DNA from: Planctomycetia bacterium | GTDB lineage: Bacteria > Planctomycetota > Planctomycetia > Pirellulales > UBA1268 | NCBI GenBank assembly: GCA_014192425.1 | Contig: BJHK01000002.1 | Coordinates: 174,147 to 238,146, forward strand | DNA: 64,000 nucleotides | Reading direction: 5' to 3' | Notes under the pieces: generated by a model | Seen by the model: the letters and a program-made list of their open reading frames with translations, nothing else | Databases searched by the model: none | Told to the model about the DNA's origin: nothing | Shown: positions 1 to 64,000 of the stretch, piece after piece | How the letters are laid out: the number at the start of each line of letters is the position of its first letter | How positions within the stretch are numbered: the stretch's first letter is position 1 | Translations under genes and position numbers: made by a program

Positions 1-339
1 GATCGCGCCTGGCGTGCCACTTTTGGCCGAAAATGGATCGACGCCGAGCAGCGGCAGCGGCGTTCTCTGCGCGAGGTTCACGGTGGCTTCGGCGAAGCCG
101 CCACCGAGCGTGAAGTGGGTGCCCTCATACTGCGTCAGTGCGGCGGGGTTCGCATTGATCGCCGAGATGAAGTCCTGCGGGGCGGCCACGCTCGTGCCCG
201 CCATCCCGCCGGACGCCGGCATCAGGGTGTTGCGAAAATCGACCCCGTACGTCTGGGCCCGGGCGACGGCCGCGTCCGCCAGCGATCCAGCCAGGCCCAG
301 CATGACCACCACAAGCCGCATGATCTGACGTTCCGGCAT
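1..339 (-). CDS. FadL/OMPP1-like outer-membrane transport protein, N-terminal part (runs off window)
   Basis: Open reading frame on the minus strand with no stop before the window edge, so only the first 113 residues are seen. It starts MPERQIMRL with GGGAG about 10 nt upstream; a second in-frame Met lies at residue 7. A hydrophobic stretch followed by ADAAVARA gives a convincing signal peptide. The mature part begins with a glycine-rich segment, GVDFRNTLMPASGGMAG, then AINANPAALTQYEGTHFTLG. The short N-terminal hatch followed by 'NPA' and the first barrel strand are typical of FadL/TodX long-chain fatty acid or hydrocarbon porins. By family it would sit in the outer membrane and admit hydrophobic substrates. 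The rest of the barrel lies outside the window, so the substrate cannot be judged. A generic OmpP1-like protein of unknown cargo is the main alternative. Confidence 0.7.
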   Translation of the reverse strand, partial: MPERQIMRLVVVMLGLAGSLADAAVARAQTYGVDFRNTLMPASGGMAGTSVAAPQDFISAINANPAALTQYEGTHFTLGGGFAEATVNLAQRTPLPLLGVDPFSAKSGTPGAI

Positions 340-731
340 GATCGTTCGTCTCCCGTTTGCCGCTAACATCGACGCATGCCGTGCATGCCGTGAGCCCGCC
401 TCGCCAGCCCCGTCCGCACAACCGCCCCGCCCAGGTCTTCCCAGGCCGCCCCATCCGCCGCGCGAAAGAGCATGGCTCGCACGCCAGACCTGTGCGGCGA
501 GACCCTTCCCGTCGTTCCCGCCGGCGATCCCGAAAAGGACAAAAAGGACCGGCATAATCCTTGGGAAGAAATGCCACCGCAGGCTGTTGCTGTCTTGGTT
601 CAGCGTGAAAGGGCATCCGCCCCCCGCCGCCCCAAACCATTCCGGCCCCGGGACGATGATCGGATCATCCTCGTGCGGCAACGCGTCGATGCCCAGCGGG
701 CGCCGGGATCGACTGGAAATCCGCCATGCGT
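340..731. other. Intergenic stretch with no convincing gene
   Basis: No frame here looks like protein: the long open frames are Arg/Pro/Ser-rich shadows of GC-rich DNA. It holds one copy of a 99-bp dispersed repeat (435-533) and a short A-rich patch after it. It lies upstream of the FadL-like gene and downstream of the DUF1552 gene, both on the minus strand. Confidence 0.6.
435..533 (+). repeat. 99-bp dispersed repeat, copy 1
   Basis: This segment matches 22414-22512 in the same orientation with only two mismatches over 99 bases. It begins GTCTTCCCAGGCCGCC and ends CCGGCGATCCCGA. It is not part of any gene I can support. The other copy sits directly against an IS91-like fragment, so the repeat may be an internal or flanking part of a mobile element family. 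Confidence 0.85.
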
Positions 732-2120
732 TCAGGCAAGAATATCGGCGAGCGGCCCGGCGGTGTGGATGCCCTTCAGTTCCTTGTCCGGCACCCCGAA
801 CGTCTCACGTTCGTCGCCGACGCACCGCAACAGGGCAAGATAGAAGTCGCTCATCGTCCGGTGCCCGGGTGCACCGTACTTGGGGAGCCTCAGGAAGCGG
901 CCGGCGGTCTTGAGCCGGCCGCCGAGATTCCCGACGAGGATCATCGGCCACTGCAGCGACGCGCCGTGGTGACTGTCGGATGAATCGCTCATCCAGACGA
1001 TGAGCGTGTTGTCCAGCATCGTGCCGCCGGCCTCCGGGATGGCAGCGAGCCGCGTGGCGATGTCCGCGACCCGGGTGGCGTGATACTGGCGGATGACGGA
1101 CTGCATCTTCAGCGACTCGGGGGTATGGGCCGAGTGTCCGATGGCATGGCCATCCGTGTTCACACCGAGTTCCTTCCAGGTTTTGTATCCGTGCGGGCCG
1201 CACGACGCATCCACGATCGCCACGTTCGTCAGGCCCGACGCAAGGGACGCGATGGCCAGCAGGGACTGGGCCTCGAACCGGTCGGTGAGCCTCTGGCCGT
1301 TGAACGCATCGATCACCGGAAGGTTGGCCTGCAGACGATCACGTATCTCGTGCACCTTGGCCTGCCGGTCTCGCATCTGCTCGAAGGTCTGGAGATACGC
1401 ATCGAGTTTCTCGCGGTCCATCGCCGGCAAGGCGGCTCGGACCCGCCGCACGTCGGCCTGGATGTAATCGAGGAGATGCTGCCGCGACTTGAAAAGTTTG
1501 GCAGCGTCGCCCTCGGCGACGCTGCCAAAGAGCGAAGCGAAGGCGACGTCCGGCCTGCAGACGATCGGCAGCGGCCGCTTGCGGTCCACGGCGGACACCG
1601 TTTGTGCGAAGACGGTGTTTGGGTCGTGGGAAATGCCCAGGCCCACGACGGGAATGATACCGGGAAGGCGTCCGGCCAGGGCGTGATCGATGGTCTGCCC
1701 AAGCGCCTCGTTGTGCGTCCCGTTGGCGAGGCCGGCGCGGGCGTTGTAGCAGCCGAGTGCACCGTAGCCCGAGCCGTGATTCGCGAAGGCCTCCCGCGAC
1801 GACAGGCCGAGGACGATCGACATCCGCTCCTTCAGCGGCGCGAGCGGCGCGAGCGGCTCGGGGAGTTCGAGATCGCTCAGCGGCAGGTCGGCCGGCGGAT
1901 CGTCCTTCGCCGACGGAGCGTTCTTGGGCTCGACCTGATTTCGCAACATTCCGTTCGACTCGAAGACGAAGACGAACCGCGGGGCGACGGCGCCGGCAGC
2001 CTGCGCGGCGAGCGCGTTCAGGAATGGCTGGAGGACGACGGCGCCGGCGCCCAGCGTCAGGCCCTTGATGACGCACCGCCGTTCAATACCCTCTGGCCCG
2101 ACGACGTTCGAAGGAAACAT
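732..2120 (-). CDS. DUF1552 domain-containing secreted protein
   Basis: About 462 residues. The start at 2120 (MFPSNVVGPEGIERR) has GGAG 8 nt upstream and is preferred over an earlier in-frame Met. The N-terminus carries RRCVIKGLTLGAGAVVLQPF, a twin-arginine-like export signal of the kind DUF1552 and DUF1501 proteins share. The body matches DUF1552 by its RFVFVFESNGM opening, a central segment with VAIVDASCGPHGY, a predicted metal or ligand region around VWMSDSSDSHHG, and the terminal FGVPDKELKGIHTAGPLADILA. DUF1552 proteins in planctomycetes are usually encoded next to a cytochrome-like DUF1592/DUF1588 partner; none is present here, because an IS91-like relic ends 72 bp upstream. The biochemical role of the family is unknown. 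Family call sure, function open. Confidence 0.88.
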   Translation of the reverse strand: MFPSNVVGPEGIERRCVIKGLTLGAGAVVLQPFLNALAAQAAGAVAPRFVFVFESNGMLRNQVEPKNAPSAKDDPPADLPLSDLELPEPLAPLAPLKERMSIVLGLSSREAFANHGSGYGALGCYNARAGLANGTHNEALGQTIDHALAGRLPGIIPVVGLGISHDPNTVFAQTVSAVDRKRPLPIVCRPDVAFASLFGSVAEGDAAKLFKSRQHLLDYIQADVRRVRAALPAMDREKLDAYLQTFEQMRDRQAKVHEIRDRLQANLPVIDAFNGQRLTDRFEAQSLLAIASLASGLTNVAIVDASCGPHGYKTWKELGVNTDGHAIGHSAHTPESLKMQSVIRQYHATRVADIATRLAAIPEAGGTMLDNTLIVWMSDSSDSHHGASLQWPMILVGNLGGRLKTAGRFLRLPKYGAPGHRTMSDFYLALLRCVGDERETFGVPDKELKGIHTAGPLADILA

Positions 2121-2191
2121 ACGGCGGTCTCCAACAGAAATTTGAACTTCGAGAACAACATTTACCACAGTATATCCTGGTCAATGGCCAC

Positions 2192-3672
2192 AGGATAGCC
2201 CGGTCAATGGCACTTCCGCGACCATGTGCACAGGCATTTCCGAGCCGATGAGCGGCTTGTGAGGCTGGTGCCGCGTTTTCCGGCACCCAATCAGCTGCAC
2301 CCGGAACGGCTGTCCTCCCATCTGGGGTGGCATTTCTCTTGCGTCGGTGCAGAGGCTCTCCAGGTCCGGCTTCCAGGCGGCTTTATTGTGACCTCGCGGC
2401 CGATGCCGTTCAGAGGCTGTGGATGTCGATCACGGGCAGCTCGTCGGGCGATGCCTGGAAGACGTCGCCCTTGTCAGATGCCTGGACGAGCTCGCCCTGG
2501 TCGGTCGGCGGGCCTCGAGCGGGCGAGAGCGGCGGCGGCTCGAGCGGTTCGCCCAGGTGTGTGAGAATCTTCCGGATCGGGCCCGTGTCGCGGACAGGAT
2601 GTCCGCAGCAACCGGAGGTTGCCAACAGTGCGAAGGCCAGGGATGGTTTCGCACTGGTAAAACAGTCTGAAAGCATTCAGCCGGATGTCGCCGCCGCAGT
2701 TCGGGCACTCGAGCGGAAACTCCTCTCCCTCCCGGGCCACGAGTTTCGCCCAGGCAATCCGTGAGGTGTCGTGCGAGCGGGGCTTATGATTTGCGTCGCA
2801 GCAGCCTCCCGTCGCGTGACCGTCGCCCCACATGCCCGCCGTTCGTGGCCTCGCGTGGCTGGCCGATGTTCCCGATTGCCAGCGCCGTGACGGCTTTTCG
2901 CAGCTTGTGGTTCGGCGCGAATACTCCGTGGTAGCGATGCCGGTGCTTCCGCGGCGGCGGCACGAGATCGGCGAGCCGGTCGAGGAACTCAAAAGGTGAG
3001 AGCTCGACGACGCCGTTCGCTCCCGGTCGCGTGGACTTGCGGCCGCGGCCGGGCCCGACCCAGGTGGTGGCTTTGTGTCTGGGCAGAACGTAGCGGATGC
3101 GGGTGATGCGGCCGTCTGGTCCGCGGATCACGGAGAGCCGCTCCAATGCGAAGGGTGGCCGGGCGCAGTATCGCAGCAGGTGTTCCAGACTCAGAAAATA
3201 GCTGGGCACGTTGCGGTCGATGAGTGTGATCCGGACACTGGCGTCGACTGACAACCCGCTGTTCTCCCAGGCGAGCATGTCGGCATCAGGAGGCCCGCCT
3301 GACGCCGCGAGCAGCAGTCGCTCGACTCAGCAAGAACAATCTTCGTGAGTGCGGCGATGGCTCGGGGTCGGTCGGCCAGCATGCCCCGCAGCCGCTTCGG
3401 CACGGAGATCACCCACTGCCGCACGGGCACCGGCGGGATGACGTGATCGGCGAGGTGCGCGGCCGTCTGGGTCATGTGGCGGCCGTTGCAGGACGGGCAG
3501 ACGCCGCGGCCCTTGCAGGAGAAGGCCACGACGAACGCCTGGCCGCAGCCCGTGCAGCGAGCACGGGCGAATCCGAAGCAGTGGATGCCGCACTCGAGAT
3601 AGCCGCGGAGTTCGTCCTCGACGTGTCCCGGCACGAGCCGCTCGGCGGCTTCCCGCCACTCTAGCCAGCTCG
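2192..3672 (-). mobile_element. IS91-like element A, decayed, right end at 2192
   Basis: The longest of six same-orientation relics in this region. Its transposase reads leftward and the conserved right end is at 2192, beginning AGGATAGCCCGGTCAATGG on the plus strand. The same end recurs at 5904, 12021, 15456 and 17747 and, diverged and inverted, at 36980. From 2210 to 2400 it shares an end subtype (GACCATGTGCACAGGC and onward) only with the copy at 17747. A diverged second copy of the terminal motif lies just outside at 2171-2191. The left end is undefined; similarity to copy B stops near 3672. Confidence 0.75.
2410..3672 (-). pseudogene. IS91-family transposase remnant
   Basis: Several frames are needed to read this protein. 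3672-3330 encodes the zinc-binding N-terminal domain (RCTGCGQAF, CKGRGVCPSCNGRHM, then VPVRQWVISVPKRLRGMLA). After a one-base shift near 3320 the frame jumps straight to MLAWENSGLSVDASVRI. As I remember the family, the segment usually lying between these, with the HUH catalytic histidines, is absent. 3278-2830 gives the middle of the transposase with HRHRYHGVFAPNHKLRKA. Further frameshifts near 2810 and 2600 lead to [16 protein letters not shown] and the terminal [13 protein letters not shown]91 transposases are rolling-circle Y-type enzymes; this copy cannot be functional. Family assignment is strong, the exact indels less so. Confidence 0.82.
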
Positions 3673-4218
3673 ATCAACGAACTTCCGACGCTCGGTGATG
3701 GAAGGCAAAGCGGCACATCAGCGAGTCCGTCAATCCTCAACTCATCTCCAGGAGCGTTCGCTGGTGGGGGCCTCGCCACACTACAGACAGGGGATCAAGT
3801 TCGGATCGACTTGAATACCAGACGTGTCGATACCCTCGTCGAACCTACAGAGTGGCTAGCGCGACCTTCCGTGCCGTTCGATACAAAGCCGGTAAGCGAC
3901 ACACCTTGGCAGGAACTATATCGACGCGATGTGGGGCAATTGCATCAAGGTGCGTGCCTTGTTTTGCATGTCACTACCGCGATGTGTGCCGCACACTCCC
4001 GCGGCATAACCACGAATGGTCCAACGCCTCGATTCGCTCTGCAAAAGCCCAATTGCCCTAACATTGCAGTACTTTCGCTGACCGCAAACGGGACAAGTCC
4101 GAAAGTTACGGAAGACTCAGTTGATTCGCCGCAGGCTGCATTGGCTGCCGCAGCGAATCACAATCGTTCCTGTACCACACTCTCAAAGTTGTCCCAGCGT
4201 TGGCAGCCAAGGACTTCC
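3673..4218. other. Gene-free, lower-GC stretch
   Basis: Between IS91-like copy A and the end of the repeat-rich surface protein I see no gene. Composition is clearly less GC-rich than the flanks and resembles the neighbouring surface-protein gene. An open plus-strand frame from 3811 runs into the antisense of that gene and has no protein-like features. Confidence 0.5.
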
Positions 4219-5382
4219 TTACTGAGGCTGAGGCAAGCGGACCAAACTCCAATGATCCGTTTTGCCGTTCTTGTGAAAAAGCGCTGGTGCATGCCCTTCG
4301 GTAAGGTTGCTCAGGCCGGCTTCGAGCACGGCATTCGCATTCGCTCCTACGGTCCATGCAGCGCGCTGAGTCTTTTGATCGACTGCGCCCAGAATGGGTT
4401 GCGTGCTATCGGTGACCGTATCGGTGTAGTTGCCTCGCAACTTTCCAGTTTCATCGATCGCGATTTGCAAAATGAGGTGAGGGTGTTGCTGTTCATTCTG
4501 AACCATCGCGAAAACACCTAAAGGAAGCCACTTCTCATCAGGAGAGGTTTTCGCCTCGGAACCGGCTTGGGCCAGATCAAATGCTTCCTGACTAAACTCT
4601 TCGGCCGTTCCGATTTCTTTTCCATCTTGAAGGATCGCGCCATTCACGCAAGTGACATTGGTTCCGTAATCGAAAGACAAAGGGGGATTGCTTCCGTATC
4701 CAGCATGGAGTGCGACATCCGTCCAAGGGGTGGCAGCCCATTCGGAACCAGCTGCCCAATTGGCACCTCGCCAAATGTTGGGATTCGCTTCATGCCAAGC
4801 TTGGCCGTACAAATCGTGTCGATCAAAGGAATTCCGAACCGCTGCATAACCTGCAGCAGCGTCTGCACCCGTCGCTTGAGGTTCGCGACGATTGGCAGCG
4901 GCCGATCCTGCGGCGACGCCTGCAGCGCCCGATGCCTTGGGTTCATTGCGATTTGCAGCAGAAGCGCCGGCAGCAGCACCCGCAGCGCCCGACGCTTTCG
5001 GTTCATTCCGATTGGCAGCAGCCGCACCAGCAGCCGCGGCCTGCGCTCCCGATGCCTTCGTTTCATTACGATTGTTCACCGCTGCACCGGCCGCAGGATT
5101 CTGTCCGTTGCCAGAATTGTTGTGTTTTTCATTTTCGGCACCTGCATGGCCCGCTTCATTGTGTTCAGCTTTCGGCTGCTGTTTGCTTTCTGACCAGCTT
5201 CCTCCCGGCGGCTTGCCGGCAGGTTCACCATGGCCCGAATTCTTGTTTTCTTTGTTCCCTTGTTTGGAACCCTCTTTGCCTCCCGACTTGCCCCCTTCTT
5301 TGCCGCCCCGCTGTGCGTGGGCAAACGACACGGTCAGCGACAACATCACCGCTATGGCTAAACAGAATATCTTTTTGGACAT
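4219..5382 (-). CDS. Repeat-rich secreted surface protein, planctomycete mu-protocadherin-like type
   Basis: 387 residues. Signal peptide MSKKIFCLAIAVMLSLTVSF, cleavage near AHA-Q; GGAGG lies 10 nt before the start. Residues 25-103 are Gly/Lys/Asn/Glu-rich. Residues 104-183 are four 20-residue tandem repeats built on NRNEPKASGAAGAAAG. Residues 184-387 form a globular C-terminal domain with a Trp-rich entry (WHEANPNIWRGANW), then VNGAILQDGKEIGTAEEF, and a beta-rich end reading HWSLVRLPQ. The DGKEIGTAEEF-type motif ('name of a parameter, then AEQ/AEEF') is what I remember from planctomycete proteins annotated as mu-protocadherin-like cell-surface proteins. No binding partner can be inferred. 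The gene is less GC-rich than its neighbours and lies between two IS91-like copies, which suggests transfer. Confidence 0.75.
   Translation of the reverse strand: MSKKIFCLAIAVMLSLTVSFAHAQRGGKEGGKSGGKEGSKQGNKENKNSGHGEPAGKPPGGSWSESKQQPKAEHNEAGHAGAENEKHNNSGNGQNPAAGAAVNNRNETKASGAQAAAAGAAAANRNEPKASGAAGAAAGASAANRNEPKASGAAGVAAGSAAANRREPQATGADAAAGYAAVRNSFDRHDLYGQAWHEANPNIWRGANWAAGSEWAATPWTDVALHAGYGSNPPLSFDYGTNVTCVNGAILQDGKEIGTAEEFSQEAFDLAQAGSEAKTSPDEKWLPLGVFAMVQNEQQHPHLILQIAIDETGKLRGNYTDTVTDSTQPILGAVDQKTQRAAWTVGANANAVLEAGLSNLTEGHAPALFHKNGKTDHWSLVRLPQPQ
4834..5073 (-). repeat. Four tandem 60-bp repeats within the surface protein
   Basis: Encodes four consecutive 20-residue units, each starting NRNE/NRRE, followed by a PKASGA-type core and an alanine-rich tail. 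The units have diverged (ETKASGAQ, EPKASGAA, EPKASGAA, EPQATGAD), so the array is not fresh, but it is long enough to expand or contract by slippage. Confidence 0.85.
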
Positions 5383-5668
5383 GGTTTTTTACCCTCCAGC
5401 GCTCGGGCCGAATCCCTCAGAATCAAAGCGGTTACGATCCACTTGCTCAAAACGAACAGAGCAATTGTTGTCCTTGACCCTTGCTTCCGCTAGTGCTTTT
5501 TCACAGCGAGTTTCGATTTCAGGCGGGCAAGGAGGGCTGAAGCAACGTCTCCTTTCGCTCCTCGAAAGAAGGCCAAGCGATGGAGTTTAGGAATGCCGGG
5601 GATCCGATGCAGGTTAGGATCCGTTTCACGGGCACTTAGCCTGCAACTTGCCAGCGGTCGTGCACGCA

Positions 5669-5903
5669 TCAGCGGAGCACATCGTGAATGACTTTTCCAT
5701 GCACATCCGTCAAACGAAAGTCGCGTCCTGCATAACGGTACGTTAGTTTCTTGTGATCCAATCCCGTCAGATGCAGTAGCGTCGCATGAAAACCGCGTAC
5801 ATGCACAGGATTCTCGACCGCAGCCCAACCCAACTCATCGGTTTTCCCATACGCCATTCCACCCCTAACGCCTGCACCGGCGAGCCACTGCGTAAATCCA
5901 CGA
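5669..5903 (-). pseudogene. 3' fragment of a DUF1501 protein, cut by IS91-like copy B
   Basis: Reads [19 protein letters not shown], then [40 protein letters not shown] and ends [10 protein letters not shown]. This is the characteristic C-terminus of planctomycete DUF1501 (sulfatase-fold, Tat-exported) proteins, where the conserved ENPVHV..LHAT..LHL.GLDH..L..R..GRD series is very well kept. The frame is intact from 5903 to the stop, but everything upstream (more than 350 residues by family) is missing: position 5904 is the first base of the IS91-like right end. No start codon remains, so this is a remnant and not a gene. Confidence 0.88.
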
Positions 5904-6482
5904 AGGATAGCCCGGTCAATGGCACTTCCGAACCGGTCTTCCGGCTGATGAGCGACGCGTGAGCGTAAGCAGGAGCGGCCCGGGCGTCCGGAGCGGGTTT
6001 CTCGAAACGCCCTGCACGCACTGCGGTGGCGTTTTTCTCGCGTCGGCGCAGACCGCGTCCCAGTCGGCCGTTCCCGTAACTTCGACGCCTCGCGGCCGAT
6101 GCCGGTCAGAGGCTGTGGATGTCGATCACGGGCAGCTCGTCCGGTGATCAACGCAATCAGTCGGATGTCGCCGCCGCAGTTCGGGCACTCGAGCGGAAAC
6201 TCCTCCCCCACCCGGTCACCAGGAGTTTCGCCCAAGCAATCCGTGACGTGTCATGCGAGCGGGGCTTTGGATTCGCGTCGCAGCAGCCTCCGGTGCCGTG
6301 ACCGTCGCCCCCATGCCCGCCGGTCGTGGCGTCGCACCGCTTGCCAACGTTACCAATCGCCAACGCCTCCGAAGCAGAGGATGCCGCACTCGAGATAGCC
6401 GCGGAGTTCGTCCTCGACGTGTCCCGGCACGAGCCGCTCGGCGGCTTCCCGCCACTCTAGCCAACTCTCGAGGTGAGGTGGA
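5904..6482 (-). mobile_element. IS91-like element B, internally deleted
   Basis: Right end at 5904, end subtype with CACTTCCGAACCGGTCTTCCG, shared with copies C and D. Moving right, it retains the transposase C-terminus ([11 protein letters not shown] at about 6110-6140, [16 protein letters not shown] at 6165-6215). It then joins, by deletion, the AIGNVGKRCDATTGG segment to the N-terminal part (HLESWLEWREAAERLVPGHV, 6390-6480). Thus the two ends of the transposase are fused with most of the catalytic core gone. The junction with DUF1501 coding sequence at 5903/5904 is exact. Confidence 0.75.
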
Positions 6483-7215
6483 CCCCGTTCTTTGGACAGT
6501 CGGGGGCTCTGTTTAAGGTGGAGCGCCACTAGACGGTGGCCCGCGAGACCCATGCCAAGCGTCTCGCGCGGCCACGAGGCTGTGGATGGTTGATGTACTA
6601 CCGAGAGCATCCAATAGTTGACACAACGAGCTGACGGTTCGGGGCTGCCCATGCCCCGAACCGTCGGACGTTCACTCCGGCCCTCCAGGCCTTCGTTCAC
6701 TCGATGCTGGCTGCGTTTCGGCTTCCTGCCTTCACTTGCCAGCAACGCCGCCTCTCAGGGCACGGGCAGCCCCTCACGGATGCATCGACGATGAGTGTCA
6801 ACAAGAACGTGCTCCCAGTAGTACCTATGGACATTCCTTCGTTCTGAGTCCGCGACCGCGATTCGCCGGCGCGTTGCGACGGCAGCCCGTGAGCTGATTT
6901 TTCAAGGCTCAATAGACCGCAGCAGACAGCGACCGTAAGAGATTCGTCCGCCACTCGCTCGTCAGACTACGATGTCCTCGTGGCGGTGCATGCCACGGAG
7001 CAGCCGGCGGTCGCAGGAGCCGTGCCCGTCCACGATCCCGGCCGTCTTGTCGATCCGCATGAACTGCTCAGCGAGTCGGGGCGACTCCCCCAAGCCGTCG
7101 AACTGCGGGCGAAGATCTGGGCGTCGGCGACGATGTCCATCTTGCCTGAGAAACAGCACATGGAAAAACTCCTGCGGGCAGGAGGGGAGGGGGCAGGGAA
7201 CCACGCGGCCGCCGA
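6476..7215. other. Gene-free stretch with mobile-element debris and a strong hairpin
   Basis: At about 6478-6500 the sequence GAGGTGGACCCCGTTCTTTG resembles the terminal repeats of IS3-family elements (tGGACCCC...TTGGACA), so a second element may have broken copy B here; I cannot find a matching other end. A perfect 13-bp inverted repeat lies at 6633-6665. From 6962 to 7204 both strands are open (minus strand ending RGMHRHEDIVV, plus strand with LPEKQHMEKLLRAG), but neither matches a family I recognise. No gene is supported. Confidence 0.4.
6633..6665. repeat. Perfect 13-bp stem hairpin
   Basis: GACGGTTCGGGGC at 6633-6645 pairs exactly with GCCCCGAACCGTC at 6653-6665 across a 7-nt loop. No T-tract follows on either strand, so it is not a standard intrinsic terminator. 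It lies in element debris, where it could be a subterminal hairpin of a lost mobile element. Confidence 0.85.
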
Positions 7216-9321
7216 CTACGGGAGTGCCTTCACGAACTCGATCCAGTCCGTCTCCAGTTGATCGAGCGGCTTGCCGTAGGCTTCTTCGAGGCTACGGATG
7301 CCTTTGCGGTCGTCGGCATAGTTCCGACAGTAGCGGGCGTACCAGGGAGACAGCAACTGCTTCTCCTGGAGGAAGAAGCACAGGTAGCGGGCCATGGCGT
7401 AGGCGACGTCGATCCGCTCGGCGAAGCACCGGTCGCTGTCTTCGAGAAACGCCCGCAACGGGAAGGTCTGCCCGTCCGCGAGAGCCTTCTTGAGCAGCGG
7501 CAGCCGCCAGTTCACCAGGCCGACGAGCCCGTCCGGCCGGGGGTCGGATTCCTCGTAGAGAGAACCGAGGCCCTCGCGGACCCAGATCGGGTGGGTCTGG
7601 CCCAGCGCTTCCATGTCGGCGAAGTGCAGGGCATGCGTGAACTCGTGGGCGGTCGTCCCCGTGCCGGTGCCCCGTCGGATGACGAGCGTGCGGGTGCCGT
7701 GGTTGTAGAAGCCGGCGGAGGTCCGCGCCTCCGGCCCGCCCCCGCGCAGGGCAACGAACGCCTCCGCGTCGTCGGTGAGGACGACGAGGAAGCCGCCCTG
7801 GGCCTTGTTCCTGAACAGCGTCTTGCCGTGCAGGCCGGCGATCGTCCGCAGGATGTCGATCGTTTCCTTCCCGGCCGCCGCCCCGCCGGCGGCGATGACG
7901 ACGTAGGGATCGTTCGCCTCCGACACGACCGTGTGGCTCTTGCCCAGCCTGTCGAGCAGCAACGTGGTCGCCTTCGTGAGAAACTCGGCCACGATCCGCT
8001 CCCTGTCGGCGAGCAACGCCTTGAACCGCTCGTCCTCGCGGAGCAGGTCGAATGCGTTGTCGGTCTGCAGCATGCCGAACTGCGTGAAGCCCGTCGCCAC
8101 GGCCCGGTCGAGGAGGGCCAGCGCCTCCGCCTCGTCGCCACGGAGCGCGCTCTCCCGGGCGCTGAGGTACAGCGTCTGGGCATATCCGGCCGCCGTGGGG
8201 CCGCCCGGCCGCGGGGTCGGCCGGCCGGTCTTCAGCCGGGCGACGAATCCGGCGCAGCCGCGATCGAGCGTGTCGATGGGCAGGTCGACCGGGTCGCCGG
8301 CCGGCGGCTTGACGCGGATGGACCGGTCGCCCAGTGCGAGCAGCGTGGCGGGAAGGTCCGCGGCCGTTCCGGTCTTCCAGGTGCGGAACAGGCCGAACTC
8401 GACCTGGCACAACTGCCCGCTGGTGTTTTTCCGGTGGTGCACGAACGCCGGAAACGAGATCTCCCACTGCGGCCAGCGGCCGGGGTCGTGGATGACGAAC
8501 CGCTCGCCGACGAGGTCGTAGCCGACCAGCAGCACCATGTGATCGAAGGTGGCGGCCTTGGGTTCTGGCTGGTAGTGCCCCGACACACCGAGGAGAACGG
8601 GATGATTGTCCCGCAGGCATGACAGCAGCCGGATCCGCTCGGCGAGGAAGTCGTCGTCGGTGACCCCGGGCCAGCTCTCCTCCGAGACCACCTGGAGGTC
8701 GGTCTTCCTGAGCGCGGCGATCAGTTCCTGGGCATAGCAGCCGCGCTTGCCATCCAGGCCGCCGAGCTCGTTCACCGTGTCCTGCGCGACCGGCTTTCCC
8801 AGGAAGGTTGACACCATCTCGACGCAGGCCTCCCCGCAGAAGTCCGGCTTCTGCCTGACGTAGGGGATGTCGAGGACGTGCCGCGGCCTGGCGACCGGAT
8901 AGACGATCGCCTCCCGGATATCGCCGCTGCCGAAGGCGACCGGCTTGCCCTCCGTGTCGGTGCCGGACAGGCGTCGTTCGGCACACTCCGTCACGCTGAC
9001 CAGCCGCCGCCGACCGTCCCGATCGACGACGCGGACGCACCGTGGGCCGGCCGCGAGATCGATCGCGAACCTTTGTACCGTCTCGAGCGCCGCAGTCCGG
9101 GTCTTGCCGTCATCCGCCAAGATGAGGATCGCATCCGGCCGGATGCGAAGGATCGTGCCGCGAACGACGGACCCATCCTGCAGGCCGATGTCATCGGCGC
9201 GGCCGACGGACACCGCCGCGAGGCCGATGACGAGGCACCAGGCCGCCCACTGCCGGCGAATGACGAGGAGGCCACGGTCCGATGCCGGACCGGCGGCCCA
9301 GTTTCCCCCGGTGAGTTTCAT
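7216..9321 (-). CDS. Secreted C39-like peptidase / TPR-like / gluzincin-like multidomain protein
   Basis: 701 residues from the start at 9321 (MKLTGGNWAAG, GGGA about 8 nt upstream). A hydrophobic segment at residues 20-45 looks like a signal or anchor. It is followed by a small beta domain (IGLQDGSVVRGTILRIRPD). Residues about 145-340 resemble peptidase C39-like domains: VRQKPDFCGEACVEMVSTFL holds the candidate nucleophile Cys, and FDHMVLLVGYD plus FVIHDPG supply the His and Asp/Asn. A TPR-like helical stretch follows (ARESALRGDEAEALALLDRA). Residues about 480-700 resemble gluzincin metallopeptidases, with HEFTHALHF (HExxH) near residue 558 and a downstream Glu in REGLGSLYEE. Two protease-like catalytic sites in one chain is unusual. 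It is probably exported; substrate unknown. The gene is flanked by mobile debris on one side and a divergent gene on the other. Confidence 0.8.
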   Translation of the reverse strand: MKLTGGNWAAGPASDRGLLVIRRQWAAWCLVIGLAAVSVGRADDIGLQDGSVVRGTILRIRPDAILILADDGKTRTAALETVQRFAIDLAAGPRCVRVVDRDGRRRLVSVTECAERRLSGTDTEGKPVAFGSGDIREAIVYPVARPRHVLDIPYVRQKPDFCGEACVEMVSTFLGKPVAQDTVNELGGLDGKRGCYAQELIAALRKTDLQVVSEESWPGVTDDDFLAERIRLLSCLRDNHPVLLGVSGHYQPEPKAATFDHMVLLVGYDLVGERFVIHDPGRWPQWEISFPAFVHHRKNTSGQLCQVEFGLFRTWKTGTAADLPATLLALGDRSIRVKPPAGDPVDLPIDTLDRGCAGFVARLKTGRPTPRPGGPTAAGYAQTLYLSARESALRGDEAEALALLDRAVATGFTQFGMLQTDNAFDLLREDERFKALLADRERIVAEFLTKATTLLLDRLGKSHTVVSEANDPYVVIAAGGAAAGKETIDILRTIAGLHGKTLFRNKAQGGFLVVLTDDAEAFVALRGGGPEARTSAGFYNHGTRTLVIRRGTGTGTTAHEFTHALHFADMEALGQTHPIWVREGLGSLYEESDPRPDGLVGLVNWRLPLLKKALADGQTFPLRAFLEDSDRCFAERIDVAYAMARYLCFFLQEKQLLSPWYARYCRNYADDRKGIRSLEEAYGKPLDQLETDWIEFVKALP

Positions 9322-9684
9322 CTGGATTTCCCGAAATCGTGGTGGCGCCACGTGCTCCGGGCCGTGGCGGTTCCCACCAACTCGTGGCGTGGTCACGGCA
9401 GAATCGCTTTCGTCATTGATCCCGACGCCGTGCGGCGTCGGTCATCATCGCCTCTGCAGAGTGTGGCAGTGGAGCAGGAGCATGTCCAGCATCGCCTCGC
9501 GGCCATGCCGCGGGCGTCAGCGATCATCGATCCGCAGGTGAAACATGGCTTTGGCGGCTTGTTTTCGCGGTGAGGACGCACTAGGCTCGTCCGCGGTGAC
9601 GGGCCGTGCGGCCGCGACGCGGCGGGCGATTCCGTCTGCCAGGCGACGGGCAGACAAAGCGATGGCACTGGGAGACGGCCAGCC
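9322..9684. other. Divergent intergenic region between two secreted-enzyme genes
   Basis: No gene seen. It separates the divergent starts at 9321 and 9685 and must hold both promoters; no clear -35/-10 pair stands out in this GC-rich DNA. A perfect 8-bp hairpin (CCGACGCC, loop GTGC, GGCGTCGG) lies at 9422-9441, upstream of the minus-strand gene. Confidence 0.5.
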
Positions 9685-11628
9685 ATGATGGACGGCAGGG
9701 CGGTGCGCATGCTCGGAGTGCTCGCGGCGGCGGTGCTCACCGCGATCGTCGGCGCGGCCACCGAGCCCGCCGTCCCGCCGGCCGCCGAACTGGGCGAACT
9801 GCTGGCCCGCCACGAAGAGCACGCCGCGCTGACGCCGGAACAGCGGGCCCGGACGAAGCGGCCGGAGTTCGACCATCCGCCGCTCTCGAAGGAGGCCGCG
9901 GCCGCGTGGAAGCAGAGCCTGTGGACGGCATGGAAGGAGCGGCTCGCGGCTCGCAAGCCCGACGCGCCGCAGCAACTCGGGTTTCCGCGGGGCTGGCTCA
10001 AGCCTGAGAACGGAGTCACCGTGGGGGCCGTGCAGGCCGACTGGTGGAAGGGTGCGGAAGAAAAAGTCCGCGTCACGATGCGATACGGGGCGCGGACGCC
10101 GGGCACGAAGCCGGAGCGGGGCTGGCCGGTGTTCATCAACCTGCACGGCGGCGGCAACAACCCGCAGGAGAATGACATGGGCTGGGCGGCATCGATGGCC
10201 CAGTACCCCGTGCAGCAGGGGCTGTGCATCTCCCCCCGGGCCCCGGTGGATTCCACGGGCAGTTGGAATGATCCGGCCTCGATCGCGGCGCTCGAGCGGC
10301 TGCTCGTCGAACTGCCGGCGAAGTGGGATATCGACACCGACCGGGTCTACCTGATGGGCTACTCGATGGGGGCCATCGGCGTCCTGCACCTCGGTCCGTC
10401 GCTGCCCGACCGCTGGGCCGCCGTGGCGGCGAGCGCCGGCTTCAGTTATCTCGGCGCCCGGAGCCGGTCCGCCCCGGAGAACCTCCTCAACCTGCCGGTC
10501 ATGATCCAGATCGGCACGGCCGACATGGATTTCCAACGCTATCCGCTGGCCCGGGAGTTCGCCCAGGCCGTCCAGGCGCTGGGCAAGCAGACCGGCTCTG
10601 GCTACCGGATCGAATACAGGGAGCATGCCGGCCAGGGCCACCAGATCGACGATCGCGATACACCCGCCTGGCTGGCCGCATGCAGCCGCGAGCCGCTGCC
10701 CAAGCGGGTCGTCTGGCACCAGCCGCTGTTGCCGCTGCCGCTCGGCACGGCCGACACGCCCAAGCTGCTCGAGAAAAACTACGACTTCCGGGCATACCTG
10801 CGCCACCGCTGTTACTGGCTGCGAAACGACGCCCCGGCCGCCTTCCAGCGACTCGACGTGAGTCGTGCGGGCAACGAGTTCCGGATCGACACGGCCTGCC
10901 ACGTGCCGCGGCTGACGCTGCTGCTCGACGACCGGTTCGTCGACCTCGATGAGCCGGTCCGCGTGCTGGACGGAACGCAGGAACTGGTCGCGATGCGGGT
11001 GCCGCGGACGGTCGATGCGCTCGCGGCCTCGCTCGTGGAGTACGGCGACCCCGAACTGATGTTCTGCGCGGAGTTGGAGGTGGCCGCGCCCGACAGCGTG
11101 GCAGCAATGGAGCGGCGGCAACCGACGACCGCCGAGGAATTGCGGACGCGGGCCCAGGAGCGGGTGGCCCTCAAGCAGTTCGCCGGCGCGGCCGCGGATA
11201 TCGAGGCGGCCCTTGTGCTGGAGCCCGGCACCGCGGCCGCGGTGCTGCCGCTGGTGCGCGATCTGCATGCCCATCTCGAGGACCTGCCGCGGTTCATCGA
11301 CGCCACACGGCGGCTGGCCGCGGCTCGGCCGGACGACGCCGAGGCGCAGGCCTCTGCGGCCGCGGTATTGCTGAAGGTCGAGCCCGAGTCGCTGCGGGAC
11401 GCCCCGGCCGCCCTGCGGCACGCCACGCGGGCCATGGAACTGACACAGCACAAAAATCCGCAGGTCGGCGGATTGCTGGCACTGGCCCAGTTTCGCAACG
11501 GCAATCGTGACGAGGCCGTGGCCACCGTGAAGGCCGCGCTGGCCCTTTTGCCGGCCGGCCGGGTTCCGAAGTTGCAGGCGGAACTGGAGGCCGCGCTCGC
11601 GACCTACGGTGCCGCAGATGCCCAGTGA
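9685..11628 (+). CDS. Secreted alpha/beta-hydrolase (esterase/peptidase-like) with C-terminal TPR-like region
   Basis: 647 residues; GGGAG lies about 10 nt before the ATG at 9685 (two adjacent Met codons). A short hydrophobic signal (VRMLGVLAAAVLTAIVGAAT) is followed by a helical prefix. The hydrolase domain spans about residues 120-340: WPVFINLHGGGNNPQEND provides the oxyanion HGGG, YLMGYSMGAIG the nucleophile Ser near residue 226, IQIGTADMDF the acid, and HAGQGHQIDD the His. This is a complete triad in the order expected of dienelactone-hydrolase/prolyl-oligopeptidase-type enzymes and phospholipase/carboxylesterase relatives. Residues about 340-480 are a beta-rich module, and the last 150 residues (LRTRAQERVALKQFAGAAAD and later units) look like TPRs. 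By fold it hydrolyses an ester or peptide outside the cytoplasm; the substrate is unknown. Confidence 0.82.
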   Translation: MMDGRAVRMLGVLAAAVLTAIVGAATEPAVPPAAELGELLARHEEHAALTPEQRARTKRPEFDHPPLSKEAAAAWKQSLWTAWKERLAARKPDAPQQLGFPRGWLKPENGVTVGAVQADWWKGAEEKVRVTMRYGARTPGTKPERGWPVFINLHGGGNNPQENDMGWAASMAQYPVQQGLCISPRAPVDSTGSWNDPASIAALERLLVELPAKWDIDTDRVYLMGYSMGAIGVLHLGPSLPDRWAAVAASAGFSYLGARSRSAPENLLNLPVMIQIGTADMDFQRYPLAREFAQAVQALGKQTGSGYRIEYREHAGQGHQIDDRDTPAWLAACSREPLPKRVVWHQPLLPLPLGTADTPKLLEKNYDFRAYLRHRCYWLRNDAPAAFQRLDVSRAGNEFRIDTACHVPRLTLLLDDRFVDLDEPVRVLDGTQELVAMRVPRTVDALAASLVEYGDPELMFCAELEVAAPDSVAAMERRQPTTAEELRTRAQERVALKQFAGAAADIEAALVLEPGTAAAVLPLVRDLHAHLEDLPRFIDATRRLAAARPDDAEAQASAAAVLLKVEPESLRDAPAALRHATRAMELTQHKNPQVGGLLALAQFRNGNRDEAVATVKAALALLPAGRVPKLQAELEAALATYGAADAQ

Positions 11629-11674
11629 TGGCCGCCCGTCACCGCCCGCCGTGCCACGTTCGCGGAACGCGGAG

Positions 11675-12019
11675 TTACTGTGTGCGGCCGCGATTCTGAC
11701 GCAGCTGAAACTCCTCGGGGATCACGAAGTCGTCGGTCGGGCTGCCGTCCGGCTCGGGAATGATCTGCAGCGTCTCGATGCGCGGAAGTTCGACGTCTTC
11801 CTTCTGCATCAGTGCCGTCAAGGTCTTGGGGGAGATGGTATTGAGTTGCTTGAGGCAGAGGGGACCTTTTCGCGCGGCGCGGGCTTGGGCGACGGCCACG
11901 GCGTCAGGGGATTCGAGGGCCGTGACGTTGGGAAGTTCGCCATTCCACGCGTTGAGGCCAGCGAGGGTCTTCGCGGCATCGGCGTCGAGCGTGGTCAGGC
12001 CGGTGCACGAGAGGCGGTA
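11675..12019 (-). pseudogene. 3' fragment of an LRR-like repeat protein, cut by IS91-like copy C
   Basis: An intact minus-strand frame runs from the element junction at 12019/12020 to the stop at 11675. It begins YRLSCTGLTTLDADAAKTLA and continues GLNAWNGELPNVTALESPDA. It then gives GPLCLKQLNTISPKTLTALM and a non-repetitive tail ending LRQNRGRTQ. The periodic 'L..L..L....A..LA...G.L.LP.L..L' pattern is the same as in the intact gene at 13842-15263, so this is a paralogue of that family. The 5' part is missing and the first base beyond the fragment belongs to the IS91-like right end. An in-frame Met at 11899 could in principle give a 74-residue product, but no ribosome site precedes it. Confidence 0.75.
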
Positions 12020-12020
12020 A

Positions 12021-12556
12021 AGGATAGCCCGGTCAATGGCACTTCCGCACCGGTCTTCCGGCTGATGAGCGACTCGTGAGCGTAGGGAGGAGCGGCCCGG
12101 GCATCCGGAGCGGGTTTCTCGAAACGCCCTGCACCCCCTGCGGTGGCGTTTTTCTCGCGTCGGCGCAGACCGCGTCCCAGTCGGCCGTTCCCGTGGCTTC
12201 GCCGCCTCGCGGCCGATGCCGGTCAGAGGCTGTGGATGTCGATCACGGGCAGCTCGTCGGGCGACACCTGAACCGCTTCGCGGTCGTCATGAGCCTGGAC
12301 GAGTTCGCCCCAGTCGGTGGGCGGTCCACGAGCCGGCGAGATTTCGCGTCGCAGCAGCCTCCGGTGCCGTGACCGTCGCCCCCATGCCCGCCGGTCGTGG
12401 CGTCGCACCGCTTGCCAACGTTACCAATCGCCAACGCCGTGACTGCCCGCCTGAGCTTGTGGTTCGGCGCGAATACTCCGTGATACCGATGACGGTGCTT
12501 CCGCGGCGGCGGGACGAGATCGGCGAACCGGTCCAAGAACTCAAATGCCGACCGCT
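12021..12556 (-). mobile_element. IS91-like element C, internally deleted
   Basis: Right end at 12021 (AGGATAGCCCGGTCAATGGC), subtype shared with copies B and D. The transposase C-terminus ([30 protein letters not shown]) is joined by deletion directly to GGHGGDGHGTGGCCDAK, losing the cysteine-rich ECPNCGG segment. Upstream parts FEFLDRFADLVPPPRKHRHR and HGVFAPNHKLRRAVTALA remain. Similarity stops near 12556. Confidence 0.75.
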
Positions 12557-12633
12557 CGAATCTTGGGACAAAAGCAGAAGAACATATAGCCGGCGCAAAG
12601 CAGCCGCCCACTGACCGGGGGGCCGGATGCGGG

Positions 12634-12795
12634 TCACGGTCCCGGCCCGCGGATAGTTGGAATTCGGACGGGCGTATTGAGTCGCGTTGCATCCATGCCC
12701 TGGGCATCGGCATCCAGCACGAGCACCAGCGACCCAAGTGCGATGAAAGCAAACGCCAGCGATCGAGCGGGCGATCGAATCAATAGGTGCACCAT
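12634..12795 (-). pseudogene. 5' fragment of a secreted-protein gene
   Basis: Start at 12795 with a textbook GAGGAGGT ribosome site 6 nt away. The 53-residue product is MVHLLIRSPARSLAFAFIAL, then GSLVLVLDADAQGMDATRLN, and a tail TPVRIPTIRGPGP before a stop. The first 32 residues are a clear signal peptide (cleavage after DADAQ or so). Such a strong start followed by an almost immediate stop, 78 bp before IS91-like copy C, suggests a gene whose body was lost when the element arrived or decayed. Whether the LRR-like fragment on the other side of copy C (11675-12019) was its 3' part cannot be shown. Confidence 0.5.
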
Positions 12796-12872
12796 AAAAG
12801 TACCTCCTCGTGTCTCGCGATTGGACAGCACCATGTCGTTTAACAACGCCCTGTCATTTAATGCCCTGCCGG

Positions 12873-13784
12873 TCAAGGCTTCTTCACACCCGAGTAGGGA
12901 TAGTTCGAGACGGTGTCCCAGACGATCTGCTGGACGATCTTCCGCTGCTCCTCGGTAATCGGCGCCAGATCATTGAACGCCTCCGGGAAGGTCTTGCCGC
13001 CACCAAACTTGAGGCTCGAACAATCGGGATTCAGCCCGATGGGCGAGACGCCGTACATCGTGGCGACGTTGCAGTAGGCGAACAGCGTGCGCAGATGCGA
13101 GCCGGGCCTCCACATCGGGTCGTGCGAGCGGGTCCATGGCCCCCACAGTTCCCCAGGGTCGGTGATTCCGGGGAATTTGCCCGCGGCCACCATTTCGATG
13201 AGTTTGCACGTTGCCTCTTCGACAGGGGAAATCACCATCACCTTCCGACCGTGCTTCTCGTTGATTTGGTCGGTGAGCTTCTCCAGGGCGAGGAGACCGT
13301 CCGGTGAGTCTTTACGTGGTTTCCAATGGAGCACCTTCTTGTCGCCACGGGGTTCGGTATGGGGCGTGTAATACGACTGCCAGACGAGGCGGAAATTCGG
13401 ATTGTTCTTGACGCCCGCGGCACAGAGGATCGCGGGAGTCGAATCGAGCCCGACTGCGCCCGCCCAATTACCCGCGTCCGGGTAGCAGTGCGGCGTTGCG
13501 AGCAGCAGCATGTCGAAATCGCCGCGCTCGAGCCCGTCGAGCTTGCCGGGCCGGATCCCCTTCTGCCCTATCATGTCGTGCCAGGTGCCGAGGTATGGCC
13601 CGCCCAGGGTCTTGTGCATGTCGATGCCAGCGGCCTTGACGACGGCATCCTCGCAGCCGAACAGGATCAGCATGTAGCCGACCCGGGCACCGGCCGGCTT
13701 GGCCGGCGCTGGGTCCGCGGCCACGCCGCACGCGGCGCACAATGCCATCACGGCCAACGCACTCAGTTTCACCATCGGATTCAT
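12873..13784 (-). CDS. Secreted protein of unknown function
   Basis: 303 residues from the Met at 13784 (MNPMVKLSALAVMALCAACG), chosen over the Met five codons earlier because AAGGAG sits 7 nt before it. The leader ends near AACGVAADP; the Cys could make it a lipoprotein, but the lipobox is imperfect. The mature part starts VGYMLILFGCEDAVVKAAGI and has an alpha/beta feel: DFDMLLLATPHCYPDAG, LVWQSYYTPHTEPRG, VMVISPVEEATCKLIEMVAA, FAYCNVATMYGVSPIGLNPD and a terminal helix. The mix of a Gly-rich first strand, conserved His and an SGNH-like middle is suggestive, but I cannot find the full GDSL block set, so no enzyme name is given. It is followed by the LRR-like gene on the same strand, 57 bp upstream in sequence. 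Confidence 0.7.
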   Translation of the reverse strand: MNPMVKLSALAVMALCAACGVAADPAPAKPAGARVGYMLILFGCEDAVVKAAGIDMHKTLGGPYLGTWHDMIGQKGIRPGKLDGLERGDFDMLLLATPHCYPDAGNWAGAVGLDSTPAILCAAGVKNNPNFRLVWQSYYTPHTEPRGDKKVLHWKPRKDSPDGLLALEKLTDQINEKHGRKVMVISPVEEATCKLIEMVAAGKFPGITDPGELWGPWTRSHDPMWRPGSHLRTLFAYCNVATMYGVSPIGLNPDCSSLKFGGGKTFPEAFNDLAPITEEQRKIVQQIVWDTVSNYPYSGVKKP

Positions 13785-13841
13785 CGTTTGCTCCTTCATT
13801 GGTTACGAACTCATGGCTGTCGAAAATATCAATTGAATCGC

Positions 13842-15263
13842 TCACTTTTTCGGCTTTAGCTCCCGCCCCGCTTCGCCCGGCGGCAGGCTGATCTTTGGGT
13901 TGGCCCCGAGGGCGACACGGGCCGCGGGCGAGGCCTTCTTCAGTCCCTTGAGTGAGACCGGGCCGATCGCCTTGGCCAGCGATTCAGCGGCCTCGTCACC
14001 GATCTCCTCCAGTCCGTCGAGGACGAGATCGCCCTCGTGCGCGGCAAAAGCCCGGGCCACCGGGACGGAGAGCGACTTGAGGCCGGAAAGGTCGACCTTG
14101 CCCTTGTGGGTCGCCAGCGCCGCGGCGACGTCGTCGGAGATCGTCGTCAGCTTCGCGAACTTCAAGTCGCCCGGCTGGGCCGCGTACTTTGCGGCGAGCG
14201 GCGCGGATGTGAGCGAAGTCAGCGAGGGCAGGCCGTTGAGTTTGCCCTTGGACTCAGCGAGCGCCTTGGCCACGTCGTCGGTGATCTCGGCGACTCCGTT
14301 GAGCGTGCTATGCGGCCCCCCTCCATACCTCGACACCACCGCGACCGCAAACGCCGGCGAAGTCAGTTTCTTCAAACCGTTGAAGTCGATCATCCGATGC
14401 GGCCCCGAAGCCATCTGCTTGGCGATGGCCTCTGCCGTCTCGTCGGTGAGTTCGGGGCCGAACATTCGGATGTCGAGGATGCCGCCGCCCTTCGCGAGCG
14501 CCACCGCCGTGGCGGGGGAGAGCGTCTTCAAGCCCCACATCCGCATGTTCGTGGGCGGTCCCGACATGACCGCGGCCGCCTCGGGGGAGATCGATTCCAA
14601 GCTGTGCATGCCGAAGCCGTGGCGACTGGCGACAATCGCCGCGCCGGCCTCGGGAGAGAGTTCCGTCAGCCCGATGTCGATCCAGCGGGGAAAACCCTTG
14701 CCAGCCTCGAGATATGCCGGCGGGCAAAGCGCCCGGGTGATCTCGGGCGTGATCCGCCGCACACTGCCGAGCCAGACCACCTCCTGCCGCCCCAGCCGCT
14801 CCGCCAGCGGAAGCGACGTCAGGCTTGGGAGGCTGTCGAGCCGAGTGTCGCCGACGCGCTTGGCCAGTGCCCCCGCAGTCTCGTCCGATAGTTCCTTCAA
14901 GCCCAGGACCAGCACGCCGGTGTGCGGAGCGAGTGCCTTGGCAGCCGCGGGGGATAATTCAGCCAGCTTCGGCAGACCGAGGCGGCCCTCGCATTGTGCC
15001 AGAGCGGCAGCCGACTCGAGCGTGAGCGTGGTCAGGGCATCGAAATAGAGGTCTCCTTTGTAGTTGGCCAGAACTGCCGCCACTTCGGGGGACAAATCCG
15101 TCACGCTCAACTGTAGGGAGTTGGGCTGCTTGAGCAGTTCGGTGGCCTGCTCGACGGTCAGCGTCTTGGCTCGCTTTGGATCGACTTTCTGAGCATGGAC
15201 TTGCCCCTGCACAAGTACGCTGAGAAGCATCACGAGTGCGATGGTGGTGAGGAATCGAGGCAT
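13842..15263 (-). CDS. Secreted leucine-rich-repeat-like protein
   Basis: 473 residues. Start at 15263 (MPRFLTTIALVMLLSVLVQG) with AGGAT 6 nt upstream and a clear signal peptide ending near VHAQ. From residue 35 nearly the whole protein is degenerate repeats of about 23-25 residues with the form 'L(S/T).E.A..LA...G.L.L..L..L', for example LTLESAAALAQCEGRLGLPK, LSPAAAKALAPHTGVLVLGL and ISDDVAAALATHKGKVDLSG. This is a solenoid pattern common in planctomycete exported proteins and distinct from canonical LRRs. It ends with a Lys-rich GREAGRELKPKK-like tail. A role in protein binding outside the cytoplasm is likely by fold only. A truncated paralogue lies at 11675-12019. Confidence 0.8.
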   Translation of the reverse strand: MPRFLTTIALVMLLSVLVQGQVHAQKVDPKRAKTLTVEQATELLKQPNSLQLSVTDLSPEVAAVLANYKGDLYFDALTTLTLESAAALAQCEGRLGLPKLAELSPAAAKALAPHTGVLVLGLKELSDETAGALAKRVGDTRLDSLPSLTSLPLAERLGRQEVVWLGSVRRITPEITRALCPPAYLEAGKGFPRWIDIGLTELSPEAGAAIVASRHGFGMHSLESISPEAAAVMSGPPTNMRMWGLKTLSPATAVALAKGGGILDIRMFGPELTDETAEAIAKQMASGPHRMIDFNGLKKLTSPAFAVAVVSRYGGGPHSTLNGVAEITDDVAKALAESKGKLNGLPSLTSLTSAPLAAKYAAQPGDLKFAKLTTISDDVAAALATHKGKVDLSGLKSLSVPVARAFAAHEGDLVLDGLEEIGDEAAESLAKAIGPVSLKGLKKASPAARVALGANPKISLPPGEAGRELKPKK

Positions 15264-15298
15264 GCGCAGATCCTGTCCGATTGTTTGATACTGGCGGA

Positions 15299-15455
15299 CT
15301 ACTTGCCCGCACTCTTGGTTACGCCGGTTCGCTTGTTCTGTTTGTCGTAGACGACCAGGTGGGTCCACTGCGTGTCCCCCACGTTGACGAGGACCGCCAC
15401 CGCATGGCGTCCCGTCCCGTCCCGTCCACATAGTACTTCACGTTGGAGACGCCGA
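15299..15455 (-). pseudogene. 3' fragment of an unrecognised gene with a slippage frameshift, cut by IS91-like copy D
   Basis: From the junction at 15455 the minus strand reads GVSNVKYYVDGTGRD. A frameshift inside four tandem GTCCC units (plus strand, near 15405-15425) is then needed to continue in the well-formed frame HAVAVLVNVGDTQWTHLVVY, then DKQNKRTGVTKSAGK and a stop. The two frames join naturally at the short tandem repeat. The text looks like the C-terminal edge of a secreted protein, but I do not recognise the family. As at 5903 and 12019, the fragment starts exactly where the IS91-like right end stops. Confidence 0.6.
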
Positions 15456-15833
15456 AGGATAGCCCGGTCAATGGCACTTCCGCACCGGTCTTCCGGCTGA
15501 TGAGCAACTCGGGAGCGTAGGGCGGAGCGGCCCGGGCGTCCGGAGCGGGTTTCTCGAAACGCCCTGCACCCCCTGCGGTGGCGTTCTTCTCGCGTCAGCG
15601 CAGACCGCGCCCCAGTCGGCCGTTCCCGTGGCTTCGACGCCTCGCGGCCGATGCCGGTCAGAGGCTGTGGATGTCGCTCACGGGCAGCTGGTCGGGCGAC
15701 ACCTAAACCAATTTCGTGCGCGAATACTCCGTGATACCGATGACGGTGCTACCGCGGCGGCGGGACGAGATCGGCGAGCCGGTCCAAGAACTCAAATGGC
15801 GAGCGCTCGACGCCGCCATTGGCCCCCGGGAAA
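15456..15833 (-). mobile_element. IS91-like element D, strongly shortened
   Basis: Right end at 15456, subtype of copies B and C. After the terminal 250 bp and a short C-terminal transposase stretch, the sequence jumps to the segment encoding FEFLDRLADLVPPPR and GANGG(V/A)ERSPFEF. Less than 400 bp remain. The left boundary is set at about 15833, where the 5' fragment of a GH-like paralogue begins. Confidence 0.7.
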
Positions 15834-16002
15834 CCTCGCGCCGGGATTCGTGATGACCGACGGCGCCATTCCCTCCTCGTTCCGAGGCTGCCGCGTCGTT
15901 TCGCCTGCCTCACACATGCTCGGAACCGCCAGGGTGAGCACGATTGCCGCTTCAAGCGTCCAGAAATGCGGGGATCGCCGGGGGGGAATGTCTCATCTTC
16001 AT
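15834..16002 (-). pseudogene. Duplicated 5' leader of the adjacent GH32/43-like gene
   Basis: The segment 15875-16025 is roughly 85% identical by eye to 17545-17695, the ribosome site, start and signal-peptide region of the intact gene at 16037-17668. It starts MKMRHSP like its parent. An extra G in a G-run (seven versus six) shifts the frame after seven residues; corrected, it would continue with an AAIVLTLAVPSMCEAGE-type signal. It then ends at IS91-like copy D. It is therefore a tandem duplicate of the leader only, or the remnant of a whole paralogue. Confidence 0.65.
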
Positions 16003-16036
16003 ACTTTCTCATTGTTGTTGGTGGTCGTTTCTTTGG

Positions 16037-17668
16037 TCATTGGCCAAACCGGAAGCTGTAGAGGTCCGCATCCTTCAAAACAAACCTGAGCTTTATGGGT
16101 TTTCCGCTGATTCTTGACACATCGGCGTTACCGGCCCATGTCACGGTACGTGAAATCTGGTCGCCGAAGATTGCATCACATTGGGAAAGGGTGAAACCTT
16201 CGATTGGCCGGCCTTCACCGCTCTGCACCTCGATGCGCACTTCTCCTACCGCAGAGGTGGCGTAGTTGATCTCCAGAGAGTTGCCCTCGAATATCAGGGG
16301 CTTCGTCAATAGCTCGCCCCCCCGATACGGAGCATGAACGGAGACAAACCCGTCGGTGCGCAGCGTGCACCTCACAAGATGAGATCTGCTCGGTTCGGCC
16401 AGCTGGTCCATGCCCTGGGTGTAATACAGGGACAATTCTTCCGGCCCGGCAGAGAGAACACCGCAGGCGGCGTAGTTGTTCCGTCCGCTCCAGCTCCTCC
16501 GGTCGAGCCCGGGGCGCAGGAAGGATTCCATGAAAGTCCTTTCGAAGCGAAGCCCGTCCCGGGACGTCATGAAGGCACCGTCGTTCACATTTTGTCTGTT
16601 ATCCGGGCCTACCTTGAAATTATCGAGCTCTGCATCGCTCAATGCTTTTTTATAAACCATTCGGCAGGGAAACGACAGGAGGAGATGCGGCGCCCGGAAG
16701 TACGGCTGCACCTCGCTTGCGTAGAGATGTTCCTCCACCGGCGCGTCGCCGCAACTGATCGGCTCGACGTCTTTCCAATGGATGAAGTCTTCGGATCGGG
16801 CCCGACCGAACCACCGCCACCCCTTTTCATCATTGCCAGCACCGGGAGCGGCCATGGGTTGCTTGTTGTGGTCGATCCAGATGCGAAAATACGCAAAGTA
16901 GCATTTATCGGAATCGGACCAGAAACAAGGGATGGAGCATCCGTCCGAGCGCAGCGGCCAGTTCTTCTTGTTGAGCAGAGGCTCCTTGGAGATCTTCCTC
17001 CAGTGGATGCCGTCCCCCGATACGTAGCCCCAGAATGGTCTTCCATCTTTGAAAGATCCAGTGAGGGCTTTGAAGCGCTCTGAAGCCGGGACGCCGGGAC
17101 GGGTGTCGATGAACGGCGTGAAGTTGTGACTCGCCGCGGGATCGTCAGGCGGAAGCACAATATTGTTCGTGCGGACTCTCGAGCCGGACTTTTGGTCCGT
17201 AAATTCATACAAGGTCAAGGACGGCTTGATCCAGCGAATACCATCCTCACTGAGCGCGACGCAGGTCACCTCCCGGCCACGGATGGCCTTTCCGTCTTTG
17301 TCGAACCAACTGGGCCAGCCCCGGTAATACATGCGGAATTGAGGGCTGTCTTTCGGATGGTCTTTATCCGCCAACACCGTCACGTACCCCGTATGAGCTC
17401 CTTCCCAGGGCTGATCGAAGACGATCGCCGTCTCCTTCCGCTGAGGCGAATGGAGCCGCAGCTCCGTGCCCCTCATGTCTTCGATCAGGAATCGGTCCGT
17501 GAAGAGCTCGCGACGCGACCCGATTCTGAGCGGGGCTACGGCGGCGGGCGCGGCGCGGGTGGCGGGTTCGCCTGCCTCACACATGCTCGGAACCTCTAGG
17601 GTGAGCACGATTGCCGCTACAACCGCCCACAAACGCGTGGATCGCCGGGGGGAATGTCTCATCTTCAT
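16037..17668 (-). CDS. Secreted glycoside-hydrolase-like (GH32/43 beta-propeller type) protein
   Basis: 543 residues; AAGGAG 5 nt before the ATG at 17668. Signal peptide MKMRHSPRRSTRLWAVVAAI ending near CEAGEP. The mature protein opens with ELFTDRFLIEDMRGTELRLH and then shows repeated propeller-type motifs: FRMYYRGWPSW, VTCVALSEDGIRWIKPSL, FWGYVSGDGIHWRKI, FGRARSEDFIHWKD and GAFMTSRDGLRFERTF. The repeated 'S.DGI.W.K' signature is what identifies five-bladed glycosidase-like proteins of the GH32/GH43 superfamily in planctomycetes. A C-terminal jelly-roll-like domain follows (GEVRIEVQSGEGRPIEGFTL). Catalytic acidic residues cannot be assigned with confidence. Role, by similarity: processing of extracellular glycans. 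It is bracketed by IS91-like copies D and E. Confidence 0.75.
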   Translation of the reverse strand: MKMRHSPRRSTRLWAVVAAIVLTLEVPSMCEAGEPATRAAPAAVAPLRIGSRRELFTDRFLIEDMRGTELRLHSPQRKETAIVFDQPWEGAHTGYVTVLADKDHPKDSPQFRMYYRGWPSWFDKDGKAIRGREVTCVALSEDGIRWIKPSLTLYEFTDQKSGSRVRTNNIVLPPDDPAASHNFTPFIDTRPGVPASERFKALTGSFKDGRPFWGYVSGDGIHWRKISKEPLLNKKNWPLRSDGCSIPCFWSDSDKCYFAYFRIWIDHNKQPMAAPGAGNDEKGWRWFGRARSEDFIHWKDVEPISCGDAPVEEHLYASEVQPYFRAPHLLLSFPCRMVYKKALSDAELDNFKVGPDNRQNVNDGAFMTSRDGLRFERTFMESFLRPGLDRRSWSGRNNYAACGVLSAGPEELSLYYTQGMDQLAEPSRSHLVRCTLRTDGFVSVHAPYRGGELLTKPLIFEGNSLEINYATSAVGEVRIEVQSGEGRPIEGFTLSQCDAIFGDQISRTVTWAGNADVSRISGKPIKLRFVLKDADLYSFRFGQ

Positions 17669-17697
17669 GCTTTCTCCTTGTTGTTGTTCGTAGTTTC

Positions 17698-17746
17698 CTA
17701 GCAGCCCGTTATGGCGAAAATAAAATCCGCCTTCACGGGGACGGTG
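17698..17746 (-). pseudogene. Possible 3' tail of a truncated gene at IS91-like copy E
   Basis: Reading from the element junction, the minus strand gives TVPVKADFIFAITGC and a stop at 17698. It is only 15 residues, so chance is possible. It is listed because three other copies of the element also abut a 3' coding tail in the same orientation, and because the ADFIF-type ending resembles the ADLYSFRFGQ end of the neighbouring GH-like protein. Confidence 0.2.
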
Positions 17747-18220
17747 AGGATAGTCCGGTCAATGGCACTTCCGCGACCATGTGCACAGGCATTTCCGAGC
17801 CGATGAGCGGCTTGTGAGGCTGGTGCCGCGTTTTCCGGCACCCAATCAGCTGCACCCGGAACGGCTGTCCTCCCATCTGGGGTGGCATTTCTCTTGCGTC
17901 GGTGCAGAGGCTCTCCAGGTCCGGCTTCCAGGCGGCTTTATTGTGACCTCGCGCCCGGCTGGGGTCAGAGGCTGTGGATGTCGATCACGGGCAGCTCGTC
18001 GGGCGATGCCTGGAAGACGTCGCCCTTGTCAGATGCCTGGACGAGCTCGCCTCAGTCGGTGGGCGGTCCGCGAGCCGGCGAGATTTCGCGTCGCAGCAGC
18101 CTCCGGTGCCGTGACCGTCGCCCCCATGCCCGCCGGTCGTGGCGTCGCACCGCTTGCCAACGTTACCAATCGCCAACGCCGTGACTGCCCGCCTGAGCTC
18201 GTAGTTCGGCGCGAATACTG
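17747..18220 (-). mobile_element. IS91-like element E, right-end part
   Basis: Right end at 17747 with one substitution (GGATAGTCCGGTC). The next 200 bp are almost identical to copy A (2192-2400), defining end subtype A. It continues with the transposase C-terminus and, after deletion, GGHGGDGHGTGGCCDAK and AVTALAIGNVGKRCDA. It breaks off near 18220 into unrelated sequence ahead of the haem dehydrogenase gene. Confidence 0.75.
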
Positions 18221-18379
18221 CCCGGCCGCACGGTTCCTCGGCGATCTTGCCAACCGGATCGCCGCGGCCGATCCCGGAGCCGCGGCCGGCTGAACCACTG
18301 TTTGTGGCCGCCTCGGCGGCTAGAATCGATGTCGACGTTTGGTCTGCCTGAACGTCGCCGGTGCTTGCGAGGAGGATCC

Positions 18380-21300
18380 ATGATCGGGCGTTGCCGCTGG
18401 CTCGTGGCGATCTGTTTCTGGGCGTGCATGGCGGAGGTCCGGGCGTTCGACGACCCAAACGCCGATCGCGCCGCCCTGCCCACGGTGCCGGCGGAATTCG
18501 AGATCCGGTTCTTCGCCCGTGAACCACTCGTCCGCCAGCCCTGCTCCCTGGCCTTCGATGCCCGGGGGCGGATGTTCGTCGGCATGGGGCCGCAGTACCG
18601 CATGCCCACGCCCACCACACCAGGGGATTCGGTCGTCATCGTCGAGGATACGGACGGCGACGGAGTTGCGGACAGGACGCGGGAGTTCGCGACGGGATTC
18701 AACACGATCCAGGGCCTGGCATGGCGGGGCCGGGATCTGTGGGTCGCCAATGCCCCCGACCTGACGGTCGTCCGCGATCTCGACGGCGACGACGAGGCCG
18801 ACGAGTACGTGCGGATCTACGGCGATCTCGGCAACCTCGAGCACGCCCTGCACGGCCTCAACTGGTCACCCGACGGAAAGCTCTACATGTCGAAGGGCAA
18901 TTCCAAGGGCTATTCGAATCCGAACGCGCCGCAGGGGCCGAAGGGGCCGGCGCCGCGGGAGTTCATGAAACTCTGGCACGAGAAGGTGCATCCGGACTGG
19001 CCCGTCTTTCCGCCGCCGGCGACCTTCAGAAAGAACGAGTACAAGCGGAGTTATCACACGCCGCCCGATGATCAGGGGCGGGAGGGGGGCGTGCTGCGGT
19101 GTGAGGACGGCGGCGCGAACCTGGAGATCGTCTCGCGGGGCATGCGGAACCCCTGGGACATCACGCTCGACGACGCCTTCAACTGGATCGGCACCGACAA
19201 CGACGGCAACGGCGGCGATCGCATCTTCATGCCGTTCTGGAACGCGCACTTCGGCTGGAGCCACTCGTGGAGCGCCCACTGGGGACCGCAGCCGCATCCC
19301 CCCACCGCGCCGGTGAGCAGCACGCTCGGCGAAGGTTCGGGCACCGGCATCGTGTTCTGTGACTCGCCGCAGATGCCTCCCGCGTATCGTGGCGTGTTCC
19401 TCATCAACGACTTCCTGCGCAAGACCACGTTCGTATGGCGTCCGCAGTGGGACGGCGCCCTGATGATGCCCCGCCCCGGTTCCGACGAGCGTGGCGGATG
19501 GCAGCCATTCGTGCAGGGGGGCAAGGCACTCTTCCGTCCCACCGACATCGAGATCGGACCGGACGGCAGCCTGTGGATTCTCGGCTGGAGCGCCGCCTAC
19601 GGTTCGACGCTCAAGAACGACGACGACTTGAAGAGCGGCAAGTGGGACAACGAGGGGCGGATCTTCCACGTCCGCTGGAAGGACGCTCCGCCGGCCAACT
19701 GGCAGACGTCGAAGCGTGCCAAGCCGGCGCAGGAGTGGTCGGTCGCCGAACTTATCGAGGATTTCACCGGGCCGCTGCCGGTGTGGCGGATCGACGCGGC
19801 GGATGAACTGGTGCGCCGCGGGGCGGCGGTGAAGGCCGAACTCGTGGCCGCGCTGGAGTCGGGCCGCCTGTCGAGGATGCAGGAGACGTGGACGGCGTGG
19901 ACGCTGGGCCGGATCGCGCCGGAGGACGCGACGATCGAGGCGTTTTTCGCCCGGGCGGCCGCCGGGACCGTGCCAGGCCGCGACCGCGGCGAGGCGGGCG
20001 TCGGCAACCTGCAACTCCAGGCGATCCGGATCCTTGCGCATCGCATCCGGCAGTTCGGCAAGGTGGCCGAACTGCCGGCCGCGGTGACCGACTTGCTGCA
20101 GAGCACCGAGCCGCGGCTGCGGTTTGCCGCCGTCGATGCGATCGTGCAGGCCCGGCAGACGGGCCGGGCACCGGCGGTCGTCGGTTTGCTGGCCACGGAG
20201 ACCGACCGCGTCACCTTCTACGCTGCCTGGCAGGGGCTGCGGAGCCTGCTGCCGGCAGCGGACCTGAAGAACCTGCTCCTCGACAAGCGGGCCGGCGTGC
20301 GGCGGGCCGCGTTGCTGGCGTTGTTGGAGACGCATGCCATCGGCACGGAGGAGGTGCGGATGCTGGCGGACGGCGATATCGACGAGACCGTCGTGGAACT
20401 CGCAAAAATGAGGCTCGGCGGAAAGCCGGCGTCCGGCAAGCCCGCGCCCGTGCCGCAGCAGGTGGTCAGCGCGTCGCTGCTGACCGGCATGAAGGCACGG
20501 AGCGCGCACGCCTACCGGACCGTTCCCGGCGGGGTGCGGCCGGAGAGCCCCGTCTACACCGACCGCAGGTACGCGATTACCGCGATCCCCGACGCGCTCC
20601 TCCACGCCGAACTCGTGCAGACGGCGAACGAGGACGATGGCTCCGCCGGGGATGAATTCCTCACCTTCGACGTCCTCGTGCCGGCGCGGGTGCACGTCGC
20701 CTTCGACACGCGGGCCAAGACGCCTCCCGCGTGGCTGCGGCAACGCTTTCGGGCGAGCGACCAGAAGATTGCCACCAACGACTCCGCGTTCCAGCTCTAC
20801 GCGCTGGAGGTGGCCACTCCGGGCCGGATCGCCCTCGGGGGCAACACCGACGATGGGCGGGCCGGCGGCAAGGGGAACTACTTCGTCGTGGTCGAGCCGT
20901 TGCCGCTGGCCACGCTGGCCACGCCGACGACGTTGGACCAGGCCCTTGCAGCACTGCCGAAGGGGGACGCGAAGCGGGGCGAACTGTTGTTCAAGACCGT
21001 TGCCGGCTGTGGGAAATGCCACAGCCTGAGCCAGCAGGCCATCTCCTTCGGCCCGCAGCTCGCCGACATCGGCTATCGGGCGCCGGTCAAGCACATCGTC
21101 GAGTCGATCGTCGCGCCGGATGCCCACATCACCGAGGGCTACGGCCAGCACGCCATCGAGACCGACGACGGCCGGGTCGTCACCGGCGTCATCCTTGCGG
21201 AGACCGATCTGGCGGTGCAGCTGGGCACGGGCACGTTGGAGCGGGTATTGATTCGCAAGGACCAGATCGAGGACCGGCGCAACCTGCGGACGTCGGCGAT

Positions 21301-22342
21301 GCCGGCGTTCGGCCAGATGCTGACGCCCGCGCAGGTGGCCGACGTGGCGGCGTTCCTGCTCACGCAGAAGGTCAAGCCGGGTGATCCGGAGCCGAAGTCT
21401 GCGCCCGTGAAGCCCGACTCGCCCGCCGGTTCCTCCGCGCCGACGGCCGCCGGCCCGCCGCCGAAGCCGGTGATCGCTGCCGATTCGCCGTTCGGGCTGC
21501 AGTTCGCCGGCGGAAAGCTGCTGATCACCCACGGCAAGTCGCCCGTGGCGGAATTCGTGTTCGAAGACCTGTCGGTTCTGCGACCGTGCTTCGCCAACGT
21601 GCACGGGCCGAAGGGGACGAGGCTGACGCGGAATTTTCCCCCGGTCGCCGGCGACAACGACCATCCCACCATGCACCCTGGCATCGCCTACGGGTTCGGC
21701 AGCCTCGGCGGGGATGATTTCTGGAGGAACAAGGGACGGATCAGGCACGTCTCCTTCTCTGCTCCTCCCACGGCGACCAAGGACCGGGTCACGTTCGCGA
21801 CCGAAAGCGATCTCGTGTCGTCGGCCGGGAAGAGGCTGGGGGCCGTCACCAACAAGTGCACGCTGCTCGCCCGGCCATCCGGCTGGCTGCTGATATGGGA
21901 CGCGACGTTCCGTTCCGACGACGCCGACTTCGCGTTCGGTGATGCCGAGGAGATGGGCTTCTGCGCCCGGATGGCGACGGACCTCAGGGAGATAGCCGGC
22001 GGGCAGATCGTCGCGAGCGATGGCCAGAAGACGGCCAAGGAGACCTGGGGCCGGCCGGCCGCGTGGTGCGACTACTCCGGCGGGAAGGAAGGTTCGCTGC
22101 GGGGCATCACGCTCATGTCGGCGCCGGGGAATTTCCGCGAGTCGTGGTGGCACAACCGCGACTACGGCGTGTTCGTCGCCAATCCATTCGGTCGGGCGGC
22201 GATGAAGCAGGGGGCGCCGAGCACGGTGACGGTCAAGAAGGGAGAGTCGCTGCGGCTGATGTACGGGGCGATGCTGCACGACGGGGCCGATTACGACCCG
22301 GCGGTGGCCTACCGGGAGTTCGTCGCCGTCGTCGAAAAGTGA
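18380..22342 (+). CDS. PVC-type haem-binding dehydrogenase-like protein fused to a DUF6807 domain
   Basis: 1,320 residues. The start at 18380 (MIGRCRWLVAICFWACMAEV) has GGAGGATCC directly upstream and gives a clean signal peptide. Residues about 25-410 match the planctomycete 'membrane-bound dehydrogenase' beta-propeller: EIRFFAREPLVRQPCSLAFD, VVIVEDTDGDGVADR and LQAGMGNPWDI-like GMRNPWDITLDDAFNWIGTD. A HEAT-like helical region follows (450-700). Residues about 860-990 are the Pirellulaceae-type haem domain with GCGKCHSL near residue 876 and a distal Met region (SAMPAFGQMLTPAQV). After a Pro-rich linker, residues about 1035-1320 match DUF6807, with HPGIAYGFGSLGGDDFWRNK and ESWWHNRDYGVFVANPFGRA. 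The protein is probably periplasmic and oxidises or cleaves a glycan-derived compound. It ends directly against an IS91-like fragment, so its last residues may not be original. Confidence 0.88.
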   Translation: MIGRCRWLVAICFWACMAEVRAFDDPNADRAALPTVPAEFEIRFFAREPLVRQPCSLAFDARGRMFVGMGPQYRMPTPTTPGDSVVIVEDTDGDGVADRTREFATGFNTIQGLAWRGRDLWVANAPDLTVVRDLDGDDEADEYVRIYGDLGNLEHALHGLNWSPDGKLYMSKGNSKGYSNPNAPQGPKGPAPREFMKLWHEKVHPDWPVFPPPATFRKNEYKRSYHTPPDDQGREGGVLRCEDGGANLEIVSRGMRNPWDITLDDAFNWIGTDNDGNGGDRIFMPFWNAHFGWSHSWSAHWGPQPHPPTAPVSSTLGEGSGTGIVFCDSPQMPPAYRGVFLINDFLRKTTFVWRPQWDGALMMPRPGSDERGGWQPFVQGGKALFRPTDIEIGPDGSLWILGWSAAYGSTLKNDDDLKSGKWDNEGRIFHVRWKDAPPANWQTSKRAKPAQEWSVAELIEDFTGPLPVWRIDAADELVRRGAAVKAELVAALESGRLSRMQETWTAWTLGRIAPEDATIEAFFARAAAGTVPGRDRGEAGVGNLQLQAIRILAHRIRQFGKVAELPAAVTDLLQSTEPRLRFAAVDAIVQARQTGRAPAVVGLLATETDRVTFYAAWQGLRSLLPAADLKNLLLDKRAGVRRAALLALLETHAIGTEEVRMLADGDIDETVVELAKMRLGGKPASGKPAPVPQQVVSASLLTGMKARSAHAYRTVPGGVRPESPVYTDRRYAITAIPDALLHAELVQTANEDDGSAGDEFLTFDVLVPARVHVAFDTRAKTPPAWLRQRFRASDQKIATNDSAFQLYALEVATPGRIALGGNTDDGRAGGKGNYFVVVEPLPLATLATPTTLDQALAALPKGDAKRGELLFKTVAGCGKCHSLSQQAISFGPQLADIGYRAPVKHIVESIVAPDAHITEGYGQHAIETDDGRVVTGVILAETDLAVQLGTGTLERVLIRKDQIEDRRNLRTSAMPAFGQMLTPAQVADVAAFLLTQKVKPGDPEPKSAPVKPDSPAGSSAPTAAGPPPKPVIAADSPFGLQFAGGKLLITHGKSPVAEFVFEDLSVLRPCFANVHGPKGTRLTRNFPPVAGDNDHPTMHPGIAYGFGSLGGDDFWRNKGRIRHVSFSAPPTATKDRVTFATESDLVSSAGKRLGAVTNKCTLLARPSGWLLIWDATFRSDDADFAFGDAEEMGFCARMATDLREIAGGQIVASDGQKTAKETWGRPAAWCDYSGGKEGSLRGITLMSAPGNFRESWWHNRDYGVFVANPFGRAAMKQGAPSTVTVKKGESLRLMYGAMLHDGADYDPAVAYREFVAVVEK

Positions 22343-22413
22343 CAGCAGCCTCCGGTGCCGTGACCGTCGCCCCCATGCCCGCCGGTCGTGGCGTCGCCCC
22401 GCTTGCCGACGTT
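22343..22413 (-). mobile_element. IS91-like element F, 71-bp internal fragment
   Basis: Matches the transposase segment encoding NVGKRxDATTGGHGGDGHGT found in copies B, C and E. It begins at the base after the stop codon of the haem dehydrogenase gene and ends at the first base of the 99-bp dispersed repeat. Neither element end is present. Confidence 0.65.
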
Positions 22414-22512
22414 GTCTTCCCAGGCCGCCCCATCCGCCGCGCGAAAGAGCATGGCTCGCACGCCAGCCCTGTGCGGCGAGAACCTTCCCGTCGTTCCCGC
22501 CGGCGATCCCGA
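22414..22512 (+). repeat. 99-bp dispersed repeat, copy 2
   Basis: Two mismatches over 99 bases against 435-533, same orientation. It lies between IS91-like fragment F and the end of cheY (13 bp away), so any cheY transcript would run through it. No terminator-like hairpin with T-tract is evident in it. Confidence 0.85.
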
Positions 22513-22525
22513 TCCGGGAGTGCCG

Positions 22526-22900
22526 TCAGCGGACCAGACTGGCGAAGAAGCGGCCCAGGGCCTCGCGGTCGAAGGGCTTGACGATGAAATCATGGGCCCC
22601 GAGCTGGATGCACTCGGCCAGTTTGGTCCGCTGATCGACGGCGCTGACCATCACGATCCGGGCCTGCGGGTCGGCGCCGCGGATCGTCCGCAGCGCCTCG
22701 ACGCCGTCCATTTCGGGCATCACGATGTCGAGCGTGACGAGGTCCGGCGCGAGCTCACGGTAGCGGGCCACGGCCTCGACTCCCGTGGTCGCCTCGCCGG
22801 CGATCTCCCAGCCCGCCTTGCGGGCGATGTCCTTGATCATGGTCCGCATGATCAGTGCGTCGTCGACGACGAGGAGCCGCGGTTTCCGGCCGGCAGTCAT
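22526..22900 (-). CDS. cheY: CheY-like single-domain response regulator
   Basis: 124 residues, the length of a stand-alone receiver. The acidic pair D13-D14 (LLVVDDALIMR), phospho-acceptor D58 (LVTLDIVMPEMDG), the Thr/Ser switch position (S86 in IVMVSAVD) and K108 (FIVKPF) are all present. No output domain follows. In this locus it is the last gene of the cheW-mcp-cheR-cheA-cheC-cheD-cheY series, 25 bp after cheD, and should accept phosphate from CheA. Its downstream target is unknown, because no flagellar or pilus gene is in the window. The neighbouring CheC would be its phosphatase by family precedent. Confidence 0.95.
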   Translation of the reverse strand: MTAGRKPRLLVVDDALIMRTMIKDIARKAGWEIAGEATTGVEAVARYRELAPDLVTLDIVMPEMDGVEALRTIRGADPQARIVMVSAVDQRTKLAECIQLGAHDFIVKPFDREALGRFFASLVR

Positions 22901-22925
22901 GGGTGTCTCCCGGTGTGATGGGGTG

Positions 22926-23426
22926 TCAGACGGTCGTCGGCGGCAGGCCGAGCGATTCGATGGTCAGTTCGGTGGTGGCGATGTCGAACGACAGCCGGCG
23001 GCCGCGGGAGCCGCCGCACTCGCGAGCCAGCACTGGGATGCCGAGCAGGCCCAGGGCCTGCTCGATGGCGCGGACGTTCTGGTCGCCGATGGGGATGCCC
23101 GCCTGCGTCGCGAACATCCGCGCCCCTCCGGCCATCTTGGCCGAGAGCCGGAGCGTCGCGCCGCCGGCGAGCGCCGTCAGCAGCCGCAGCATCTCGGGGA
23201 TCGCGGTATCAACGTACTTGCCGGCCGGCGTCCCCGCGCCCTGCGAGTCGGGCAGCATGATGTGGGCCAGGCCGGCGATGCGGATCCGCCGGTCGTAGAG
23301 GGCCAGACCGACGCAGGAGCCGACGAACGTGCGCAACTGCCCCTGATCCCGGCCGACGCCGATCTCCCCGATGCCCAGCGCGGCGGCATGAAAGCGTGCG
23401 CTCTCCGCGGGTCGGGGCGTGGTCAT
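22926..23426 (-). CDS. cheD: CheD receptor glutamine deamidase
   Basis: 166 residues. The start at 23426 overlaps the cheC stop (ATGA), implying translational coupling. The catalytic features of CheD are visible: RTFVGSCVGLALYD has the nucleophile Cys, IAGLAHIMLPDSQ the active-site His, and a Thr lies just before GSC. KYVDTAIPEMLRLLTALAGG and a later ARMFATQAGIPIGDQNVRAI complete the fold. CheD deamidates Gln residues in chemoreceptors and, in CheC-containing systems, binds CheC and raises its CheY-P phosphatase activity. The adjacency of cheC and cheD fits that partnership. The C-terminus reads LSFDIATTELTIESLGLP. Length and motifs are normal for the family. Confidence 0.93.
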   Translation of the reverse strand: MTTPRPAESARFHAAALGIGEIGVGRDQGQLRTFVGSCVGLALYDRRIRIAGLAHIMLPDSQGAGTPAGKYVDTAIPEMLRLLTALAGGATLRLSAKMAGGARMFATQAGIPIGDQNVRAIEQALGLLGIPVLARECGGSRGRRLSFDIATTELTIESLGLPPTTV

Positions 23427-24004
23427 GTGTTCGTGGCCGCCGCGGGCACGAGCAGCAAAGAGCAGGTGATCGGCGTGTCTTCGATCGTGAAGTCGGTATG
23501 CGTGAGATACACGTGGTCCGCCACGGTGGCCTGGGGAAGGACCGCGGTCTCCATGATCGCGCCGGCATAGTCGCGGGCGAACCACGGGGGCGACGGCAGC
23601 AACGACCGGTCGCCGGCGGCGGACGCCGCCGCAGCCAAGGCGTTGAGGTAGGCACAGCCGATGATGTTGGCCGTCTCGACCAGGGCGGATGTCTCCAGCT
23701 CGCCCCAGTCCGCCGCGGTCCCGGCCGCCTGGCCGAGGAGCAGATCGGCGAGGGCCAGACCGCTCGCATCGTCGCAGGCGAGCAGGAGCACCCCCTCCAT
23801 GGGGCCGTCGATCCGCATCGCGCAGGCAGCGAGCGGCAGGTCGAGGGGCCCAAGCAGGCTGACGGCCTCCTCGAGCGGCACGGAGCGGACATCGCGGATC
23901 GCGATCCGCGCCGGACGGCCGAGCCACTTCGACAGGGCGGCCGAGGCCCGCTCGGCGGCCTGGCGGAAGAGAGCGGCGTGGCTGGAGAGCGTTTCGGGCT
24001 GCAT
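23423..24004 (-). CDS. cheC: CheC/CheX-family CheY-P phosphatase
   Basis: 193 residues. The sequence GELETSALVETANIIGCAYL contains the E-x-x-N pair that marks the phosphatase site of CheC/CheX/FliY proteins; the second half-site expected in full CheC is not obvious. N-terminal helix SSHAALFRQAAERASAALSK and the beta strands that follow (AACAMRIDGPMEGVLLLACD) fit the fold. It overlaps cheD by 4 bp and lies 53 bp after cheA. By family it dephosphorylates CheY-P and is modulated by CheD. A one-site variant would resemble class III CheC or CheX. Name given with the caveat that the CheC/CheX split was not tested. Confidence 0.85.
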   Translation of the reverse strand: MQPETLSSHAALFRQAAERASAALSKWLGRPARIAIRDVRSVPLEEAVSLLGPLDLPLAACAMRIDGPMEGVLLLACDDASGLALADLLLGQAAGTAADWGELETSALVETANIIGCAYLNALAAAASAAGDRSLLPSPPWFARDYAGAIMETAVLPQATVADHVYLTHTDFTIEDTPITCSLLLVPAAATNT

Positions 24005-24057
24005 GTCGGGATGATCCGCTGGTGTGTGCTGCCGGCGACGGACCGCGGGGCCGCCGC

Positions 24058-26349
24058 TCAGCCGGCCGGTGCCGCGCCGGCGTTGGCAAGCGAGTCGCCG
24101 GTCCGCCGGCCGAGATCGAGGCAGGCTGCCACGTCGAGAAGCAGGCAGACAGACCCGTCACCGAGGATACTCGCTCCCCCGAGCCCGCGGATATGGATGA
24201 AGTTCTCGTCGAGCGGCTTGACGACGAGGTCCCGCCCCCCGAGCACCTCGTCCACCCGGAGGCCGACCGCGCGGCTGCCGGACTGGAGCACGGCGACGTG
24301 CCCGCCGTCAGCCGCGGCCGGCGCGGCCTTCGGCCAGGTGAACAGGTCAGCGATGCCCAGGAGCGGGAGCAGTTCACCGCGGATGTCGCAGACCCGCCGC
24401 CCTTCGACGACGACGCTGCGCTGGCCGGCGGCGTGCGTGATCTCCCGGACATGCTCGACGGGCACGGCCAGCACCCCTTGTGGCAGACGAAACACCATGC
24501 ACCGCGCGATCGTCAGCGTGAGCGGAAGGCGGATCGTGAACCGCGTCCCCCGGCCGGGCCTGGTATCGACCTCGATCGTGCCGTTGAGGCCGTTGATCCG
24601 CGTCCGCACGATGTCCATGCCCACGCCGCGGCCCGAGATGTCGGAGACCGCCGCGGCCGTGCTGAATCCGGGCTCGAAGATCAGGGCGATCGCTTCGTCG
24701 TCCGAAAGGGCATCGGCCGTCACGGCGGCGATCACGCCCCGTTCCCGGGCCACCTGCCGGACCCGCGCGACGTCGATGCCGCCGCCGTCGTCCTCGACCG
24801 TGATGAAGACGTTGTTGCCCCGGTGGGCGGCCGAGAGCCGCACCGTCGCAACCTCGGGCTTGCCCCGGGCCTGGCGGACCGCGGCCGACTCGACGCCGTG
24901 GTCGATGCAGTTTCTCAACAGGTGCGTGAGCGGATCCCCGATCTCGTCGATCATCCGCTTGTCGAGTTCGGTCTTCTCGCCGACGACCTCGAGTTTCACC
25001 CGCTTCCTGAGGTCGTTGGCCATGTCGCGGACCGACCGCTTGAAGCGATTGAAGAGCGGGCCCACCGGCACCATCCGCGTGTTGAGCACGCCGCGCTGCA
25101 GGCTGGTGGAGACCCGCGTCAGCTGGTCGAGGGCCGCCGCCAGTTCGCCGAAGGCCTGCGCGCGTTCCTCCTGGAGCCGCGCCTGATCCTCGATCGCGGC
25201 CAGCTGCTCCTCGATCGCCAGCCGTTCCGGACGGCCGCCGGGCCCGCGGTCACCCTGCCCGCGCAACAGGTCGCGGATCGCCTCGGCGGCGGCCTGCGAC
25301 CGGGTGACCCCGCGGGACTTGCGGAACGCCGGGGCGAGTTCGCCGGCGAGCTGCGTGAGCCGGGCCCGGTTGACGACGAGCTCGCCGGTGAGATTGAGGA
25401 GCACGTCGAGCCGATCGACGCCGACCCGCACGGTCTCCGCCAACGACGTGACCGGGACGGACTGACTGCCGGCATCGTCGCTGCCGGTTTCCGGTGCCGA
25501 CGGCGGTGCCGGGGCCGGGATCGGCGCGGCACCCGCCCCCGGCACCAACGCCGTCGCGGGCTCGCGGCCCGCCTCGGCGGCGGCCGCCGGCTCGATGTCG
25601 AGCCGTTCGACGCCGTCGATGCCGGCCGTCTCTGCGATCGCAGCCCGGTCGGCGGCAGAGATGAAGATGATCTCGATGGCCGTCAGGCCAGGATGCTCCG
25701 CGAGCGCCTCCCGCGGCGGCTGGCAGTCGCGGATCGTGCCGAGGGCGGCGAGGCGGGTGAGGAGCAGTTCGGCCTTGAGCTCCGCCATCGGCAGCCCCGC
25801 CCGAAGACGCACGCCGAGCCGCCAGGCGGACGCCGCGGCTGAAGACTGGGCCGGCGGCGGCGCCGTCACCTGCTGCGGCGCGGTGATCGGCGCACTGGTG
25901 ACCGGGGCCGCCGGGGATGCGGTCGCCGCCGGAGCCGTCGTCTCCAAGCCCACGACATCGTCAAGCAGCGGGCCGGCGGCCGTGATCGCCTCCCCTACCT
26001 GCAGCCGACGGTTCGCGTCGCGCAGGTAATCGACGCAGCGGAGCACGACGTTCATCGTCTCCGTGTCGAGAACCCGGCGGCCGGACCGCAGCCGCTCGAA
26101 GTGACTTTCCAGGTGATGGGTGAGCGCGGTGACCTTGTCGAGCCCGAGCAGGCCGGAGGCACCCTTGATGGAGTGGATCAGCCGAAAGGCCTCGTTGAGG
26201 CCCGTGGCGTTCGCGGGCTGGGCCTCCAGCCCGAGGAGCGTCTCCACGAGCGCGTCGAGATTCTCGTTCGTCTCGTCGAGATACAGCCGAAGGAATTCCG
26301 CCATTTCATCGGCGGACAAACCGTTTCGGAACGAGGATGACTGGGCCAT
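24058..26349 (-). CDS. cheA: CheA chemotaxis histidine kinase
   Basis: 763 residues from the ATG at 26349; an upstream GTG at 26379 overlapping the cheR stop (GTGA) is an alternative. Domains in order: HPt with H59 in RLIHSIKGASGLLG; a linker and P2-like region (about 170-270); the P3 dimerisation helices (VDRLDVLLNLTGELVVNRAR, 330-440); HATPase with LLRNCIDHGVES (N box), VEDDGGGIDV (G1) and GRGVGMDIVR (G2); and a C-terminal CheW-like domain (640-763). All kinase boxes look intact. It would phosphorylate CheY and CheB in response to the adjacent PAS receptor. The sensor lies immediately upstream in the same series, so this is a self-contained pathway. Confidence 0.95.
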   Translation of the reverse strand: MAQSSSFRNGLSADEMAEFLRLYLDETNENLDALVETLLGLEAQPANATGLNEAFRLIHSIKGASGLLGLDKVTALTHHLESHFERLRSGRRVLDTETMNVVLRCVDYLRDANRRLQVGEAITAAGPLLDDVVGLETTAPAATASPAAPVTSAPITAPQQVTAPPPAQSSAAASAWRLGVRLRAGLPMAELKAELLLTRLAALGTIRDCQPPREALAEHPGLTAIEIIFISAADRAAIAETAGIDGVERLDIEPAAAAEAGREPATALVPGAGAAPIPAPAPPSAPETGSDDAGSQSVPVTSLAETVRVGVDRLDVLLNLTGELVVNRARLTQLAGELAPAFRKSRGVTRSQAAAEAIRDLLRGQGDRGPGGRPERLAIEEQLAAIEDQARLQEERAQAFGELAAALDQLTRVSTSLQRGVLNTRMVPVGPLFNRFKRSVRDMANDLRKRVKLEVVGEKTELDKRMIDEIGDPLTHLLRNCIDHGVESAAVRQARGKPEVATVRLSAAHRGNNVFITVEDDGGGIDVARVRQVARERGVIAAVTADALSDDEAIALIFEPGFSTAAAVSDISGRGVGMDIVRTRINGLNGTIEVDTRPGRGTRFTIRLPLTLTIARCMVFRLPQGVLAVPVEHVREITHAAGQRSVVVEGRRVCDIRGELLPLLGIADLFTWPKAAPAAADGGHVAVLQSGSRAVGLRVDEVLGGRDLVVKPLDENFIHIRGLGGASILGDGSVCLLLDVAACLDLGRRTGDSLANAGAAPAG

Positions 26350-26375
26350 CGCTGGACCGACCGCGGGGGGCCGGC

Positions 26376-27206
26376 TCACGGTTTCTGGTAGAGGAAGGGG
26401 GATTGTTTGCGGAGCGGGGCGACCATGTCGTGGATCCCGTCGGCGGGACCGACCACGAGGAATCCGCCCGGGGCAAGCGCTTCCACGAGGTGCCGACAGG
26501 CCTTCGCCTTCGACTCACGATCGAAATAGATCATCACGTTGCGGATGAAGATGCAGTCCTGACGCGGACCGGGCAGCGGCTCGAGGAGGTTGTGCCGCCG
26601 GAACTCGCACCAGGCCCGCAGCGGCTGCGCGACGGTCCACTCCTCGCCCTCGGCCGTCGTCGTGAAGCAGCGCCGCAGCCGGGCCGGGGAGACGTGTTCC
26701 AGCGACCGCTTCTGGTACCGGGCCCGGCGGGCCGCGGCCAGCGCCGTCTCGCTGATGTCGGTGCCGAGCAGCGCGATCTGCCAGCCCGCCAGCCGGCCGG
26801 CCGCCTCGGCGAGGCAGATGGCGACCGAATACAGTTCCTCCCCCGAACTGCAGGCCGCCGACCAGATCCGCAGGGAGCGGTCGTGCCGGCCCGCCGCAGC
26901 CCGGGCCAGCAGGTCGTCGAGGAAGCCGCCGGCGAGCCATTCGAAGTGGCTCTCCGTGCGGAAGAAATGCGTCTCGTTGGTGGTGACGGCGTCGATGAAC
27001 TGCTCCAGCTCGCCCGGCAGCCGCCGCGCCGTCAGCAGCCGGTAGTAGTCTTCGAACGACTCCAGACCGTGCGACTTGAGCCGGCGCCGGATCCGGTTGC
27101 TGAGCAGGGTGATCTTGCCATCCTGCATGTGGATGCCCGTCTCGCGGTAGATGAACTGCCGGAACCGGGCAAACTGCTCCGGCGTCAGCTTGGTCAGTTC
27201 CCACAC
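26376..27206 (-). CDS. cheR: CheR receptor methyltransferase
   Basis: 276 residues, normal length. N-terminal helical domain (FARFRQFIYRETGIHMQDGK, then LLSNRIRRRLKSHGLESFED) and SAM-binding domain: TTNETHFFRTESHFEWL, the Gly-rich-like SAACSSGEELYSVAICLAEA, LLGTDISETALAAARRARY, and FIRNVMIYFDRESK. These are all standard CheR blocks. It transfers methyl groups from SAM to Glu residues of the receptor signalling domain. It sits 24 bp after the mcp gene and just before cheA. The antagonist CheB is encoded divergently at 29686. Confidence 0.96.
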   Translation of the reverse strand: MWELTKLTPEQFARFRQFIYRETGIHMQDGKITLLSNRIRRRLKSHGLESFEDYYRLLTARRLPGELEQFIDAVTTNETHFFRTESHFEWLAGGFLDDLLARAAAGRHDRSLRIWSAACSSGEELYSVAICLAEAAGRLAGWQIALLGTDISETALAAARRARYQKRSLEHVSPARLRRCFTTTAEGEEWTVAQPLRAWCEFRRHNLLEPLPGPRQDCIFIRNVMIYFDRESKAKACRHLVEALAPGGFLVVGPADGIHDMVAPLRKQSPFLYQKP

Positions 27207-27230
27207 GGGCCGCTCCCTCGCTGACGCACG

Positions 27231-28940
27231 TCAGACCGTGAACCGCTTGACGAGGTTCCGCAGCCCCTGGGCCTGGGCTCCGAGTTCCTCGGCGCTGGCG
27301 GCCATCTCCTCCGCCGAGGCGGCGTTCGCCTCGGTCGTCTGCGACACCGAGCGGATCGCCATCTTCACCTCGCTGGCGCTGGCCGCCTGGGACTCGGTTG
27401 CCGAGGCGATGGCGTGGATGCCCGTGGCGGTCGTGGCGACGGCGGCCACGATCGCCTCCAGCGAATGGCCGACCTTTTCCGAAAGCCCCGCCCCCTCCTG
27501 CACCCGCTTGGTGGACTCCTTGATCAGGGCCGTGATCTCCTTGGCCGCCTCGCTGGCCCGCTCGGCGAGCTTGCGGACTTCGTCGGCGACCACGGCGAAG
27601 CCCAGGCCATGCTCGCCGGCCCGCGCCGCCTCGATGGCGGCGTTGAGCGCCAGCAGGTTGGTCTGGCTGGCGATGTCGCCGATCACCTGGATGATGTCGG
27701 TGATCTGCTCGGACGACTTGCGGATCAGTCCCATCGACTCGATCGCCGCGGTGACGGCATTGCCGCCAACCTGGGCCATCCGCTTCGTCTCCTCCGCCTG
27801 TCCGCGGGAATCGGCCGCCCCCTTCGAGATGGCGTCGATCGAGCCCACGAACTGCTCGACCGCCGCGGTCATCTCCTCGACGCTCGCCGCCTGCGACTGG
27901 GCGCCCTCGCTGAGACCGCTCGAGCTCTCCGCGATCATCCGCGCCCCCTCGTTCTGCTGATCGGCGGCCTCGGAGATCTGGCGGACGAGATCCCGCAGTT
28001 CCTGGAACATGGCGTTTGCCCGGGCGGCGAGCCGGCCCATGTCGTCAGCGCCGTCGAAGTCGATCGTGCGGGAAAGATCTCCCTGCGCGACCGCCTCGAA
28101 GACATCGACGACCGCCTTGACCTTGTGCTCCAGATCCTCCTGGTTGCGGACGATCTCGTGCTGCTGGGCCTCCTCGCGTTCGCGGCTCCGGACCTGGGCG
28201 GTGATCAACTCCCAGGTGATCATCGGCCCGAGGTAGGCGCCGCTGCGGTCCCGGACCGCCGACGCCGTCAGGTCGACCCACTCGTCGCCGAGGGGAAACG
28301 AGGTGCGGTGCGGAAGATTCCCCGGATCGGCGAGCAACGCCCGCTGGTGCTCGGGCCGCTTGTGGAATATGTCGAACGACCGACCCACCACCTCTTCGGC
28401 CCGGCAGGGGAGGAATTTTTCCAGCCGGCGCAGGGACGTCATCGAGGCGGGATTCGCGTACACGATCGTGCCCGTGAGATCGGCGAGCATGAGGCCGACG
28501 GAGGTGTTTTCCACCATCTGCCAGAACCGCTGCTGAATCGCCCGGTCGGCGTCGCGCTCGATCCGGTCAGCGGTGACGTCGATGGCATATTTCACGACAC
28601 CCTTGACCACGCCCCGGGCACCGATGACCGGGCTGTAGGTGCCGCGAATCCAGACCCGCTGCCCGTCCTTGGCCACCCGGCAGAATTCGCCATTCATGAA
28701 CTCTCCGCCCCGCAGCCGGGCCCAGAAGTCGCGATACGCCTGGCTGGCCCGGGCGGCGTCATCCACGAACATCTCGTGATGGCGGCCGCGGACCTCGGCG
28801 AGGCTGTAGCCCAGCAGGGCGAGGAACACGTCGTTGGCGTCGATGATCGTGCCGTCGGGCGCGAACTCCACGCGGGCGAGCGAGCGGTCGAGGGCGGCCT
28901 TGATGCCGGCCGGCGTGAACGAGCGGAGGGTCGGGGCCAT
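27231..28940 (-). CDS. Soluble PAS-PAS methyl-accepting chemotaxis protein
   Basis: 569 residues from 28940, one base after the cheW stop. There is no transmembrane segment: the first 25 residues are polar, and two PAS domains follow ([20 protein letters not shown], 20-130; [20 protein letters not shown], 150-280). A short HAMP-like stretch ([20 protein letters not shown]) leads to the coiled-coil signalling domain with its conserved hairpin [20 protein letters not shown] and [20 protein letters not shown]. The Gln/Glu-rich helices carry likely methylation sites, and CheD gives a way to deamidate Gln sites. It is a cytoplasmic receptor; the PAS domains could bind a cofactor or sense redox or metabolic state, but no haem or flavin ligand can be told from the sequence. 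Confidence 0.93.
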
Positions 28941-28941
28941 G

Positions 28942-29469
28942 TCAGGGGGTTCCGGGCGGGGCGGGGCTGGGGCTTGGGTGCGGCAGACCGGCGGGGTGCA
29001 CGACGTCGAGTTGGGCCGGTTCGAGCAGCGTATCGACGTCGAGAATGATGCACAGCGCGTCGCCGTCGCGGGCGAAGCCCGTGACGGCACTGCGGCCGCC
29101 GGCGGACACCGCCTCGGGGGGCGGCTGGATCTGCTCGGCCGCGATCCGCATGACCCGCGACACCGAGTCCACGAGGCAGCCCATGATCCGCGACCCGACG
29201 GCGACGACGATGGTCCGGGTCTCGGCGTCGATCGGCCGGCGCGGCAGGCCGAAGAGGACGCGGAGATTGACGATCGGGATGATCGTGCCCCGCAGGTTGC
29301 TCACGCCCTCGACGGCGGCGGGCACGTCGGGCAGCTGGGCGACCCGCGTGGGAATCACGATCTCGCGGATGCGATCGATGCGGAACGCGTACGCCTGGCC
29401 CGCCAGTTCGAAGCCCACGAACTGCACGGTGCGGCTGGCGGTCGGCGGGGCGGTGGGCAGGGATTCCAT
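28942..29469 (-). CDS. cheW: CheW coupling protein
   Basis: 175 residues. Start at 29469 ([20 protein letters not shown]). The CheW core is plain: [20 protein letters not shown], then [20 protein letters not shown], and [20 protein letters not shown]. It ends in a Pro-rich tail. It couples the receptor to CheA. It is the first gene of the minus-strand che series; its stop precedes the mcp start by one base. The 216-bp gap to the divergent cheB start contains the presumed promoters for both directions. Confidence 0.95.
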
Positions 29470-29685
29470 GCGTCGTGGGTCGCTTGTGGGTGCAGAGGAT
29501 CCGGCAACGTTCGCACCGCCGGGGGATCCCCGTCCTGCAGCAAAGAGGATATAGCCTCGAAAGTGGTGCCGTTCAACTTTTGCCAGCCGGAACGTCCGCT
29601 GGCCTCGGCATGTCCGGCATATCCGCTGCCACGCGACCGGCCTGCGGCCTGCCGGCGGGTCCGAGCCCGGGGTAGGATGTTCCGC
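29470..29685. promoter_or_regulatory. Divergent cheW/cheB intergenic region
   Basis: The only sizeable gap in the che locus, between the starts at 29469 (minus) and 29686 (plus), so both promoters should be here. I see no confident -35/-10 or sigma-54 motif. Direct GGATCC copies near 29491 and 29523 are the only repeats noticed. Confidence 0.35.
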
Positions 29686-30744
29686 ATGAGCCTGCGCCGT
29701 CTTTCCGTCGTCGTCGCCGAAGATTCCGCCCTCTATCGCCAGATGCTGCTGAACGTCCTGCAGCGGATCCCGGGCGTCGAGGTGGTGGGCGTGGCCGCGG
29801 ACGGGATCGAGGCCCTGGCCAAGGTCGTCGAGTTCCAGCCCGACGTCCTCACGCTGGACGTGCAGATGCCGCAGCTCGATGGGCTCGGCGTGCTCCGCGA
29901 GCTGCGCCGCCGCGGCAGCCGCACGAAGGCGATCATGGTCAGCAGCCTGACGGCCGCCGGCGCCCCGACCACGGTCGAGGCGCTGTTGGAGGGGGCCTTC
30001 GACGTCGTGCCGAAGCCCGTCGGCGTCGATCCCCACGTCGCCCGCGTTGCCATCCACGAGGCCCTCGTCGAGAAGCTGGCCGCGGTCGCCGACACGCTGC
30101 TTGGCCCGACCGCGACCGAGGGGAGTGCCGGTCCGGCCCCGGATCGGGTTGGAAGCCGGGCCATCGACGCCGTCGCGATCGGCACGTCCACCGGTGGACC
30201 GCAGGCTCTGCGGAGCCTGATCCCGGCGCTGCCGGCGGATTTGCCGGTGCCGCTGTTCGTCGTCCAGCACATGCCCGCCGGATTCACCGCTTCGCTGGCC
30301 GCACGGCTCGACGACCTTGCCCCGCTGCGGGTCGTGGAGGCGGTCCATGGCATGCCCGTCACGGCCGGCTGCGTGCACGTGGCGGCCGGCGGCTGGCATC
30401 TGACGGTCGACCGGCAGCGGGAGGCCGTGCAGTGCGTGCTCGACGCCGGCCCGCTCCGGCTCGGCTGCCGGCCGTCGTTCGACTCGCTCCTGGAATCGCT
30501 GGTGCCCGTCTACGGCTCCCGGCTGATGGCAGTCGTGCTCACCGGCATGGGGCACGACAGTTTGGCCGGCTGTCGTGTGGTGAAGGCCGCCGGCGGCTTC
30601 GTCGTCGCCCAGTCGGCCGCGGGCTGCACGGTGTACGGCATGCCGAAGGCGGTCGCCGCGGCGGGTCTGGCCGACGCGGTGTTGCCGCTGGAATCGATTC
30701 CGGCCGCGATCACGGCCTGTGTCCGCGGCCGCAGCCCCCGCTGA
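29686..30744 (+). CDS. cheB: CheB receptor methylesterase
   Basis: 352 residues. Start at 29686 (MSLRRLSVVVAEDSALYRQM), preferred over a Met three codons earlier because of AGGA spacing. Receiver domain with acidic pocket E12-D13, phospho-acceptor D58 (LTLDVQMPQLDG) and KP in VVPKPVG. Linker of about 45 residues, then the CheB esterase: Ser in VAIGTSTGGPQALRS, His in FVVQHMPAGFTASL, Asp in VLTGMGHDSLAGC. It removes methyl groups added by CheR. It is divergent from the other che genes, so its expression may be set separately. Complete and of normal length. Confidence 0.95.
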   Translation: MSLRRLSVVVAEDSALYRQMLLNVLQRIPGVEVVGVAADGIEALAKVVEFQPDVLTLDVQMPQLDGLGVLRELRRRGSRTKAIMVSSLTAAGAPTTVEALLEGAFDVVPKPVGVDPHVARVAIHEALVEKLAAVADTLLGPTATEGSAGPAPDRVGSRAIDAVAIGTSTGGPQALRSLIPALPADLPVPLFVVQHMPAGFTASLAARLDDLAPLRVVEAVHGMPVTAGCVHVAAGGWHLTVDRQREAVQCVLDAGPLRLGCRPSFDSLLESLVPVYGSRLMAVVLTGMGHDSLAGCRVVKAAGGFVVAQSAAGCTVYGMPKAVAAAGLADAVLPLESIPAAITACVRGRSPR

Positions 30745-30795
30745 CGACCGCGACCGCAGGTCGAAAGCCGGCCCACGAACTGGATCGGCGGGCGT

Positions 30796-31043
30796 CGATC
30801 GAGCGGGGGAAACCGCGGCCGGTGCTCAACGGGGCAGGCTCGGTGCTGGGGATTCCTTCGAAAGTCATCCTCTGGGACCATCGCGCCGACAATCACGCCG
30901 TCTCGGCGGCGACGGAGGAGTCGATCCGCCGCTATCTCGACGCCAACGATCTGGACCACGTGAAGGTGCGGATCAACCAGTACGCCCCGCTCGATGACTG
31001 GCGGAGACTGCGGGCCAACAAGACCGTCGGCTGGGGGTATCGC
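30796..31043 (+). pseudogene. Internal fragment of a planctomycete membrane/peptidase-like protein
   Basis: The plus-strand frame reads SIERGKPRPVLNGAGSVLGI, PSKVILWDHRADNHAVSAAT, EESIRRYLDANDLDHVKVRI and NQYAPLDDWRRLRANKTVGW. It resembles, from memory, the N-terminal part of a planctomycete protein family in which this segment leads to a membrane stretch and a metallopeptidase-like region (NPYTN...LYSD). Here it has neither a start codon with ribosome site nor the rest: after GWGYRYT the text degenerates and stops at 31097. Best seen as a remnant left where the AMP-ligase/exporter pair begins. Confidence 0.4.
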
Positions 31044-31130
31044 TACACGCGCCCATCGGCATGGCGTGTTTCACAGCCGTGCCGACGGCGATCATGAAGC
31101 CGATCACGTGGTCGCGACAAGCCTCCTGTC

Positions 31131-32669
31131 TCAGAGTTCCCGGCCGTCGCCGAAGTCGGCCATCCACACCAACCGAGCGCGGTCGAGTTTGCCCTGGGCT
31201 GTGAGTGGCCAGCGGTCGACGCGAAAAAAGCTGACGGGCACCGAAAGCGGTTCCAGGCGGGCGGCGGCCCAGGCGGCCAAGGCCTCCGCGCCGGGATCGA
31301 CGGCGCTGGGGCGGAGTTCGTAGAACGCCACGGGCACCTGGCCCTCGCGTTCATCCGCGGCCCCCACCACCGCGGCGGTCGCCACGCCGGGATGCGAGAG
31401 GATCGCGTCCTCCACCATCGCCGGGGCCACCTTGAACCCCCCGCGCGAGATCATGTCCTTCTGCCTGCCCGCGAACCAGAGGAAGCCATCTTCGTCGGTC
31501 GAGGCCAGGTCCTCGGTGTCGAGCCAGCCCGACCTGAGCATCCGATGCGTGGCCAGCGTGTCGTTCCAGTAGCCGACCATCATGTCGGGGGTGCGCACGA
31601 GAACCCGTCCCACCTCGCCCGGAGGCGTGTCCGCGCCGCTCTCGGTCACCACCCGCACCGCGACGCCCATCATCGCCTGCCCGATCGACCCCGGCTTGGA
31701 AGGGCCGTGCGGCGGGCTGATGCAATAAAAGCCCGTTTCCGTCATGCCGCAGATTTCGAGCAACGGCTTGCGCACCACATCCTTCATAAGCGCATGGACT
31801 GCAGCCGGGCATGTGTCACCACCCACGATCCAGTATCGCAGTCGGCTGAAATCGGCCGCCCGCGCCGCGGCGTGCTCGAGAAGGCCGCGCGTCAGGCTCG
31901 GAGGCGTGAGCAGATACGTGGGGCGAGAGTCCGCATGGGCCTGCCAAAAGGACCCCGCGTCATGGCGATCCAGGAGCGTGATGCTTCCCCCGACACAGAG
32001 CATCGGCATCAGCTGGCCGAGCATGAACACCGGCCGGCCGATGCTCACGCACGCCAGCGTGGCATCGTCGGCCGTAAGCGTCAGTTCGTCGATGAACAGC
32101 CGCACGCGGTGAGTCATGCGACCCTGGGTGTGGGCCACACCCTTGGGCCGCGCCGTGGTCCCTGACGTGTAGACCAACAGCCCGATCGGATCCGACGCCA
32201 GGCCCGGGGACATCGCTGGCGTCGCGGCGGGGCCGGCGAGCAGGTGCCCAAACGGCACAGCGCCCGCAGGCGGCTCGTCCGGAACGTCGCCGCAGAGCAC
32301 GACAGCGTCGAGTTGATCACGGGCCTCCGCTGTCACGGCACCGAGCAATGCCGGCGACGTGACGAGCATGCGGCCGCCGCTGTGCCTGAGGATGTACTCC
32401 ACCTGCGGCGGGGCGAACGTGGGAGACAGTGGCACGGCGATGAGGCCGGCCTTCGCGGCGGCCAGGATCGAGATCGCCAGTTCCACGCCGTTGGGCAGCA
32501 GGAAGGCCACGCGATCCTGGCCGGTCAGTCCCAGCGACATGAAACCGTGGGCGACCCGGGCGACGCGATCGGCGAGATCGGCATACGAAAGCGAACCGGC
32601 GGAGCTGTGGATCGCGACGGCGTGCGGCGCTCTCGCCGCCGCATCGTCGAGCATGGCGGCCAACGTCAT
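31131..32669 (-). CDS. AMP-binding acyl/aryl-CoA ligase-like enzyme
   Basis: 512 residues; AGGA upstream of the ATG at 32669. Class I adenylate-forming enzyme motifs are complete: P-loop LLVYTSGTTARPKGVAHTQG, A5-type ICGMTETGFY, A7/A8 YWNDTLATHRMLRSGWLDTE and FAGRQKDMISRGGFKVAPAM, and the C-terminal catalytic Lys in LTAQGKLDRARL. There is no carrier-protein domain, so CoA ligase or stand-alone adenylation are both possible; substrate unknown. It is divergent from an MFS exporter gene (138 bp between starts), an arrangement often seen when an activating enzyme and a transporter handle the same small acid. The pair is flanked by gene debris on both sides, which hints at acquisition. Confidence 0.9.
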   Translation of the reverse strand: MTLAAMLDDAAARAPHAVAIHSSAGSLSYADLADRVARVAHGFMSLGLTGQDRVAFLLPNGVELAISILAAAKAGLIAVPLSPTFAPPQVEYILRHSGGRMLVTSPALLGAVTAEARDQLDAVVLCGDVPDEPPAGAVPFGHLLAGPAATPAMSPGLASDPIGLLVYTSGTTARPKGVAHTQGRMTHRVRLFIDELTLTADDATLACVSIGRPVFMLGQLMPMLCVGGSITLLDRHDAGSFWQAHADSRPTYLLTPPSLTRGLLEHAAARAADFSRLRYWIVGGDTCPAAVHALMKDVVRKPLLEICGMTETGFYCISPPHGPSKPGSIGQAMMGVAVRVVTESGADTPPGEVGRVLVRTPDMMVGYWNDTLATHRMLRSGWLDTEDLASTDEDGFLWFAGRQKDMISRGGFKVAPAMVEDAILSHPGVATAAVVGAADEREGQVPVAFYELRPSAVDPGAEALAAWAAARLEPLSVPVSFFRVDRWPLTAQGKLDRARLVWMADFGDGREL

Positions 32670-32807
32670 GGGTGGTCCTGCTTTCGCGTGCGAAGACGTT
32701 ACTTTTTACCAGAGTCCGCGCTGGTGTTGAGGGCGATGTGCGGGGTCTGCTAGCCTCCCTTCGGCCGGCAGGGCGAAGATGCCGCGGATTCCCGCGGCCG
32801 CCCTGCG

Positions 32808-34088
32808 GTGAAAGCGAGCAGCACTGTGGCCCCAATCCCCGCAGCCGAGTCAGCCCTCCCGGAAGGGAGTGGCGTGGACCGCGCGGGGCTGATCTTGTTC
32901 ACGCTCGCGGCGATGCAGTTCATCAGCACCGTCGATTTCATGATCGTGATGCCCCTGGGGCCGCTCCTGTTCGACACCCTGGGCATCGACACCGTGCAGT
33001 TCAGCTGGGTCGTCTCGGCCTACACGTTCGCGGCCGGGTGCGCTGGCTTTGCGGCTGCGGCGGTGCTCGACCGCGTGGGACGCAGGTCGGCCTACATCGC
33101 GCTTTCAGCCGGCCTGCTGCTGGGCACCCTGGCCTGCGGCTTGGCGACGAATTACCAGCTGCTGGTCGCGGCTCGGTGCCTGACGGGCGCGTTTGGCGGA
33201 GTGTTGGGCGGTTTGTCGTATGCCATCGTGGCGGACGTGTTTCCCGAGGAGCGGCGCGGCCGGGCGACAGGCTTGCTGATGTCGGCGTTCGCTGTGGCGT
33301 CGGTGGTGGGCGTGCCCATTGGCATCGCGCTGGGCAACCGCTCCGGCTGGGGAGCGCCGTTCCTCGTGCTCGCGGCGCTGGGGCTGCCGCTGTTGGGCAT
33401 GGCCGCGTGGGCGATGCCGCCGCTGACCGGCCACCTGGGCGGGACGCGACGACGTCCCCTGGCCCAGTTGCTGGACACGCTCACGTATCCCTCCCATCGG
33501 CCTGGCTTGGCCCTCACCGCCATCCTGATGTTCGGCGCATTTTCCGTGATTCCCTATATCAGCGCCTCCTACGTGAGCAACGCGGGGGTCACGGAGGCCC
33601 AGTTGCCAGTCGTGTTCGTGGCCGGGGGCATGCTCACGCTCGTGAGCACGCCGCTCGTGGGCCGGCTCATCGATCGCCATGGTGCCCTGCCCGTGTTTCG
33701 TTGCGCGGTGTCGCTGGCGGCCGTGATGACGCTCGTGGTCACTCACCTGCCGTCGGTGGGGCTTGCCGTGGCGGCCCTGGTGGCAAGCTTGATGATGGCG
33801 AGCAACGCGGGGCGGTTGGTGTCCTCCGTATCACTGATCACGGCCAGCATTGAGCCCCGGCGGCGCGGTGGCTTCATGTCGGTCAATTCGTCGGTGCAGC
33901 ACATCGCCAGCGGCCTCGGCACCGTATGCGGTGGGCTGATCTTGGAGGGTGGTGCCGGCGAACCCCTGCGTTATTTTGGAACGGTCGGCATCCTCGCCGT
34001 CGCCGTAACGCTCACGAGCCTCTGGTTCGCCGGCCGCGTGCGGCCTGTCGCGGCATCCATCTCTCGGTCCGTCAGTTCTGGATGCTGA
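32808..34088 (+). CDS. MFS transporter (drug/arabinose-efflux type)
   Basis: 426 residues from a GTG at 32808; a second GTG at 32874, preceded by AAGGGAG, is equally plausible and would remove 22 polar residues. Twelve hydrophobic segments are readable. The first is LILFTLAAMQFISTVDFMIV. The MFS motif A region is VLDRVGRRSAYIALSAGLLL, then LTGAFGGVLGGLSYAIVADV FPEERRGRA. The second half begins LALTAILMFGAFSVIPYISA, with GRLIDRHGALPVFR as its motif. The VDFMIVMPLGP start is typical of the bacterial arabinose-efflux/multidrug H+-antiporter branch. It is probably an inner-membrane proton-driven exporter. Its stop overlaps a tiny ORF (ATGCTGA), see 34159. Confidence 0.9.
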   Translation: MKASSTVAPIPAAESALPEGSGVDRAGLILFTLAAMQFISTVDFMIVMPLGPLLFDTLGIDTVQFSWVVSAYTFAAGCAGFAAAAVLDRVGRRSAYIALSAGLLLGTLACGLATNYQLLVAARCLTGAFGGVLGGLSYAIVADVFPEERRGRATGLLMSAFAVASVVGVPIGIALGNRSGWGAPFLVLAALGLPLLGMAAWAMPPLTGHLGGTRRRPLAQLLDTLTYPSHRPGLALTAILMFGAFSVIPYISASYVSNAGVTEAQLPVVFVAGGMLTLVSTPLVGRLIDRHGALPVFRCAVSLAAVMTLVVTHLPSVGLAVAALVASLMMASNAGRLVSSVSLITASIEPRRRGGFMSVNSSVQHIASGLGTVCGGLILEGGAGEPLRYFGTVGILAVAVTLTSLWFAGRVRPVAASISRSVSSGC

Positions 34089-34158
34089 ACGAGGTGAGCG
34101 ACTGGACCGCGGATTGCGCCTGCTCGACGCCGCTGCGGCAGCCGACAGGAGGAAAAAA

Positions 34159-34311
34159 ATGACGAACTATCCTTGGGATCCAAACCGCGAGCCGATTCCC
34201 AAGCTCAGGCCAGCCGTCACGCCGCTGGCCACAAGGGAAGTTCGGCACGCAACGCGAAGACGCGACCGGCAGGCTTGGGGACGACGATCACTACACCGGC
34301 GGCCGTCATAG
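34159..34311 (+). CDS. Possible 50-residue small protein or truncated gene start
   Basis: An unusually strong ribosome site (AGGAGG, 6 A residues, ATG) precedes MTNYPWDPNREPIPKLRPAV. The first 25 residues look like real protein; the rest (TREVRHATRRRDRQAWGRRS) is what a wrong frame of GC-rich DNA looks like. One base shift after about residue 26 gives GKFGTQREDATGRLGDDDHY, which reads better, so a frameshifted remnant of a longer gene is likely. Its ATG overlaps the stop of a 26-residue ORF (34082-34162) that itself overlaps the exporter stop. No family recognised. Confidence 0.25.
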   Translation: MTNYPWDPNREPIPKLRPAVTPLATREVRHATRRRDRQAWGRRSLHRRPS

Positions 34312-34340
34312 CCGTCCGCCGAGGATCAACTTTGCTCGGC

Positions 34341-36638
34341 TCAGGCCGCGTCGGCGGTGTCCTCGGAGGTGTGGGTGCCGTTGGCCCCGTTCGCCTTGCG
34401 GCGGCGGAGTCGGCGGAGCCCAACCACCGCGATGCCGCTGCCGATGCCGAGCAAGCCGAGCGTCAGCGGCTCGGGAACGATCACCAGTTGGCCGTAGGAG
34501 GAACCGCCTTCAACGACGTTGTTGCGGAATTCCATCACCGTAGTTCCGGAGGTCACCTGCCAGACGTCACCCACGAGTGACCACGTGCCCGAGTACTGGC
34601 TGGCAGGATCGAAGACGATACTACCGAACGTCCCGCTGGTCTTGTCGAGTTCGTATTTGAACAAGTTGAACGTGCCGCTCGAGAACGTCTGCGTGAAGTT
34701 CAGCGTCATCGTGCCGCCATAGGTCAGGGCGCCGCCGTTCACTCCGGCCGTGATGTCGATGGCGTCATAGTGCGTGCCCCGCGCGGAGCCGGTGATCTCC
34801 ATGATCACGTTGCCGGTCGAACCGAGCGCGACCGACGTGTCGTCGAAGGTCAGAAGCCCAGGACTGTTGCCCGGGGAGAGCTTGCCATTGATCGTGACGG
34901 TCGTCGGGCCGCCGCCGCCGCCGGCCACGGTGCCGCTGCCCATCAGCGTCTGGCTGCCGGTGAACGTGTACGCCGTGTCGGTGACGTCGAGCCTGGCGCC
35001 GGAGCCGGCCGCGGTGCCGACGACGACGGTGCGGCTCGAACCGATCGACGCGCCCGCGCCGATCGTCAATCTGCCGGCCTCGATCTGCGTCGTTCCGGTG
35101 TAGGCGTGACTGCCACCGAGCACCCAGCGACCCAGGCCGGACTTGATGAGCGCCGTCTGGCCGCCGTTGTCAGCCAGGGCGGTGGTGAGCGTGTTCGTCC
35201 CGGTGTTCGTACCGGAGAGCGTGAACACCCGGGCACCGGTTTGACCGTTGAAGCCGATCGTGCCGCCGCCGGTGAAGCTCAGCGCCCCCGTCGTGCCGTC
35301 GGCGATGATGCCGCCGCCGCCCGTGCCGATGCTAAACAGGCGGTTGGTGGTGGAACCGGTGCCGCCGGAATATCGAAGGCTGCCGCCGTTCAAGACGAGG
35401 TTTGAGGCGGATGTGGTTGAAATACCGAGACTATTGAAGAAACCAAATCGAACACTCACGTTGGTGCCAGCTGAGGACCAAGGAGCGCTCACGGTGAACG
35501 TCGTTGCGGAGGTCACGGCTGTGACCGTGCCAGAGTAACCACCAGCGCCTCCAAGGATCCCATTGATTCCAAAAATATTCATGCCCACCTGAATTCCGGC
35601 CACTGATGCGATCGTGCCGGTAGTGCCATTAAGCGTGCCGGAGATAGTTCCGGTGACGCCCGCATCGGCAAGCGCGCGGATATCGAGGACGCCGCCCTGG
35701 ATTACCGTAGGCAGAGAGTAGGCATTCTGGCTGTTTGCGAGCGTCAACGTACCAGACTCGAGCTTCAGCAAGCCCAGACCTCCTTGTGCCCGAAACGTAT
35801 TAACATCGTTGGTAATCTGGGCGGAAAGAGTGGAACTGACGGTGGAGGCTAATCCGAGAATTGAATTTGAAACTCCGTAGATTCGTGAATTAGTGGCACC
35901 ACCGGTCGGGTTCAAAAAGATCTGGGTTCCCGTCGCTAAAACCAGTTCAGCTGCTTGGATGTTCGCCATCTCCAAACTCACGCCGTACTTGATCGCAGAT
36001 GCGGCAGAGATGGTCGTTTGGTCCGAAACCAACAACTTTCCGGTCCACGTGTTCGCCGCGTTGGAAATGGTCAAACCGGTGCCGGCGCCCCCCGCAACAT
36101 TCGAATTCAGTGTCGCGGTTCCAGTGAGTTTTGACTGTAGCAAGACATTCGAATTCCCACTCTGGTTAAAGGCAACTGTACCGCTGGCAAGATCCAGTGT
36201 GAGGTTCGAAGCGAACGTGGTGGTAGCGGCAGCGTTTCGGTTGAAGGCGTTGAAACCGCCGCCGTTGAACGTGAGCGTGGGCATAGATCCCGTTGCTGCC
36301 TGAAACGTCAGCAAGTTGGTCGGGCCCACTGTCGCGGTGATCATCGAAGTCATCGTTGTGGACGAGGTTGCAAACTCGAACGTCGTGGCGCCGGATAACG
36401 TGCCCGTGATGTTGTTGTTGATCACACCACCTGTCCACAGACTCGGATTGCTGTAGTTGTAGGTGCCGCTGAACACTCCGGATAACTGGGCATGAGCGGC
36501 CTGCTGCATCGAGACGGCGGCCAGGCAGGCGGCGAGGAGGGGCACGACGATCCGGCCGCGCGTTGGCGTCACCCTTGCTCGAGAATCACGACCGCGTGCG
36601 GCGTTCCGCGAAGCATTGGTCAAGGCTAAAATACGCAT
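34341..36638 (-). CDS. PEP-CTERM protein with autotransporter-type beta-strand repeats
   Basis: 765 residues. The long positively charged leader (residues 1-50, ending MQQAAHA) is a signal peptide; a G-run 8 nt upstream could serve as ribosome site. The body is almost entirely Gly/Thr/Ser/Asn-rich beta-helix-like sequence. Residues about 505-540 form a recognisable autotransporter-associated repeat (LGRWVLGGSHAYTGTTQIEA, then GRLTIGAGASIGSS), and KLSPGNSPGLLTFDDTSVAL is the usual spacer near the end. The C-terminus is the sorting signal VPEPLTLGLLGIGSGIAVVG, followed by LRRLRRRK. This is the PEP-CTERM anchor processed by exosortase. The protein is exported and probably displayed or shed as matrix. 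No exosortase gene is in the window. Mid-gene GC is lower than its neighbours. Confidence 0.9.
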   Translation of the reverse strand: MRILALTNASRNAARGRDSRARVTPTRGRIVVPLLAACLAAVSMQQAAHAQLSGVFSGTYNYSNPSLWTGGVINNNITGTLSGATTFEFATSSTTMTSMITATVGPTNLLTFQAATGSMPTLTFNGGGFNAFNRNAAATTTFASNLTLDLASGTVAFNQSGNSNVLLQSKLTGTATLNSNVAGGAGTGLTISNAANTWTGKLLVSDQTTISAASAIKYGVSLEMANIQAAELVLATGTQIFLNPTGGATNSRIYGVSNSILGLASTVSSTLSAQITNDVNTFRAQGGLGLLKLESGTLTLANSQNAYSLPTVIQGGVLDIRALADAGVTGTISGTLNGTTGTIASVAGIQVGMNIFGINGILGGAGGYSGTVTAVTSATTFTVSAPWSSAGTNVSVRFGFFNSLGISTTSASNLVLNGGSLRYSGGTGSTTNRLFSIGTGGGGIIADGTTGALSFTGGGTIGFNGQTGARVFTLSGTNTGTNTLTTALADNGGQTALIKSGLGRWVLGGSHAYTGTTQIEAGRLTIGAGASIGSSRTVVVGTAAGSGARLDVTDTAYTFTGSQTLMGSGTVAGGGGGPTTVTINGKLSPGNSPGLLTFDDTSVALGSTGNVIMEITGSARGTHYDAIDITAGVNGGALTYGGTMTLNFTQTFSSGTFNLFKYELDKTSGTFGSIVFDPASQYSGTWSLVGDVWQVTSGTTVMEFRNNVVEGGSSYGQLVIVPEPLTLGLLGIGSGIAVVGLRRLRRRKANGANGTHTSEDTADAA

Positions 36639-37041
36639 AAATGCCCCCCCTGATTACTTGAAGCCCATTCGATGGCGCTAGAGCATCATCGAAAAATGGA
36701 CGGAACCCCCCATCTAAATCCCCAAGCTCAGTTAATAAGAATCCACCGCAACATGCTTGTCAAGGTGGTTGGGCGCGGCAGCGACGGAATTCTTCGCACA
36801 TCCCCCAAAGGTGGCGAAAGACGCCGTGTGGAACCCGCCCCCGTAGGGCGTTCGGGCCACGAGCGGGTTGGAAAAGGTGTCAGGACTGAACCGGACCCCC
36901 AAGGCCGCTCCCCCCGAGGCTTACGAGTCGCTCGGCAGCCGGGAGACCCTTACCGAAGTGCGCCACTGACCGGGCTATCCAAATATCCTGCTGTTTCCGG
37001 CCCCGAGAAGATCGCGATGGGCCGGATTTTTCCCCCGGCGC
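36639..37041. other. Intergenic stretch holding an inverted, diverged IS91-like end
   Basis: No gene seen between the PEP-CTERM gene (upstream side) and the hemE stop. The left half includes the PEP-CTERM promoter region; the right half is the relic end described at 36890-36980. Confidence 0.5.
36890..36980 (+). mobile_element. IS91-like element G, solo right end, diverged and inverted
   Basis: The plus strand ends CCACTGACCGGGCTATCC at 36980, the reverse complement of the right end seen five times between 2192 and 17747. Going left, GGCTTACGAGTCGCTCGGC and the preceding G/C-rich block align with CGACTCGTGAGCGTAGGG and GGAGCGGCC of copies B-D, with many substitutions. No transposase sequence accompanies it. 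It faces the opposite way from all other copies and is the oldest-looking. Confidence 0.55.
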
Positions 37042-38109
37042 TCAAAAACCCTTCACGGTGGCGATCAATTCGAGGACGTTCTCGACCGGCGTCTGCGGCA
37101 GCACGCCGTGCCCGAGGTTGAAGATGTGGCCGGGGCGGCCTGCCGCCCGGGCGAGCACCTCGCGGGTGCGCCGATGCACGGTCTCGCGGTCGGCGAGAAG
37201 CACGGCAGGATCGAGGTTGCCCTGCACCGCGCGGTCGTGCCCCACCGCCTCCCAGCCGCGGTCGAGGTCGATCCGCCAATCGATGCCGATCACGGATCCC
37301 CCCGCCTCGCGCAACAGCGGCAGAAGCGCCGGGTTGCCGGTCGCGAAGTGAATCACCGGCGCCCGCGCCGCGGCGGCGGCCATCGCCGCCCGGCTGTGGG
37401 GCAGGACGTAGCGCCGATAATCGTCGGGCCCGAGGCAGCCGACCCAGCTGTCGAAGAGCTGCACGATCTGGGCGCCGGCGTCGAGCTGGGCGACGAGGTA
37501 CCGGCTCACCGCCCTGGCCAGCCGCCCCATCAGGTCGTGCCAGGCCGACTCGCTGCGATACATCAGCGACTTGGTGTGCAGCCAGGCGCGGCTCGTGCCC
37601 CCCTCGATGCAGTAGCTGGCCAGCGTGAACGGCGCCCCAGCGAAGCCGATGACGGGAATCGAGTCGTCGAGACCGGCCCGCGTCGCCCGGACCACGTCCA
37701 TGACGTAGCCGAGCCGGCCGACGTCGGCGAGCTCGCGGACCCGGCCGAGGTCCCCCGCCTCGCGGACGGGATTGTGGATCACCGGCCCCTCGCCGGCGGC
37801 GAACTCGAGCTCGAAGCCCATCGGCTCGAGAATCGGCAACAGGTCGCTGAAGATGATCGCCGCGTCGACGCCGAGCCGCTCCACCGTCGCCAGCATCACC
37901 TCCGCCGAGAGCCGCGGGTTCTTGCAGAGCTCCATGAAGCCGACCTTCTCGCGGACGGCCCGATACTCGGGGAGATAGCGGCCCGCCTGGCGCATCAGCC
38001 ACACCGGGGTCCGCTCCACGGGCTCGCTGCGGCAGGCGCGCATCATCAGCGAGCGGCTGCGCGGATCGCCCGGCGGGGCGGGTACGGGAGCGGGCGGCGG
38101 GGAATCCAC
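37042..38109 (-). CDS. hemE: Uroporphyrinogen decarboxylase
   Basis: The core is unmistakable: SEPVERTPVWLMRQAGRYLP, EYRAVREKVGFMELCKNPRL, AIIFSDLLPILEPMGFELEF, IGFAGAPFTLASYCIEGG, LFDSWVGCLGPDDYRRY, IDWRIDLDRGWEAVGHDRAV, QGNLDPAVLLADRE and FNLGHGVLPQTPVENVLELI. The invariant Arg and Asp residues of the substrate pocket are in the first and third blocks. The enzyme converts uroporphyrinogen III to coproporphyrinogen III in the cytoplasm. The start is uncertain: a GTG at 38109 (355 residues) is used; the pair of ATGs at 38046 and 38043 would give a shorter normal-length enzyme without the Pro-rich prefix. It is divergent from the ccsA-like/hemA pair with a 131-bp gap. Confidence 0.93.
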   Translation of the reverse strand: MDSPPPAPVPAPPGDPRSRSLMMRACRSEPVERTPVWLMRQAGRYLPEYRAVREKVGFMELCKNPRLSAEVMLATVERLGVDAAIIFSDLLPILEPMGFELEFAAGEGPVIHNPVREAGDLGRVRELADVGRLGYVMDVVRATRAGLDDSIPVIGFAGAPFTLASYCIEGGTSRAWLHTKSLMYRSESAWHDLMGRLARAVSRYLVAQLDAGAQIVQLFDSWVGCLGPDDYRRYVLPHSRAAMAAAAARAPVIHFATGNPALLPLLREAGGSVIGIDWRIDLDRGWEAVGHDRAVQGNLDPAVLLADRETVHRRTREVLARAAGRPGHIFNLGHGVLPQTPVENVLELIATVKGF

Positions 38110-38240
38110 GGACGAGGCCTCGGAACGCGGGAGGCGGACCTCTGCCCGCCGGCGGGCGGAGTATACGCCCGCGCCGCCCCGCCGGCGCACCCGGCCGGGA
38201 ACGGGACGACGAACTACAATGCAAGCCGGCAGGAGCCAGC

Positions 38241-39161
38241 ATGTCCGAATTCATCTCCCGGATCTCGATCGTCTGCTTCGCGGCGAGCTACGCGGTGGCG
38301 CTCGGCTGCGAGGCGTCGCGGCCCGTGTTTCGCTCCGCCGTCCGCGGATTCACGCTCATCGGCTTCGCCGCGGCCGGGCTCGCCGCCCACACGCTGTTCC
38401 TCGGTTGGCGGGCCGCCACCGCCTCGGCCGTGCCGCTGTCGAGCCCGTTCGACTGGTACCTGCTGGCGGCCTGGCTGCTGGCGGCCGGCTACCTGTACTT
38501 CACGATCGCCAATCCGCGGACGCCGGTGGGCCTGTTCATGCTTCCGGTCGTGCTGGCGCTGGTCGGCGCGGCGCAACTCTCCAGCCGCGAGCCGTTTCCG
38601 CAGAGCCCGGCCACGCAGGTCTGGGGGGCGATCCACGGCTGCTTCAACCTCGCGGCCAGCGTGAGCGTCGCGATCGCCGCCACCGCCGGGCTGATGTGGC
38701 TCATTCAAGCGTCGCGGCTGGCCCGCAAGCAGCCGCCGCAACGCGGCTTCCGGATGCCGAGTCTGGAGCGGCTGGCCCATATCACCGACCGTGGCCTGAC
38801 GATCGCTGCCTGGACCGCCGCGGCGGGCTTCGTGTCGGGCATCGTGCTCAACGCCGTGAACCACAGCCGTGGACTTCTCGAGACCGTTCCCTGGACCGAT
38901 CCGGTCGTGCTGCGGATGGCGGCGCTGGTCGCCTGGCTGATCGTGGCCGATTGGCTCTCGACCGCCGCCCGGTGCCGGCCCGACGGCGGCCGGGTGACGG
39001 CCTGGCTGTCCGTCGCGAGCCTCGGCGTGCTCGCGGGCTCGATCCTTTGGGGCCTGTTCGGCGCGACGCGGCACGGCATGCCGCCGCTGCCCGCGGCTGT
39101 TGTCGTGCCCGCGCCGCCGGAAGCCGCGGGCGACGCCGCCGCCGGAGGGCCGCTGCCATGA
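38241..39161 (+). CDS. CcsA/HemX-like cytochrome c assembly membrane protein
   Basis: 306 residues; AGGAG 6 nt before the ATG. Eight or so hydrophobic segments are readable, beginning ISIVCFAASYAVALGCEASR and including LLAAWLLAAGYLYFTIAN, VVLALVGAAQLSSREPF and TAAAGFVSGIVLNAVNHSRG. The His residues in IHGCFNLAASVSVAIAA and VNHSRG are positioned like the haem-ligand His residues of the CcmC/CcsA family, although the WWD motif is not obvious. It overlaps hemA by ATGA, as HemX-type members of this family often do, and is probably co-translated with it. Role by context: haem handling or regulation of glutamyl-tRNA reductase in the inner membrane. CcsA versus HemX cannot be settled here. Confidence 0.8.
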   Translation: MSEFISRISIVCFAASYAVALGCEASRPVFRSAVRGFTLIGFAAAGLAAHTLFLGWRAATASAVPLSSPFDWYLLAAWLLAAGYLYFTIANPRTPVGLFMLPVVLALVGAAQLSSREPFPQSPATQVWGAIHGCFNLAASVSVAIAATAGLMWLIQASRLARKQPPQRGFRMPSLERLAHITDRGLTIAAWTAAAGFVSGIVLNAVNHSRGLLETVPWTDPVVLRMAALVAWLIVADWLSTAARCRPDGGRVTAWLSVASLGVLAGSILWGLFGATRHGMPPLPAAVVVPAPPEAAGDAAAGGPLP

Positions 39162-40450
39162 CGAGCGATGGCCCGATGCAATTGGCCTTCGTCGGCGGCA
39201 CGCACCGCACCGTGCCCCTCGACCTGCGCGAGCGGCTGGCGTTTTCCGCCGACCAGGCGGCCGCGGCGCTGGCCCGGTTTCGCGATCGGTTTCCCGGCCG
39301 CGAGGCGGTGCTCCTTTCCACCTGCAACCGGGTCGAGTTCTACGCCGCCGGCGGCGCGAACGCGGCCCCGCCCCCCGCCGCCGAGCTCGTCTCGTTCCTC
39401 GCCGACTGCCGGGGCATCGACGTCGGACTGCTTCAGCCCGTGCTCGCCCGCGAGCGGGACGAGGCGGTCGTCCGCCACCTGTTCGCGGTGGCCTCGGGAC
39501 TCGACAGCATGGTCCTCGGCGAGCCGCAGATCCTCGCCCAGGTCAAGCAGGCCTGGTCGCTCGCCCAGGACAGTCGGACCACCGGGCCGCTGACCGGCGA
39601 GATGTTCCAGGCGGCGCTGCGAACCGCCAAGCGGGTGGCCACGGAGACGGCTCTCGGCCGCGAGCGTGTGTCGATCCCGAGCGTGGCGGTGGCCGACTTC
39701 GCCAGTGGCGTCTTCGAGCGATTCGACGACAAGCGGGTCCTGCTCCTCGGCGCGGGCAAGATGGCCGCCGAGACGCTCCGCTACCTGCGCGAGGCGGGAG
39801 CGCGGGACGTGACGGTCGTCAACCGCACCGCCACGCGGGCCGTCGAGCTCGCCGCCCGGCTCGGCGCCCGGCCGGGAAACTTCGCCGAACTCGCGGCCGA
39901 GCTCGCCGCGGCGGACGTCGTCGTGAGCACGACGGCCGCGACCGAGCCCGTCGTCACCGAGGCGCTGTTCGCGGCGGTCGAGCCAGCCCGTGGCGGCCGG
40001 CCGCTCGTCGTCCTCGACCTGGCGGTGCCGCGGGATTTCGACCCGCGAATCGGTGGCCGGCCCGGCGTCTGGCTGTATTCGGTGGACGACCTGGCCACGG
40101 CCTGCGCCGCCAACCGACGCAGCCGACAGCGCGAGCTCCCGGCCGCGCAGGCGATCGTCGAGGAGGAGACGCTGCGGTTCATGGGGGACCTGCACCACCG
40201 CTCGACGGCACCGGTGATCGAGCAGCTGCGGGCGGGCTGGAACGAGACCGGCGAGGCGGAGCTCGACCGGCTCTTCCGCCGGCTTCCGGAACTCGCGGAC
40301 AACGAACGGGCGGAGATCCGCCAGGCCTTCGAGCGCTACGCGGCGAAACTCCTCCATCCGCCGCTGGCCTCGCTGCGAAACGAGAGCCGCGCCGGCCCGC
40401 CGCATGGCCTGCTCGACGCCCTGCGCCGGCTGTTCGACCTCAAGGAGTGA
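39158..40450 (+). CDS. hemA: Glutamyl-tRNA reductase
   Basis: 430 residues, start ATG at 39158 overlapping the upstream stop. Catalytic Cys56 lies in VLLSTCNRVEFYAAGG. Other family blocks: LFAVASGLDSMVLGEPQILA, QVKQAWSLAQDSRTTGP, FQAALRTAKRVATETALGRE, the NADPH-binding RVLLLGAGKMAAETLRYLRE, and VVVSTTAATEPVVTEALF. The C-terminal dimerisation helix ends with LLDALRRLFDLKE. It reduces glutamyl-tRNA to glutamate-1-semialdehyde, the first step of C5 tetrapyrrole synthesis. With hemE across the divergent promoter and a haem-export-like protein upstream, this is a small tetrapyrrole cluster. Complete and normal length. Confidence 0.96.
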   Translation: MTSDGPMQLAFVGGTHRTVPLDLRERLAFSADQAAAALARFRDRFPGREAVLLSTCNRVEFYAAGGANAAPPPAAELVSFLADCRGIDVGLLQPVLARERDEAVVRHLFAVASGLDSMVLGEPQILAQVKQAWSLAQDSRTTGPLTGEMFQAALRTAKRVATETALGRERVSIPSVAVADFASGVFERFDDKRVLLLGAGKMAAETLRYLREAGARDVTVVNRTATRAVELAARLGARPGNFAELAAELAAADVVVSTTAATEPVVTEALFAAVEPARGGRPLVVLDLAVPRDFDPRIGGRPGVWLYSVDDLATACAANRRSRQRELPAAQAIVEEETLRFMGDLHHRSTAPVIEQLRAGWNETGEAELDRLFRRLPELADNERAEIRQAFERYAAKLLHPPLASLRNESRAGPPHGLLDALRRLFDLKE

Positions 40451-40538
40451 CGGCGACTGCGGTCGACGCCCGACCGATGCCGGGTCACGTCATCCGCTTC
40501 CCGCGTGCCGACGGCCGCTCACCGCCGGTCCGGCGTGA

Positions 40539-41666
40539 TCACTTGCCTGCCGGGGGCAGGCAGTAGACGAGGGCGAGGAGCGCGTAGCTCGTGACGAGCT
40601 TCGGGTTGTCCTCCATCCAGCGCCGGTCCTCGTTGACCCACGAGCCGTCGGGCCGCTGCTTGCCGATCACGACGTCGGAGAGCTCGCTGCGCCAATCATG
40701 CACCTTGCCCGCGGCGTCGGTGAACGTGTCCTCGCCGAGGACGGCGAGCGACTTGGCCGCGGTGTGGAGATAGTAGAACAGGCCCGACTGTCCCATGCCG
40801 GGGTTCTCCTTGAACGTGTAGTGCTTCCCCAGCCAGGTGACCGCCGCCTTGACACGCGGGTCGTCCTTCTTCAGGCCGGCATAGATCATGCTCTTCAGGC
40901 CGGCGTAGGTCATCGAGCCGTAGCTCCGCAAACCTCCCTCGGGCGTCTGGCCGGCCTGGCTCTCGCCGCCGGCGGCGGGGGTGTAGTAGAAGCCCCCTTT
41001 TTGGTCGTCGCCGGTCGCCTTGGCGGGGAACGGCTGGTCGTTGTCGGGCCCGACGAGGTTCTGTGTCCGCGACACGAAGACCAGCGCCTTCTGGATGGCG
41101 GGATCGGTGTCGCTGGCCCCGACGCTCTTCAGGGCCTCGATCATGAACTGCGTGTTGGAGAGGTCGGGACGCCCCTTCTTGCCGTAGCCGGCGCCGCCGA
41201 AGGCCGGATCGGCCCGGCCCTTGCCCTCGCCGTCGTCCCACTGGAGTTCGCGGATGTAGCCCTGCGCGTCCTTGATCTCCGCGTCGAAGCGGCCGTCCTT
41301 GTTTGCGGCCGCGAGTACGAGCATCGCCAAACCCGTCTCGTAGTTGCTGACGGGCGATTCCTTGCCGTGGATGCCGCCGTCAGGCTGCCTGAAGGACAGG
41401 ATGTACGTGATCCCCTTCTCGATGGCGGCCGCGTCCTCGGGCCGATCGGCCTTCGCCAGCGCCAGCACCGCCAACGCCGTGACCGCCGGCCCCGCCTCGG
41501 CCGCGAAGCTGCCGTCGGCGGCCTGCCCCTGCTCGACGAGGTACTTCGCACCCGTGGCGATCGCGGCACGGATCGCGGCCGGATCGGCGGCCGTCGCCGC
41601 CGGCATCACGAGACCGGCGAGCAGGATGGGGAGGAGCGGACGGTGCAGGCGCGATAGCCGGAGCAT
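40539..41666 (-). CDS. Secreted prenyltransferase/squalene-oxidase-repeat protein
   Basis: 375 residues. Signal peptide MLRLSRLHRPLLPILLAGLV ending near TAADP. Repeated alpha/alpha-barrel units follow: AIATGAKYLVEQGQAADGSF, IEKGITYILSFRQPDGGIHG, IQKALVFVSRTQNLVGPDND, VKAAVTWLGKHYTFKENPGM and a last IGKQRPDGSWVNEDRRWMED. The Q.(A/P)DGS(F/W) pattern is the QW-like repeat of squalene-hopene cyclase-fold proteins. The catalytic DxDD motif of real cyclases is absent and the length is about half, so it is more likely a binding or structural relative, common in planctomycetes. Its stop lies 88 bp from that of hemA (convergent). No partner can be inferred. Confidence 0.8.
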   Translation of the reverse strand: MLRLSRLHRPLLPILLAGLVMPAATAADPAAIRAAIATGAKYLVEQGQAADGSFAAEAGPAVTALAVLALAKADRPEDAAAIEKGITYILSFRQPDGGIHGKESPVSNYETGLAMLVLAAANKDGRFDAEIKDAQGYIRELQWDDGEGKGRADPAFGGAGYGKKGRPDLSNTQFMIEALKSVGASDTDPAIQKALVFVSRTQNLVGPDNDQPFPAKATGDDQKGGFYYTPAAGGESQAGQTPEGGLRSYGSMTYAGLKSMIYAGLKKDDPRVKAAVTWLGKHYTFKENPGMGQSGLFYYLHTAAKSLAVLGEDTFTDAAGKVHDWRSELSDVVIGKQRPDGSWVNEDRRWMEDNPKLVTSYALLALVYCLPPAGK

Positions 41667-41846
41667 GGGTTCCCTTTCTCAGTGCGCTGGGGCGGGCATC
41701 CGCTGAAAGCGTAGCGGCGGTCGATCCCGCGGGCCACCGTTTCCGGCCGGGCAGGCGGAGGAATTTTCCACCGCGCCGCGGAACGATTCGCCATTCCGGG
41801 GCCGCGTCGCCGATGGCGCCGGCTCCGCTGTGCGGCGGAACGCCGT

Positions 41847-42419
41847 TCAGACCGGGGCCACGGGCAGGGCCCGTGGGAACGGGGGCACACGCCGCAACGG
41901 CGGCTCGCGGCCTTCCTCCAGCGACCATGCCTCCCGCTCCTCGTCGCTGGCGTAGTAGGTGAGCCAGGCCGACACGTCGCCGACCGGCGTCGCGCTGCAG
42001 TCCCAGTGGAAGTAGTTGTCAGGCAGATCGACGTGCTTGACGGTCGCCGGCAGGATGTCGCGCCGGATGAGCGTGTACAGCTCCCGGTCGGAGAGATGAT
42101 CGGTAAAGTCGAGCACGACCCGCTTGGAGTACAGCCGCTCGATCGTCTCCCAGAGCCGCTCACGGACCTGCTCGTCGTCGAGCGTGCAGGCGGGCTGCAG
42201 GGCGAGCACCGGCTCGAACCAGCGGGCGATCGGCGTCAGCGGCGCCTGTTCCCAGGCGAGCATCGATTCCAGGAACCGGTTCTCGGCGGCCGTCGGCAGG
42301 CTGCGTAAGTCGATCTCCCAGATCGACTCATCGAGGTACGGCTCGATCGCGTTCCGCAACTCCCCATTGCGGATCAGGCAGTCCACTTCTTCCGGATCGG
42401 GATGACGAACGCTGCGCAT
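41847..42419 (-). CDS. Conserved-looking protein of unknown function
   Basis: 190 residues from the Met at 42419 (MRSVRHPDPEEVDCLIRNGE); the frame stays open upstream but loses protein character. Notable text: LRNAIEPYLDESIWEIDLRS, FLESMLAWEQAPLTPIARWF, the charged LLWETIERLYSKRV-like region, and VKHVDLPDNYFHWDCSATPV. It has no signal peptide, membrane segment or motif I know. The acidic, Trp-rich composition suggests a soluble cytoplasmic protein. It lies after rpiB on the same strand, with 227 bp between, so co-transcription is possible. Start assignment is weak because only a poor GAG-type ribosome site precedes it. Confidence 0.6.
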   Translation of the reverse strand: MRSVRHPDPEEVDCLIRNGELRNAIEPYLDESIWEIDLRSLPTAAENRFLESMLAWEQAPLTPIARWFEPVLALQPACTLDDEQVRERLWETIERLYSKRVVLDFTDHLSDRELYTLIRRDILPATVKHVDLPDNYFHWDCSATPVGDVSAWLTYYASDEEREAWSLEEGREPPLRRVPPFPRALPVAPV

Positions 42420-42646
42420 GCCGGGCTCGCTCTCGCGACTGGCGGGCCTTCCATCGGCCCACGCCGACGGTGCCGGACCGCCGGCTTCCACGAGCGACGA
42501 TACCAAGGGCAGGAGGCCGTTCAACGGACCGGCAGCCCTGGCAGGCCTGTTTTTCCGGGCCCGAGCCCGCACGACCGCTACGACTCGACGACTCTCCGCG
42601 GTCCGCCACGGCTGCCCGACTTTCCGCGGCCGCCGGACCGCCCCGG

Positions 42647-43093
42647 TCAGCCACATTCCGGCTCGAGGGCGGTGATCTTGCCGACCCGCCGGGCGTGCCG
42701 CCCCCCCTCGAACGGCGTCGTCAGCCAGGTGCGGATGATCTTTTCCTGCACCTCGGGCCCGATCATTTCCGCCGACAGGCAGAGGACGTTGAGGTCGTTG
42801 TGCCGGCGGCTCATTTCGGCGGTCACCTCGTCGTGGCAGGTCGCAGCCCGGACACCGGCGAGTTTGTTGGCGGCGATCGCCATGCCCACGCCGGTGCAGC
42901 AGAGGAGGATGCCGCGATCGACGGCACCCGAGCTCACCTGCCGGGCGACGTCGGCGGCGATGTCGGGGTAGTCGACGGGTTCCTCACCCTGTGAGCCGCA
43001 GTCGATCACCTCGTTGTCCAGGCGCTCGAGCAGGCCGATGAGACGCTTCCGCGCCGACACGCCACGATGGTCGCTGCCGATGGCAATCCGCAT
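42647..43093 (-). CDS. rpiB: Ribose-5-phosphate isomerase B (RpiB/LacA/LacB family)
   Basis: 148 residues, normal length. MRIAIGSDHRGVSARKRLIG carries the phosphate-binding Asp8-His9, VDRGILLCCTGVGMAIAANK the catalytic Cys and anion hole, and AATCHDEVTAEMSRRHNDLN the second His/Asn pair; ALEPECG-like end. It interconverts ribulose-5-phosphate and ribose-5-phosphate. It lies 58 bp after the YrdC-like/phosphatase fusion on the same strand. That order parallels the Bacillus ywlC-ywlE-ywlF (sua5, arginine phosphatase, rpiB) arrangement, which supports the reading of the neighbour. Confidence 0.95.
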   Translation of the reverse strand: MRIAIGSDHRGVSARKRLIGLLERLDNEVIDCGSQGEEPVDYPDIAADVARQVSSGAVDRGILLCCTGVGMAIAANKLAGVRAATCHDEVTAEMSRRHNDLNVLCLSAEMIGPEVQEKIIRTWLTTPFEGGRHARRVGKITALEPECG

Positions 43094-43151
43094 GAAATTC
43101 CGCCAGTCCTTCCAGGGAGGGAACGAGGATTGATGGCCGGGCGGACGAGTC

Positions 43152-44291
43152 TCAACGGCCGTCCCGGCCGGGCACCAGTGTATCGATTCTGGCGGCCACG
43201 TGCCCGCGAATCTGCCGGGCGCAGTCGAGGTAGGTTTCCAGCGTCCCGCCGATCGGGTCGAGAACGTCGCGCCGGTCCGGGTCGAGCACAGCCACGCGGC
43301 CGCCGGCTTCCGGGAACTGCGCCAGCACTGCAGCCCGGTGGGAGGCCGTCATCGTCAGGATCACGTCGGCCTGCTGGACGAGCGACTCGGTCAGCGGCTG
43401 GCTCTCGTGGCCGGAGAGGTCGCCCCCCATGCCGGCCATGGCCTCGACCGCGTGGCCGCTGGCACGGCCGCCGGCCCAGGCCGCCACCCCGGCGCTGGCG
43501 ACCACGATCCCGTGACGCTCGACCTCGTCGGGCCGGCAGCCGAGCCGCTCAGCGACGAGGAGGCGAAACAGCGTCTCGGCCATCGGGCTGCGGCAGGTGT
43601 TGCCGGTGCAGACGAAGAGCACCATCAGGCTCGACAGCCGGCGCAGCGTCTCCTCTCCGACCACGCCGGGCCGCACGACACGGAACGAGTCACCGGCGAA
43701 CTCGATCGTGGAGACGGCCTGGGCGTAGCGGGCCGGGCCGTCGTCGATGACCATGGCAAGGCCGTCCCCCGCGCGGCTGAGGACATCGGCCGCGGTCACG
43801 GCGGGGGGCTGGTCGGGGAGGCCCGGCTCCGCGAGGACCACGGGCCCGGCCAGCATCCGCAGGCAGTCGGCGAGCACGGAATGCCCGGGGATCCGCAGCC
43901 GCAGGCGGCCCGCGCAGACGATCGCTCGACGCGACTCCGCCGGCAGCCGATGGACGAGGCTCTCGGGGTGGTCGTCGGGAACGATCATCGCCACGGGACC
44001 GGGCCAGCAGCGGCGCGAGAGCCGCCGGGCGACAGGCGTCATCCGCGGCGCCCAATCGAGCGCCTCGGCGGCGCTGCGCAGGACGAGCGACAGGGGCGGC
44101 TCGCCGTCGCGCTCGACCGCCGCCGCGCGCAGGCGGACGGTGGCGGCGGCCTCGCGGGCGCTGGCGGCGATGACGTAGTCGGTCTCGGTCGGAAACGCCA
44201 CCAGCCGCCCTTCGGCGAGCGCCTGCACGGCGCGGTGCACGACGTCGCGCGGATCGTCGGTCCGGCGCAGGTCGATCACCAGTGGAGCCAT
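43152..44291 (-). CDS. Fusion: YrdC/Sua5-like domain + low-molecular-weight (YwlE-type) phosphatase
   Basis: 379 residues. Residues 1-215 have the YrdC/Sua5/TsaC fold signature: LAEGRLVAFPTETDYVIAAS (usually PTET.YGLG), EPPLSLVLRSAAEALDWAPR, RRLSRRCWPGPVAMIVPDDH and RLRLRIPGHSVLADCLRMLA. But the usual K-x-R before the Pro-rich turn reads VERDGEPP, and the S-x-N near the end of the fold is replaced by LAEPGLPDQ. Residues 223-379 are a complete LMW phosphatase: C228-T-G-N-T232-C-R234-S loop in MVLFVCTGNTCRSPMAET, and general acid D345 in VLDPIGG. Thr at 232 is the residue that favours phospho-arginine in Bacillus YwlE; tyrosine enzymes usually have Ile. The upstream domain may be regulatory instead of making threonylcarbamoyl-AMP. 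rpiB follows. Confidence 0.88.
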   Translation of the reverse strand: MAPLVIDLRRTDDPRDVVHRAVQALAEGRLVAFPTETDYVIAASAREAAATVRLRAAAVERDGEPPLSLVLRSAAEALDWAPRMTPVARRLSRRCWPGPVAMIVPDDHPESLVHRLPAESRRAIVCAGRLRLRIPGHSVLADCLRMLAGPVVLAEPGLPDQPPAVTAADVLSRAGDGLAMVIDDGPARYAQAVSTIEFAGDSFRVVRPGVVGEETLRRLSSLMVLFVCTGNTCRSPMAETLFRLLVAERLGCRPDEVERHGIVVASAGVAAWAGGRASGHAVEAMAGMGGDLSGHESQPLTESLVQQADVILTMTASHRAAVLAQFPEAGGRVAVLDPDRRDVLDPIGGTLETYLDCARQIRGHVAARIDTLVPGRDGR

Positions 44292-44547
44292 GCGATGAGC
44301 CGGCGGGCTGCGGCCGGAAAGCGGGGGAACACGGCCGGACGACGCGACGGAACCGGGGGGAAACGTTCAAAAGTAACGCCGTTCGCGGGGCCTAGTCAAG
44401 AATCGCCGACTGGGAAAGACGCCGCGACGGCCCGCCCGGCCGCGCCGGGGCGGCTTTCCTGCAGGGACACTTTTCGCCTTGTGACGGCGGCGGGGCTCCG
44501 CTATTTCTCCGCGGCTTCCGTGCCGCCCGTCGGACGCCGGTCCCCGC

Positions 44548-47500
44548 ATGACATTCACGCCCGCCCGCCGCCGCCACCGCCTCCCGATGCTGCGGGCCCT
44601 GCTCGCAGTCGGCGCCGTCACCTGCATGGCCGGCGCCGCCCTCGCGCAGCCGGCCACGCCCCCCGTGGTCGCGGCACTGCCGCCGGTGACCGCGGCCGGC
44701 GACGCCGCCCCGGCCGCCACGCGGCCGCAGCCCGCCCTGCCCGGAGCCTCCGCCCCGGCGGCCGTCGATCCCGCGGACCGGATCGTCGAGGTGCGGATCG
44801 AGGGAAATCACGCCACCGAGACGGCCAAGTTGCCGCAACTCGTCACCCGGGCCGGCCAGATCTTCGACCCGCAGGCGATCGAACAGGACGTCCGCTCGCT
44901 CCACCGGAGCCGCAAGTTCGTCGATGTGAAGCCGAAGTACGTCCGCATCCGCGAGGGCGTGGTGGTCATCTTCCAGGTCGTCGAGCGGCCGATGCTCCGC
45001 CACGTGAAGTACGTCGGCAACCGGCAGATCTCGACCCGGGTGCTGCGCAAGAAGGCGGAGATCGACGTCGGCGACGCGATGGACCCGTACATCGTCGAAG
45101 AGGCGCGGCGCCGCATCGAGTCGCACTACCACGAGAAGGGCTACGATGCCGCCCGCGTGACGACGGTCGAGGGAAGCAAGCCCGGCGACACGGGGGCCGT
45201 GTTCCTCGTCGACGAGGGGCGCAACCGCAAGGTCGCCTGGACGGGCTTCGTCGGCAACACGATCGCCAGCGACGCCCGCCTCCTGACCCAGATCAAGTCG
45301 AAGCCGGGCATCCTCTGGATGATCGGCGGCGACGTCGACCGCTCGGTCGTTGACGAGGACGTCGACCGGCTCACCGCCTACTACCGCAGCCTCGGCTTCT
45401 TCCAGGCCCGGGTCGGCCGTGAGATCGACGTCCTCCACGAAGGGAACAAGGACTGGGTCCACCTCACCTACGTCATCCACGAGGGGCCGCGATACACGGT
45501 CCGCAACGTGTCGTTCATCGGCAACGCCAAGTTCAAGACGGAGTTCCTCGAGCGCGATCTGGCGATGCGCAGCGGCCAGCACTTCAACCAGTCGAAGATG
45601 GAAGCCGACCTGAACAAAATCCGCGACGTCTACGGCGGCCGCGGATTCGTCTTCGCCGACGTCAAGGCCGACCCGCGGTTCCTCGAGCAGCCCGGGCAGC
45701 TCGACCTCGTCTACAACGTCGAGGAGGGACAGCGGTACAGGGTCGGCCAGATCAACGTGCGGATCCGCGGCGGCACCACCGACCCGCACACCCGGCACAG
45801 CGTCGTGATGAACCGGCTCTCGCTCCGCCCCGGCGACATCCTCGACATCCGCAAGCTGCGCGACGACGAGCGCCGGCTGAAGTCGAGCGGCCTGTTCCTC
45901 GCCGACGCGGCCAAGGGGGCGGGGCCGAAGATCGTGTTCACGAAGCCACAAGGCGACGGCGCACAGATGGCCCGCGATCCCGACCGGCCCGGCTTCCGCG
46001 GCCAGAGCCCCGACAGCGCGGACGACAGCGTGCTCAATATCGAGGTCGACGGCGACTGGCAGGACACGCCGGCGCGGACCGAGAGCATCGCGGCGCCGGC
46101 GGTGTGGCGCGGCCAGAGCCCGCTGCCGCAGTCCCCTCCCCAGCAGCCATACGCCCAGCCGGCCGTGCCGATGCAGCAGGCGTTTCAGCAGCCGGGGTTC
46201 GTTCCGCAGGGCTTCGTGCAGCAGCCGCTGCCCCAGCCGGGCATGCCGCCGCAGCCGCAGCCGGGCTGGGCCCCGGCACAGGCCTGGGGAGGTGCTGCCG
46301 CGGCCGTACCCGGTGGTCAGCCCTTGCCCCCGGTCTACACGGTCCAGCAGCCGGTCGCCCCCGCGTTCCCCGGCCAGCCGGCTGCGCCGGCGGGCTTCGC
46401 CGGCCAGCAGCCGCTGCCTGTCCAGCCGGTCGCGCAGTTCGATCCCAACCAGCCGCCCGGATTCCAGCCCCCCGCGCTCCCCGATTTCGGCGGCAGCCCG
46501 TTGCCCGTGTTTCCGGACGGCGACCGCTACGTGGTTCTCGACGTGGATGCGGAGGAGACGCAGACCGGGCGACTGATGATCGGGGCCGGCGTCAACTCCA
46601 ACGCCGGCCTCGTCGGCAACATCGTGATCGACGAGCAGAACTTCGACATCCTGCGCCTGCCGCGGAGCTGGGACGACGTCAAGAACGGCGTCGCCTTCCG
46701 CGGCGCCGGGCAGCGGTTCCGCCTGGAGGCCTCGCCGGGCACCCAGTTGCAGCGGTACATGGCGACGTTCCAGGAGCCGTACCTCTTCGACACCCGGATC
46801 GGGCTGTCGCTGTCAGCCTCCTACTACACCCGGGCGTTCTTCGACTGGGCGGAGTCGCGGACCGGCGGCCGCGTCGGCCTCGGCTACCAGTTCGCCTTCG
46901 CCCCCGACCTGTCCGTGAACGCCGCCTTCCGCGGCGAGAGCATCGACGTGTTCAATCCTCGCGTGCCGGGCGTGCCCGAGATCCAGCAGATGCTCGGCAC
47001 CAACGGGCTCTACGGCTTCAGCGCGGGCCTGATCCACGACACCCGCGACAGCCCGTTCATGCCGACGCAGGGGCACCTGGCGACGTTCGAGTTCGAGCAG
47101 GTGCTCGGCACCTTCGTCTACCCGCGCGGGATCCTCGAGGGGCGGCAGTACTTCCTCCTCAATGAGCGGCCCGACGGGTCGGGGCGGCACGTCCTCTCCG
47201 TCGGCTCGGTGCTCGGCATGTCGGGGCCCGACACGCCCGCGTACGACAACTTCTTCGCCGGCGGCTACAACACCCTGCGCGGCTTCACGTTCCGCGGGGC
47301 GAGCCCGCGGCAGGCAGGTTCCAACGGCCAGCTGGCCGTCGTGGGCGGCCCGTTCCAGTGGCTCAACACGATCGAGTACATGTTTCCGATCACCGCCGAC
47401 GACACGCTCCGCGGCGTCGTGTTCACCGACTTCGGCACCGTGGAGTCGAACGTCTCCATCAACGACATGCGCGTCGCCCCCGGCGTCGGCATGCGGATCA

Positions 47501-47613
47501 CGCTCCCGGCGATGGGGCCGGCCCCGATCGCGCTCGACTTCGCATTCCCCGTGGCCTACGCACCTTACGACAGCAAGCAGATCTTCAGCTTCTTCGTCGG
47601 CTTCGCCCGCTGA
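44548..47613 (+). CDS. bamA: BamA/Omp85-type outer-membrane assembly protein
   Basis: 1,021 residues. Signal peptide (LRALLAVGAVTCMAGAALAQ). Residues about 70-460 hold at least four POTRA domains: DRIVEVRIEGNHATETAKLP, LRHVKYVGNRQISTRVLRKK, KVAWTGFVGNTIASDARLLT, YTVRNVSFIGNAKFKTEFLE and YRVGQINVRIRGGTTDPHTR. Residues about 490-650 form a Gln/Pro/Gly-rich linker with no counterpart in proteobacterial BamA. Residues 650-1021 are the beta-barrel with the bacterial surface antigen signature, including IGLSLSASYYTRAFFDW, GLIHDTRDSPFMPTQGHLAT, GYNTLRGFTFRGASPR (the conserved RGF) and a terminal strand ending FSFFVGFAR. The aromatic last residue pattern is relaxed. It inserts barrel proteins into the outer membrane. 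A GT9 gene follows 49 bp later. Confidence 0.92.
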   Translation: MTFTPARRRHRLPMLRALLAVGAVTCMAGAALAQPATPPVVAALPPVTAAGDAAPAATRPQPALPGASAPAAVDPADRIVEVRIEGNHATETAKLPQLVTRAGQIFDPQAIEQDVRSLHRSRKFVDVKPKYVRIREGVVVIFQVVERPMLRHVKYVGNRQISTRVLRKKAEIDVGDAMDPYIVEEARRRIESHYHEKGYDAARVTTVEGSKPGDTGAVFLVDEGRNRKVAWTGFVGNTIASDARLLTQIKSKPGILWMIGGDVDRSVVDEDVDRLTAYYRSLGFFQARVGREIDVLHEGNKDWVHLTYVIHEGPRYTVRNVSFIGNAKFKTEFLERDLAMRSGQHFNQSKMEADLNKIRDVYGGRGFVFADVKADPRFLEQPGQLDLVYNVEEGQRYRVGQINVRIRGGTTDPHTRHSVVMNRLSLRPGDILDIRKLRDDERRLKSSGLFLADAAKGAGPKIVFTKPQGDGAQMARDPDRPGFRGQSPDSADDSVLNIEVDGDWQDTPARTESIAAPAVWRGQSPLPQSPPQQPYAQPAVPMQQAFQQPGFVPQGFVQQPLPQPGMPPQPQPGWAPAQAWGGAAAAVPGGQPLPPVYTVQQPVAPAFPGQPAAPAGFAGQQPLPVQPVAQFDPNQPPGFQPPALPDFGGSPLPVFPDGDRYVVLDVDAEETQTGRLMIGAGVNSNAGLVGNIVIDEQNFDILRLPRSWDDVKNGVAFRGAGQRFRLEASPGTQLQRYMATFQEPYLFDTRIGLSLSASYYTRAFFDWAESRTGGRVGLGYQFAFAPDLSVNAAFRGESIDVFNPRVPGVPEIQQMLGTNGLYGFSAGLIHDTRDSPFMPTQGHLATFEFEQVLGTFVYPRGILEGRQYFLLNERPDGSGRHVLSVGSVLGMSGPDTPAYDNFFAGGYNTLRGFTFRGASPRQAGSNGQLAVVGGPFQWLNTIEYMFPITADDTLRGVVFTDFGTVESNVSINDMRVAPGVGMRITLPAMGPAPIALDFAFPVAYAPYDSKQIFSFFVGFAR

Positions 47614-47662
47614 CGCGAAAACCAGCGCAGCCCGCAAGCGTGGTCCGGTCTATGCTCCCGCC

Positions 47663-48862
47663 ATGAGCGACGACGGCAGCAGTGGGCGGCACGCGGGGCG
47701 GGAGCGGATCGTCGTGATCTGCACCCGGTACCTCGGCGACACGCTGCTGGCGATCCCCTTCCTGCGGAACCTCCGCGCCGCACATCCCGAGGCCGTGATC
47801 GAGGCCATCGCCGGCGGCGCCGCCCTGCAGGCCCTGGCGAACTGCCCGCACATCGACGCCTTACTGTCGTGGCCGGACGCGGCCGGCATCGGCCGCCGGG
47901 CGGCATGGCTGCGTTCGCGCGGCTACACGCGGTGCTACCTGCTCAAGCGGTCGCTCTCCGCGGCGCTCGTCGGCTTCCTGGCCGGGATTCCGCGGCGCAT
48001 CGGGTTCGCCACGGAGTGCGCCGGCCTGTTTCTTTCCACGGCGGTCGCCGTGCCCCCCGGTCGCCACCAGGCGGAACGCTACCTCGACCTGCTGCGGGCG
48101 GAGCAGCGGCCGATCGACGACGGCCACAACGAGAACTGGGTCGACGCGGAGAGCGAACGGGCGGTCGCGCCCCTCGTCGCCGCGCTGCCCGCCGGCCGGC
48201 CGCGGGTGCTGCTGGCGATCCGCGGCACCGACGCGGGACGGTTCTGGGCGGACGCGGCCTGGGCCCGGCTCACGACCTGGCTCGTGGCCGAACGGGGCTG
48301 CGAGATCGTGCTCTGCGGCGCACCCCACGACGCGCCGGCCCATGAATCCCTGCGGTCGGCCCTGCCGGCCGAGGTGGCGACGCACGTCCACGATTTCTCC
48401 CTCGCGCTGTCGCTGCGTCAGGCCGCGGCGCTCGTGGCCCGCATCGACCTGTGCATCGGCATCGACACGGGTCTCGTCCATCTCGCGGCGTCGTTCCACG
48501 TTCCCGTGGTCGTGCTCGTCGGCCCCACCGACCCCAACCAGTGGGCGCCGTGGGGCACGCGGCACGAGGTGCTGCGGTCGGAGCGGCTGGCCCGCACGCC
48601 GCTCGCCCGGCTGCGGTCCTTGCTCCGCGGAAGCCGCCGCGACTCCCTGCGCTGGCCGCTCGGCCGGGGAAGGATGGACGAGATCGACGTCGCCGGGGTG
48701 ATGCCCCGCGTCGCCATGCTCCTGCCGGCGGTGGAACCAGCCGGTGCGGGAATCCGCACGCTCGATCTGCGCTCCGGCCGGTTTCGCTACGAGGTGACGG
48801 CGGCCGTGACCGCGGACGCCGCGGTGCTGCCGGCGACGAAGCCGCTCGCCCAGGCCCACTGA
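47663..48862 (+). CDS. Glycosyltransferase family 9 (heptosyltransferase-like)
   Basis: 399 residues. RIVVICTRYLGDTLLAIPFL is the GT9 opening (R..(A/Y)(L/I)GD.(V/L)...P), followed by LRNLRAAHPEAVIEAIAGGA, and the C-terminal domain shows LSLRQAAALVARIDLCIGID, TGLVHLAASFHVPVVVLVGP and TDPNQWAPWG. The D-(S/T)-G-x-x-H-x-A motif in IDTGLVHLAAS marks the ADP-sugar site. It transfers a heptose or related sugar in lipopolysaccharide core or other envelope glycan synthesis, on the cytoplasmic face. It lies after bamA on the same strand. Its 3' end overlaps the convergent flavoprotein gene by 76 bp, so the last 25 residues are antisense to a coding region. Confidence 0.88.
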   Translation: MSDDGSSGRHAGRERIVVICTRYLGDTLLAIPFLRNLRAAHPEAVIEAIAGGAALQALANCPHIDALLSWPDAAGIGRRAAWLRSRGYTRCYLLKRSLSAALVGFLAGIPRRIGFATECAGLFLSTAVAVPPGRHQAERYLDLLRAEQRPIDDGHNENWVDAESERAVAPLVAALPAGRPRVLLAIRGTDAGRFWADAAWARLTTWLVAERGCEIVLCGAPHDAPAHESLRSALPAEVATHVHDFSLALSLRQAAALVARIDLCIGIDTGLVHLAASFHVPVVVLVGPTDPNQWAPWGTRHEVLRSERLARTPLARLRSLLRGSRRDSLRWPLGRGRMDEIDVAGVMPRVAMLLPAVEPAGAGIRTLDLRSGRFRYEVTAAVTADAAVLPATKPLAQAH

Positions 48863-50082
48863 AAGTTGAAGCCGCCGATGCGGCCGTCGACGTCGAGCAC
48901 CTCGCCGGCGAAGTGCAGCCCCGGGCAGATCCGGCTCTCCATCGTCTCCAGCCGGACCTCGGCGAGGGGCACGCCGCCGGCGGTCGCCTCGGCGACGGCG
49001 AAGCCACGATCGCCACTGACGGGCAGCGGCGTCGCCACGACGAGCGCGGCCAGCCGGCGCCGGGCCTCGCGCGGCAGGTCGCCCGACGGGCTCGCCCCCG
49101 CGGCGGCGCACAGCGCCTTCGCCAGCCGATCGGGGAGCCGCTCGCGGAGCACCGTGAGCGGGCCGCGGGCCTGGCCGGCGATCAGCAGCCCGTCCGCCGC
49201 CGCCTCGTCGAGTTCCGGCAGCCAGTTGATCGAGAGCGCGACGCCGGGATCGGCGTGCCGGGCGACGAGCCAGTGCCGGCTGATGTCGAGAACGGCCGGA
49301 CCGGAGAGCCCCTGGTGGGTGCAGAGCGTGCTGCCGCGGACGGCGAGCAGCCGCCGGCCCGTGGCGGTGCGCAGCGCGACCTCGGCGTCGAGCGTCAGGC
49401 CGGAGAGCGTCGTGATCCAGTGGCCGGCCGGGAGGAGCAGCGGCACAAGCGCGGGCACGATCGGCGCCGTGAGCGCGTGGCCGAGGCCAGTGGCCAGTGC
49501 GAAGCCGCCGCCGTCGGAGCCCGACTTGGGGAGCGACTTGCCCCCGGTGGCGAGGATCACGCGGTCGGCACGGATCGGGCCGGCGTCGCTCGTGGCCACG
49601 AACCCGTCGGCCTCGCGCACGAGGCCGGTGACCCGGGCGGGATGGAGGATCTCCGCGCCGGCGGACCGGGCCTCGGCGACGAGCGCGTCGAGGACCGTGC
49701 GGGCCGAATCGGTGACGGGGAAGAGCTTGCCGGTCTCCTCGCGCTTCAGCGTCACGCCGGCCGCGGCGAAGAATGCCACCGTCTCCGCGACGTCGAACCG
49801 GCGCAGCACCTTGCGGATGGCCGGGGGCGTGGAGCCGGCGTAGTCGTCCGCGGAGACGCAGTCGTGCGTCACGTTGCAGCGGCCTCCCCCGGCGACGAGG
49901 ATCTTGGCCCCCAGCCGGCGGGCGCCGTCCACGGCGAGGAGGGAGAGCGGCCGGCCCGCCTGCCGGGCGGCACGGCCGGCCCAGGTCGCCGCGAACAGGC
50001 CGGCGGCGCCCGCACCGACGACGAGCAGGTCGACCCGCCGGTGCGGTAAAACCGATTGTGCGGGGGATGCGGGCTCGGGCAT
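48787..50082 (-). CDS. BaiN/HI0933-family NAD(P)/FAD-dependent oxidoreductase
   Basis: 431 residues from the Met at 50082. FAD-binding VDLLVVGAGAAGLFAATWAG and the family hallmark ARRLGAKILVAGGGRCNVTH open the protein. DSARTVLDALVAEARSAGAE, then VILATGGKSLPKSGSDGGGF and ALATGLGHALTAPIVPALVP follow. The C-terminus has FAVAEATAGGVPLAEVRLET, GLHFAGEVLDVDGRIGGFNF and QWAWASGFVAG. These are the defining blocks of HI0933/YhiN/BaiN flavoproteins. Substrate is unknown in most bacteria. The start is chosen at MPEPASPAQS; earlier in-frame codons encode Arg-rich text. It is convergent with and overlaps the GT9 gene. Confidence 0.9.
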   Translation of the reverse strand: MPEPASPAQSVLPHRRVDLLVVGAGAAGLFAATWAGRAARQAGRPLSLLAVDGARRLGAKILVAGGGRCNVTHDCVSADDYAGSTPPAIRKVLRRFDVAETVAFFAAAGVTLKREETGKLFPVTDSARTVLDALVAEARSAGAEILHPARVTGLVREADGFVATSDAGPIRADRVILATGGKSLPKSGSDGGGFALATGLGHALTAPIVPALVPLLLPAGHWITTLSGLTLDAEVALRTATGRRLLAVRGSTLCTHQGLSGPAVLDISRHWLVARHADPGVALSINWLPELDEAAADGLLIAGQARGPLTVLRERLPDRLAKALCAAAGASPSGDLPREARRRLAALVVATPLPVSGDRGFAVAEATAGGVPLAEVRLETMESRICPGLHFAGEVLDVDGRIGGFNFQWAWASGFVAGSTAASAVTAAVTS

Positions 50083-50186
50083 GGTCGTGGCGAAGCGGCG
50101 GCGGATCACACGGGCCGCCAAACGCTGGACTGGCCTCCGGCGGCCTTCCACAATACTTCCCATCCGGCCCCCGCGACGAGGAACCG

Positions 50187-51785
50187 ATGCGCGCGACGAT
50201 CATCTGTGCCCTGATCCCCCTCATGACCGCCGCCGGTGCGCCGGCCGCGGACTGGACGCAGTGGGGGGGCACGTCCGCCCGCAACATGGCGGCGGCCGAG
50301 ACCGGCATTCCCGACACCTTCCATCCCGGCAGGAAGACCCGCACCCGCCTCGGGTTCGACCCGGCGACGGCCCGCAACGTCCGCTTCGTCGCCCGGCTCG
50401 GCAGCGAAAACTATTCGGCGCCGGTGATCGCCGCCGGCCGGATCTACATCGGGACCAACGACGAGGACATCGATGACCCGCGGATCACCCCGACCCGCGG
50501 CGGCGTGCTGATGTGTCTCGACGAACGGACCGGCGATCTCGTCTGGCGGCTGGTCGTGCCGCGGCTGGAGATCGACCGCTCCAAGGTGAGCGAGGACTTC
50601 GACGACATGAACCTCGGTATCTGCTCGACGGCCACGGTCGACGGCAATCGCGTGTACCTGGTCACCAACCGCTGCGAGGTGGTGTGCCTCGACGTCGGCG
50701 GCCTGGCCGACGGCAACCAGGGGCCGTTCACCGACGAGGCGTCGTTCTCGGTGCCCGCCGGGGCGCCGCCGCTGGAACTCGGCCCGGGCGACGCCGACAT
50801 CGCCTGGCGGTTCGACATGCTCCGCGACCTGCCGGTGTTTCCCCACGACGCCGCCAACTGCTCGATCCTCGTCGTCGGCGAGCATCTGTACGTCGGCACC
50901 GCCAACGGCGTCTACGACGGCAAGGTGGTGCTGCCGACCGCCCCGTCGCTGATCGTCCTCGACAAGCGGACCGGCCGGCTGCTCGCCCGCGACGACGGCC
51001 GGATCAGCGCCGACGTCTTCCACGGGCAGTGGGCGAGTCCGGCGCTGGCGCACGTGGAGGGTCGGCCGCAGGTGATCTACGCCGCCGGCGACGGCGTCTG
51101 CCACGCCTTCGACCCGCTGCCGGTCGGCGTCGCCGCCGGACAGGAGCCGGCGATCCTCGAGGAGCTGTGGAAGTTCGACTGCAACCCGGCCGGCTACCGG
51201 TCGCGGGGCGGGGTGCCGATCGACTACTGGGCGCTCGTCCGCGGCGCGAAGAAGGATCTCGACAAGGACGGGATGCTGGTCAGCCCCTGCGAGATCATCG
51301 GCACGCCGGTGATCGAGGACGGCCGGATCTACGTCGGCATCGGCCAGGACCCGGTCCACGGCCCGGGCCGGGGCGCCCTGTCCTGCATCGCCCTCGACGG
51401 CGACCGCGGCGACGTGACGGCGAGCAACCGCGTCTGGCAGTACCTCGGCATCGGCCGCTCGCTGTCCACGGTGTCGGTCGTTGATGGCCTCGTCTACGCC
51501 GCGGAGCATGCCGGCAAGATTCACTGCCTCGACGCCGCGACCGGCAGCCTGCTCTGGGTCCACGACACCCGCGACGAGATCTGGTCGAGCACGTTCGTCG
51601 CCGACGGCAAGGTGTTCATCGGCACGCGCAAGGGGCTGACGATCCTGCTCACCGGCCGCGAGCGGCAGCACGTCGCCGACATCAAGCTCGGCACGCCCGT
51701 CTGGTCGGTGCCCGCCGCGGCCAATGGCACGCTGTTCGTCGCCTCGCAGAAGAACCTGTGGGCGATCGCCGCGCCGGCCGAGTGA
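50187..51785 (+). CDS. Secreted PQQ-like beta-propeller protein
   Basis: 532 residues; GAGGAACCG directly before the ATG. Signal peptide MRATIICALIPLMTAAGAPA. The mature part starts WTQWGGTSARNMAAAETGIP, the usual 'W..RG..R...' opening of planctomycete PQQ-repeat proteins. It continues as an eight-bladed propeller: YSAPVIAAGRIYIGTNDEDI, LMCLDERTGDLVWRLVVPRL, ATVDGNRVYLVTNRCEVVCL, VVDGLVYAAEHAGKIHCLDA and ATGSLLWVHDTRDEIWSSTF. Trp-docking A.TG...W motifs recur in each blade. No PQQ-ligand set for an active dehydrogenase is evident, so it may be structural or assembly-type. It is followed 22 bp later by a small gene on the same strand. Confidence 0.88.
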   Translation: MRATIICALIPLMTAAGAPAADWTQWGGTSARNMAAAETGIPDTFHPGRKTRTRLGFDPATARNVRFVARLGSENYSAPVIAAGRIYIGTNDEDIDDPRITPTRGGVLMCLDERTGDLVWRLVVPRLEIDRSKVSEDFDDMNLGICSTATVDGNRVYLVTNRCEVVCLDVGGLADGNQGPFTDEASFSVPAGAPPLELGPGDADIAWRFDMLRDLPVFPHDAANCSILVVGEHLYVGTANGVYDGKVVLPTAPSLIVLDKRTGRLLARDDGRISADVFHGQWASPALAHVEGRPQVIYAAGDGVCHAFDPLPVGVAAGQEPAILEELWKFDCNPAGYRSRGGVPIDYWALVRGAKKDLDKDGMLVSPCEIIGTPVIEDGRIYVGIGQDPVHGPGRGALSCIALDGDRGDVTASNRVWQYLGIGRSLSTVSVVDGLVYAAEHAGKIHCLDAATGSLLWVHDTRDEIWSSTFVADGKVFIGTRKGLTILLTGRERQHVADIKLGTPVWSVPAAANGTLFVASQKNLWAIAAPAE

Positions 51786-51807
51786 CGGTTGCAGAGGAGT
51801 ACGCCGG

Positions 51808-52347
51808 ATGGCCGGACCCGCGGATGCCGAGTTCGTCGCGGCCATGGACGCCGTTGTCCGGCATCTGACCGGCCGCTACGACGTGCTCGTCGATGACGTG
51901 CCGATCGAGCCGCCCGCAAAGGGGGACCTCGACGGGCGGCGGATTCTCGTCGGCACCGGCGCCACGCCCGCGGAGCGGCTGTTCCTCGTGGCCCATCTCT
52001 TCGGTCACACGGTGCAGTGGAACACCTGCGCACACTCCCGACGGCTGGGGATGACACGGCCGGTGAAGCCCGACGAACCGCAACTGGCGGCGCTCGAGGC
52101 CTACGAGCGCGAGGCCTGCCGCTACAGCCAGCAGGCGCTGCACGAGGCGGGCGTCTGCGATCTCGACCAGTGGCTCGCCGATTATTCGGCCTGCGACCTC
52201 GCCTTCCTCCGGCATCTGTACCTGACGGGCGAGCGTCGGCCGTTCCGGGACTTCTGGCAGGGAGGGCGCCCGCTGATCGAACCGCTGCCGATTCCGGCAT
52301 TCACGCCGCGGCGCTGGCGGCGCCGGGATCAGGCGATCGTGCTCTGA
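51808..52347 (+). CDS. Small soluble protein with an HxxGH-type motif
   Basis: 179 residues; AGAGGAG 9 nt before the ATG at 51808. No signal peptide. Residues 52-75 read AERLFLVAHLFGHTVQWNTC; the H-x-x-G-H arrangement recalls the zinc site of ImmA/IrrE-type peptidases (HExxH), but the catalytic Glu is replaced by Leu, so protease activity is doubtful. Later text: AALEAYEREACRYSQQALHE, GVCDLDQWLADYSACDLAFL and a basic C-terminus. EAYEREA..YS could supply the third ligand. It lies in tandem with the PQQ-propeller gene (22-bp gap). I know similar planctomycete proteins only as hypothetical; function not assigned. Confidence 0.7.
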   Translation: MAGPADAEFVAAMDAVVRHLTGRYDVLVDDVPIEPPAKGDLDGRRILVGTGATPAERLFLVAHLFGHTVQWNTCAHSRRLGMTRPVKPDEPQLAALEAYEREACRYSQQALHEAGVCDLDQWLADYSACDLAFLRHLYLTGERRPFRDFWQGGRPLIEPLPIPAFTPRRWRRRDQAIVL

Positions 52348-52397
52348 CCGCCGCCGGCACGACGGCCCGCGCCCGATTCGCCCGAGACGACAACGGG

Positions 52398-52814
52398 TCA
52401 GAACCCGATCAGCACGACGACGAGCGCGGCGAGGCCGATGATGACCAGCGCAGCTCCCATGAAGCGGGCGATCGCCGGCCGGCCGGTGTAGCGGTAGTCG
52501 ACGCGGGCGATCGTCCGGAGAACATGGCGGTGCTCCCACATCCCGGCCAGCGTGGCCGCCACGCCGAGGAGGATCAGCGTTGCTCCGAAGAGCCGGGTCT
52601 TCAGCGGGCTGTATCCCGTGAGCCTGCCGTTGAGACCGAGGGCCGCCTGGCCGAGCCGCTCGATGCCGAAGCCGAGCGAGATCATCGCCAGGCTGGTGCG
52701 AATCCAGGCCAGCAGCGTGCGATCGGCCGCCTCGCGGTTGCGTTCTCGGGCCAGTTCGTTGGCGAGCACGGGCGGCTCACTGGATTCGACGCTCGGCGGT
52801 GTGCGGTCGCTCAT
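52398..52814 (-). CDS. DUF202 (YidH-like) membrane protein
   Basis: 138 residues. A polar N-terminus leads to the family signature ADRTLLAWIRTSLAMISLGF, followed by a hydrophobic stretch, then LFGATLILLGVAATLAGMWE with HRHVLRTIARVDYRYTG, and a third membrane segment FMGAALVIIGLAALVVVLIG at the C-terminus. Three transmembrane segments in this layout define DUF202. It is an inner-membrane protein whose role is not known; homologues occur next to transport or stress genes without a firm link. It is convergent with the HxxGH gene, 50 bp away, and divergent from the VIT/VWA gene. Confidence 0.92.
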   Translation of the reverse strand: MSDRTPPSVESSEPPVLANELARERNREAADRTLLAWIRTSLAMISLGFGIERLGQAALGLNGRLTGYSPLKTRLFGATLILLGVAATLAGMWEHRHVLRTIARVDYRYTGRPAIARFMGAALVIIGLAALVVVLIGF

Positions 52815-53043
52815 GGCCGACAGGATAGCAGGCCCTCATAGCAGGCCCTTCCCCGGCGGGCTGCGGGTCGCGGCAGGGCCCGCCCCGGTGGCCGGGAACC
52901 TTTTCCGCGCCGGCGGCATCCAACGTGATGGCGACCGACACTTCCCCGGGTCGTTGCGCAGCCGTGACCGGGAAAGCCGGCCGCCGCATCGATACTGGAT
53001 CCAGTGCCCACGGTCACGGTCCCCTCGTCAGGAGCCCCAGGTC

Positions 53044-55332
53044 ATGACCCGCGTTAAGCCACTCCCCGCGTTCCTGTTCATGCTCCTTGCCCCCCTCGCC
53101 GCCGTCCCGACCTGGGCCGACGGCCTGATCGTCGTCGATCGGCCGCCGCCCGGTTTTCGCCCGCCGCCCCACGTGCCCCATGCCTTCGCGCCGCTCGAGG
53201 TCCGTCGTCACCAGGTGACGGCGACGATCGACGGCCAGGTGGCTACCACCGAGATCGACCAGGCGTTCTTCAATCCCAATGACCAGCGGCTCGAGGGCAC
53301 CTACCTGTTCCCCGTGCCGCGGGGCGCGAAGATCGACACGTTCGCGATGGACATCGACGGCACGCTCACCGAGGCGGAGCTGCTCGACGCCGCCAAGGCG
53401 CGGAGCATCTACGAGGACATCGTCCGCCGCATGAAGGACCCGGCGCTCCTCGAATACGCCGGCCAGGACCTGTTCAAGGTGCGGATCTTCCCCCTCGAGC
53501 CGAAGAAGGAGAAGCGGGTGAAGCTGAAGTACACCCAGCTCCTCAGTGCCGACGGCGGCCTCGTCGAGTACCGCTATCCGCTCAACACCGAGAAGTTCTC
53601 GGCGCGGCCGCTCGACACGCTGTCGGTCACGGTCCGGCTGGCGGCCTCCGGAAAGATCGGCACGATCCACTCCCCGAGCCACGAGGTCGAGGTGAAGCGG
53701 GACGGCGACCGCAAGGCGGTCGTCGGCTTCGAGGCCCGCGATGTCCGCCCGAACACCGATTTTTCCCTCTTCTTCGGCGTCGAGCCGGCCGACGATGTCG
53801 GGCTCGGCGCCCTCGTGCACCGTGCGGCAGGGGAGGACGAGGGGACGTTCGCCCTGTTCGCCTCCCCGGCCGCCTCGGCCAAGCCCGCGCTGCCCAAGGA
53901 CATCGTCTTCGTGTTCGACACGTCGGGCTCGATGGCCGAGGGGGACAAGATCGGCCAGGCCCGCCGGGCGCTGGAGTTCTGCCTGCGGAACCTCGACCCG
54001 CGCGACCGGTTCGGGATCGTCCGCTTCGCCACCGAGGCCGAGCCCTTCGCCCCCGGGCTGCTGCCGGCCGACGACGCCTCCCGCGACAAGGCGATCGCCT
54101 TCGTGAAAGGCTTCAAGCCGATCGGCGGCACGGCGATCGCCGACGCGCTCGCCGCCGGGCTGAAACTCGTCACGGCCGCCCCCGCGGGGGACGCGGCGGA
54201 ACAGGCCCGGCCCTGCTTCGTCGTGTTCCTCACCGACGGCCTGCCGACGGTGGGCCAGACCGACGTGGCGAAGCTCGTCGCCGGCGTCACCGAGGCCGTG
54301 GGCAGGCGGACGATCCGCGTCTTCTGCCTCGGTGTCGGCACCGACGTCAACACGCACCTCCTCGACAGGATCGTGCACGCGACCCGCGCCGCCGGCCAGT
54401 ACGTGCTCCCGGGCGAGGACCTGGAGCTCAAGCTGGCGAGCTTCTACGGCAAGATCGCCAGCCCGGTGCTCACGAACCTCGAGCTCACGGTCGAGGGGGA
54501 CGTGCGGACCTCGAAACTCCACCCGGGGCCGCTCCCCGACCTCTTCAAGGGGGAGCAGCTCGTCGTCCTCGGCCGCTACACGGGGAGCGGGCGGGCCACG
54601 CTCACGCTCGCCGGCACGATGGCCGGGGAGCAACGCCGCTTCACGCTCAGCCGGTCGTTTCCCGAGCAGGACGGCGACCGCGAGTACCTGCCGCGGCTGT
54701 GGGCCGTCCGCCGCGTGGGCTACCTGCTCGACCAGATCCGTCTGCATGGCGAATCGACGGAACTCCGCGACGAGGCGGCGACGCTCGCCCGCCGGTACGG
54801 CATCGTCACGCCGTACACGTCGTGGCTGATCCTCGAGGACGAGGGCCGCCGCAAGGTGGCGGCGGCGGACCGCACACTCCGCGAGTTCGACACGGACCCG
54901 CGGGCCCGCGCCGAGGCGAAGCGGATCTACGCGGATGCCCAGGCCGAGGCGAGCGGCGCCGGCGCCGTCGGCGATGCCCAGGCATTCGACGCGCTCTCCC
55001 GGGCCGACAAGCCTTCGGCCCCGGCTGCCGCCAACGCCTTCACCTTCAAGGGGCAGGCCGGTCGCGAGGCCGGGGCGGCCGACGTCGTCGCCCGGGCGGT
55101 CGATCGGCAGCAGACCAACGCCATCGCCGGCCGGACGTTCTTCCAGAACGCCCAGCAATGGGTCGACGCCCGCGCGCAGGAGCGGCCGGACGCCCGGCGC
55201 GAGCGGGTGCCGTTCGGCTCCGACGCCTACTTCGCCCTCCTCGACCGCGACCCGGCGGCTCCCCGCTGGCTGGCCCAGGGGCGGAACGTCGTCGTGCTGC
55301 TCGGTGACACGATCTACGAGGTGGTTGACTGA
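53044..55332 (+). CDS. VIT-VWA domain secreted protein (inter-alpha-trypsin-inhibitor-like)
   Basis: 762 residues; GGAG 8 nt before the ATG. Signal peptide FLFMLLAPLAAVPTWADG. The VIT domain (about 55-180) shows RHQVTATIDGQVATTEIDQA, FFNPNDQRLEGTYLFPVPRG and KEKRVKLKYTQLLSADGGLV. The VWA domain (about 285-465) has the MIDAS loop DIVFVFDTSGSMAEGDKIGQ, then GGTAIADALAAGL and FVVFLTDGLPTVGQTD. The C-terminal part has RRVGYLLDQIRLHGESTELR and DEAATLARRYGIVTPYTSWL, standard for this family, and an Ala-rich tail. It is exported and probably binds a protein or polysaccharide through the metal site. It is followed 36 bp later by a second VWA gene, so the two likely form an operon. Confidence 0.92.
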   Translation: MTRVKPLPAFLFMLLAPLAAVPTWADGLIVVDRPPPGFRPPPHVPHAFAPLEVRRHQVTATIDGQVATTEIDQAFFNPNDQRLEGTYLFPVPRGAKIDTFAMDIDGTLTEAELLDAAKARSIYEDIVRRMKDPALLEYAGQDLFKVRIFPLEPKKEKRVKLKYTQLLSADGGLVEYRYPLNTEKFSARPLDTLSVTVRLAASGKIGTIHSPSHEVEVKRDGDRKAVVGFEARDVRPNTDFSLFFGVEPADDVGLGALVHRAAGEDEGTFALFASPAASAKPALPKDIVFVFDTSGSMAEGDKIGQARRALEFCLRNLDPRDRFGIVRFATEAEPFAPGLLPADDASRDKAIAFVKGFKPIGGTAIADALAAGLKLVTAAPAGDAAEQARPCFVVFLTDGLPTVGQTDVAKLVAGVTEAVGRRTIRVFCLGVGTDVNTHLLDRIVHATRAAGQYVLPGEDLELKLASFYGKIASPVLTNLELTVEGDVRTSKLHPGPLPDLFKGEQLVVLGRYTGSGRATLTLAGTMAGEQRRFTLSRSFPEQDGDREYLPRLWAVRRVGYLLDQIRLHGESTELRDEAATLARRYGIVTPYTSWLILEDEGRRKVAAADRTLREFDTDPRARAEAKRIYADAQAEASGAGAVGDAQAFDALSRADKPSAPAAANAFTFKGQAGREAGAADVVARAVDRQQTNAIAGRTFFQNAQQWVDARAQERPDARRERVPFGSDAYFALLDRDPAAPRWLAQGRNVVVLLGDTIYEVVD

Positions 55333-55368
55333 TCTTCCCGTGCCCGCTTTCCCCCGAGGAGATTCGCC

Positions 55369-56499
55369 ATGAAACGGCTCCTGTCACTCGTCTGTTGCTT
55401 GGTGCTCGTCGCTTCCGCCGGCGCTGCCGACTCCGTTGAACGACCCGCCGCCCCGCGCATGCCGCGGATCGAGGTCTGCTTCGTCCTCGACACGACCGGC
55501 TCGATGTCGGGCCTCATCGAGGGGGCAAAGGAAAAAATCTGGGCGATCGCCAACGAGATGATCGCGGCCAAGCCGACGCCGGAACTGCGGCTGGCGCTCG
55601 TCGGCTACCGCGACCGTGGCGATGAGTACGTGACGCGGGTCACCGACCTGACGGACGACATCGACGCGATCCACGCCCAGTTGCTGAAGTTCAGCGCCGG
55701 CGGCGGCGGCGACGGCCCCGAGTCGGTCAACCAGGCGCTCCACGAGGCGGTGACGAAGATCGGCTGGAGCGACGACCGCGACGTGCTCAAGATCGTGTTC
55801 TTGGTCGGCGACGCCCCGCCGCACATGGACTACGAGCAGGACGTCCGCTATCCCGAGGTCTGCCAGGCGGCCGTGAAGCGTGACCTGGTGATCAACGCCG
55901 TGCAGTGCGGCCAGCAGGCCGACACGACCCGCGTCTGGCAGGAGATCGCGAAGCTCGCGGAGGGGAAGTACATCCCCCTCGTGCAGACCGGCGGCATGGT
56001 GCAGATCGCCGCCCCGCAGGATGATGCGATCGCGGAAATCAACCGCGAGATCGGCGGCACGCTCATCGCCTATGGCGATGCGGCCAAACGCAAGGGGGTG
56101 CATGACAAGCAGCGGGCCGCCGAGGCGGCCGCCCCCGCCGCCGCTGCCGACAGGCTGGCCTTCAATGCCAGCACCGGTCGGGCGGTGCAGGGGGGTGGCG
56201 AACTCCTCGACGCACTCGACCGCGGCGAGGTCGATCTCGCCACCCTGCCGGCCGATGTGCTGCCGGAGGAACTGCGCGGCTTGTCGCAGGAGGAGCGTGA
56301 GGCCCGCGTCGCCGCCACGCGCGAGAATCGCAAGAAGCTCCAGACGCGGCTCGACAAGTTGCTCGCCGCGCGGGCCGAGCATGTGGCCGCCGAGCGCCGC
56401 CGGCTGGCGGCGGACGGCAAGGCCGACGCCTTCGACGCGGAGGTGGCGAAGACCGTCCGCGACCAGGCCGGCCGCAAGGGGATCGACTATGCCCGCTGA
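55369..56499 (+). CDS. Secreted VWA-domain protein
   Basis: 376 residues; a GAGGAG ribosome site precedes the ATG at 55369. Signal peptide MKRLLSLVCCLVLVASAGAA. VWA domain about 30-215: RIEVCFVLDTTGSMSGLIEG (MIDAS), ELRLALVGYRDRGDEYVTRV, DGPESVNQALHEAVTKIGWS and VFLVGDAPPHMDYEQDVRYP. The pattern FVLDTTGSMSGLIEGAK with a trailing DAPPHMDY is typical of a planctomycete/proteobacterial subfamily of soluble VWA proteins. The C-terminal 130 residues are charged helices with LDALDRGEVDLATLPADVLP and long Arg/Glu/Ala runs, probably coiled coil. It is the last intact gene before the ISL3 region; 31 bp after its stop lies an ISL3 end. Confidence 0.9.
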   Translation: MKRLLSLVCCLVLVASAGAADSVERPAAPRMPRIEVCFVLDTTGSMSGLIEGAKEKIWAIANEMIAAKPTPELRLALVGYRDRGDEYVTRVTDLTDDIDAIHAQLLKFSAGGGGDGPESVNQALHEAVTKIGWSDDRDVLKIVFLVGDAPPHMDYEQDVRYPEVCQAAVKRDLVINAVQCGQQADTTRVWQEIAKLAEGKYIPLVQTGGMVQIAAPQDDAIAEINREIGGTLIAYGDAAKRKGVHDKQRAAEAAAPAAAADRLAFNASTGRAVQGGGELLDALDRGEVDLATLPADVLPEELRGLSQEEREARVAATRENRKKLQTRLDKLLAARAEHVAAERRRLAADGKADAFDAEVAKTVRDQAGRKGIDYAR

Positions 56500-56530
56500 G
56501 ACGCGGGCCGCGGCCCTCGCGAAAGAGATC

Positions 56531-56586
56531 CGGTCCATCCGGGGTCTTCATGGGTAGAGCCGTAATCCGCCGCAGTAGAAGTAGGT
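56531..56586 (-). mobile_element. Solo end of the ISL3-2 element type
   Basis: Matches 59634-59689 almost base for base (CCGGTCCATCCGGGGTCTTC and on to CCGCCGCAGTAGAAGTAG), including the codons for the transposase end YFYCGG..LYP. It is directly followed by the left inverted repeat of element ISL3-1. No other part of ISL3-2 is present here. Confidence 0.85.
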
Positions 56587-57816
56587 TCCTCAGCAGACTC
56601 TGTGGGTAAAAACGCTTCCTGAATAGGCCTCGGCGTTGTGGGTCCGAGTTGCGTGCCGCAACGACGCATGCGTTGGCCGTGGCGATCCTCCGGTTGCAGA
56701 GTCACGCGATCGCTGGCGCGAGATCGGCCCCCGCGTGGCGGTCTCGGCGACTTGATGCGGTCCGCCGGTTCGCGGCACAGGCCAGCGTGCGGCGGCGTTC
56801 CGCCGCCTGGAAGCACCGCCCTGCCGGGCGGGCCATGCGGGAAAGGAGCATCCTGCGGCGCTTTTCGGTAGAAGATGCGGTTGCTTGGTCCTCGTCTCAA
56901 CCGGAGCCACCGCAGGATGCACCTCAAGAGTGTTCTCAATCGCGTCGAGCCGCTCAAGTCCTTCGTCTACAAAGAGCAGAGGCTGGTCGAAGTCGCGGGG
57001 CAGCAGCCCTTTCCGGAAGTGGACATCGAGGCCATCGGTGTGGACGAGATCCAGTGGCGCAGGGGCCACACGTATCTCACGCTCGTCTACCAGATCAGCG
57101 GCGTCAAGCGACTGCTCTGGGTGTCTCACGAACGTACCGAGCAGAGCCTGCGAAGATTCCTCGACGTGCTCACCAACGACGTTCGCAAGGGGATTCGTTT
57201 CGTGTGCAGTGACATGTGGAAGCCGTACCTCAATGTGATCGCGGAACAGGTTCCCCACGCCCTGCACGTGCTCGACCACTTCCACATCATGAAGAACATG
57301 AACGTGGCGATTGACGAGGTACGCCGGCAGGAGGTCGCCCAGTTGCGCCGCGACGGGTACGAGCCGGCGCTCACGAAGTCCCGCTGGTGCCTGCTCAAGC
57401 GTCCGGAGAACCTGACGGACAACCAGGCCACGAGGCGTGCCGAGTTGCTGGAATACAACCTCAAGAGCGTCCGGGCCCACCTGCTCCGCGAGGAGTTCCA
57501 GCGGTTCTGGGGATACGCGACCCCGGCATGGACAGGGAAGTTCCTCGAGTCGTGGTGCACCCGAGCTCTCCGCAGTCGGCTTGCGCCGATGAAGAAAGTC
57601 GTCAGGAGCCTGCGGCGTCACCGGCCGCTGATCCTCAACTCGATCCTCGCCTTGGGCGGCATCTCGGCGGTTGTCGTCGAAGGATTCAATGGCAAAGCGG
57701 AACTGACCACCAGCAAAGCGCATGGATTCCGAACGCCACAAGGCATCGAATTCGCGCTGTTTCATGTGATGGGGAACTCACCCGAGCCTGAATTCACCCA
57801 CAGATTCTGCTGAGGA
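56587..57816 (+). mobile_element. ISL3-family element ISL3-1
   Basis: Bounded by imperfect terminal inverted repeats at 56587-56607 and 57796-57816 (21 bp, one mismatch; core CTCAGCAGAxTCTGTGGGT). It encodes one transposase reading rightward. The length, about 1.23 kb, is short for ISL3 because of a deletion in the transposase gene. 8-bp target duplications could not be seen; the left flank is itself an ISL3-2 end. Confidence 0.85.
56917..57813 (+). CDS. ISL3-family transposase with internal deletion
   Basis: 298 residues from MHLKSVLNRVEPLKSFVYKE; a longer frame starts 14 codons earlier. The opening matches the usual first 25 residues of ISL3 transposases (K.ILNRVE...FVY), and then jumps to VDIEAIGVDEIQWRRGHTYL. 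About 120 residues with the zinc finger and helix-turn-helix are missing. The catalytic core looks intact: D in IGVDEIQW, D in CSDMWKPYLNV with HALHVLDHFHIMKNM, and E in VVEGFNGKAELTT. The C-terminus is the canonical PEPEFTHRFC, whose codons run into the right inverted repeat. It may bind ends poorly, so it is listed as a coding remnant that could still be translated. Confidence 0.8.
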   Translation: MHLKSVLNRVEPLKSFVYKEQRLVEVAGQQPFPEVDIEAIGVDEIQWRRGHTYLTLVYQISGVKRLLWVSHERTEQSLRRFLDVLTNDVRKGIRFVCSDMWKPYLNVIAEQVPHALHVLDHFHIMKNMNVAIDEVRRQEVAQLRRDGYEPALTKSRWCLLKRPENLTDNQATRRAELLEYNLKSVRAHLLREEFQRFWGYATPAWTGKFLESWCTRALRSRLAPMKKVVRSLRRHRPLILNSILALGGISAVVVEGFNGKAELTTSKAHGFRTPQGIEFALFHVMGNSPEPEFTHRFC

Positions 57817-57862
57817 GGCTCGTTTGATTCGGCTTTCTGGTTTCCAAATGGGTTGACTCATT

Positions 57863-57910
57863 TCAGTTCGACACGCACTTCGTGGATCGTGCCGGTGACG
57901 GCCGCCGCCC
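57863..57910 (-). pseudogene. Possible 3' tail of a second sulfatase
   Basis: The minus strand reads AAAVTGTIHEVRVELK and stops at 57863. The 'F/VTG.I..V.(V/I)EL' ending followed at once by a stop is how many arylsulfatase proteins end. It lies between ISL3-1 and the downstream end of the intact sulfatase, in the same orientation. It is too short to be sure. Confidence 0.25.
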
Positions 57911-57925
57911 TCACGGACGGCGGCC
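57900..57925. repeat. 8-bp perfect hairpin downstream of the sulfatase gene
   Basis: GGCCGCCG (57900-57907) pairs with CGGCGGCC (57918-57925) over a 10-nt loop. AAAAAA follows on the plus strand, so a T-run precedes the hairpin on the sulfatase strand. That is the wrong side for an intrinsic terminator of that gene, but the stem could still stabilise or stop its transcript. Confidence 0.5.
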
Positions 57926-57943
57926 AAAAAATGCAATCGCTGA

Positions 57944-59548
57944 TTAGTGGCCGCCCATGGTGGCCTGGATCTTCTTCTGGATTCCTTCCAGATTGAAGGA
58001 ACCGGGCTTCTGGCTGGGCGGATACTCCTTCATGGTCATGAGGAACTGTCCGGCAACTCGCTGCATCGGTGCGAGGATGAAGACGCGGTCGAGGAACCAG
58101 TCGTTGTAGGTGTTCGAGTTGTGCTGGGCCTTCTCATACGGATCGCGGCGGAGGTTGAAGAGCAGCGGCACGCGGAGTTCGGTGAAGGGCTCGCGCCAGA
58201 CTTCGAAGGCTTGGCCGCGGTTTTCAAGGAAGACGGCTTTCCAGTCCTCGTAACGCATGGCGACGATCTGGCCGTCATCATTCACATATATGAAATTCTT
58301 ACGCGCCGACTCCTTGGCCTTGGCACTGATGTAGTCGAGCTGGTTGGCCCCGTCAATGAAATTCTTGTAAGTGCGGCCGTTGAGTTCAACGCCTTTTTTC
58401 AACTGCTCCACGATCTCCGTGTTGCCACCGGCGGCAGCGAAGGTGGGCAGCCAGTCTTCATGGGAAACGATGCCGTTGAGAACCTTGCCAGCGGGAAAAT
58501 GGCCAGACCACTTGATGAAACAGGGAACGCGGTAGGCACCTTCCCAGTTCGAGTTCTTCTCGCTGCGGAAGGGAGTGGTTCCGGCGTCGGGCCAGGTGTT
58601 GTAGTGCGGGCCATTGTCAGTGGAGTATTGGACGATGGTGTTGTCCGCGATGCCGAGGTCGTCAATGAGCTTGAGGAGTTCGCCCACTTGCAGGTCGTGC
58701 TCGATCATGCCGTCGGTGTATTCGTCGTTACCCTTGTGGCGGTGCTCCGCCTTGACGTGGGTGCGAAAGTGCATGCGGGTGCCGTTCCACCAGCAGAAGA
58801 ACGGTTTGCCCTCCTTGTTCATGCGGGTGATGAAATCCTTGGCAGCGGCGACGGTTTCCTCGTCAATAGTCTCCATGCGCTTCTTGGTTAGCGGGCCGGT
58901 GTCCTTGATAGTCTGGCCGCCCTTGCCGTCGGACTTGCAATGCAGGACGCCGCGTGGGCCGAACACCTCGCGGAAGGTCTTGCCACCGGGCAACACCTTG
59001 TCGCCGGGATAGTCCTCGTTTTCCGGCTCCTCCTCGGCGTTGAGGTGATAGAGATTGCCAAGGAACTCGTCGAAGCCGTGCATGGTGGGCAGGTGTTCGT
59101 CGCGGTCGCCCTGGTGGTTCTTGCCGAACTGACCGGTGGTGTAGCCGAGGCTTTTCATAACGGTGGCCATCGTGACGTCGGTCTTCTGCCAGCCTTCAGG
59201 TGCGCCGGGGATGCCGACCTTGGTCATGCCGGTACGAACGGGGCAGGAGCCGTTAATGAACGCAGCGCGGCCGGCGGTACAGCTCTGTTGGCCGTAATAA
59301 TCGGTGAAGAAGACACCCTCTTTGGCGATACGGTCGATGTTGGGCGTCTGATACCCCATCATGCCGCGGTTGTAGTAGCTGATGTTCCCAGTGCCGATGT
59401 CATCACCCCAAATGACGAGGATGTTTGGCTTCTTCTGTTGAGCCTCAGCGACGCTGGAGTTCAACCCTCCAAACACCAGAAGTGCTAAGAGCACTGCGCT
59501 GCAAGCCAGTGGTGGCCGACGAAAGACTGTGGCAATCGATGGTTTCAT
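57944..59548 (-). CDS. Secreted formylglycine-dependent arylsulfatase
   Basis: 534 residues. Signal peptide MKPSIATVFRRPPLACSAVL ending near VAEAQ. The N-terminal metal site KPNILVIWGDDIGTGNISYY carries the Asp pair. The sulfatase signature is QQSCTAGRAAFINGSCPVRT, where C90-x-A-x-R94 is the formylglycine precursor. Later blocks: GYTTGQFGKNHQGDRDEHLP (Lys/His), WWNGTRMHFRTHVKAEHRHK, VQYSTDNGPHYNTWPDAGTT (metal Asp-Asn) and FRSEKNSNWEGAYRVPCFIK. Length is normal for the A-type arylsulfatase group. It removes sulfate from an organic ester in the periplasm or outside; substrate unknown. A formylglycine-generating enzyme must be elsewhere. GC content is clearly lower than that of the flanking core genes, and the gene lies between two ISL3 elements. 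Confidence 0.93.
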   Translation of the reverse strand: MKPSIATVFRRPPLACSAVLLALLVFGGLNSSVAEAQQKKPNILVIWGDDIGTGNISYYNRGMMGYQTPNIDRIAKEGVFFTDYYGQQSCTAGRAAFINGSCPVRTGMTKVGIPGAPEGWQKTDVTMATVMKSLGYTTGQFGKNHQGDRDEHLPTMHGFDEFLGNLYHLNAEEEPENEDYPGDKVLPGGKTFREVFGPRGVLHCKSDGKGGQTIKDTGPLTKKRMETIDEETVAAAKDFITRMNKEGKPFFCWWNGTRMHFRTHVKAEHRHKGNDEYTDGMIEHDLQVGELLKLIDDLGIADNTIVQYSTDNGPHYNTWPDAGTTPFRSEKNSNWEGAYRVPCFIKWSGHFPAGKVLNGIVSHEDWLPTFAAAGGNTEIVEQLKKGVELNGRTYKNFIDGANQLDYISAKAKESARKNFIYVNDDGQIVAMRYEDWKAVFLENRGQAFEVWREPFTELRVPLLFNLRRDPYEKAQHNSNTYNDWFLDRVFILAPMQRVAGQFLMTMKEYPPSQKPGSFNLEGIQKKIQATMGGH

Positions 59549-59633
59549 GATGCATTTCCCAGAAGAAGTTTTCCAATCCGCGCAAAAACGGCGCGATCAA
59601 CAGCCGAGCAACCTGCTCTATCCTAGCAAATAT

Positions 59634-60666
59634 CCGGTCCATCCGGGGTCTTCATGGGTAGAGCCGTACTCCGCCGCAGTAGAAGTAGATCACGTCCTTG
59701 AAGTTTCCGACGTTCCGGTAGCCGCCGGCCCGGCGTTTGGGATGGACGTTCTCCTTGGAGGAGATCCACAGGTACTTCGTGCCCTTGGGGCGGTCGTCGT
59801 CCTCGGCCGTCAGCAGCCGATTCTCACGGCGGCGCACGACGTCTACAGCTTCGGTCATGTGCTGCATGACATGGAAGCGGTCGAAGACGATCTTGGAGGA
59901 AGCCAGGGGAACGGCTTTGAGAGTGGCTTGGACGTAGGGCTCCCACATGTCCATCGCCACTGCCCCGATGCCCGCGAGCTGCCCCGGGGTGCGGGACTCG
60001 TAGAATGCGGCCAGACTCGCCTTTCCCCGGCCTTCCGCGACGAACTCGACGGTGCCGCGGTCAACGTCGTTGACGATGGTCAGGTAACGATGGCCCTTGC
60101 GGAATGCCTTCTCGTCGATGCCGATACGGGCGATCGTGTCGGCCTCCTTGCGGGCCAACCCGCGGTCAACAGCGCGCTCCAAGACGTGCCATGCCTGATC
60201 CCAGGAGATGCCCACGAGGGTGCAGGCTCCCTTTACGGTCTGGCAGGCCTGGAGGACGTCGATCACGAACCGCTCCATGAACAGAGTGAAGCGGCCGTGG
60301 GGCTCCGCCCACGGAACCTTGACCTGCATCACTCCGTGCTCGGGGCACTCGACCCGCGGGACCCGGGCATGGACCAGCGTGTGGAACTGGCAGGTGTTGA
60401 GATGCCGCCATCACCGCTCGGGTGCATGGTCGTAGCAGGCCAACTCACGGCTACAATGTGGCCCGTTCCAGCGGCAGCCTTCGGGATGCTCGACGTGGAC
60501 GTGGATCTCGGTCGACTCGACATCGAGCCTCACGTCCGTCACCTTCCAAGGAGTGGTCAAGCCAAGAACCTGCTGATAGAGCTCCGTGTCGAACATGCGC
60601 CTTGCCTCCAGGGGAAAGACGGATTCTCCACTATGGAGCTACCCACACAATACTCCGATGGACCAG
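59634..60666 (-). mobile_element. ISL3-family element ISL3-2, decayed
   Basis: Ends at 59634 (CCGGTCCATCCGGGGTCTTC) and about 60666 (its imperfect inverse, CTGGTCCATCGGAGTATTGT on the minus strand); both share GGTCCATC and a TGGGTAG block at the same spacing. It carries one disrupted transposase gene reading leftward. A copy of its left end is repeated at 56531-56586 in the same orientation. Confidence 0.8.
59652..60596 (-). pseudogene. ISL3-family transposase, frameshifted and internally deleted
   Basis: The start at 60596 gives MFDTELYQQVLGLTTPWKVT, DVRLDVESTEIHVHVEHPEG and the first zinc-finger Cys (CRWNGPHC), then a stop near 60411. One frame over, CPEHGVMQVKVPWAEPHGRF continues with FVIDVLQACQTVKGACTLVG, the D-containing RIGIDEKAFRKGHRYLTIVN and VAMDMWEPYVQATLKAVPLA. 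After TKYLWISSKENV a deletion jumps to NVGNFKDVIYFYCGGVRLYP, the terminal motif. The segment with the catalytic Glu is gone. So the gene has one frameshift and one deletion, and cannot make an active enzyme. Confidence 0.85.
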
Positions 60667-60732
60667 AAATCCTTCTATACTACCGTCATGTCGGCTGACT
60701 GCGGCCGCAGCGAACGGAGTAGTCATCAGGTC

Positions 60733-63700
60733 ATGCGGGCTGTCCGGATTTCTATGCTCCGTGCCCCGATGCTTCTCGGCATCTGGCTGCTGAGCGGCGG
60801 GCATCACGCCGTTGGCCTGGCGGCCGAGCCGTTTCCGGCGCCGTTCGACAGCGAGCGGGACACGGCCGCCCGACCGCTGCCCGCGGCCGAGGCCGCGGCG
60901 GGGATGGGGGTGCCGGCCGGCTTTCGCGTCTCGGTGTTCGCAGCCGAGCCCGACGTCCTGAATCCGGTCGCCATGGCCTGGGACCCGCGCGGCCGGCTGT
61001 GGATCGCGGAGAACCACACCTACGCCGAGGCTCCTGTCCGCCTCGACCGCCGGCTCCGCGACCGGGTGCTGATCTTCACCGACACCGACGGCGACGGCCG
61101 GGCCGACGAGCGGAAGGTGTTTCTCGACGACCTCCGGCAGTTGACGAGCGTCGAGGTCGGCCACGGCGGCATCTGGCTGCTCTGCCCGCCGCAGTTGCTC
61201 TTCGTTCCCGACGCCGACGGCGACGACGTACCCGACGGGCCGCCGCGGGTCGTGCTCGACGGCTTCGACGTCACCGACGTCCACCACAACTTCGCCAACG
61301 GGCTGCGGTTCGGCCCCGACGGCTGGCTCTACGGCCGTGCGGGGGGCGCCTGCCCGGGCCGCGTCGGCCCGCCGGGCACTCCCGTCGAGGACCGGGTGCG
61401 GATCGACGGCGGCATCTGGAGGTACGCGGTCCACGGCGGCCGCTTCGAAGTCCTCTGTCACGGCACCACAAACCCCTGGGGACACGACTGGAACGCCTGC
61501 GGCGACGGGTTCTTCATCAACACGGTCACCGGCCACCTCTGGCAGATGATTCCCGGCGCCCGCTATCCGCGGCACGGCACGCTCGACCCGAATCCCCACG
61601 TCTACGAGCCGATCGAGATGCACGCCGACCACTGGCACTTCGACACCCGTGGCGGCTGGCAGAAGTCACGCGACGGCGCCGCGAACGACCTCGGCGGCGG
61701 CCACGCCCACAGCGGGATGATGATCTACCTCGGCGACAACTGGCCGGCCGAATACCGCGACCGGCTCTTCACCTGGAACTTCCACGGTCGCCGCGCCAAC
61801 CAGGAGATTCTCGTCCGCGAGGGAAGCGGCTACGTCGCCCGGCACGGCGCCGACCTGCTCGCCTCCCGCGACCCGTTCTTCCGCGGCATCGAACTGGCGT
61901 ATGGTCCCGACGGCTCCGTGCTGGCGATCGACTGGAGCGACACGGGCGAATGCCACGAATCGACCGGCGTGCACCGGACGAGCGGCCGGATCTTTCACGT
62001 TGCCCATGGCCCGCCGGCGGCCCGCCGCGCCACCAACCTGCGCGGCATGAGTTGCACGGAACTGGCCGGGCTCATGACGCATGCCAACGAGTGGTTCCCG
62101 CGTCAGGCGCGGCTGCTCCTCGCCGCCCGCAGTCGCGTGGCCGACGTCGAGCGCGGCACGGCCGGCAGCGCGGCCGACTTTCCGCAGGCGCGGGAGGCGC
62201 TGCTGCGGTTGGTACGAACGGCCGAGCCGCAGGTCGCCTACCGAGCGCTGCTCACGCTCCACGCCGCCGGCGGCTGCGAACCCGCACTGCTTCGCGACCT
62301 GCTTGGCCATGATGACGAGCACCTCCGGGCGTGGGCCGTGCGGCTTCTCACCGACGACTGGCCGATCGACGGGATGCTCGGGCCGGCGCGGCTGACGGCG
62401 GCCGAGGCGGCGCGGATTGCCGCGGCCGCGCCGCGGGTCGCTGCCGACCTGCGCCGCGTCGCGGCCGACGACCCAAGCGGCCTCGTCCGGCTGGCGATCG
62501 CCTCGGCGCTCCAGCGACTCCCGCTCGAGCACCGTGCCGACGTCGCCGCGGCGCTCCTCGCCCGGCCCGAGGATGCCGCCGACCACAACCTGCCGCTCCT
62601 CGTCTGGTACGGCCTGATGCCCACGGTGGACCGCGATCCGCTCCGCGCCGCCGAACTGGCCCGCGCCTCCCGCTGGCCGCGGACGCAGCGGCTTATCGCC
62701 CGGCGTTTGGCCGGCCTCGTCGATCGCGCGCCCGCCGGGCTCGACCGGCTGGTGGCGGCCGTCGCCGCGCTGCCCGGCGCCGAGGTGGAGCGGAACCTGA
62801 TCGAAGGCATCGCCGCGGGGCTCGCCGGCTGGCGCCGGGCACCGAAGCCGGCCGGCTGGGACGCGGTGGTCGAGCGGCTCGGTGGCGGCGACACGCCCGT
62901 CGCGGCGATCGTCCGCGAGCTGTCGGCGGTGTTCGGTGACGGCCGGGCCCTCGACGACCTGCGCCGCCTCGTGCTCGACGAGCAGGCCGACGCGGGGCTG
63001 CGTCGCGCGGCGCTCGAGACGCTCGTGCGGCAGAGGGACGACGTGCGCGAGATCTGTCTGCGGCTGGCGGGGGATCGCCGGTTCGCGGCGATCGCGGCTG
63101 AGGGGCTCGCCGCCAGCGACGACGCGGCCGCTGCCCAGGCGATCGTGGCCGCATACGATCGCGACCGGGGAGCAGGGCGGCCGCGGATCGTCGCCATCCT
63201 CGCCTCGCGGGCGTCGTTCGCCACGGCCCTGCTCGACGCCGTGGCCGCGGGCAAGATCCCGCGCGGGGCGGTCACGGCCTACGACCTGCGGCAGATGCGG
63301 GCGATCGGAGACGCGGCGGTCTCCGCCCGGCTGGAGCGCGAGTGGGGCGCCGTCCGCGAGACAGCGGCCGACAAGCGGCAGCGGATCGACGCCCTCAAGG
63401 AACGGCTCACGCCTGCGGTGCTGGCCGGCGCCGACGTGTCGCACGGCCGGCTCCTCTACGACCGCAGTTGCGGCCGCTGCCACCGGCTGTTCGGCGCCGG
63501 GGAGGCGATCGGCCCCGACCTCACGGGCGGCAATCGGACGAACATCGACTACCTGCTGGAGAACATCGTCGATCCGGGTGGCACCGTGGCCCCCGACTAC
63601 CGGATGTCGGTGCTGGAGATGACCGACGGCCGCGTCCTCAGCGGGCTCGTGACGGCGCGGGACGACAAGACGCTGACGCTGGTGACGCCGACGGAGACGC

Positions 63701-63846
63701 GGACGATTTCCCGGAGCGACATCGAGGAGCTGACTGTGACGAGCCAGTCGCCGATGCCCGAGGGGATGCTCGACGCCCTGTCGGCGGAGGAAATCCGCGA
63801 CCTGATCGGCTACCTGATGCAGCCGGCCCAGGTGCCGCTGCCGTAG
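60733..63846 (+). CDS. PVC-type haem-binding dehydrogenase-like protein
   Basis: 1,037 residues from the Met at 60733 (MRAVRISMLRAPMLLGIWLL); MLRAPMLL seven codons later is also possible, and the open frame extends into the ISL3-2 end. Signal peptide to about residue 35. The beta-propeller (about 60-450) shows GFRVSVFAAEPDVLNPVAMA, WDPRGRLWIAENHTYAEAPV, VLIFTDTDGDGRADERKVFL, CHGTTNPWGHDWNACGDGFF and EMHADHWHFDTRGGWQKSRD. A HEAT-like helical region follows (480-860). The C-terminal haem domain has GRLLYDRSCGRCHRLFGAGE near residue 911 and the distal Met in SQSPMPEGMLDALSAEEIRD. It is probably periplasmic, electron-transfer coupled; substrate unknown. It differs from the other copy (18380) by lacking DUF6807. 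Its promoter must lie in or at the ISL3 end. Confidence 0.9.
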   Translation: MRAVRISMLRAPMLLGIWLLSGGHHAVGLAAEPFPAPFDSERDTAARPLPAAEAAAGMGVPAGFRVSVFAAEPDVLNPVAMAWDPRGRLWIAENHTYAEAPVRLDRRLRDRVLIFTDTDGDGRADERKVFLDDLRQLTSVEVGHGGIWLLCPPQLLFVPDADGDDVPDGPPRVVLDGFDVTDVHHNFANGLRFGPDGWLYGRAGGACPGRVGPPGTPVEDRVRIDGGIWRYAVHGGRFEVLCHGTTNPWGHDWNACGDGFFINTVTGHLWQMIPGARYPRHGTLDPNPHVYEPIEMHADHWHFDTRGGWQKSRDGAANDLGGGHAHSGMMIYLGDNWPAEYRDRLFTWNFHGRRANQEILVREGSGYVARHGADLLASRDPFFRGIELAYGPDGSVLAIDWSDTGECHESTGVHRTSGRIFHVAHGPPAARRATNLRGMSCTELAGLMTHANEWFPRQARLLLAARSRVADVERGTAGSAADFPQAREALLRLVRTAEPQVAYRALLTLHAAGGCEPALLRDLLGHDDEHLRAWAVRLLTDDWPIDGMLGPARLTAAEAARIAAAAPRVAADLRRVAADDPSGLVRLAIASALQRLPLEHRADVAAALLARPEDAADHNLPLLVWYGLMPTVDRDPLRAAELARASRWPRTQRLIARRLAGLVDRAPAGLDRLVAAVAALPGAEVERNLIEGIAAGLAGWRRAPKPAGWDAVVERLGGGDTPVAAIVRELSAVFGDGRALDDLRRLVLDEQADAGLRRAALETLVRQRDDVREICLRLAGDRRFAAIAAEGLAASDDAAAAQAIVAAYDRDRGAGRPRIVAILASRASFATALLDAVAAGKIPRGAVTAYDLRQMRAIGDAAVSARLEREWGAVRETAADKRQRIDALKERLTPAVLAGADVSHGRLLYDRSCGRCHRLFGAGEAIGPDLTGGNRTNIDYLLENIVDPGGTVAPDYRMSVLEMTDGRVLSGLVTARDDKTLTLVTPTETRTISRSDIEELTVTSQSPMPEGMLDALSAEEIRDLIGYLMQPAQVPLP

Positions 63847-64000
63847 GTGGGATCTTTCACGGCCGCGACGGCACGAAATCCAGCAACCGGCCCAACCGCC
63901 GGTGGACGGCAGAAGTCTCCTCGCTGAGGCAGGATAGCCTCACGCTCGTCGAGCTTCCGCCGATCCACCGGCTGCGCGTACCTATCACCGAACCTACGAA
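63847..64000. other. Window end, no gene assigned
   Basis: After the dehydrogenase stop the DNA is open on both strands to the window edge. The plus-strand text VSSLRQDSLTLVELPPIHRL from about 63926 looks protein-like, but there is no start codon with a ribosome site. A gene may begin or end just outside. Confidence 0.3.

What the first reader, a model, noticed from the sequence alone, without database searches (positions are those of the whole stretch)
2192..18220. IS91-like right ends repeatedly abut truncated genes
The same terminal sequence (AGGATAGCCCGGTCAATGGC on the plus strand) occurs at 2192, 5904, 12021, 15456 and 17747, all in one orientation. At 5904, 12021 and 15456 (and perhaps 17747) the next base beyond the end belongs to the 3' part of a gene whose 5' part is missing: DUF1501, an LRR-like protein and an unknown. 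Fragments keep reading frame up to the junction. IS91-family rolling-circle transposition is known to allow one-ended events and capture of adjacent DNA. An ordered series of gene tails all on the same side suggests repeated one-ended insertion or deletion adjacent to the end, and makes this a good place to see how this planctomycete element family reshapes genes.
Basis: partly seen in the sequence, partly recalled or inferred. Interest (0 to 1): 0.7.

Follow-up and report, generated by a model that had tools for sequence, protein, structure and literature searches.

The report
Decayed IS91-like relics beside genes
The repeated 20-base end is the starting end of an old, mostly broken family of rolling-circle insertion elements in a planctomycete; two of the five copies here sit against genes that lost their front part, most likely through later loss of DNA between copies rather than through a special way of jumping.

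Summary
The end sequence is real: 2192, 5904, 12021, 15456 (exact) and 17747 (1 mismatch), all +, 0 expected. It lies 3' of a decayed HUH transposase gene, so it is the origin (ori) end of an IS91/ISCR-superfamily element of about 1.9 kb; this genome has 29 copies with up to 2 mismatches. The truncated-gene claim holds at two of five ends: a DUF1501 tail (5904) and an LRR-like tail (12021). At 15456 there is an unidentified remnant of about 50 codons; at 2192 and 17747 the neighbours look complete. Over 189 ori ends of this genome and relatives, coding sequence reaches the junction in 52 (33 tails, 19 heads), against about 68% of 588 interior windows: no rule and no fixed side. Copies are anchored at ori and ragged at the other end: 6 of 117 that could be followed reach the ter region. 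The five window copies all have internal deletions and are mosaics of one another, and no orphan DUF1501 head was found in the assembly. That fits exchange and deletion among relics better than direct one-ended insertion. Ordinary in kind; the ori:ter imbalance is the interesting part.

The parts
2192..3671 (-). Element copy A: ori end at 2192, transposase remnant (Y2_Tnp) on the minus strand, internal deletion, far end truncated at 3671
   Evidence: Maps to L062 positions 1-379, 389-1004, 1283-1659; Y2_Tnp E 2e-10 in 2784-3278
5904..6474 (-). Element copy B: ori end, two internal deletions, far end truncated
   Evidence: L062 1-245, 383-606, 1561-1666; mosaic of C-type and A-type blocks
12021..12559 (-). 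Element copy C: ori end, internal deletion, far end truncated
   Evidence: L062 1-322, 513-727
15456..15829 (-). Element copy D: ori end, internal deletion, far end truncated
   Evidence: L062 1-245, 631-740; with L063 to about 15829
17747..18219 (-). Element copy E: A-type ori block joined to a C-type body
   Evidence: L062 1-322, 513-644; identity 91-100% to A, then 99-100% to C
22343..22414 (-). Orphan internal fragment of the element, no ori end
   Evidence: L062 520-591
36933..36981 (+). Ori-end remnant in the opposite orientation
   Evidence: 2 mismatches; L062 2-47 matches the minus strand here
5669..5902 (-). 3' end of a DUF1501 gene (77 codons and stop), 5' part missing up to the ori end
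   Evidence: Profile 316-390 of 390; relatives
11675..12019 (-). 3' end of an LRR-like gene (114 codons and stop), 5' part missing up to the ori end
   Evidence: Paralogues at 52-67% identity
15301..15455 (-). Short unidentified coding remnant beside copy D
   Evidence: About 50 open codons, no Pfam hit
732..2168 (-). DUF1552 (HXXSHH) gene, apparently complete, next to copy A
   Evidence: Profile 1-307 of 307
16037..17668 (-). Apparently complete gene of unknown family next to copy E
   Evidence: No Pfam hit; signal-peptide-like start judged by eye

Best explanation
The shared sequence is the origin (ori) end of an IS91/ISCR-superfamily rolling-circle element of about 1.9 kb with one HUH transposase, which spread through this planctomycete genus. 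Shown: the end is sharp, lies 3' of the transposase gene and sits at a weak target (R A|AGGATAG; on the transposase strand CTATC-CTTY); the opposite end is ragged and most copies that could be followed are truncated. Shown for the window: the five copies have internal deletions and are mosaics of one another, and no separate head of the cut DUF1501 gene was found in the assembly. Inferred: copies landed mostly outside coding sequence; direct-orientation copies then exchanged sequence and lost the DNA between or beside them, which left an ori end against the tail of a partly deleted gene at two places. How the ori-anchored truncation first arose (early stop of copying, or deletion) is not settled.
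For: Element identity: Y2_Tnp in copy A, Zn_Tnp_IS91 and Y2_Tnp in L063, HUH in 10 of 10 examined. Ragged far end: 111 of 117 followed copies stop before the ter region. Internal deletions in 5 of 5 window copies. Mosaics: E is 91-100% A-type then 99-100% C-type; a 96-bp block is identical in B, C and E while neighbouring blocks differ. Loss: 741 bp and 313 bp remain between B or C and the next gene, with no Pfam hit in the 3 frames scanned of 10 listed; 14 DUF1501 matches in the genome are 13 near full-length genes and this tail. No one-sided rule over 189 ends.
Against: No locus before deletion was seen. The assembly is about 96% complete in 70 contigs, so a head could lie in a gap; the same orphan-head test was not made for the LRR-like gene. 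The ori:ter imbalance (207 against 22 by 18-mers) is more than plain deletion readily explains. At the 90-nt scale tails outnumber heads 43 to 23, though interior windows lean the same way. Copy C has CTTG three bases beyond its alignment break.
Confidence: 0.6

Rival explanations
1. One-ended rolling-circle transposition made these copies: copying began at ori, stopped early at a chance terminator inside or beyond the element, and the products landed in genes; adjacent host DNA was carried or lost in the process.
For: Ori ends far outnumber ter-side ends (207 against 22). 6 of 117 followed ori copies reach the ter region, while 9 of 12 ter sites with at least 2 kb held have an ori (most of these loci came from a transposase search; of 5 found by the ter motif itself, 3 do). 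One-ended transposition of IS801 made 26% of trapped insertions (PMC3189936, passages). Weak excess of RAAG and CAAG near 77 far breaks (7 against 3.5 and 4 against 1.3).
Against: The window copies have internal deletions in 5 of 5, whereas IS801 fragments are continuous. No known tetranucleotide lies at the alignment break in 5 of 5. The excess at 77 breaks does not survive 12 tests. Insertion alone does not remove the head of a gene.
Confidence: 0.27
2. Plain insertion of full-length elements followed by neutral decay; ori ends are only better conserved than ter ends and so easier to see.
For: Near full-length copies with open transposase frames exist in relatives. The ter side is more divergent between subfamilies, which lowers its detection, and the ter 18-mer lies inside the end.
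Against: Extent measured by alignment shows the same bias: 65 of 117 followed copies end before reference position 400. The missing half of the gene was not found beyond the element in the two window cases or in 4 of 4 relatives with room to look, as far as frames were scanned.
Confidence: 0.1

Closest known systems
IS801 right-end fragments in Pseudomonas syringae (IS91 family; PMC3189936, passages read)
   Same: Many copies keep the right (ori) end and lack the left end; the authors judged most genomic fragments to be products of reorganisation rather than of one-ended transposition.
   Different: The trapped IS801 fragments are continuous and end in a known tetranucleotide; the five window copies have internal deletions and no such tetranucleotide at the break. 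Here an ori excess is seen across 22 genomes of one genus.
ISCR elements (IS91-related; PMC6218425, passages read)
   Same: HUH transposase, ori end 3' of the transposase gene; only one tyrosine at the RYCARPP site here (that ISCR transposases have a single catalytic tyrosine is recalled, not read).
   Different: ISCR1 is tied to resistance genes and class 1 integrons; nothing of that kind was seen in the window. No transposition evidence in either case.
Helitrons (Helraiser; PMC4778049, passages read)
   Same: Rolling-circle model with one loosely defined end that can be bypassed; new ends arise beside truncated copies.
   Different: Eukaryotic, with a helicase domain; no capture of host sequence was shown here.

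Membership tests
IS91/ISCR superfamily | Transposase with Zn_Tnp_IS91 and Y2_Tnp domains | tested here: met
   L063: both above cut-off; copy A: Y2_Tnp remnant
IS91/ISCR superfamily | HUH motif | tested here: met
   HLH in 10 of 10 transposases examined
IS91 in the strict sense | Two catalytic tyrosines (recalled) | tested here: inconclusive
   One tyrosine at the RYCARPP site in 10 of 10 and none four residues before it; the catalytic role of this site was not tested. For this reason filed only under the superfamily
IS91/ISCR superfamily | No terminal inverted repeats | tested here: met
   Neighbouring ends under 3 kb apart: 36 same direction, 12 facing, 9 back to back
IS91/ISCR superfamily | Insertion next to a tetranucleotide such as GAAC or CAAG | tested here: inconclusive
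   Weak R A|AG preference over 192 ends, near CAAG but not strict
IS91/ISCR superfamily | No target duplication | not tested
   No empty site found
IS801-type one-ended product | Continuous fragment with intact right end | tested here: not met
   Right end present, but internal deletions in 5 of 5 window copies
IS801-type one-ended product | Far end at GAAC, GGAC, CAAG or CGAC | tested here: not met
   None at the alignment break in 5 of 5; CTTG, the complement of CAAG, lies three bases beyond the break of C; breaks are uncertain by some bases
Non-mobile RNA repeat | Match to an Rfam family or a tRNA | tested here: not met
   0 Rfam matches in window 1-24000; the one tRNA is at 23830

The most novel reading that the evidence does not exclude
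In this genus the bare ori end (30-300 bp) is itself a mobile unit: short ori-anchored fragments are copied by a transposase acting in trans and stop at loose or chance terminators, much as LINEs leave 5'-truncated copies. Ori ends then outnumber ter ends about nine to one, and new copies land on the ends of older ones in tandem.
Probability: 0.25. Interest if true: 0.55.

Novelty: new member of a known kind. Interest (0 to 1): 0.33.

Why it matters
It shows how relics of a rolling-circle element can look like one-sided gene capture: the ori end stays recognisable after the rest has gone, and direct-repeat copies invite local exchange and deletion. The genus offers 207 countable ori ends in 22 genomes (my sum), so the question how often IS91-type copying stops early in nature could be measured once closed genomes exist.

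Tried and rejected
Window DNA against the genus for an empty site: the listed matches in other genomes fall in element sequence, but only 13 candidates per genome were scored and the list was cut, so this is no proof of absence. Folding of ori ends as single-stranded DNA: none of five folds better than shuffles by a clear margin (z from -0.34 to 1.05). Element as an inverted-repeat pair: rejected. Ter end: sought by aligning near full-length copies; it stayed ragged and is not claimed. The coding test is a codon-usage score at one cut-off; it does not call the decayed DUF1501 tail at 5904, so 52 of 189 is probably an undercount. The 189 ends include a few from other genera (G022, G024, G037), one doubtful site (L030, no element similarity beyond the motif) and one site counted twice (L018/L051). 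Of the 52 coding frames 50 went to Pfam; the second copy of the duplicate (L051:2601-3086) and a 39-codon frame (L254) were left out; of 192 ends 19 had no reference match and 56 ran to the end of the held sequence; 117 were counted. Ter 18-mer: 22 matches, 2 in the backward control; ori 18-mer: 0 in the control. Papers: PMC3189936, PMC6218425, PMC4778049, PMC2754498 and PMC9208149 were seen as passages found by terms (the PMC2754498 passages concern IS911, not IS91); other papers as search listings only. A description of this planctomycete element was not found by the searches; the library lacks most subscription journals. ISfinder could not be searched.
Full report
What was checked. The 20-base end occurs at 2192, 5904, 12021 and 15456 without mismatch and at 17747 with one, all on the plus strand, with none expected by chance. 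A match at 36962 with two mismatches is on the other strand. The host assembly G000 (3.98 Mb, 70 contigs, about 96% complete) has 29 copies with up to two mismatches, 10 forward and 19 reverse, so the common direction in the window is local. An 18-base form with one mismatch is found in 25 of 40 genomes, G000 included; the 22 genomes of the genus hold 207 matches by my sum.

What it is. Copy A (2192-3671) carries a Y2_Tnp remnant on the minus strand. Near full-length copies in relatives, such as L063, encode a 534-residue protein with Zn_Tnp_IS91 and Y2_Tnp. Ten of ten transposases examined share an HLH (HUH) motif and one tyrosine in RYCARPP. The motif end lies 3' of the transposase gene, where IS91-type elements have their ori end (PMC3189936, passages; PMC6218425, passages). 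Over 192 deduplicated ends the flank reads R (69%) A (79%) before AGGATAG, loosely like the CAAG target of IS801. The ends are not an inverted-repeat pair, and Rfam has no match in window 1-24000. The transposase search of titled contigs returned planctomycete MAGs for the most part.

Anatomy of the five copies. Mapped on L062: A keeps 1-379, 389-1004, 1283-1659; B keeps 1-245, 383-606, 1561-1666; C keeps 1-322, 513-727; D keeps 1-245, 631-740; E keeps 1-322, 513-644. None reaches the ter region near 1900 and all five have internal deletions. They are mosaics: E is A-type in its first four blocks (91-100%; 54-81% to C) and C-type after that (99-100%); B is C-type at its ori end, A-like further in, identical to C and E over 96 bp, and A-type (99%) at its far end. 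C and E share one deletion junction, with about 40 bases of common text before it, behind different ori blocks. I read this as exchange between neighbouring copies.

The truncated genes. At 5904 the last 77 codons of a DUF1501 gene remain, and nearly all listed relatives match from residue 1-3 on. At 12021 the last 114 codons of an LRR-like gene remain; the 18 best paralogue matches start at residue 2-8. At 15456 there is a frame of about 50 codons without a family. At 2192 and 17747 the neighbours look complete. The heads were not found beyond the elements: 741 and 313 bp remain before the next gene, and the 3 frames scanned of 10 listed gave no Pfam hit. The 14 DUF1501 matches of the genome are 13 near full-length genes and this tail, so the assembly shows no orphan head. 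The LRR-like family has 45 match segments in this genome; an orphan head was not sought there.

Is it a rule? Of 189 ends with enough flank, a codon-usage test calls coding sequence right up to the junction in 52 (33 tails, 19 heads; 120-base window), against about 68% of 588 interior windows. The tail:head ratio does not differ from the control (Fisher p 0.46); with a 90-base window it is 43 to 23, and the interior windows lean the same way. Pfam shows domains cut at the junction in both directions. Tails above the family cut-off: L239, L127, L208, L234, L249, L263 and, starting 22 residues in, L119; below it: L227, L146, L075. Heads above the cut-off: L077, L113, L171, L214, L237; below it: L042; L122 is an ISL3-type transposase start. 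In four tail cases with room to look (L127, L208, L239, L263), the frames scanned on the far side within 1-2 kb carry other domains.

Ori-anchored copies. Of 192 ends, 117 could be followed: 6 reach the ter region, 111 stop earlier, 42 of them before reference position 100 and 65 before 400. A ter-side 18-mer at the same stringency gives 22 matches in the 22 genomes, with 2 in the backward control, against 207 for ori. This motif lies inside the ter end and may be less conserved, so 22 is a lower bound. Conversely 9 of 12 ter sites with at least 2 kb held have an ori within 2.6 kb; most of these loci came from a transposase search, and of the five that the ter-motif search found, three do. Plain decay explains this imbalance least. 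It fits one-ended copying, shown for IS801 at 26% of trapped insertions, but the window copies do not fit that pattern: internal deletions in 5 of 5 and no known tetranucleotide at the alignment break in 5 of 5, although C has CTTG three bases further. Over 77 breaks RAAG, CAAG and, on the other strand, GCAC are mildly raised, but not after 12 tests.

Verdict. The window holds decayed copies of an IS91/ISCR-superfamily element. Two of five ends abut beheaded genes, most likely through deletion and exchange among direct-repeat copies. PMC3189936 reports a like view for IS801 fragments. It is a new, here unnamed, member of a known kind; the ori:ter imbalance deserves a test in closed genomes.

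Noticed in passing
window 435-533 and 22414-22512: A 99-nt direct repeat at 98% identity; the second copy abuts the orphan element fragment at 22343-22414.
   Followed up: no
window 6596-6823: A 228-bp repeat, 100% identical at G000:C7:93671-93898 and 95% at C10:118945-119172; possibly another small mobile element.
   Followed up: no
window 15900-16031 and 17567-17697: The 5' end of gene 16037-17668 is duplicated (about 90%) just beyond its own stop codon, as if a tandem paralogue had lost its body beside copy D.
   Followed up: partly
G000 contigs C15, C47, C50 (position 241) and C44, C49, C52 (position 142); G002 C258, C267, C329 (position 107): Contigs begin at a constant distance from the ori end, which suggests collapsed near-identical and therefore recent copies.
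   Followed up: no
L006 403-519 (G000:C20): Two ori ends face each other 117 bp apart, a palindrome-like miniature.
   Followed up: no
window 56528-56584 and 59632-59688: A 57-nt direct repeat at 98% identity.
   Followed up: no
L302, L304, L309, L313 and others: Several contigs that carry the element are titled Candidatus Kuenenia stuttgartiensis, though contigs of the same length appear in same-genus genomes here; the titles look like wrong labels.
   Followed up: no
window 2169-2188: A second, 3-mismatch ori-like end directly before the one at 2192, one of several tandem ends under 3 kb apart in the same direction.
   Followed up: partly

Follow-up and report, generated by a model that had tools for sequence, protein, structure and literature searches.

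We wondered why a phosphatase should be joined to a TsaC/YrdC-like domain that appears to have given up its own catalysis. The question is raised by one gene in a planctomycete DNA stretch of 64,000 nucleotides (referred to here as the window), for which an original prediction had proposed a protein-arginine phosphatase of the YwlE type, fused to a degenerate YrdC domain and followed by rpiB. To our knowledge, work on protein-arginine phosphorylation has been confined almost entirely to Gram-positive bacteria, and the papers that we found on it in the open-access literature all deal with Bacillus or Staphylococcus. The same literature yielded nothing relevant on McsB or YwlE in planctomycetes.

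Results

A TsaC-like domain and a YwlE-type phosphatase share one reading frame

The fusion is real: PF01300 and PF01451 both match the ORF (Table 1), and AlphaFold returned a confident two-domain model of the protein. The next gene is indeed rpiB, which lies directly downstream on the same strand and passes TIGR01120. Elsewhere, the window carries a BamA/Omp85 ORF (44548-47613, plus strand) with four POTRA stretches and Omp85 (Pfam), in which a long Pro/Gln-rich insertion separates the POTRA repeats from the barrel, and a secreted-looking protein (40539-41666, minus strand) with a squalene-hopene-cyclase C-terminal-like repeat domain (PF13243).

Table 1. Positions of the fusion gene, its domains and motifs, and its downstream neighbour within the window
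Feature	Position	Strand	Basis
TsaC-like/YwlE-like fusion ORF, 379 aa	43152..44291	-	ATG start; AlphaFold mean pLDDT 95, pTM 0.87
TsaC/YrdC-like domain, residues 24-209, predicted to be catalytically degenerate	43665..44222	-	PF01300 74.7 bits
Site of lost K-x-R motif (A58, E60)	44112..44120	-	Alignment with intact relatives
Site of lost S-x-N motif (E155, G157)	43821..43829	-	Alignment with intact relatives
LMW phosphatase (LMWP) domain, YwlE type, residues 224-362	43206..43622	-	PF01451 87.3 bits
Phosphatase P-loop C228-TGNT-C-R-S235, with Thr232 at the pArg-selecting position PX5	43587..43610	-	Sequence; role of PX5 from PMC8001253
General-acid loop D345-P-I-G-G, YwlE-like in place of DPYYG	43245..43259	-	Sequence
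rpiB, ribose-5-phosphate isomerase B, directly downstream of the fusion	42647..43093	-	NCBIfam TIGR01120 164 bits, above cut-off

The TC-AMP synthase motifs are missing from the TsaC-like half

TC-AMP synthases are recognized by a KxR/SxN tetrad (PMC10321239). The original prediction had reported both motifs absent, and the alignment bore this out. With the intact relative L171 as reference, K58/R60 of KxR are replaced by A58/E60 and the Ser and Asn of SxN by E155/G157, so that the tetrad is missing from the sequence of the window protein; in addition, the glycine of PTETxYG (G40) has become V40. The TsaC part scored 85.4 bits against TIGR00057, below the cut-off of 123.2 bits, which the fused TsaC domains of two relatives pass (G121, 152.7 bits; G005, 163.1 bits). 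Because the window protein lacks the tetrad and has the sequence features of a YwlE-type enzyme, it should not, on its sequence, be annotated as L-threonylcarbamoyladenylate synthase, and TC-AMP activity has presumably been lost from its TsaC-like half. The further description of this domain as nucleotide-binding found no support, because the motifs that contact the substrate are gone from the window protein and its closest relatives.

An old fusion found widely among Planctomycetota

Among 294 sampled Planctomycetota genomes, 261 match the window protein at E 1e-8 or better; this number is not a count of fusions, since most of the matches listed span both domains but the weaker ones include matches to a single domain. 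We extracted 99 fusions for counts of motifs, neighbours and co-occurrence. An additional scan of named genomes located the fusion in Pirellulaceae, Rubripirellula, Neorhodopirellula, Sedimentisphaerales and Phycisphaerae and, outside the Planctomycetota, in five Omnitrophota and on one contig binned as Aerophobetes. The architecture is not a product of chance, because it recurs in Pirellulales, Phycisphaerae, Sedimentisphaerales and Omnitrophota. Instead of being peculiar to the genome of the window, the fusion is old and spread throughout the phylum.

The surroundings recur as well. rpiB lies directly downstream on the same strand in 73 of the 99 fusion loci, and 94 of the 99 fusion genomes, as well as all 11 named ones, carry the arginine kinase McsB. 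Overall, the McsB family was detected in 280 of the 294 sampled genomes. Six nearly complete genomes of one family (f45: G070, G088, G106, G168, G195, G217) carry McsB with no LMWP detected, and kinase and phosphatase are thus not always found together.

Decay of the fused TsaC accompanies a separate Sua5

The genome of the window was searched for an independent, bona fide TsaC/Sua5 gene, and a canonical two-domain Sua5 was found on contig C17 with PTETVYGL, KGRP and PSAN intact. Across the fusion genomes, the state of the fused TsaC follows the presence of such a gene. Fusions in the 62 genomes without a long Sua5 keep TxT..G in 62 cases, the Lys in 59 and SxN in 61, versus 8, 1 and 5, respectively, in 28 genomes with Sua5. 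After nine more Sua5-positive genomes were added to these 28, the tetrad was degenerate in 35/37 Sua5-positive versus 4/62 Sua5-negative genomes.

The expectation that a degenerate domain goes with Sua5 and an intact one with none was set beforehand for 22 further named genomes and was right in 21 of them (degenerate with Sua5, 7/7; intact without Sua5, 14/15; Fisher p 5e-5, without correction for relatedness); a Rubripirellula MAG was the one miss. An independent-pairs test on the tree, which has few supported branches, gave only six pairs on supported branches, 3.8 for and 0 against the association, which falls short of significance (p 0.125). The same contrast recurs within four families (f30, f33, f47, f66) and partially in a fifth, f77, where the Arg of KxR is missing from G209 and G261. 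G121, G205 and G167, which belong to the same order as the window, have an intact domain and lack Sua5; at the scale of the phylum, the decay in the lineage of the window is therefore recent. Exceptions run in both directions. TsaC is intact despite Sua5 in G219, G031 and L173; it is degenerate with no Sua5 detected in G274 and in G289 (81% completeness). Also among genomes with no Sua5 detected, G029 shows only a change of K to R, and G188 has lost both K and R from KxR while SxN is retained.

Degeneracy is not a constant feature of the fused TsaC, whose motifs are intact in most fusions without Sua5. In several well-assembled genomes, such as G127 (one contig, 99% complete), the fused YrdC domain is the sole one. 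Since t6A is near-universal, we infer that the fused TsaC must be a working enzyme wherever it is the only YrdC domain of a genome. To the original prediction, a phosphatase tethered to a non-catalytic domain would be a new signalling arrangement. It was not put together as such a device but derives from a phylum-wide fusion in which TsaC is usually intact, and the window carries a derived form of this ancient fusion, with a predicted pseudoenzyme. The correlation with Sua5 alone leaves the order of events to inference.

The degenerate domain is a folded, probable pseudoenzyme

Loss of catalytic residues has left the fold standing. The modelled TsaC-like half has the YrdC fold, matching Pyrococcus abyssi Sua5 (6f89) with Z 26.0 and an rmsd of 2.3 over 206 residues; E. 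coli YciO (1k7j, Z 25.2) is among its closest structures. The intact relative L171 was modelled at a pLDDT of 94.9. In 35 degenerate domains, the fold-defining residues G28, W95, P96, G97 and G192 are retained in 97-100% and the catalytic Lys, Asn and Ser in 3%, 14% and 34%, respectively, and the frame is open over its full length in all 35 degenerate Sua5-positive fusions. Omega between the window protein and L174 (74% identical) was 0.17 for the TsaC-like part and 0.15 for the LMWP, and 0.05-0.09 for the TsaC-like part within genus g7, where the tetrad is likewise absent; dS was close to saturation in several of the pairs used. Because omega is low and fold residues are kept while catalytic residues are lost, the degenerate TsaC domain appears to be a folded pseudoenzyme and not a pseudogene.

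What might the domain be kept for? A remodelled pocket with a new catalytic or ligand-sensing role, which would turn the protein into a sensor-phosphatase, seems unlikely to us. Purifying selection that persists after loss of the tetrad would fit such a role, as would the structural closeness to YciO, a precedent with trace TC-AMP activity but another job (PMC12506659). However, the replacing residues vary by lineage (A, T, S, C or R at the Lys site; E, N, G, I or L at the Ser site), unlike what a single new conserved site would be expected to show.

It is improbable that the TsaC-like part is a decaying relic, still attached and of no use to the phosphatase, even though in most degenerate groups it changes at a higher rate than the phosphatase part (dN ratio mostly 1.2-2.7; in intact groups mostly 0.6-1.4). 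In the Sua5-positive genomes G231, G242 and G278 the LMWP found stands alone: these YwlE-like proteins (L265, L266 and L269, respectively) are without any TsaC-like part, as expected if the domain was lost altogether, and it is thus not indispensable everywhere. Against a relic speak the omega values of 0.05-0.17 in close pairs, the intact fold modelled at high confidence, the frames that stay open over their full length in the 35 degenerate Sua5-positive fusions and the retention of fold residues at 90-100%. We therefore prefer a pseudoenzyme that would be retained for the sake of the phosphatase.

The phosphatase half carries the signature of YwlE

The C-terminal half has the LMWP fold, with the PF01451 match and the catalytic residues C228 and R234 in a C-x5-R-S/T P-loop. 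Its model matches B. subtilis YwlE (4etn) with Z 25.0 and an rmsd of 1.2 over 144 residues, and Wzb at a nearby Z of 23-24. By sequence, B. subtilis YwlE is the best match in the PDB (86 bits, versus 40 for the tyrosine phosphatase Wzb and about 25-32 for human LMPTP).

The residue at PX5 selects phosphoarginine versus phosphotyrosine, according to Thr-to-Ile experiments summarised and repeated in PMC8001253. The motif C-TGNT-CRS with Thr232, to which the original prediction had drawn attention, is present, and it belongs to a family-wide signature: 82 of the 99 extracted fusions have Thr at PX5 and another 12 have Ser (Thr or Ser in 94/99). This differs from stand-alone LMWPs of the same phylum, 20 of which were sampled from its high-scoring matches; these have Ile at PX5 in 15/20 (mostly CLGNI or CMGNI), DPYYG in 11/20 and CTGNT in 0/20. 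Separate LMWPs of the PTP type also occur in several fusion-bearing genomes. Judging by these features, the phosphatase half of the window protein very probably removes phosphate from arginines, and its Thr at PX5 would, by the family rules, make it specific for phosphoarginine. An ordinary phosphotyrosine phosphatase is a very unlikely identity for this domain: the fold is common to all LMWPs, with Wzb nearly as close as YwlE by Z, and the original evidence on specificity was one residue, but Thr at PX5, DPIGG in place of DPYYG, the much higher sequence score to YwlE, the gene order tsaC-like/ywlE/rpiB, an arginine kinase in 94/99 fusion genomes and the separate PTP-type LMWPs in several of them all speak for the YwlE type.

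Variant P-loops occur in a few fusions. L154 (G052, CSANRCRS) and L155 (G072, CSGNRCRS) have Arg at PX5, outside both the phosphoarginine and the phosphotyrosine rule; both genomes have Sua5 and a degenerate TsaC. In one family (f61: L111, L115, L138, L139) the P-loop reads CTGNTDRS, with the second Cys changed to Asp. The second P-loop Cys is implicated in redox regulation of LMWPs.

Kinase, Clp and t6A genes accompany the fusion

An arginine kinase of the McsB type, which the original prediction had called for, was found in the genome. The one McsB, on contig C8, scores 450 bits against NF002194 (curated cut-off 385) and directly follows an McsA-like gene that scores 89 bits, below the cut-off of 210 for that model. 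Clp ATPases are represented by two Clp_N-bearing ORFs of about 900 aa, and the genome also holds TsaD and a shorter TsaD-family match that is probably TsaB. No LMWP other than the fusion was found in the genome (assembly 96% complete).

Discussion

We consider it likely that the window encodes a YwlE-type phosphatase tied to a TsaC-derived pseudoenzyme, which arose from a bifunctional ancestor when Sua5 displaced TsaC and which was kept for the phosphatase. The ancestor was probably a working TsaC-YwlE protein, because most fusions have an intact TsaC half, which is often the sole YrdC domain of its genome; this form would persist in most of the sampled planctomycetes. In the window's lineage, a separate Sua5 would have taken over TC-AMP synthesis, and the fused TsaC site would then have been free to decay, with loss of KxR, SxN and the PTETxYG glycine. 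Purifying selection would have held on to the folded domain as something that the phosphatase requires, and the domain may stabilise, dock or regulate its partner. McsB would mark proteins on arginine for ClpCP, and the YwlE half would take the mark off.

In B. subtilis, TsaD is a target of McsB/YwlE that is degraded by ClpCP (PMC7546277). A phosphatase joined to TsaC, whose product TC-AMP serves TsaD, would be in a good position to shield the t6A machinery. As a tentative hypothesis, to which we give limited credence, the fusion might couple t6A modification to phosphoarginine quality control: TsaC would recruit the phosphatase to the t6A synthase, TsaD would thereby be spared, and pseudo-TsaC would keep a docking or regulatory job after catalysis was lost to Sua5.

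These findings extend the kinase and a phosphatase of the YwlE type to Planctomycetota at large and to Omnitrophota; there, a covalent link joins the phosphatase to a tRNA-modification enzyme that is essential. In Sua5-positive lineages the fused TsaC seems to have lost catalysis repeatedly while keeping its fold. This represents a natural experiment in pseudoenzyme formation, in which an activity is displaced but the domain beside it remains necessary. According to PMC10321239, TsaC and Sua5 seldom occur together, and our data bear on this, as here the active site of one of them is lost. We found no account of a TsaC-YwlE fusion in the open-access literature that was searched, and its novelty is provisional.

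Among known systems, the phosphatase half resembles B. subtilis YwlE and Staphylococcus aureus PtpB in its LMWP fold, CTGNTCRS P-loop with Thr at PX5, DP-x-G-G loop, downstream rpiB and a genome that holds McsB. YwlE, however, is a free-standing protein of 150 aa, whereas the window's phosphatase makes up the C-terminal half of a fusion of 379 aa. Similarly, an LMWP of T. tengcongensis (4egs) is YwlE-like (73 bits) and bears in the PDB the molecule name RpiB, the neighbouring gene here, but the solved chain lacks a TsaC-like domain. The N-terminal half shares the full TsaC fold with TsaC/Sua5 (Z 26 to Sua5), and intact relatives pass TIGR00057; unlike these enzymes, the domain in the window has neither KxR nor SxN, comes without a SUA5 domain and has a phosphatase attached. 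The fusions named in PMC10321239 are HypF, TobZ and Sua5, with no mention of a phosphatase. TC-AMP synthases N-terminal to an LMWP do occur in two Firmicutes, Fermentithermobacillus (L233:3004-4542, P-loop CSGNTCRS) and Eubacterium (L197:2947-4431). In contrast to the window protein, both have three domains, PF01300, PF03481 (SUA5) and PF01451, and because SUA5 is included the Firmicutes Sua5-LMWP probably represents a separate fusion event. Finally, E. coli YciO is likewise a paralogue with the TsaC fold that does not serve as TsaC in vivo (PMC12506659), but it keeps most active-site residues, stands alone and bears a basic surface patch, unlike the pseudo-TsaC of the window.
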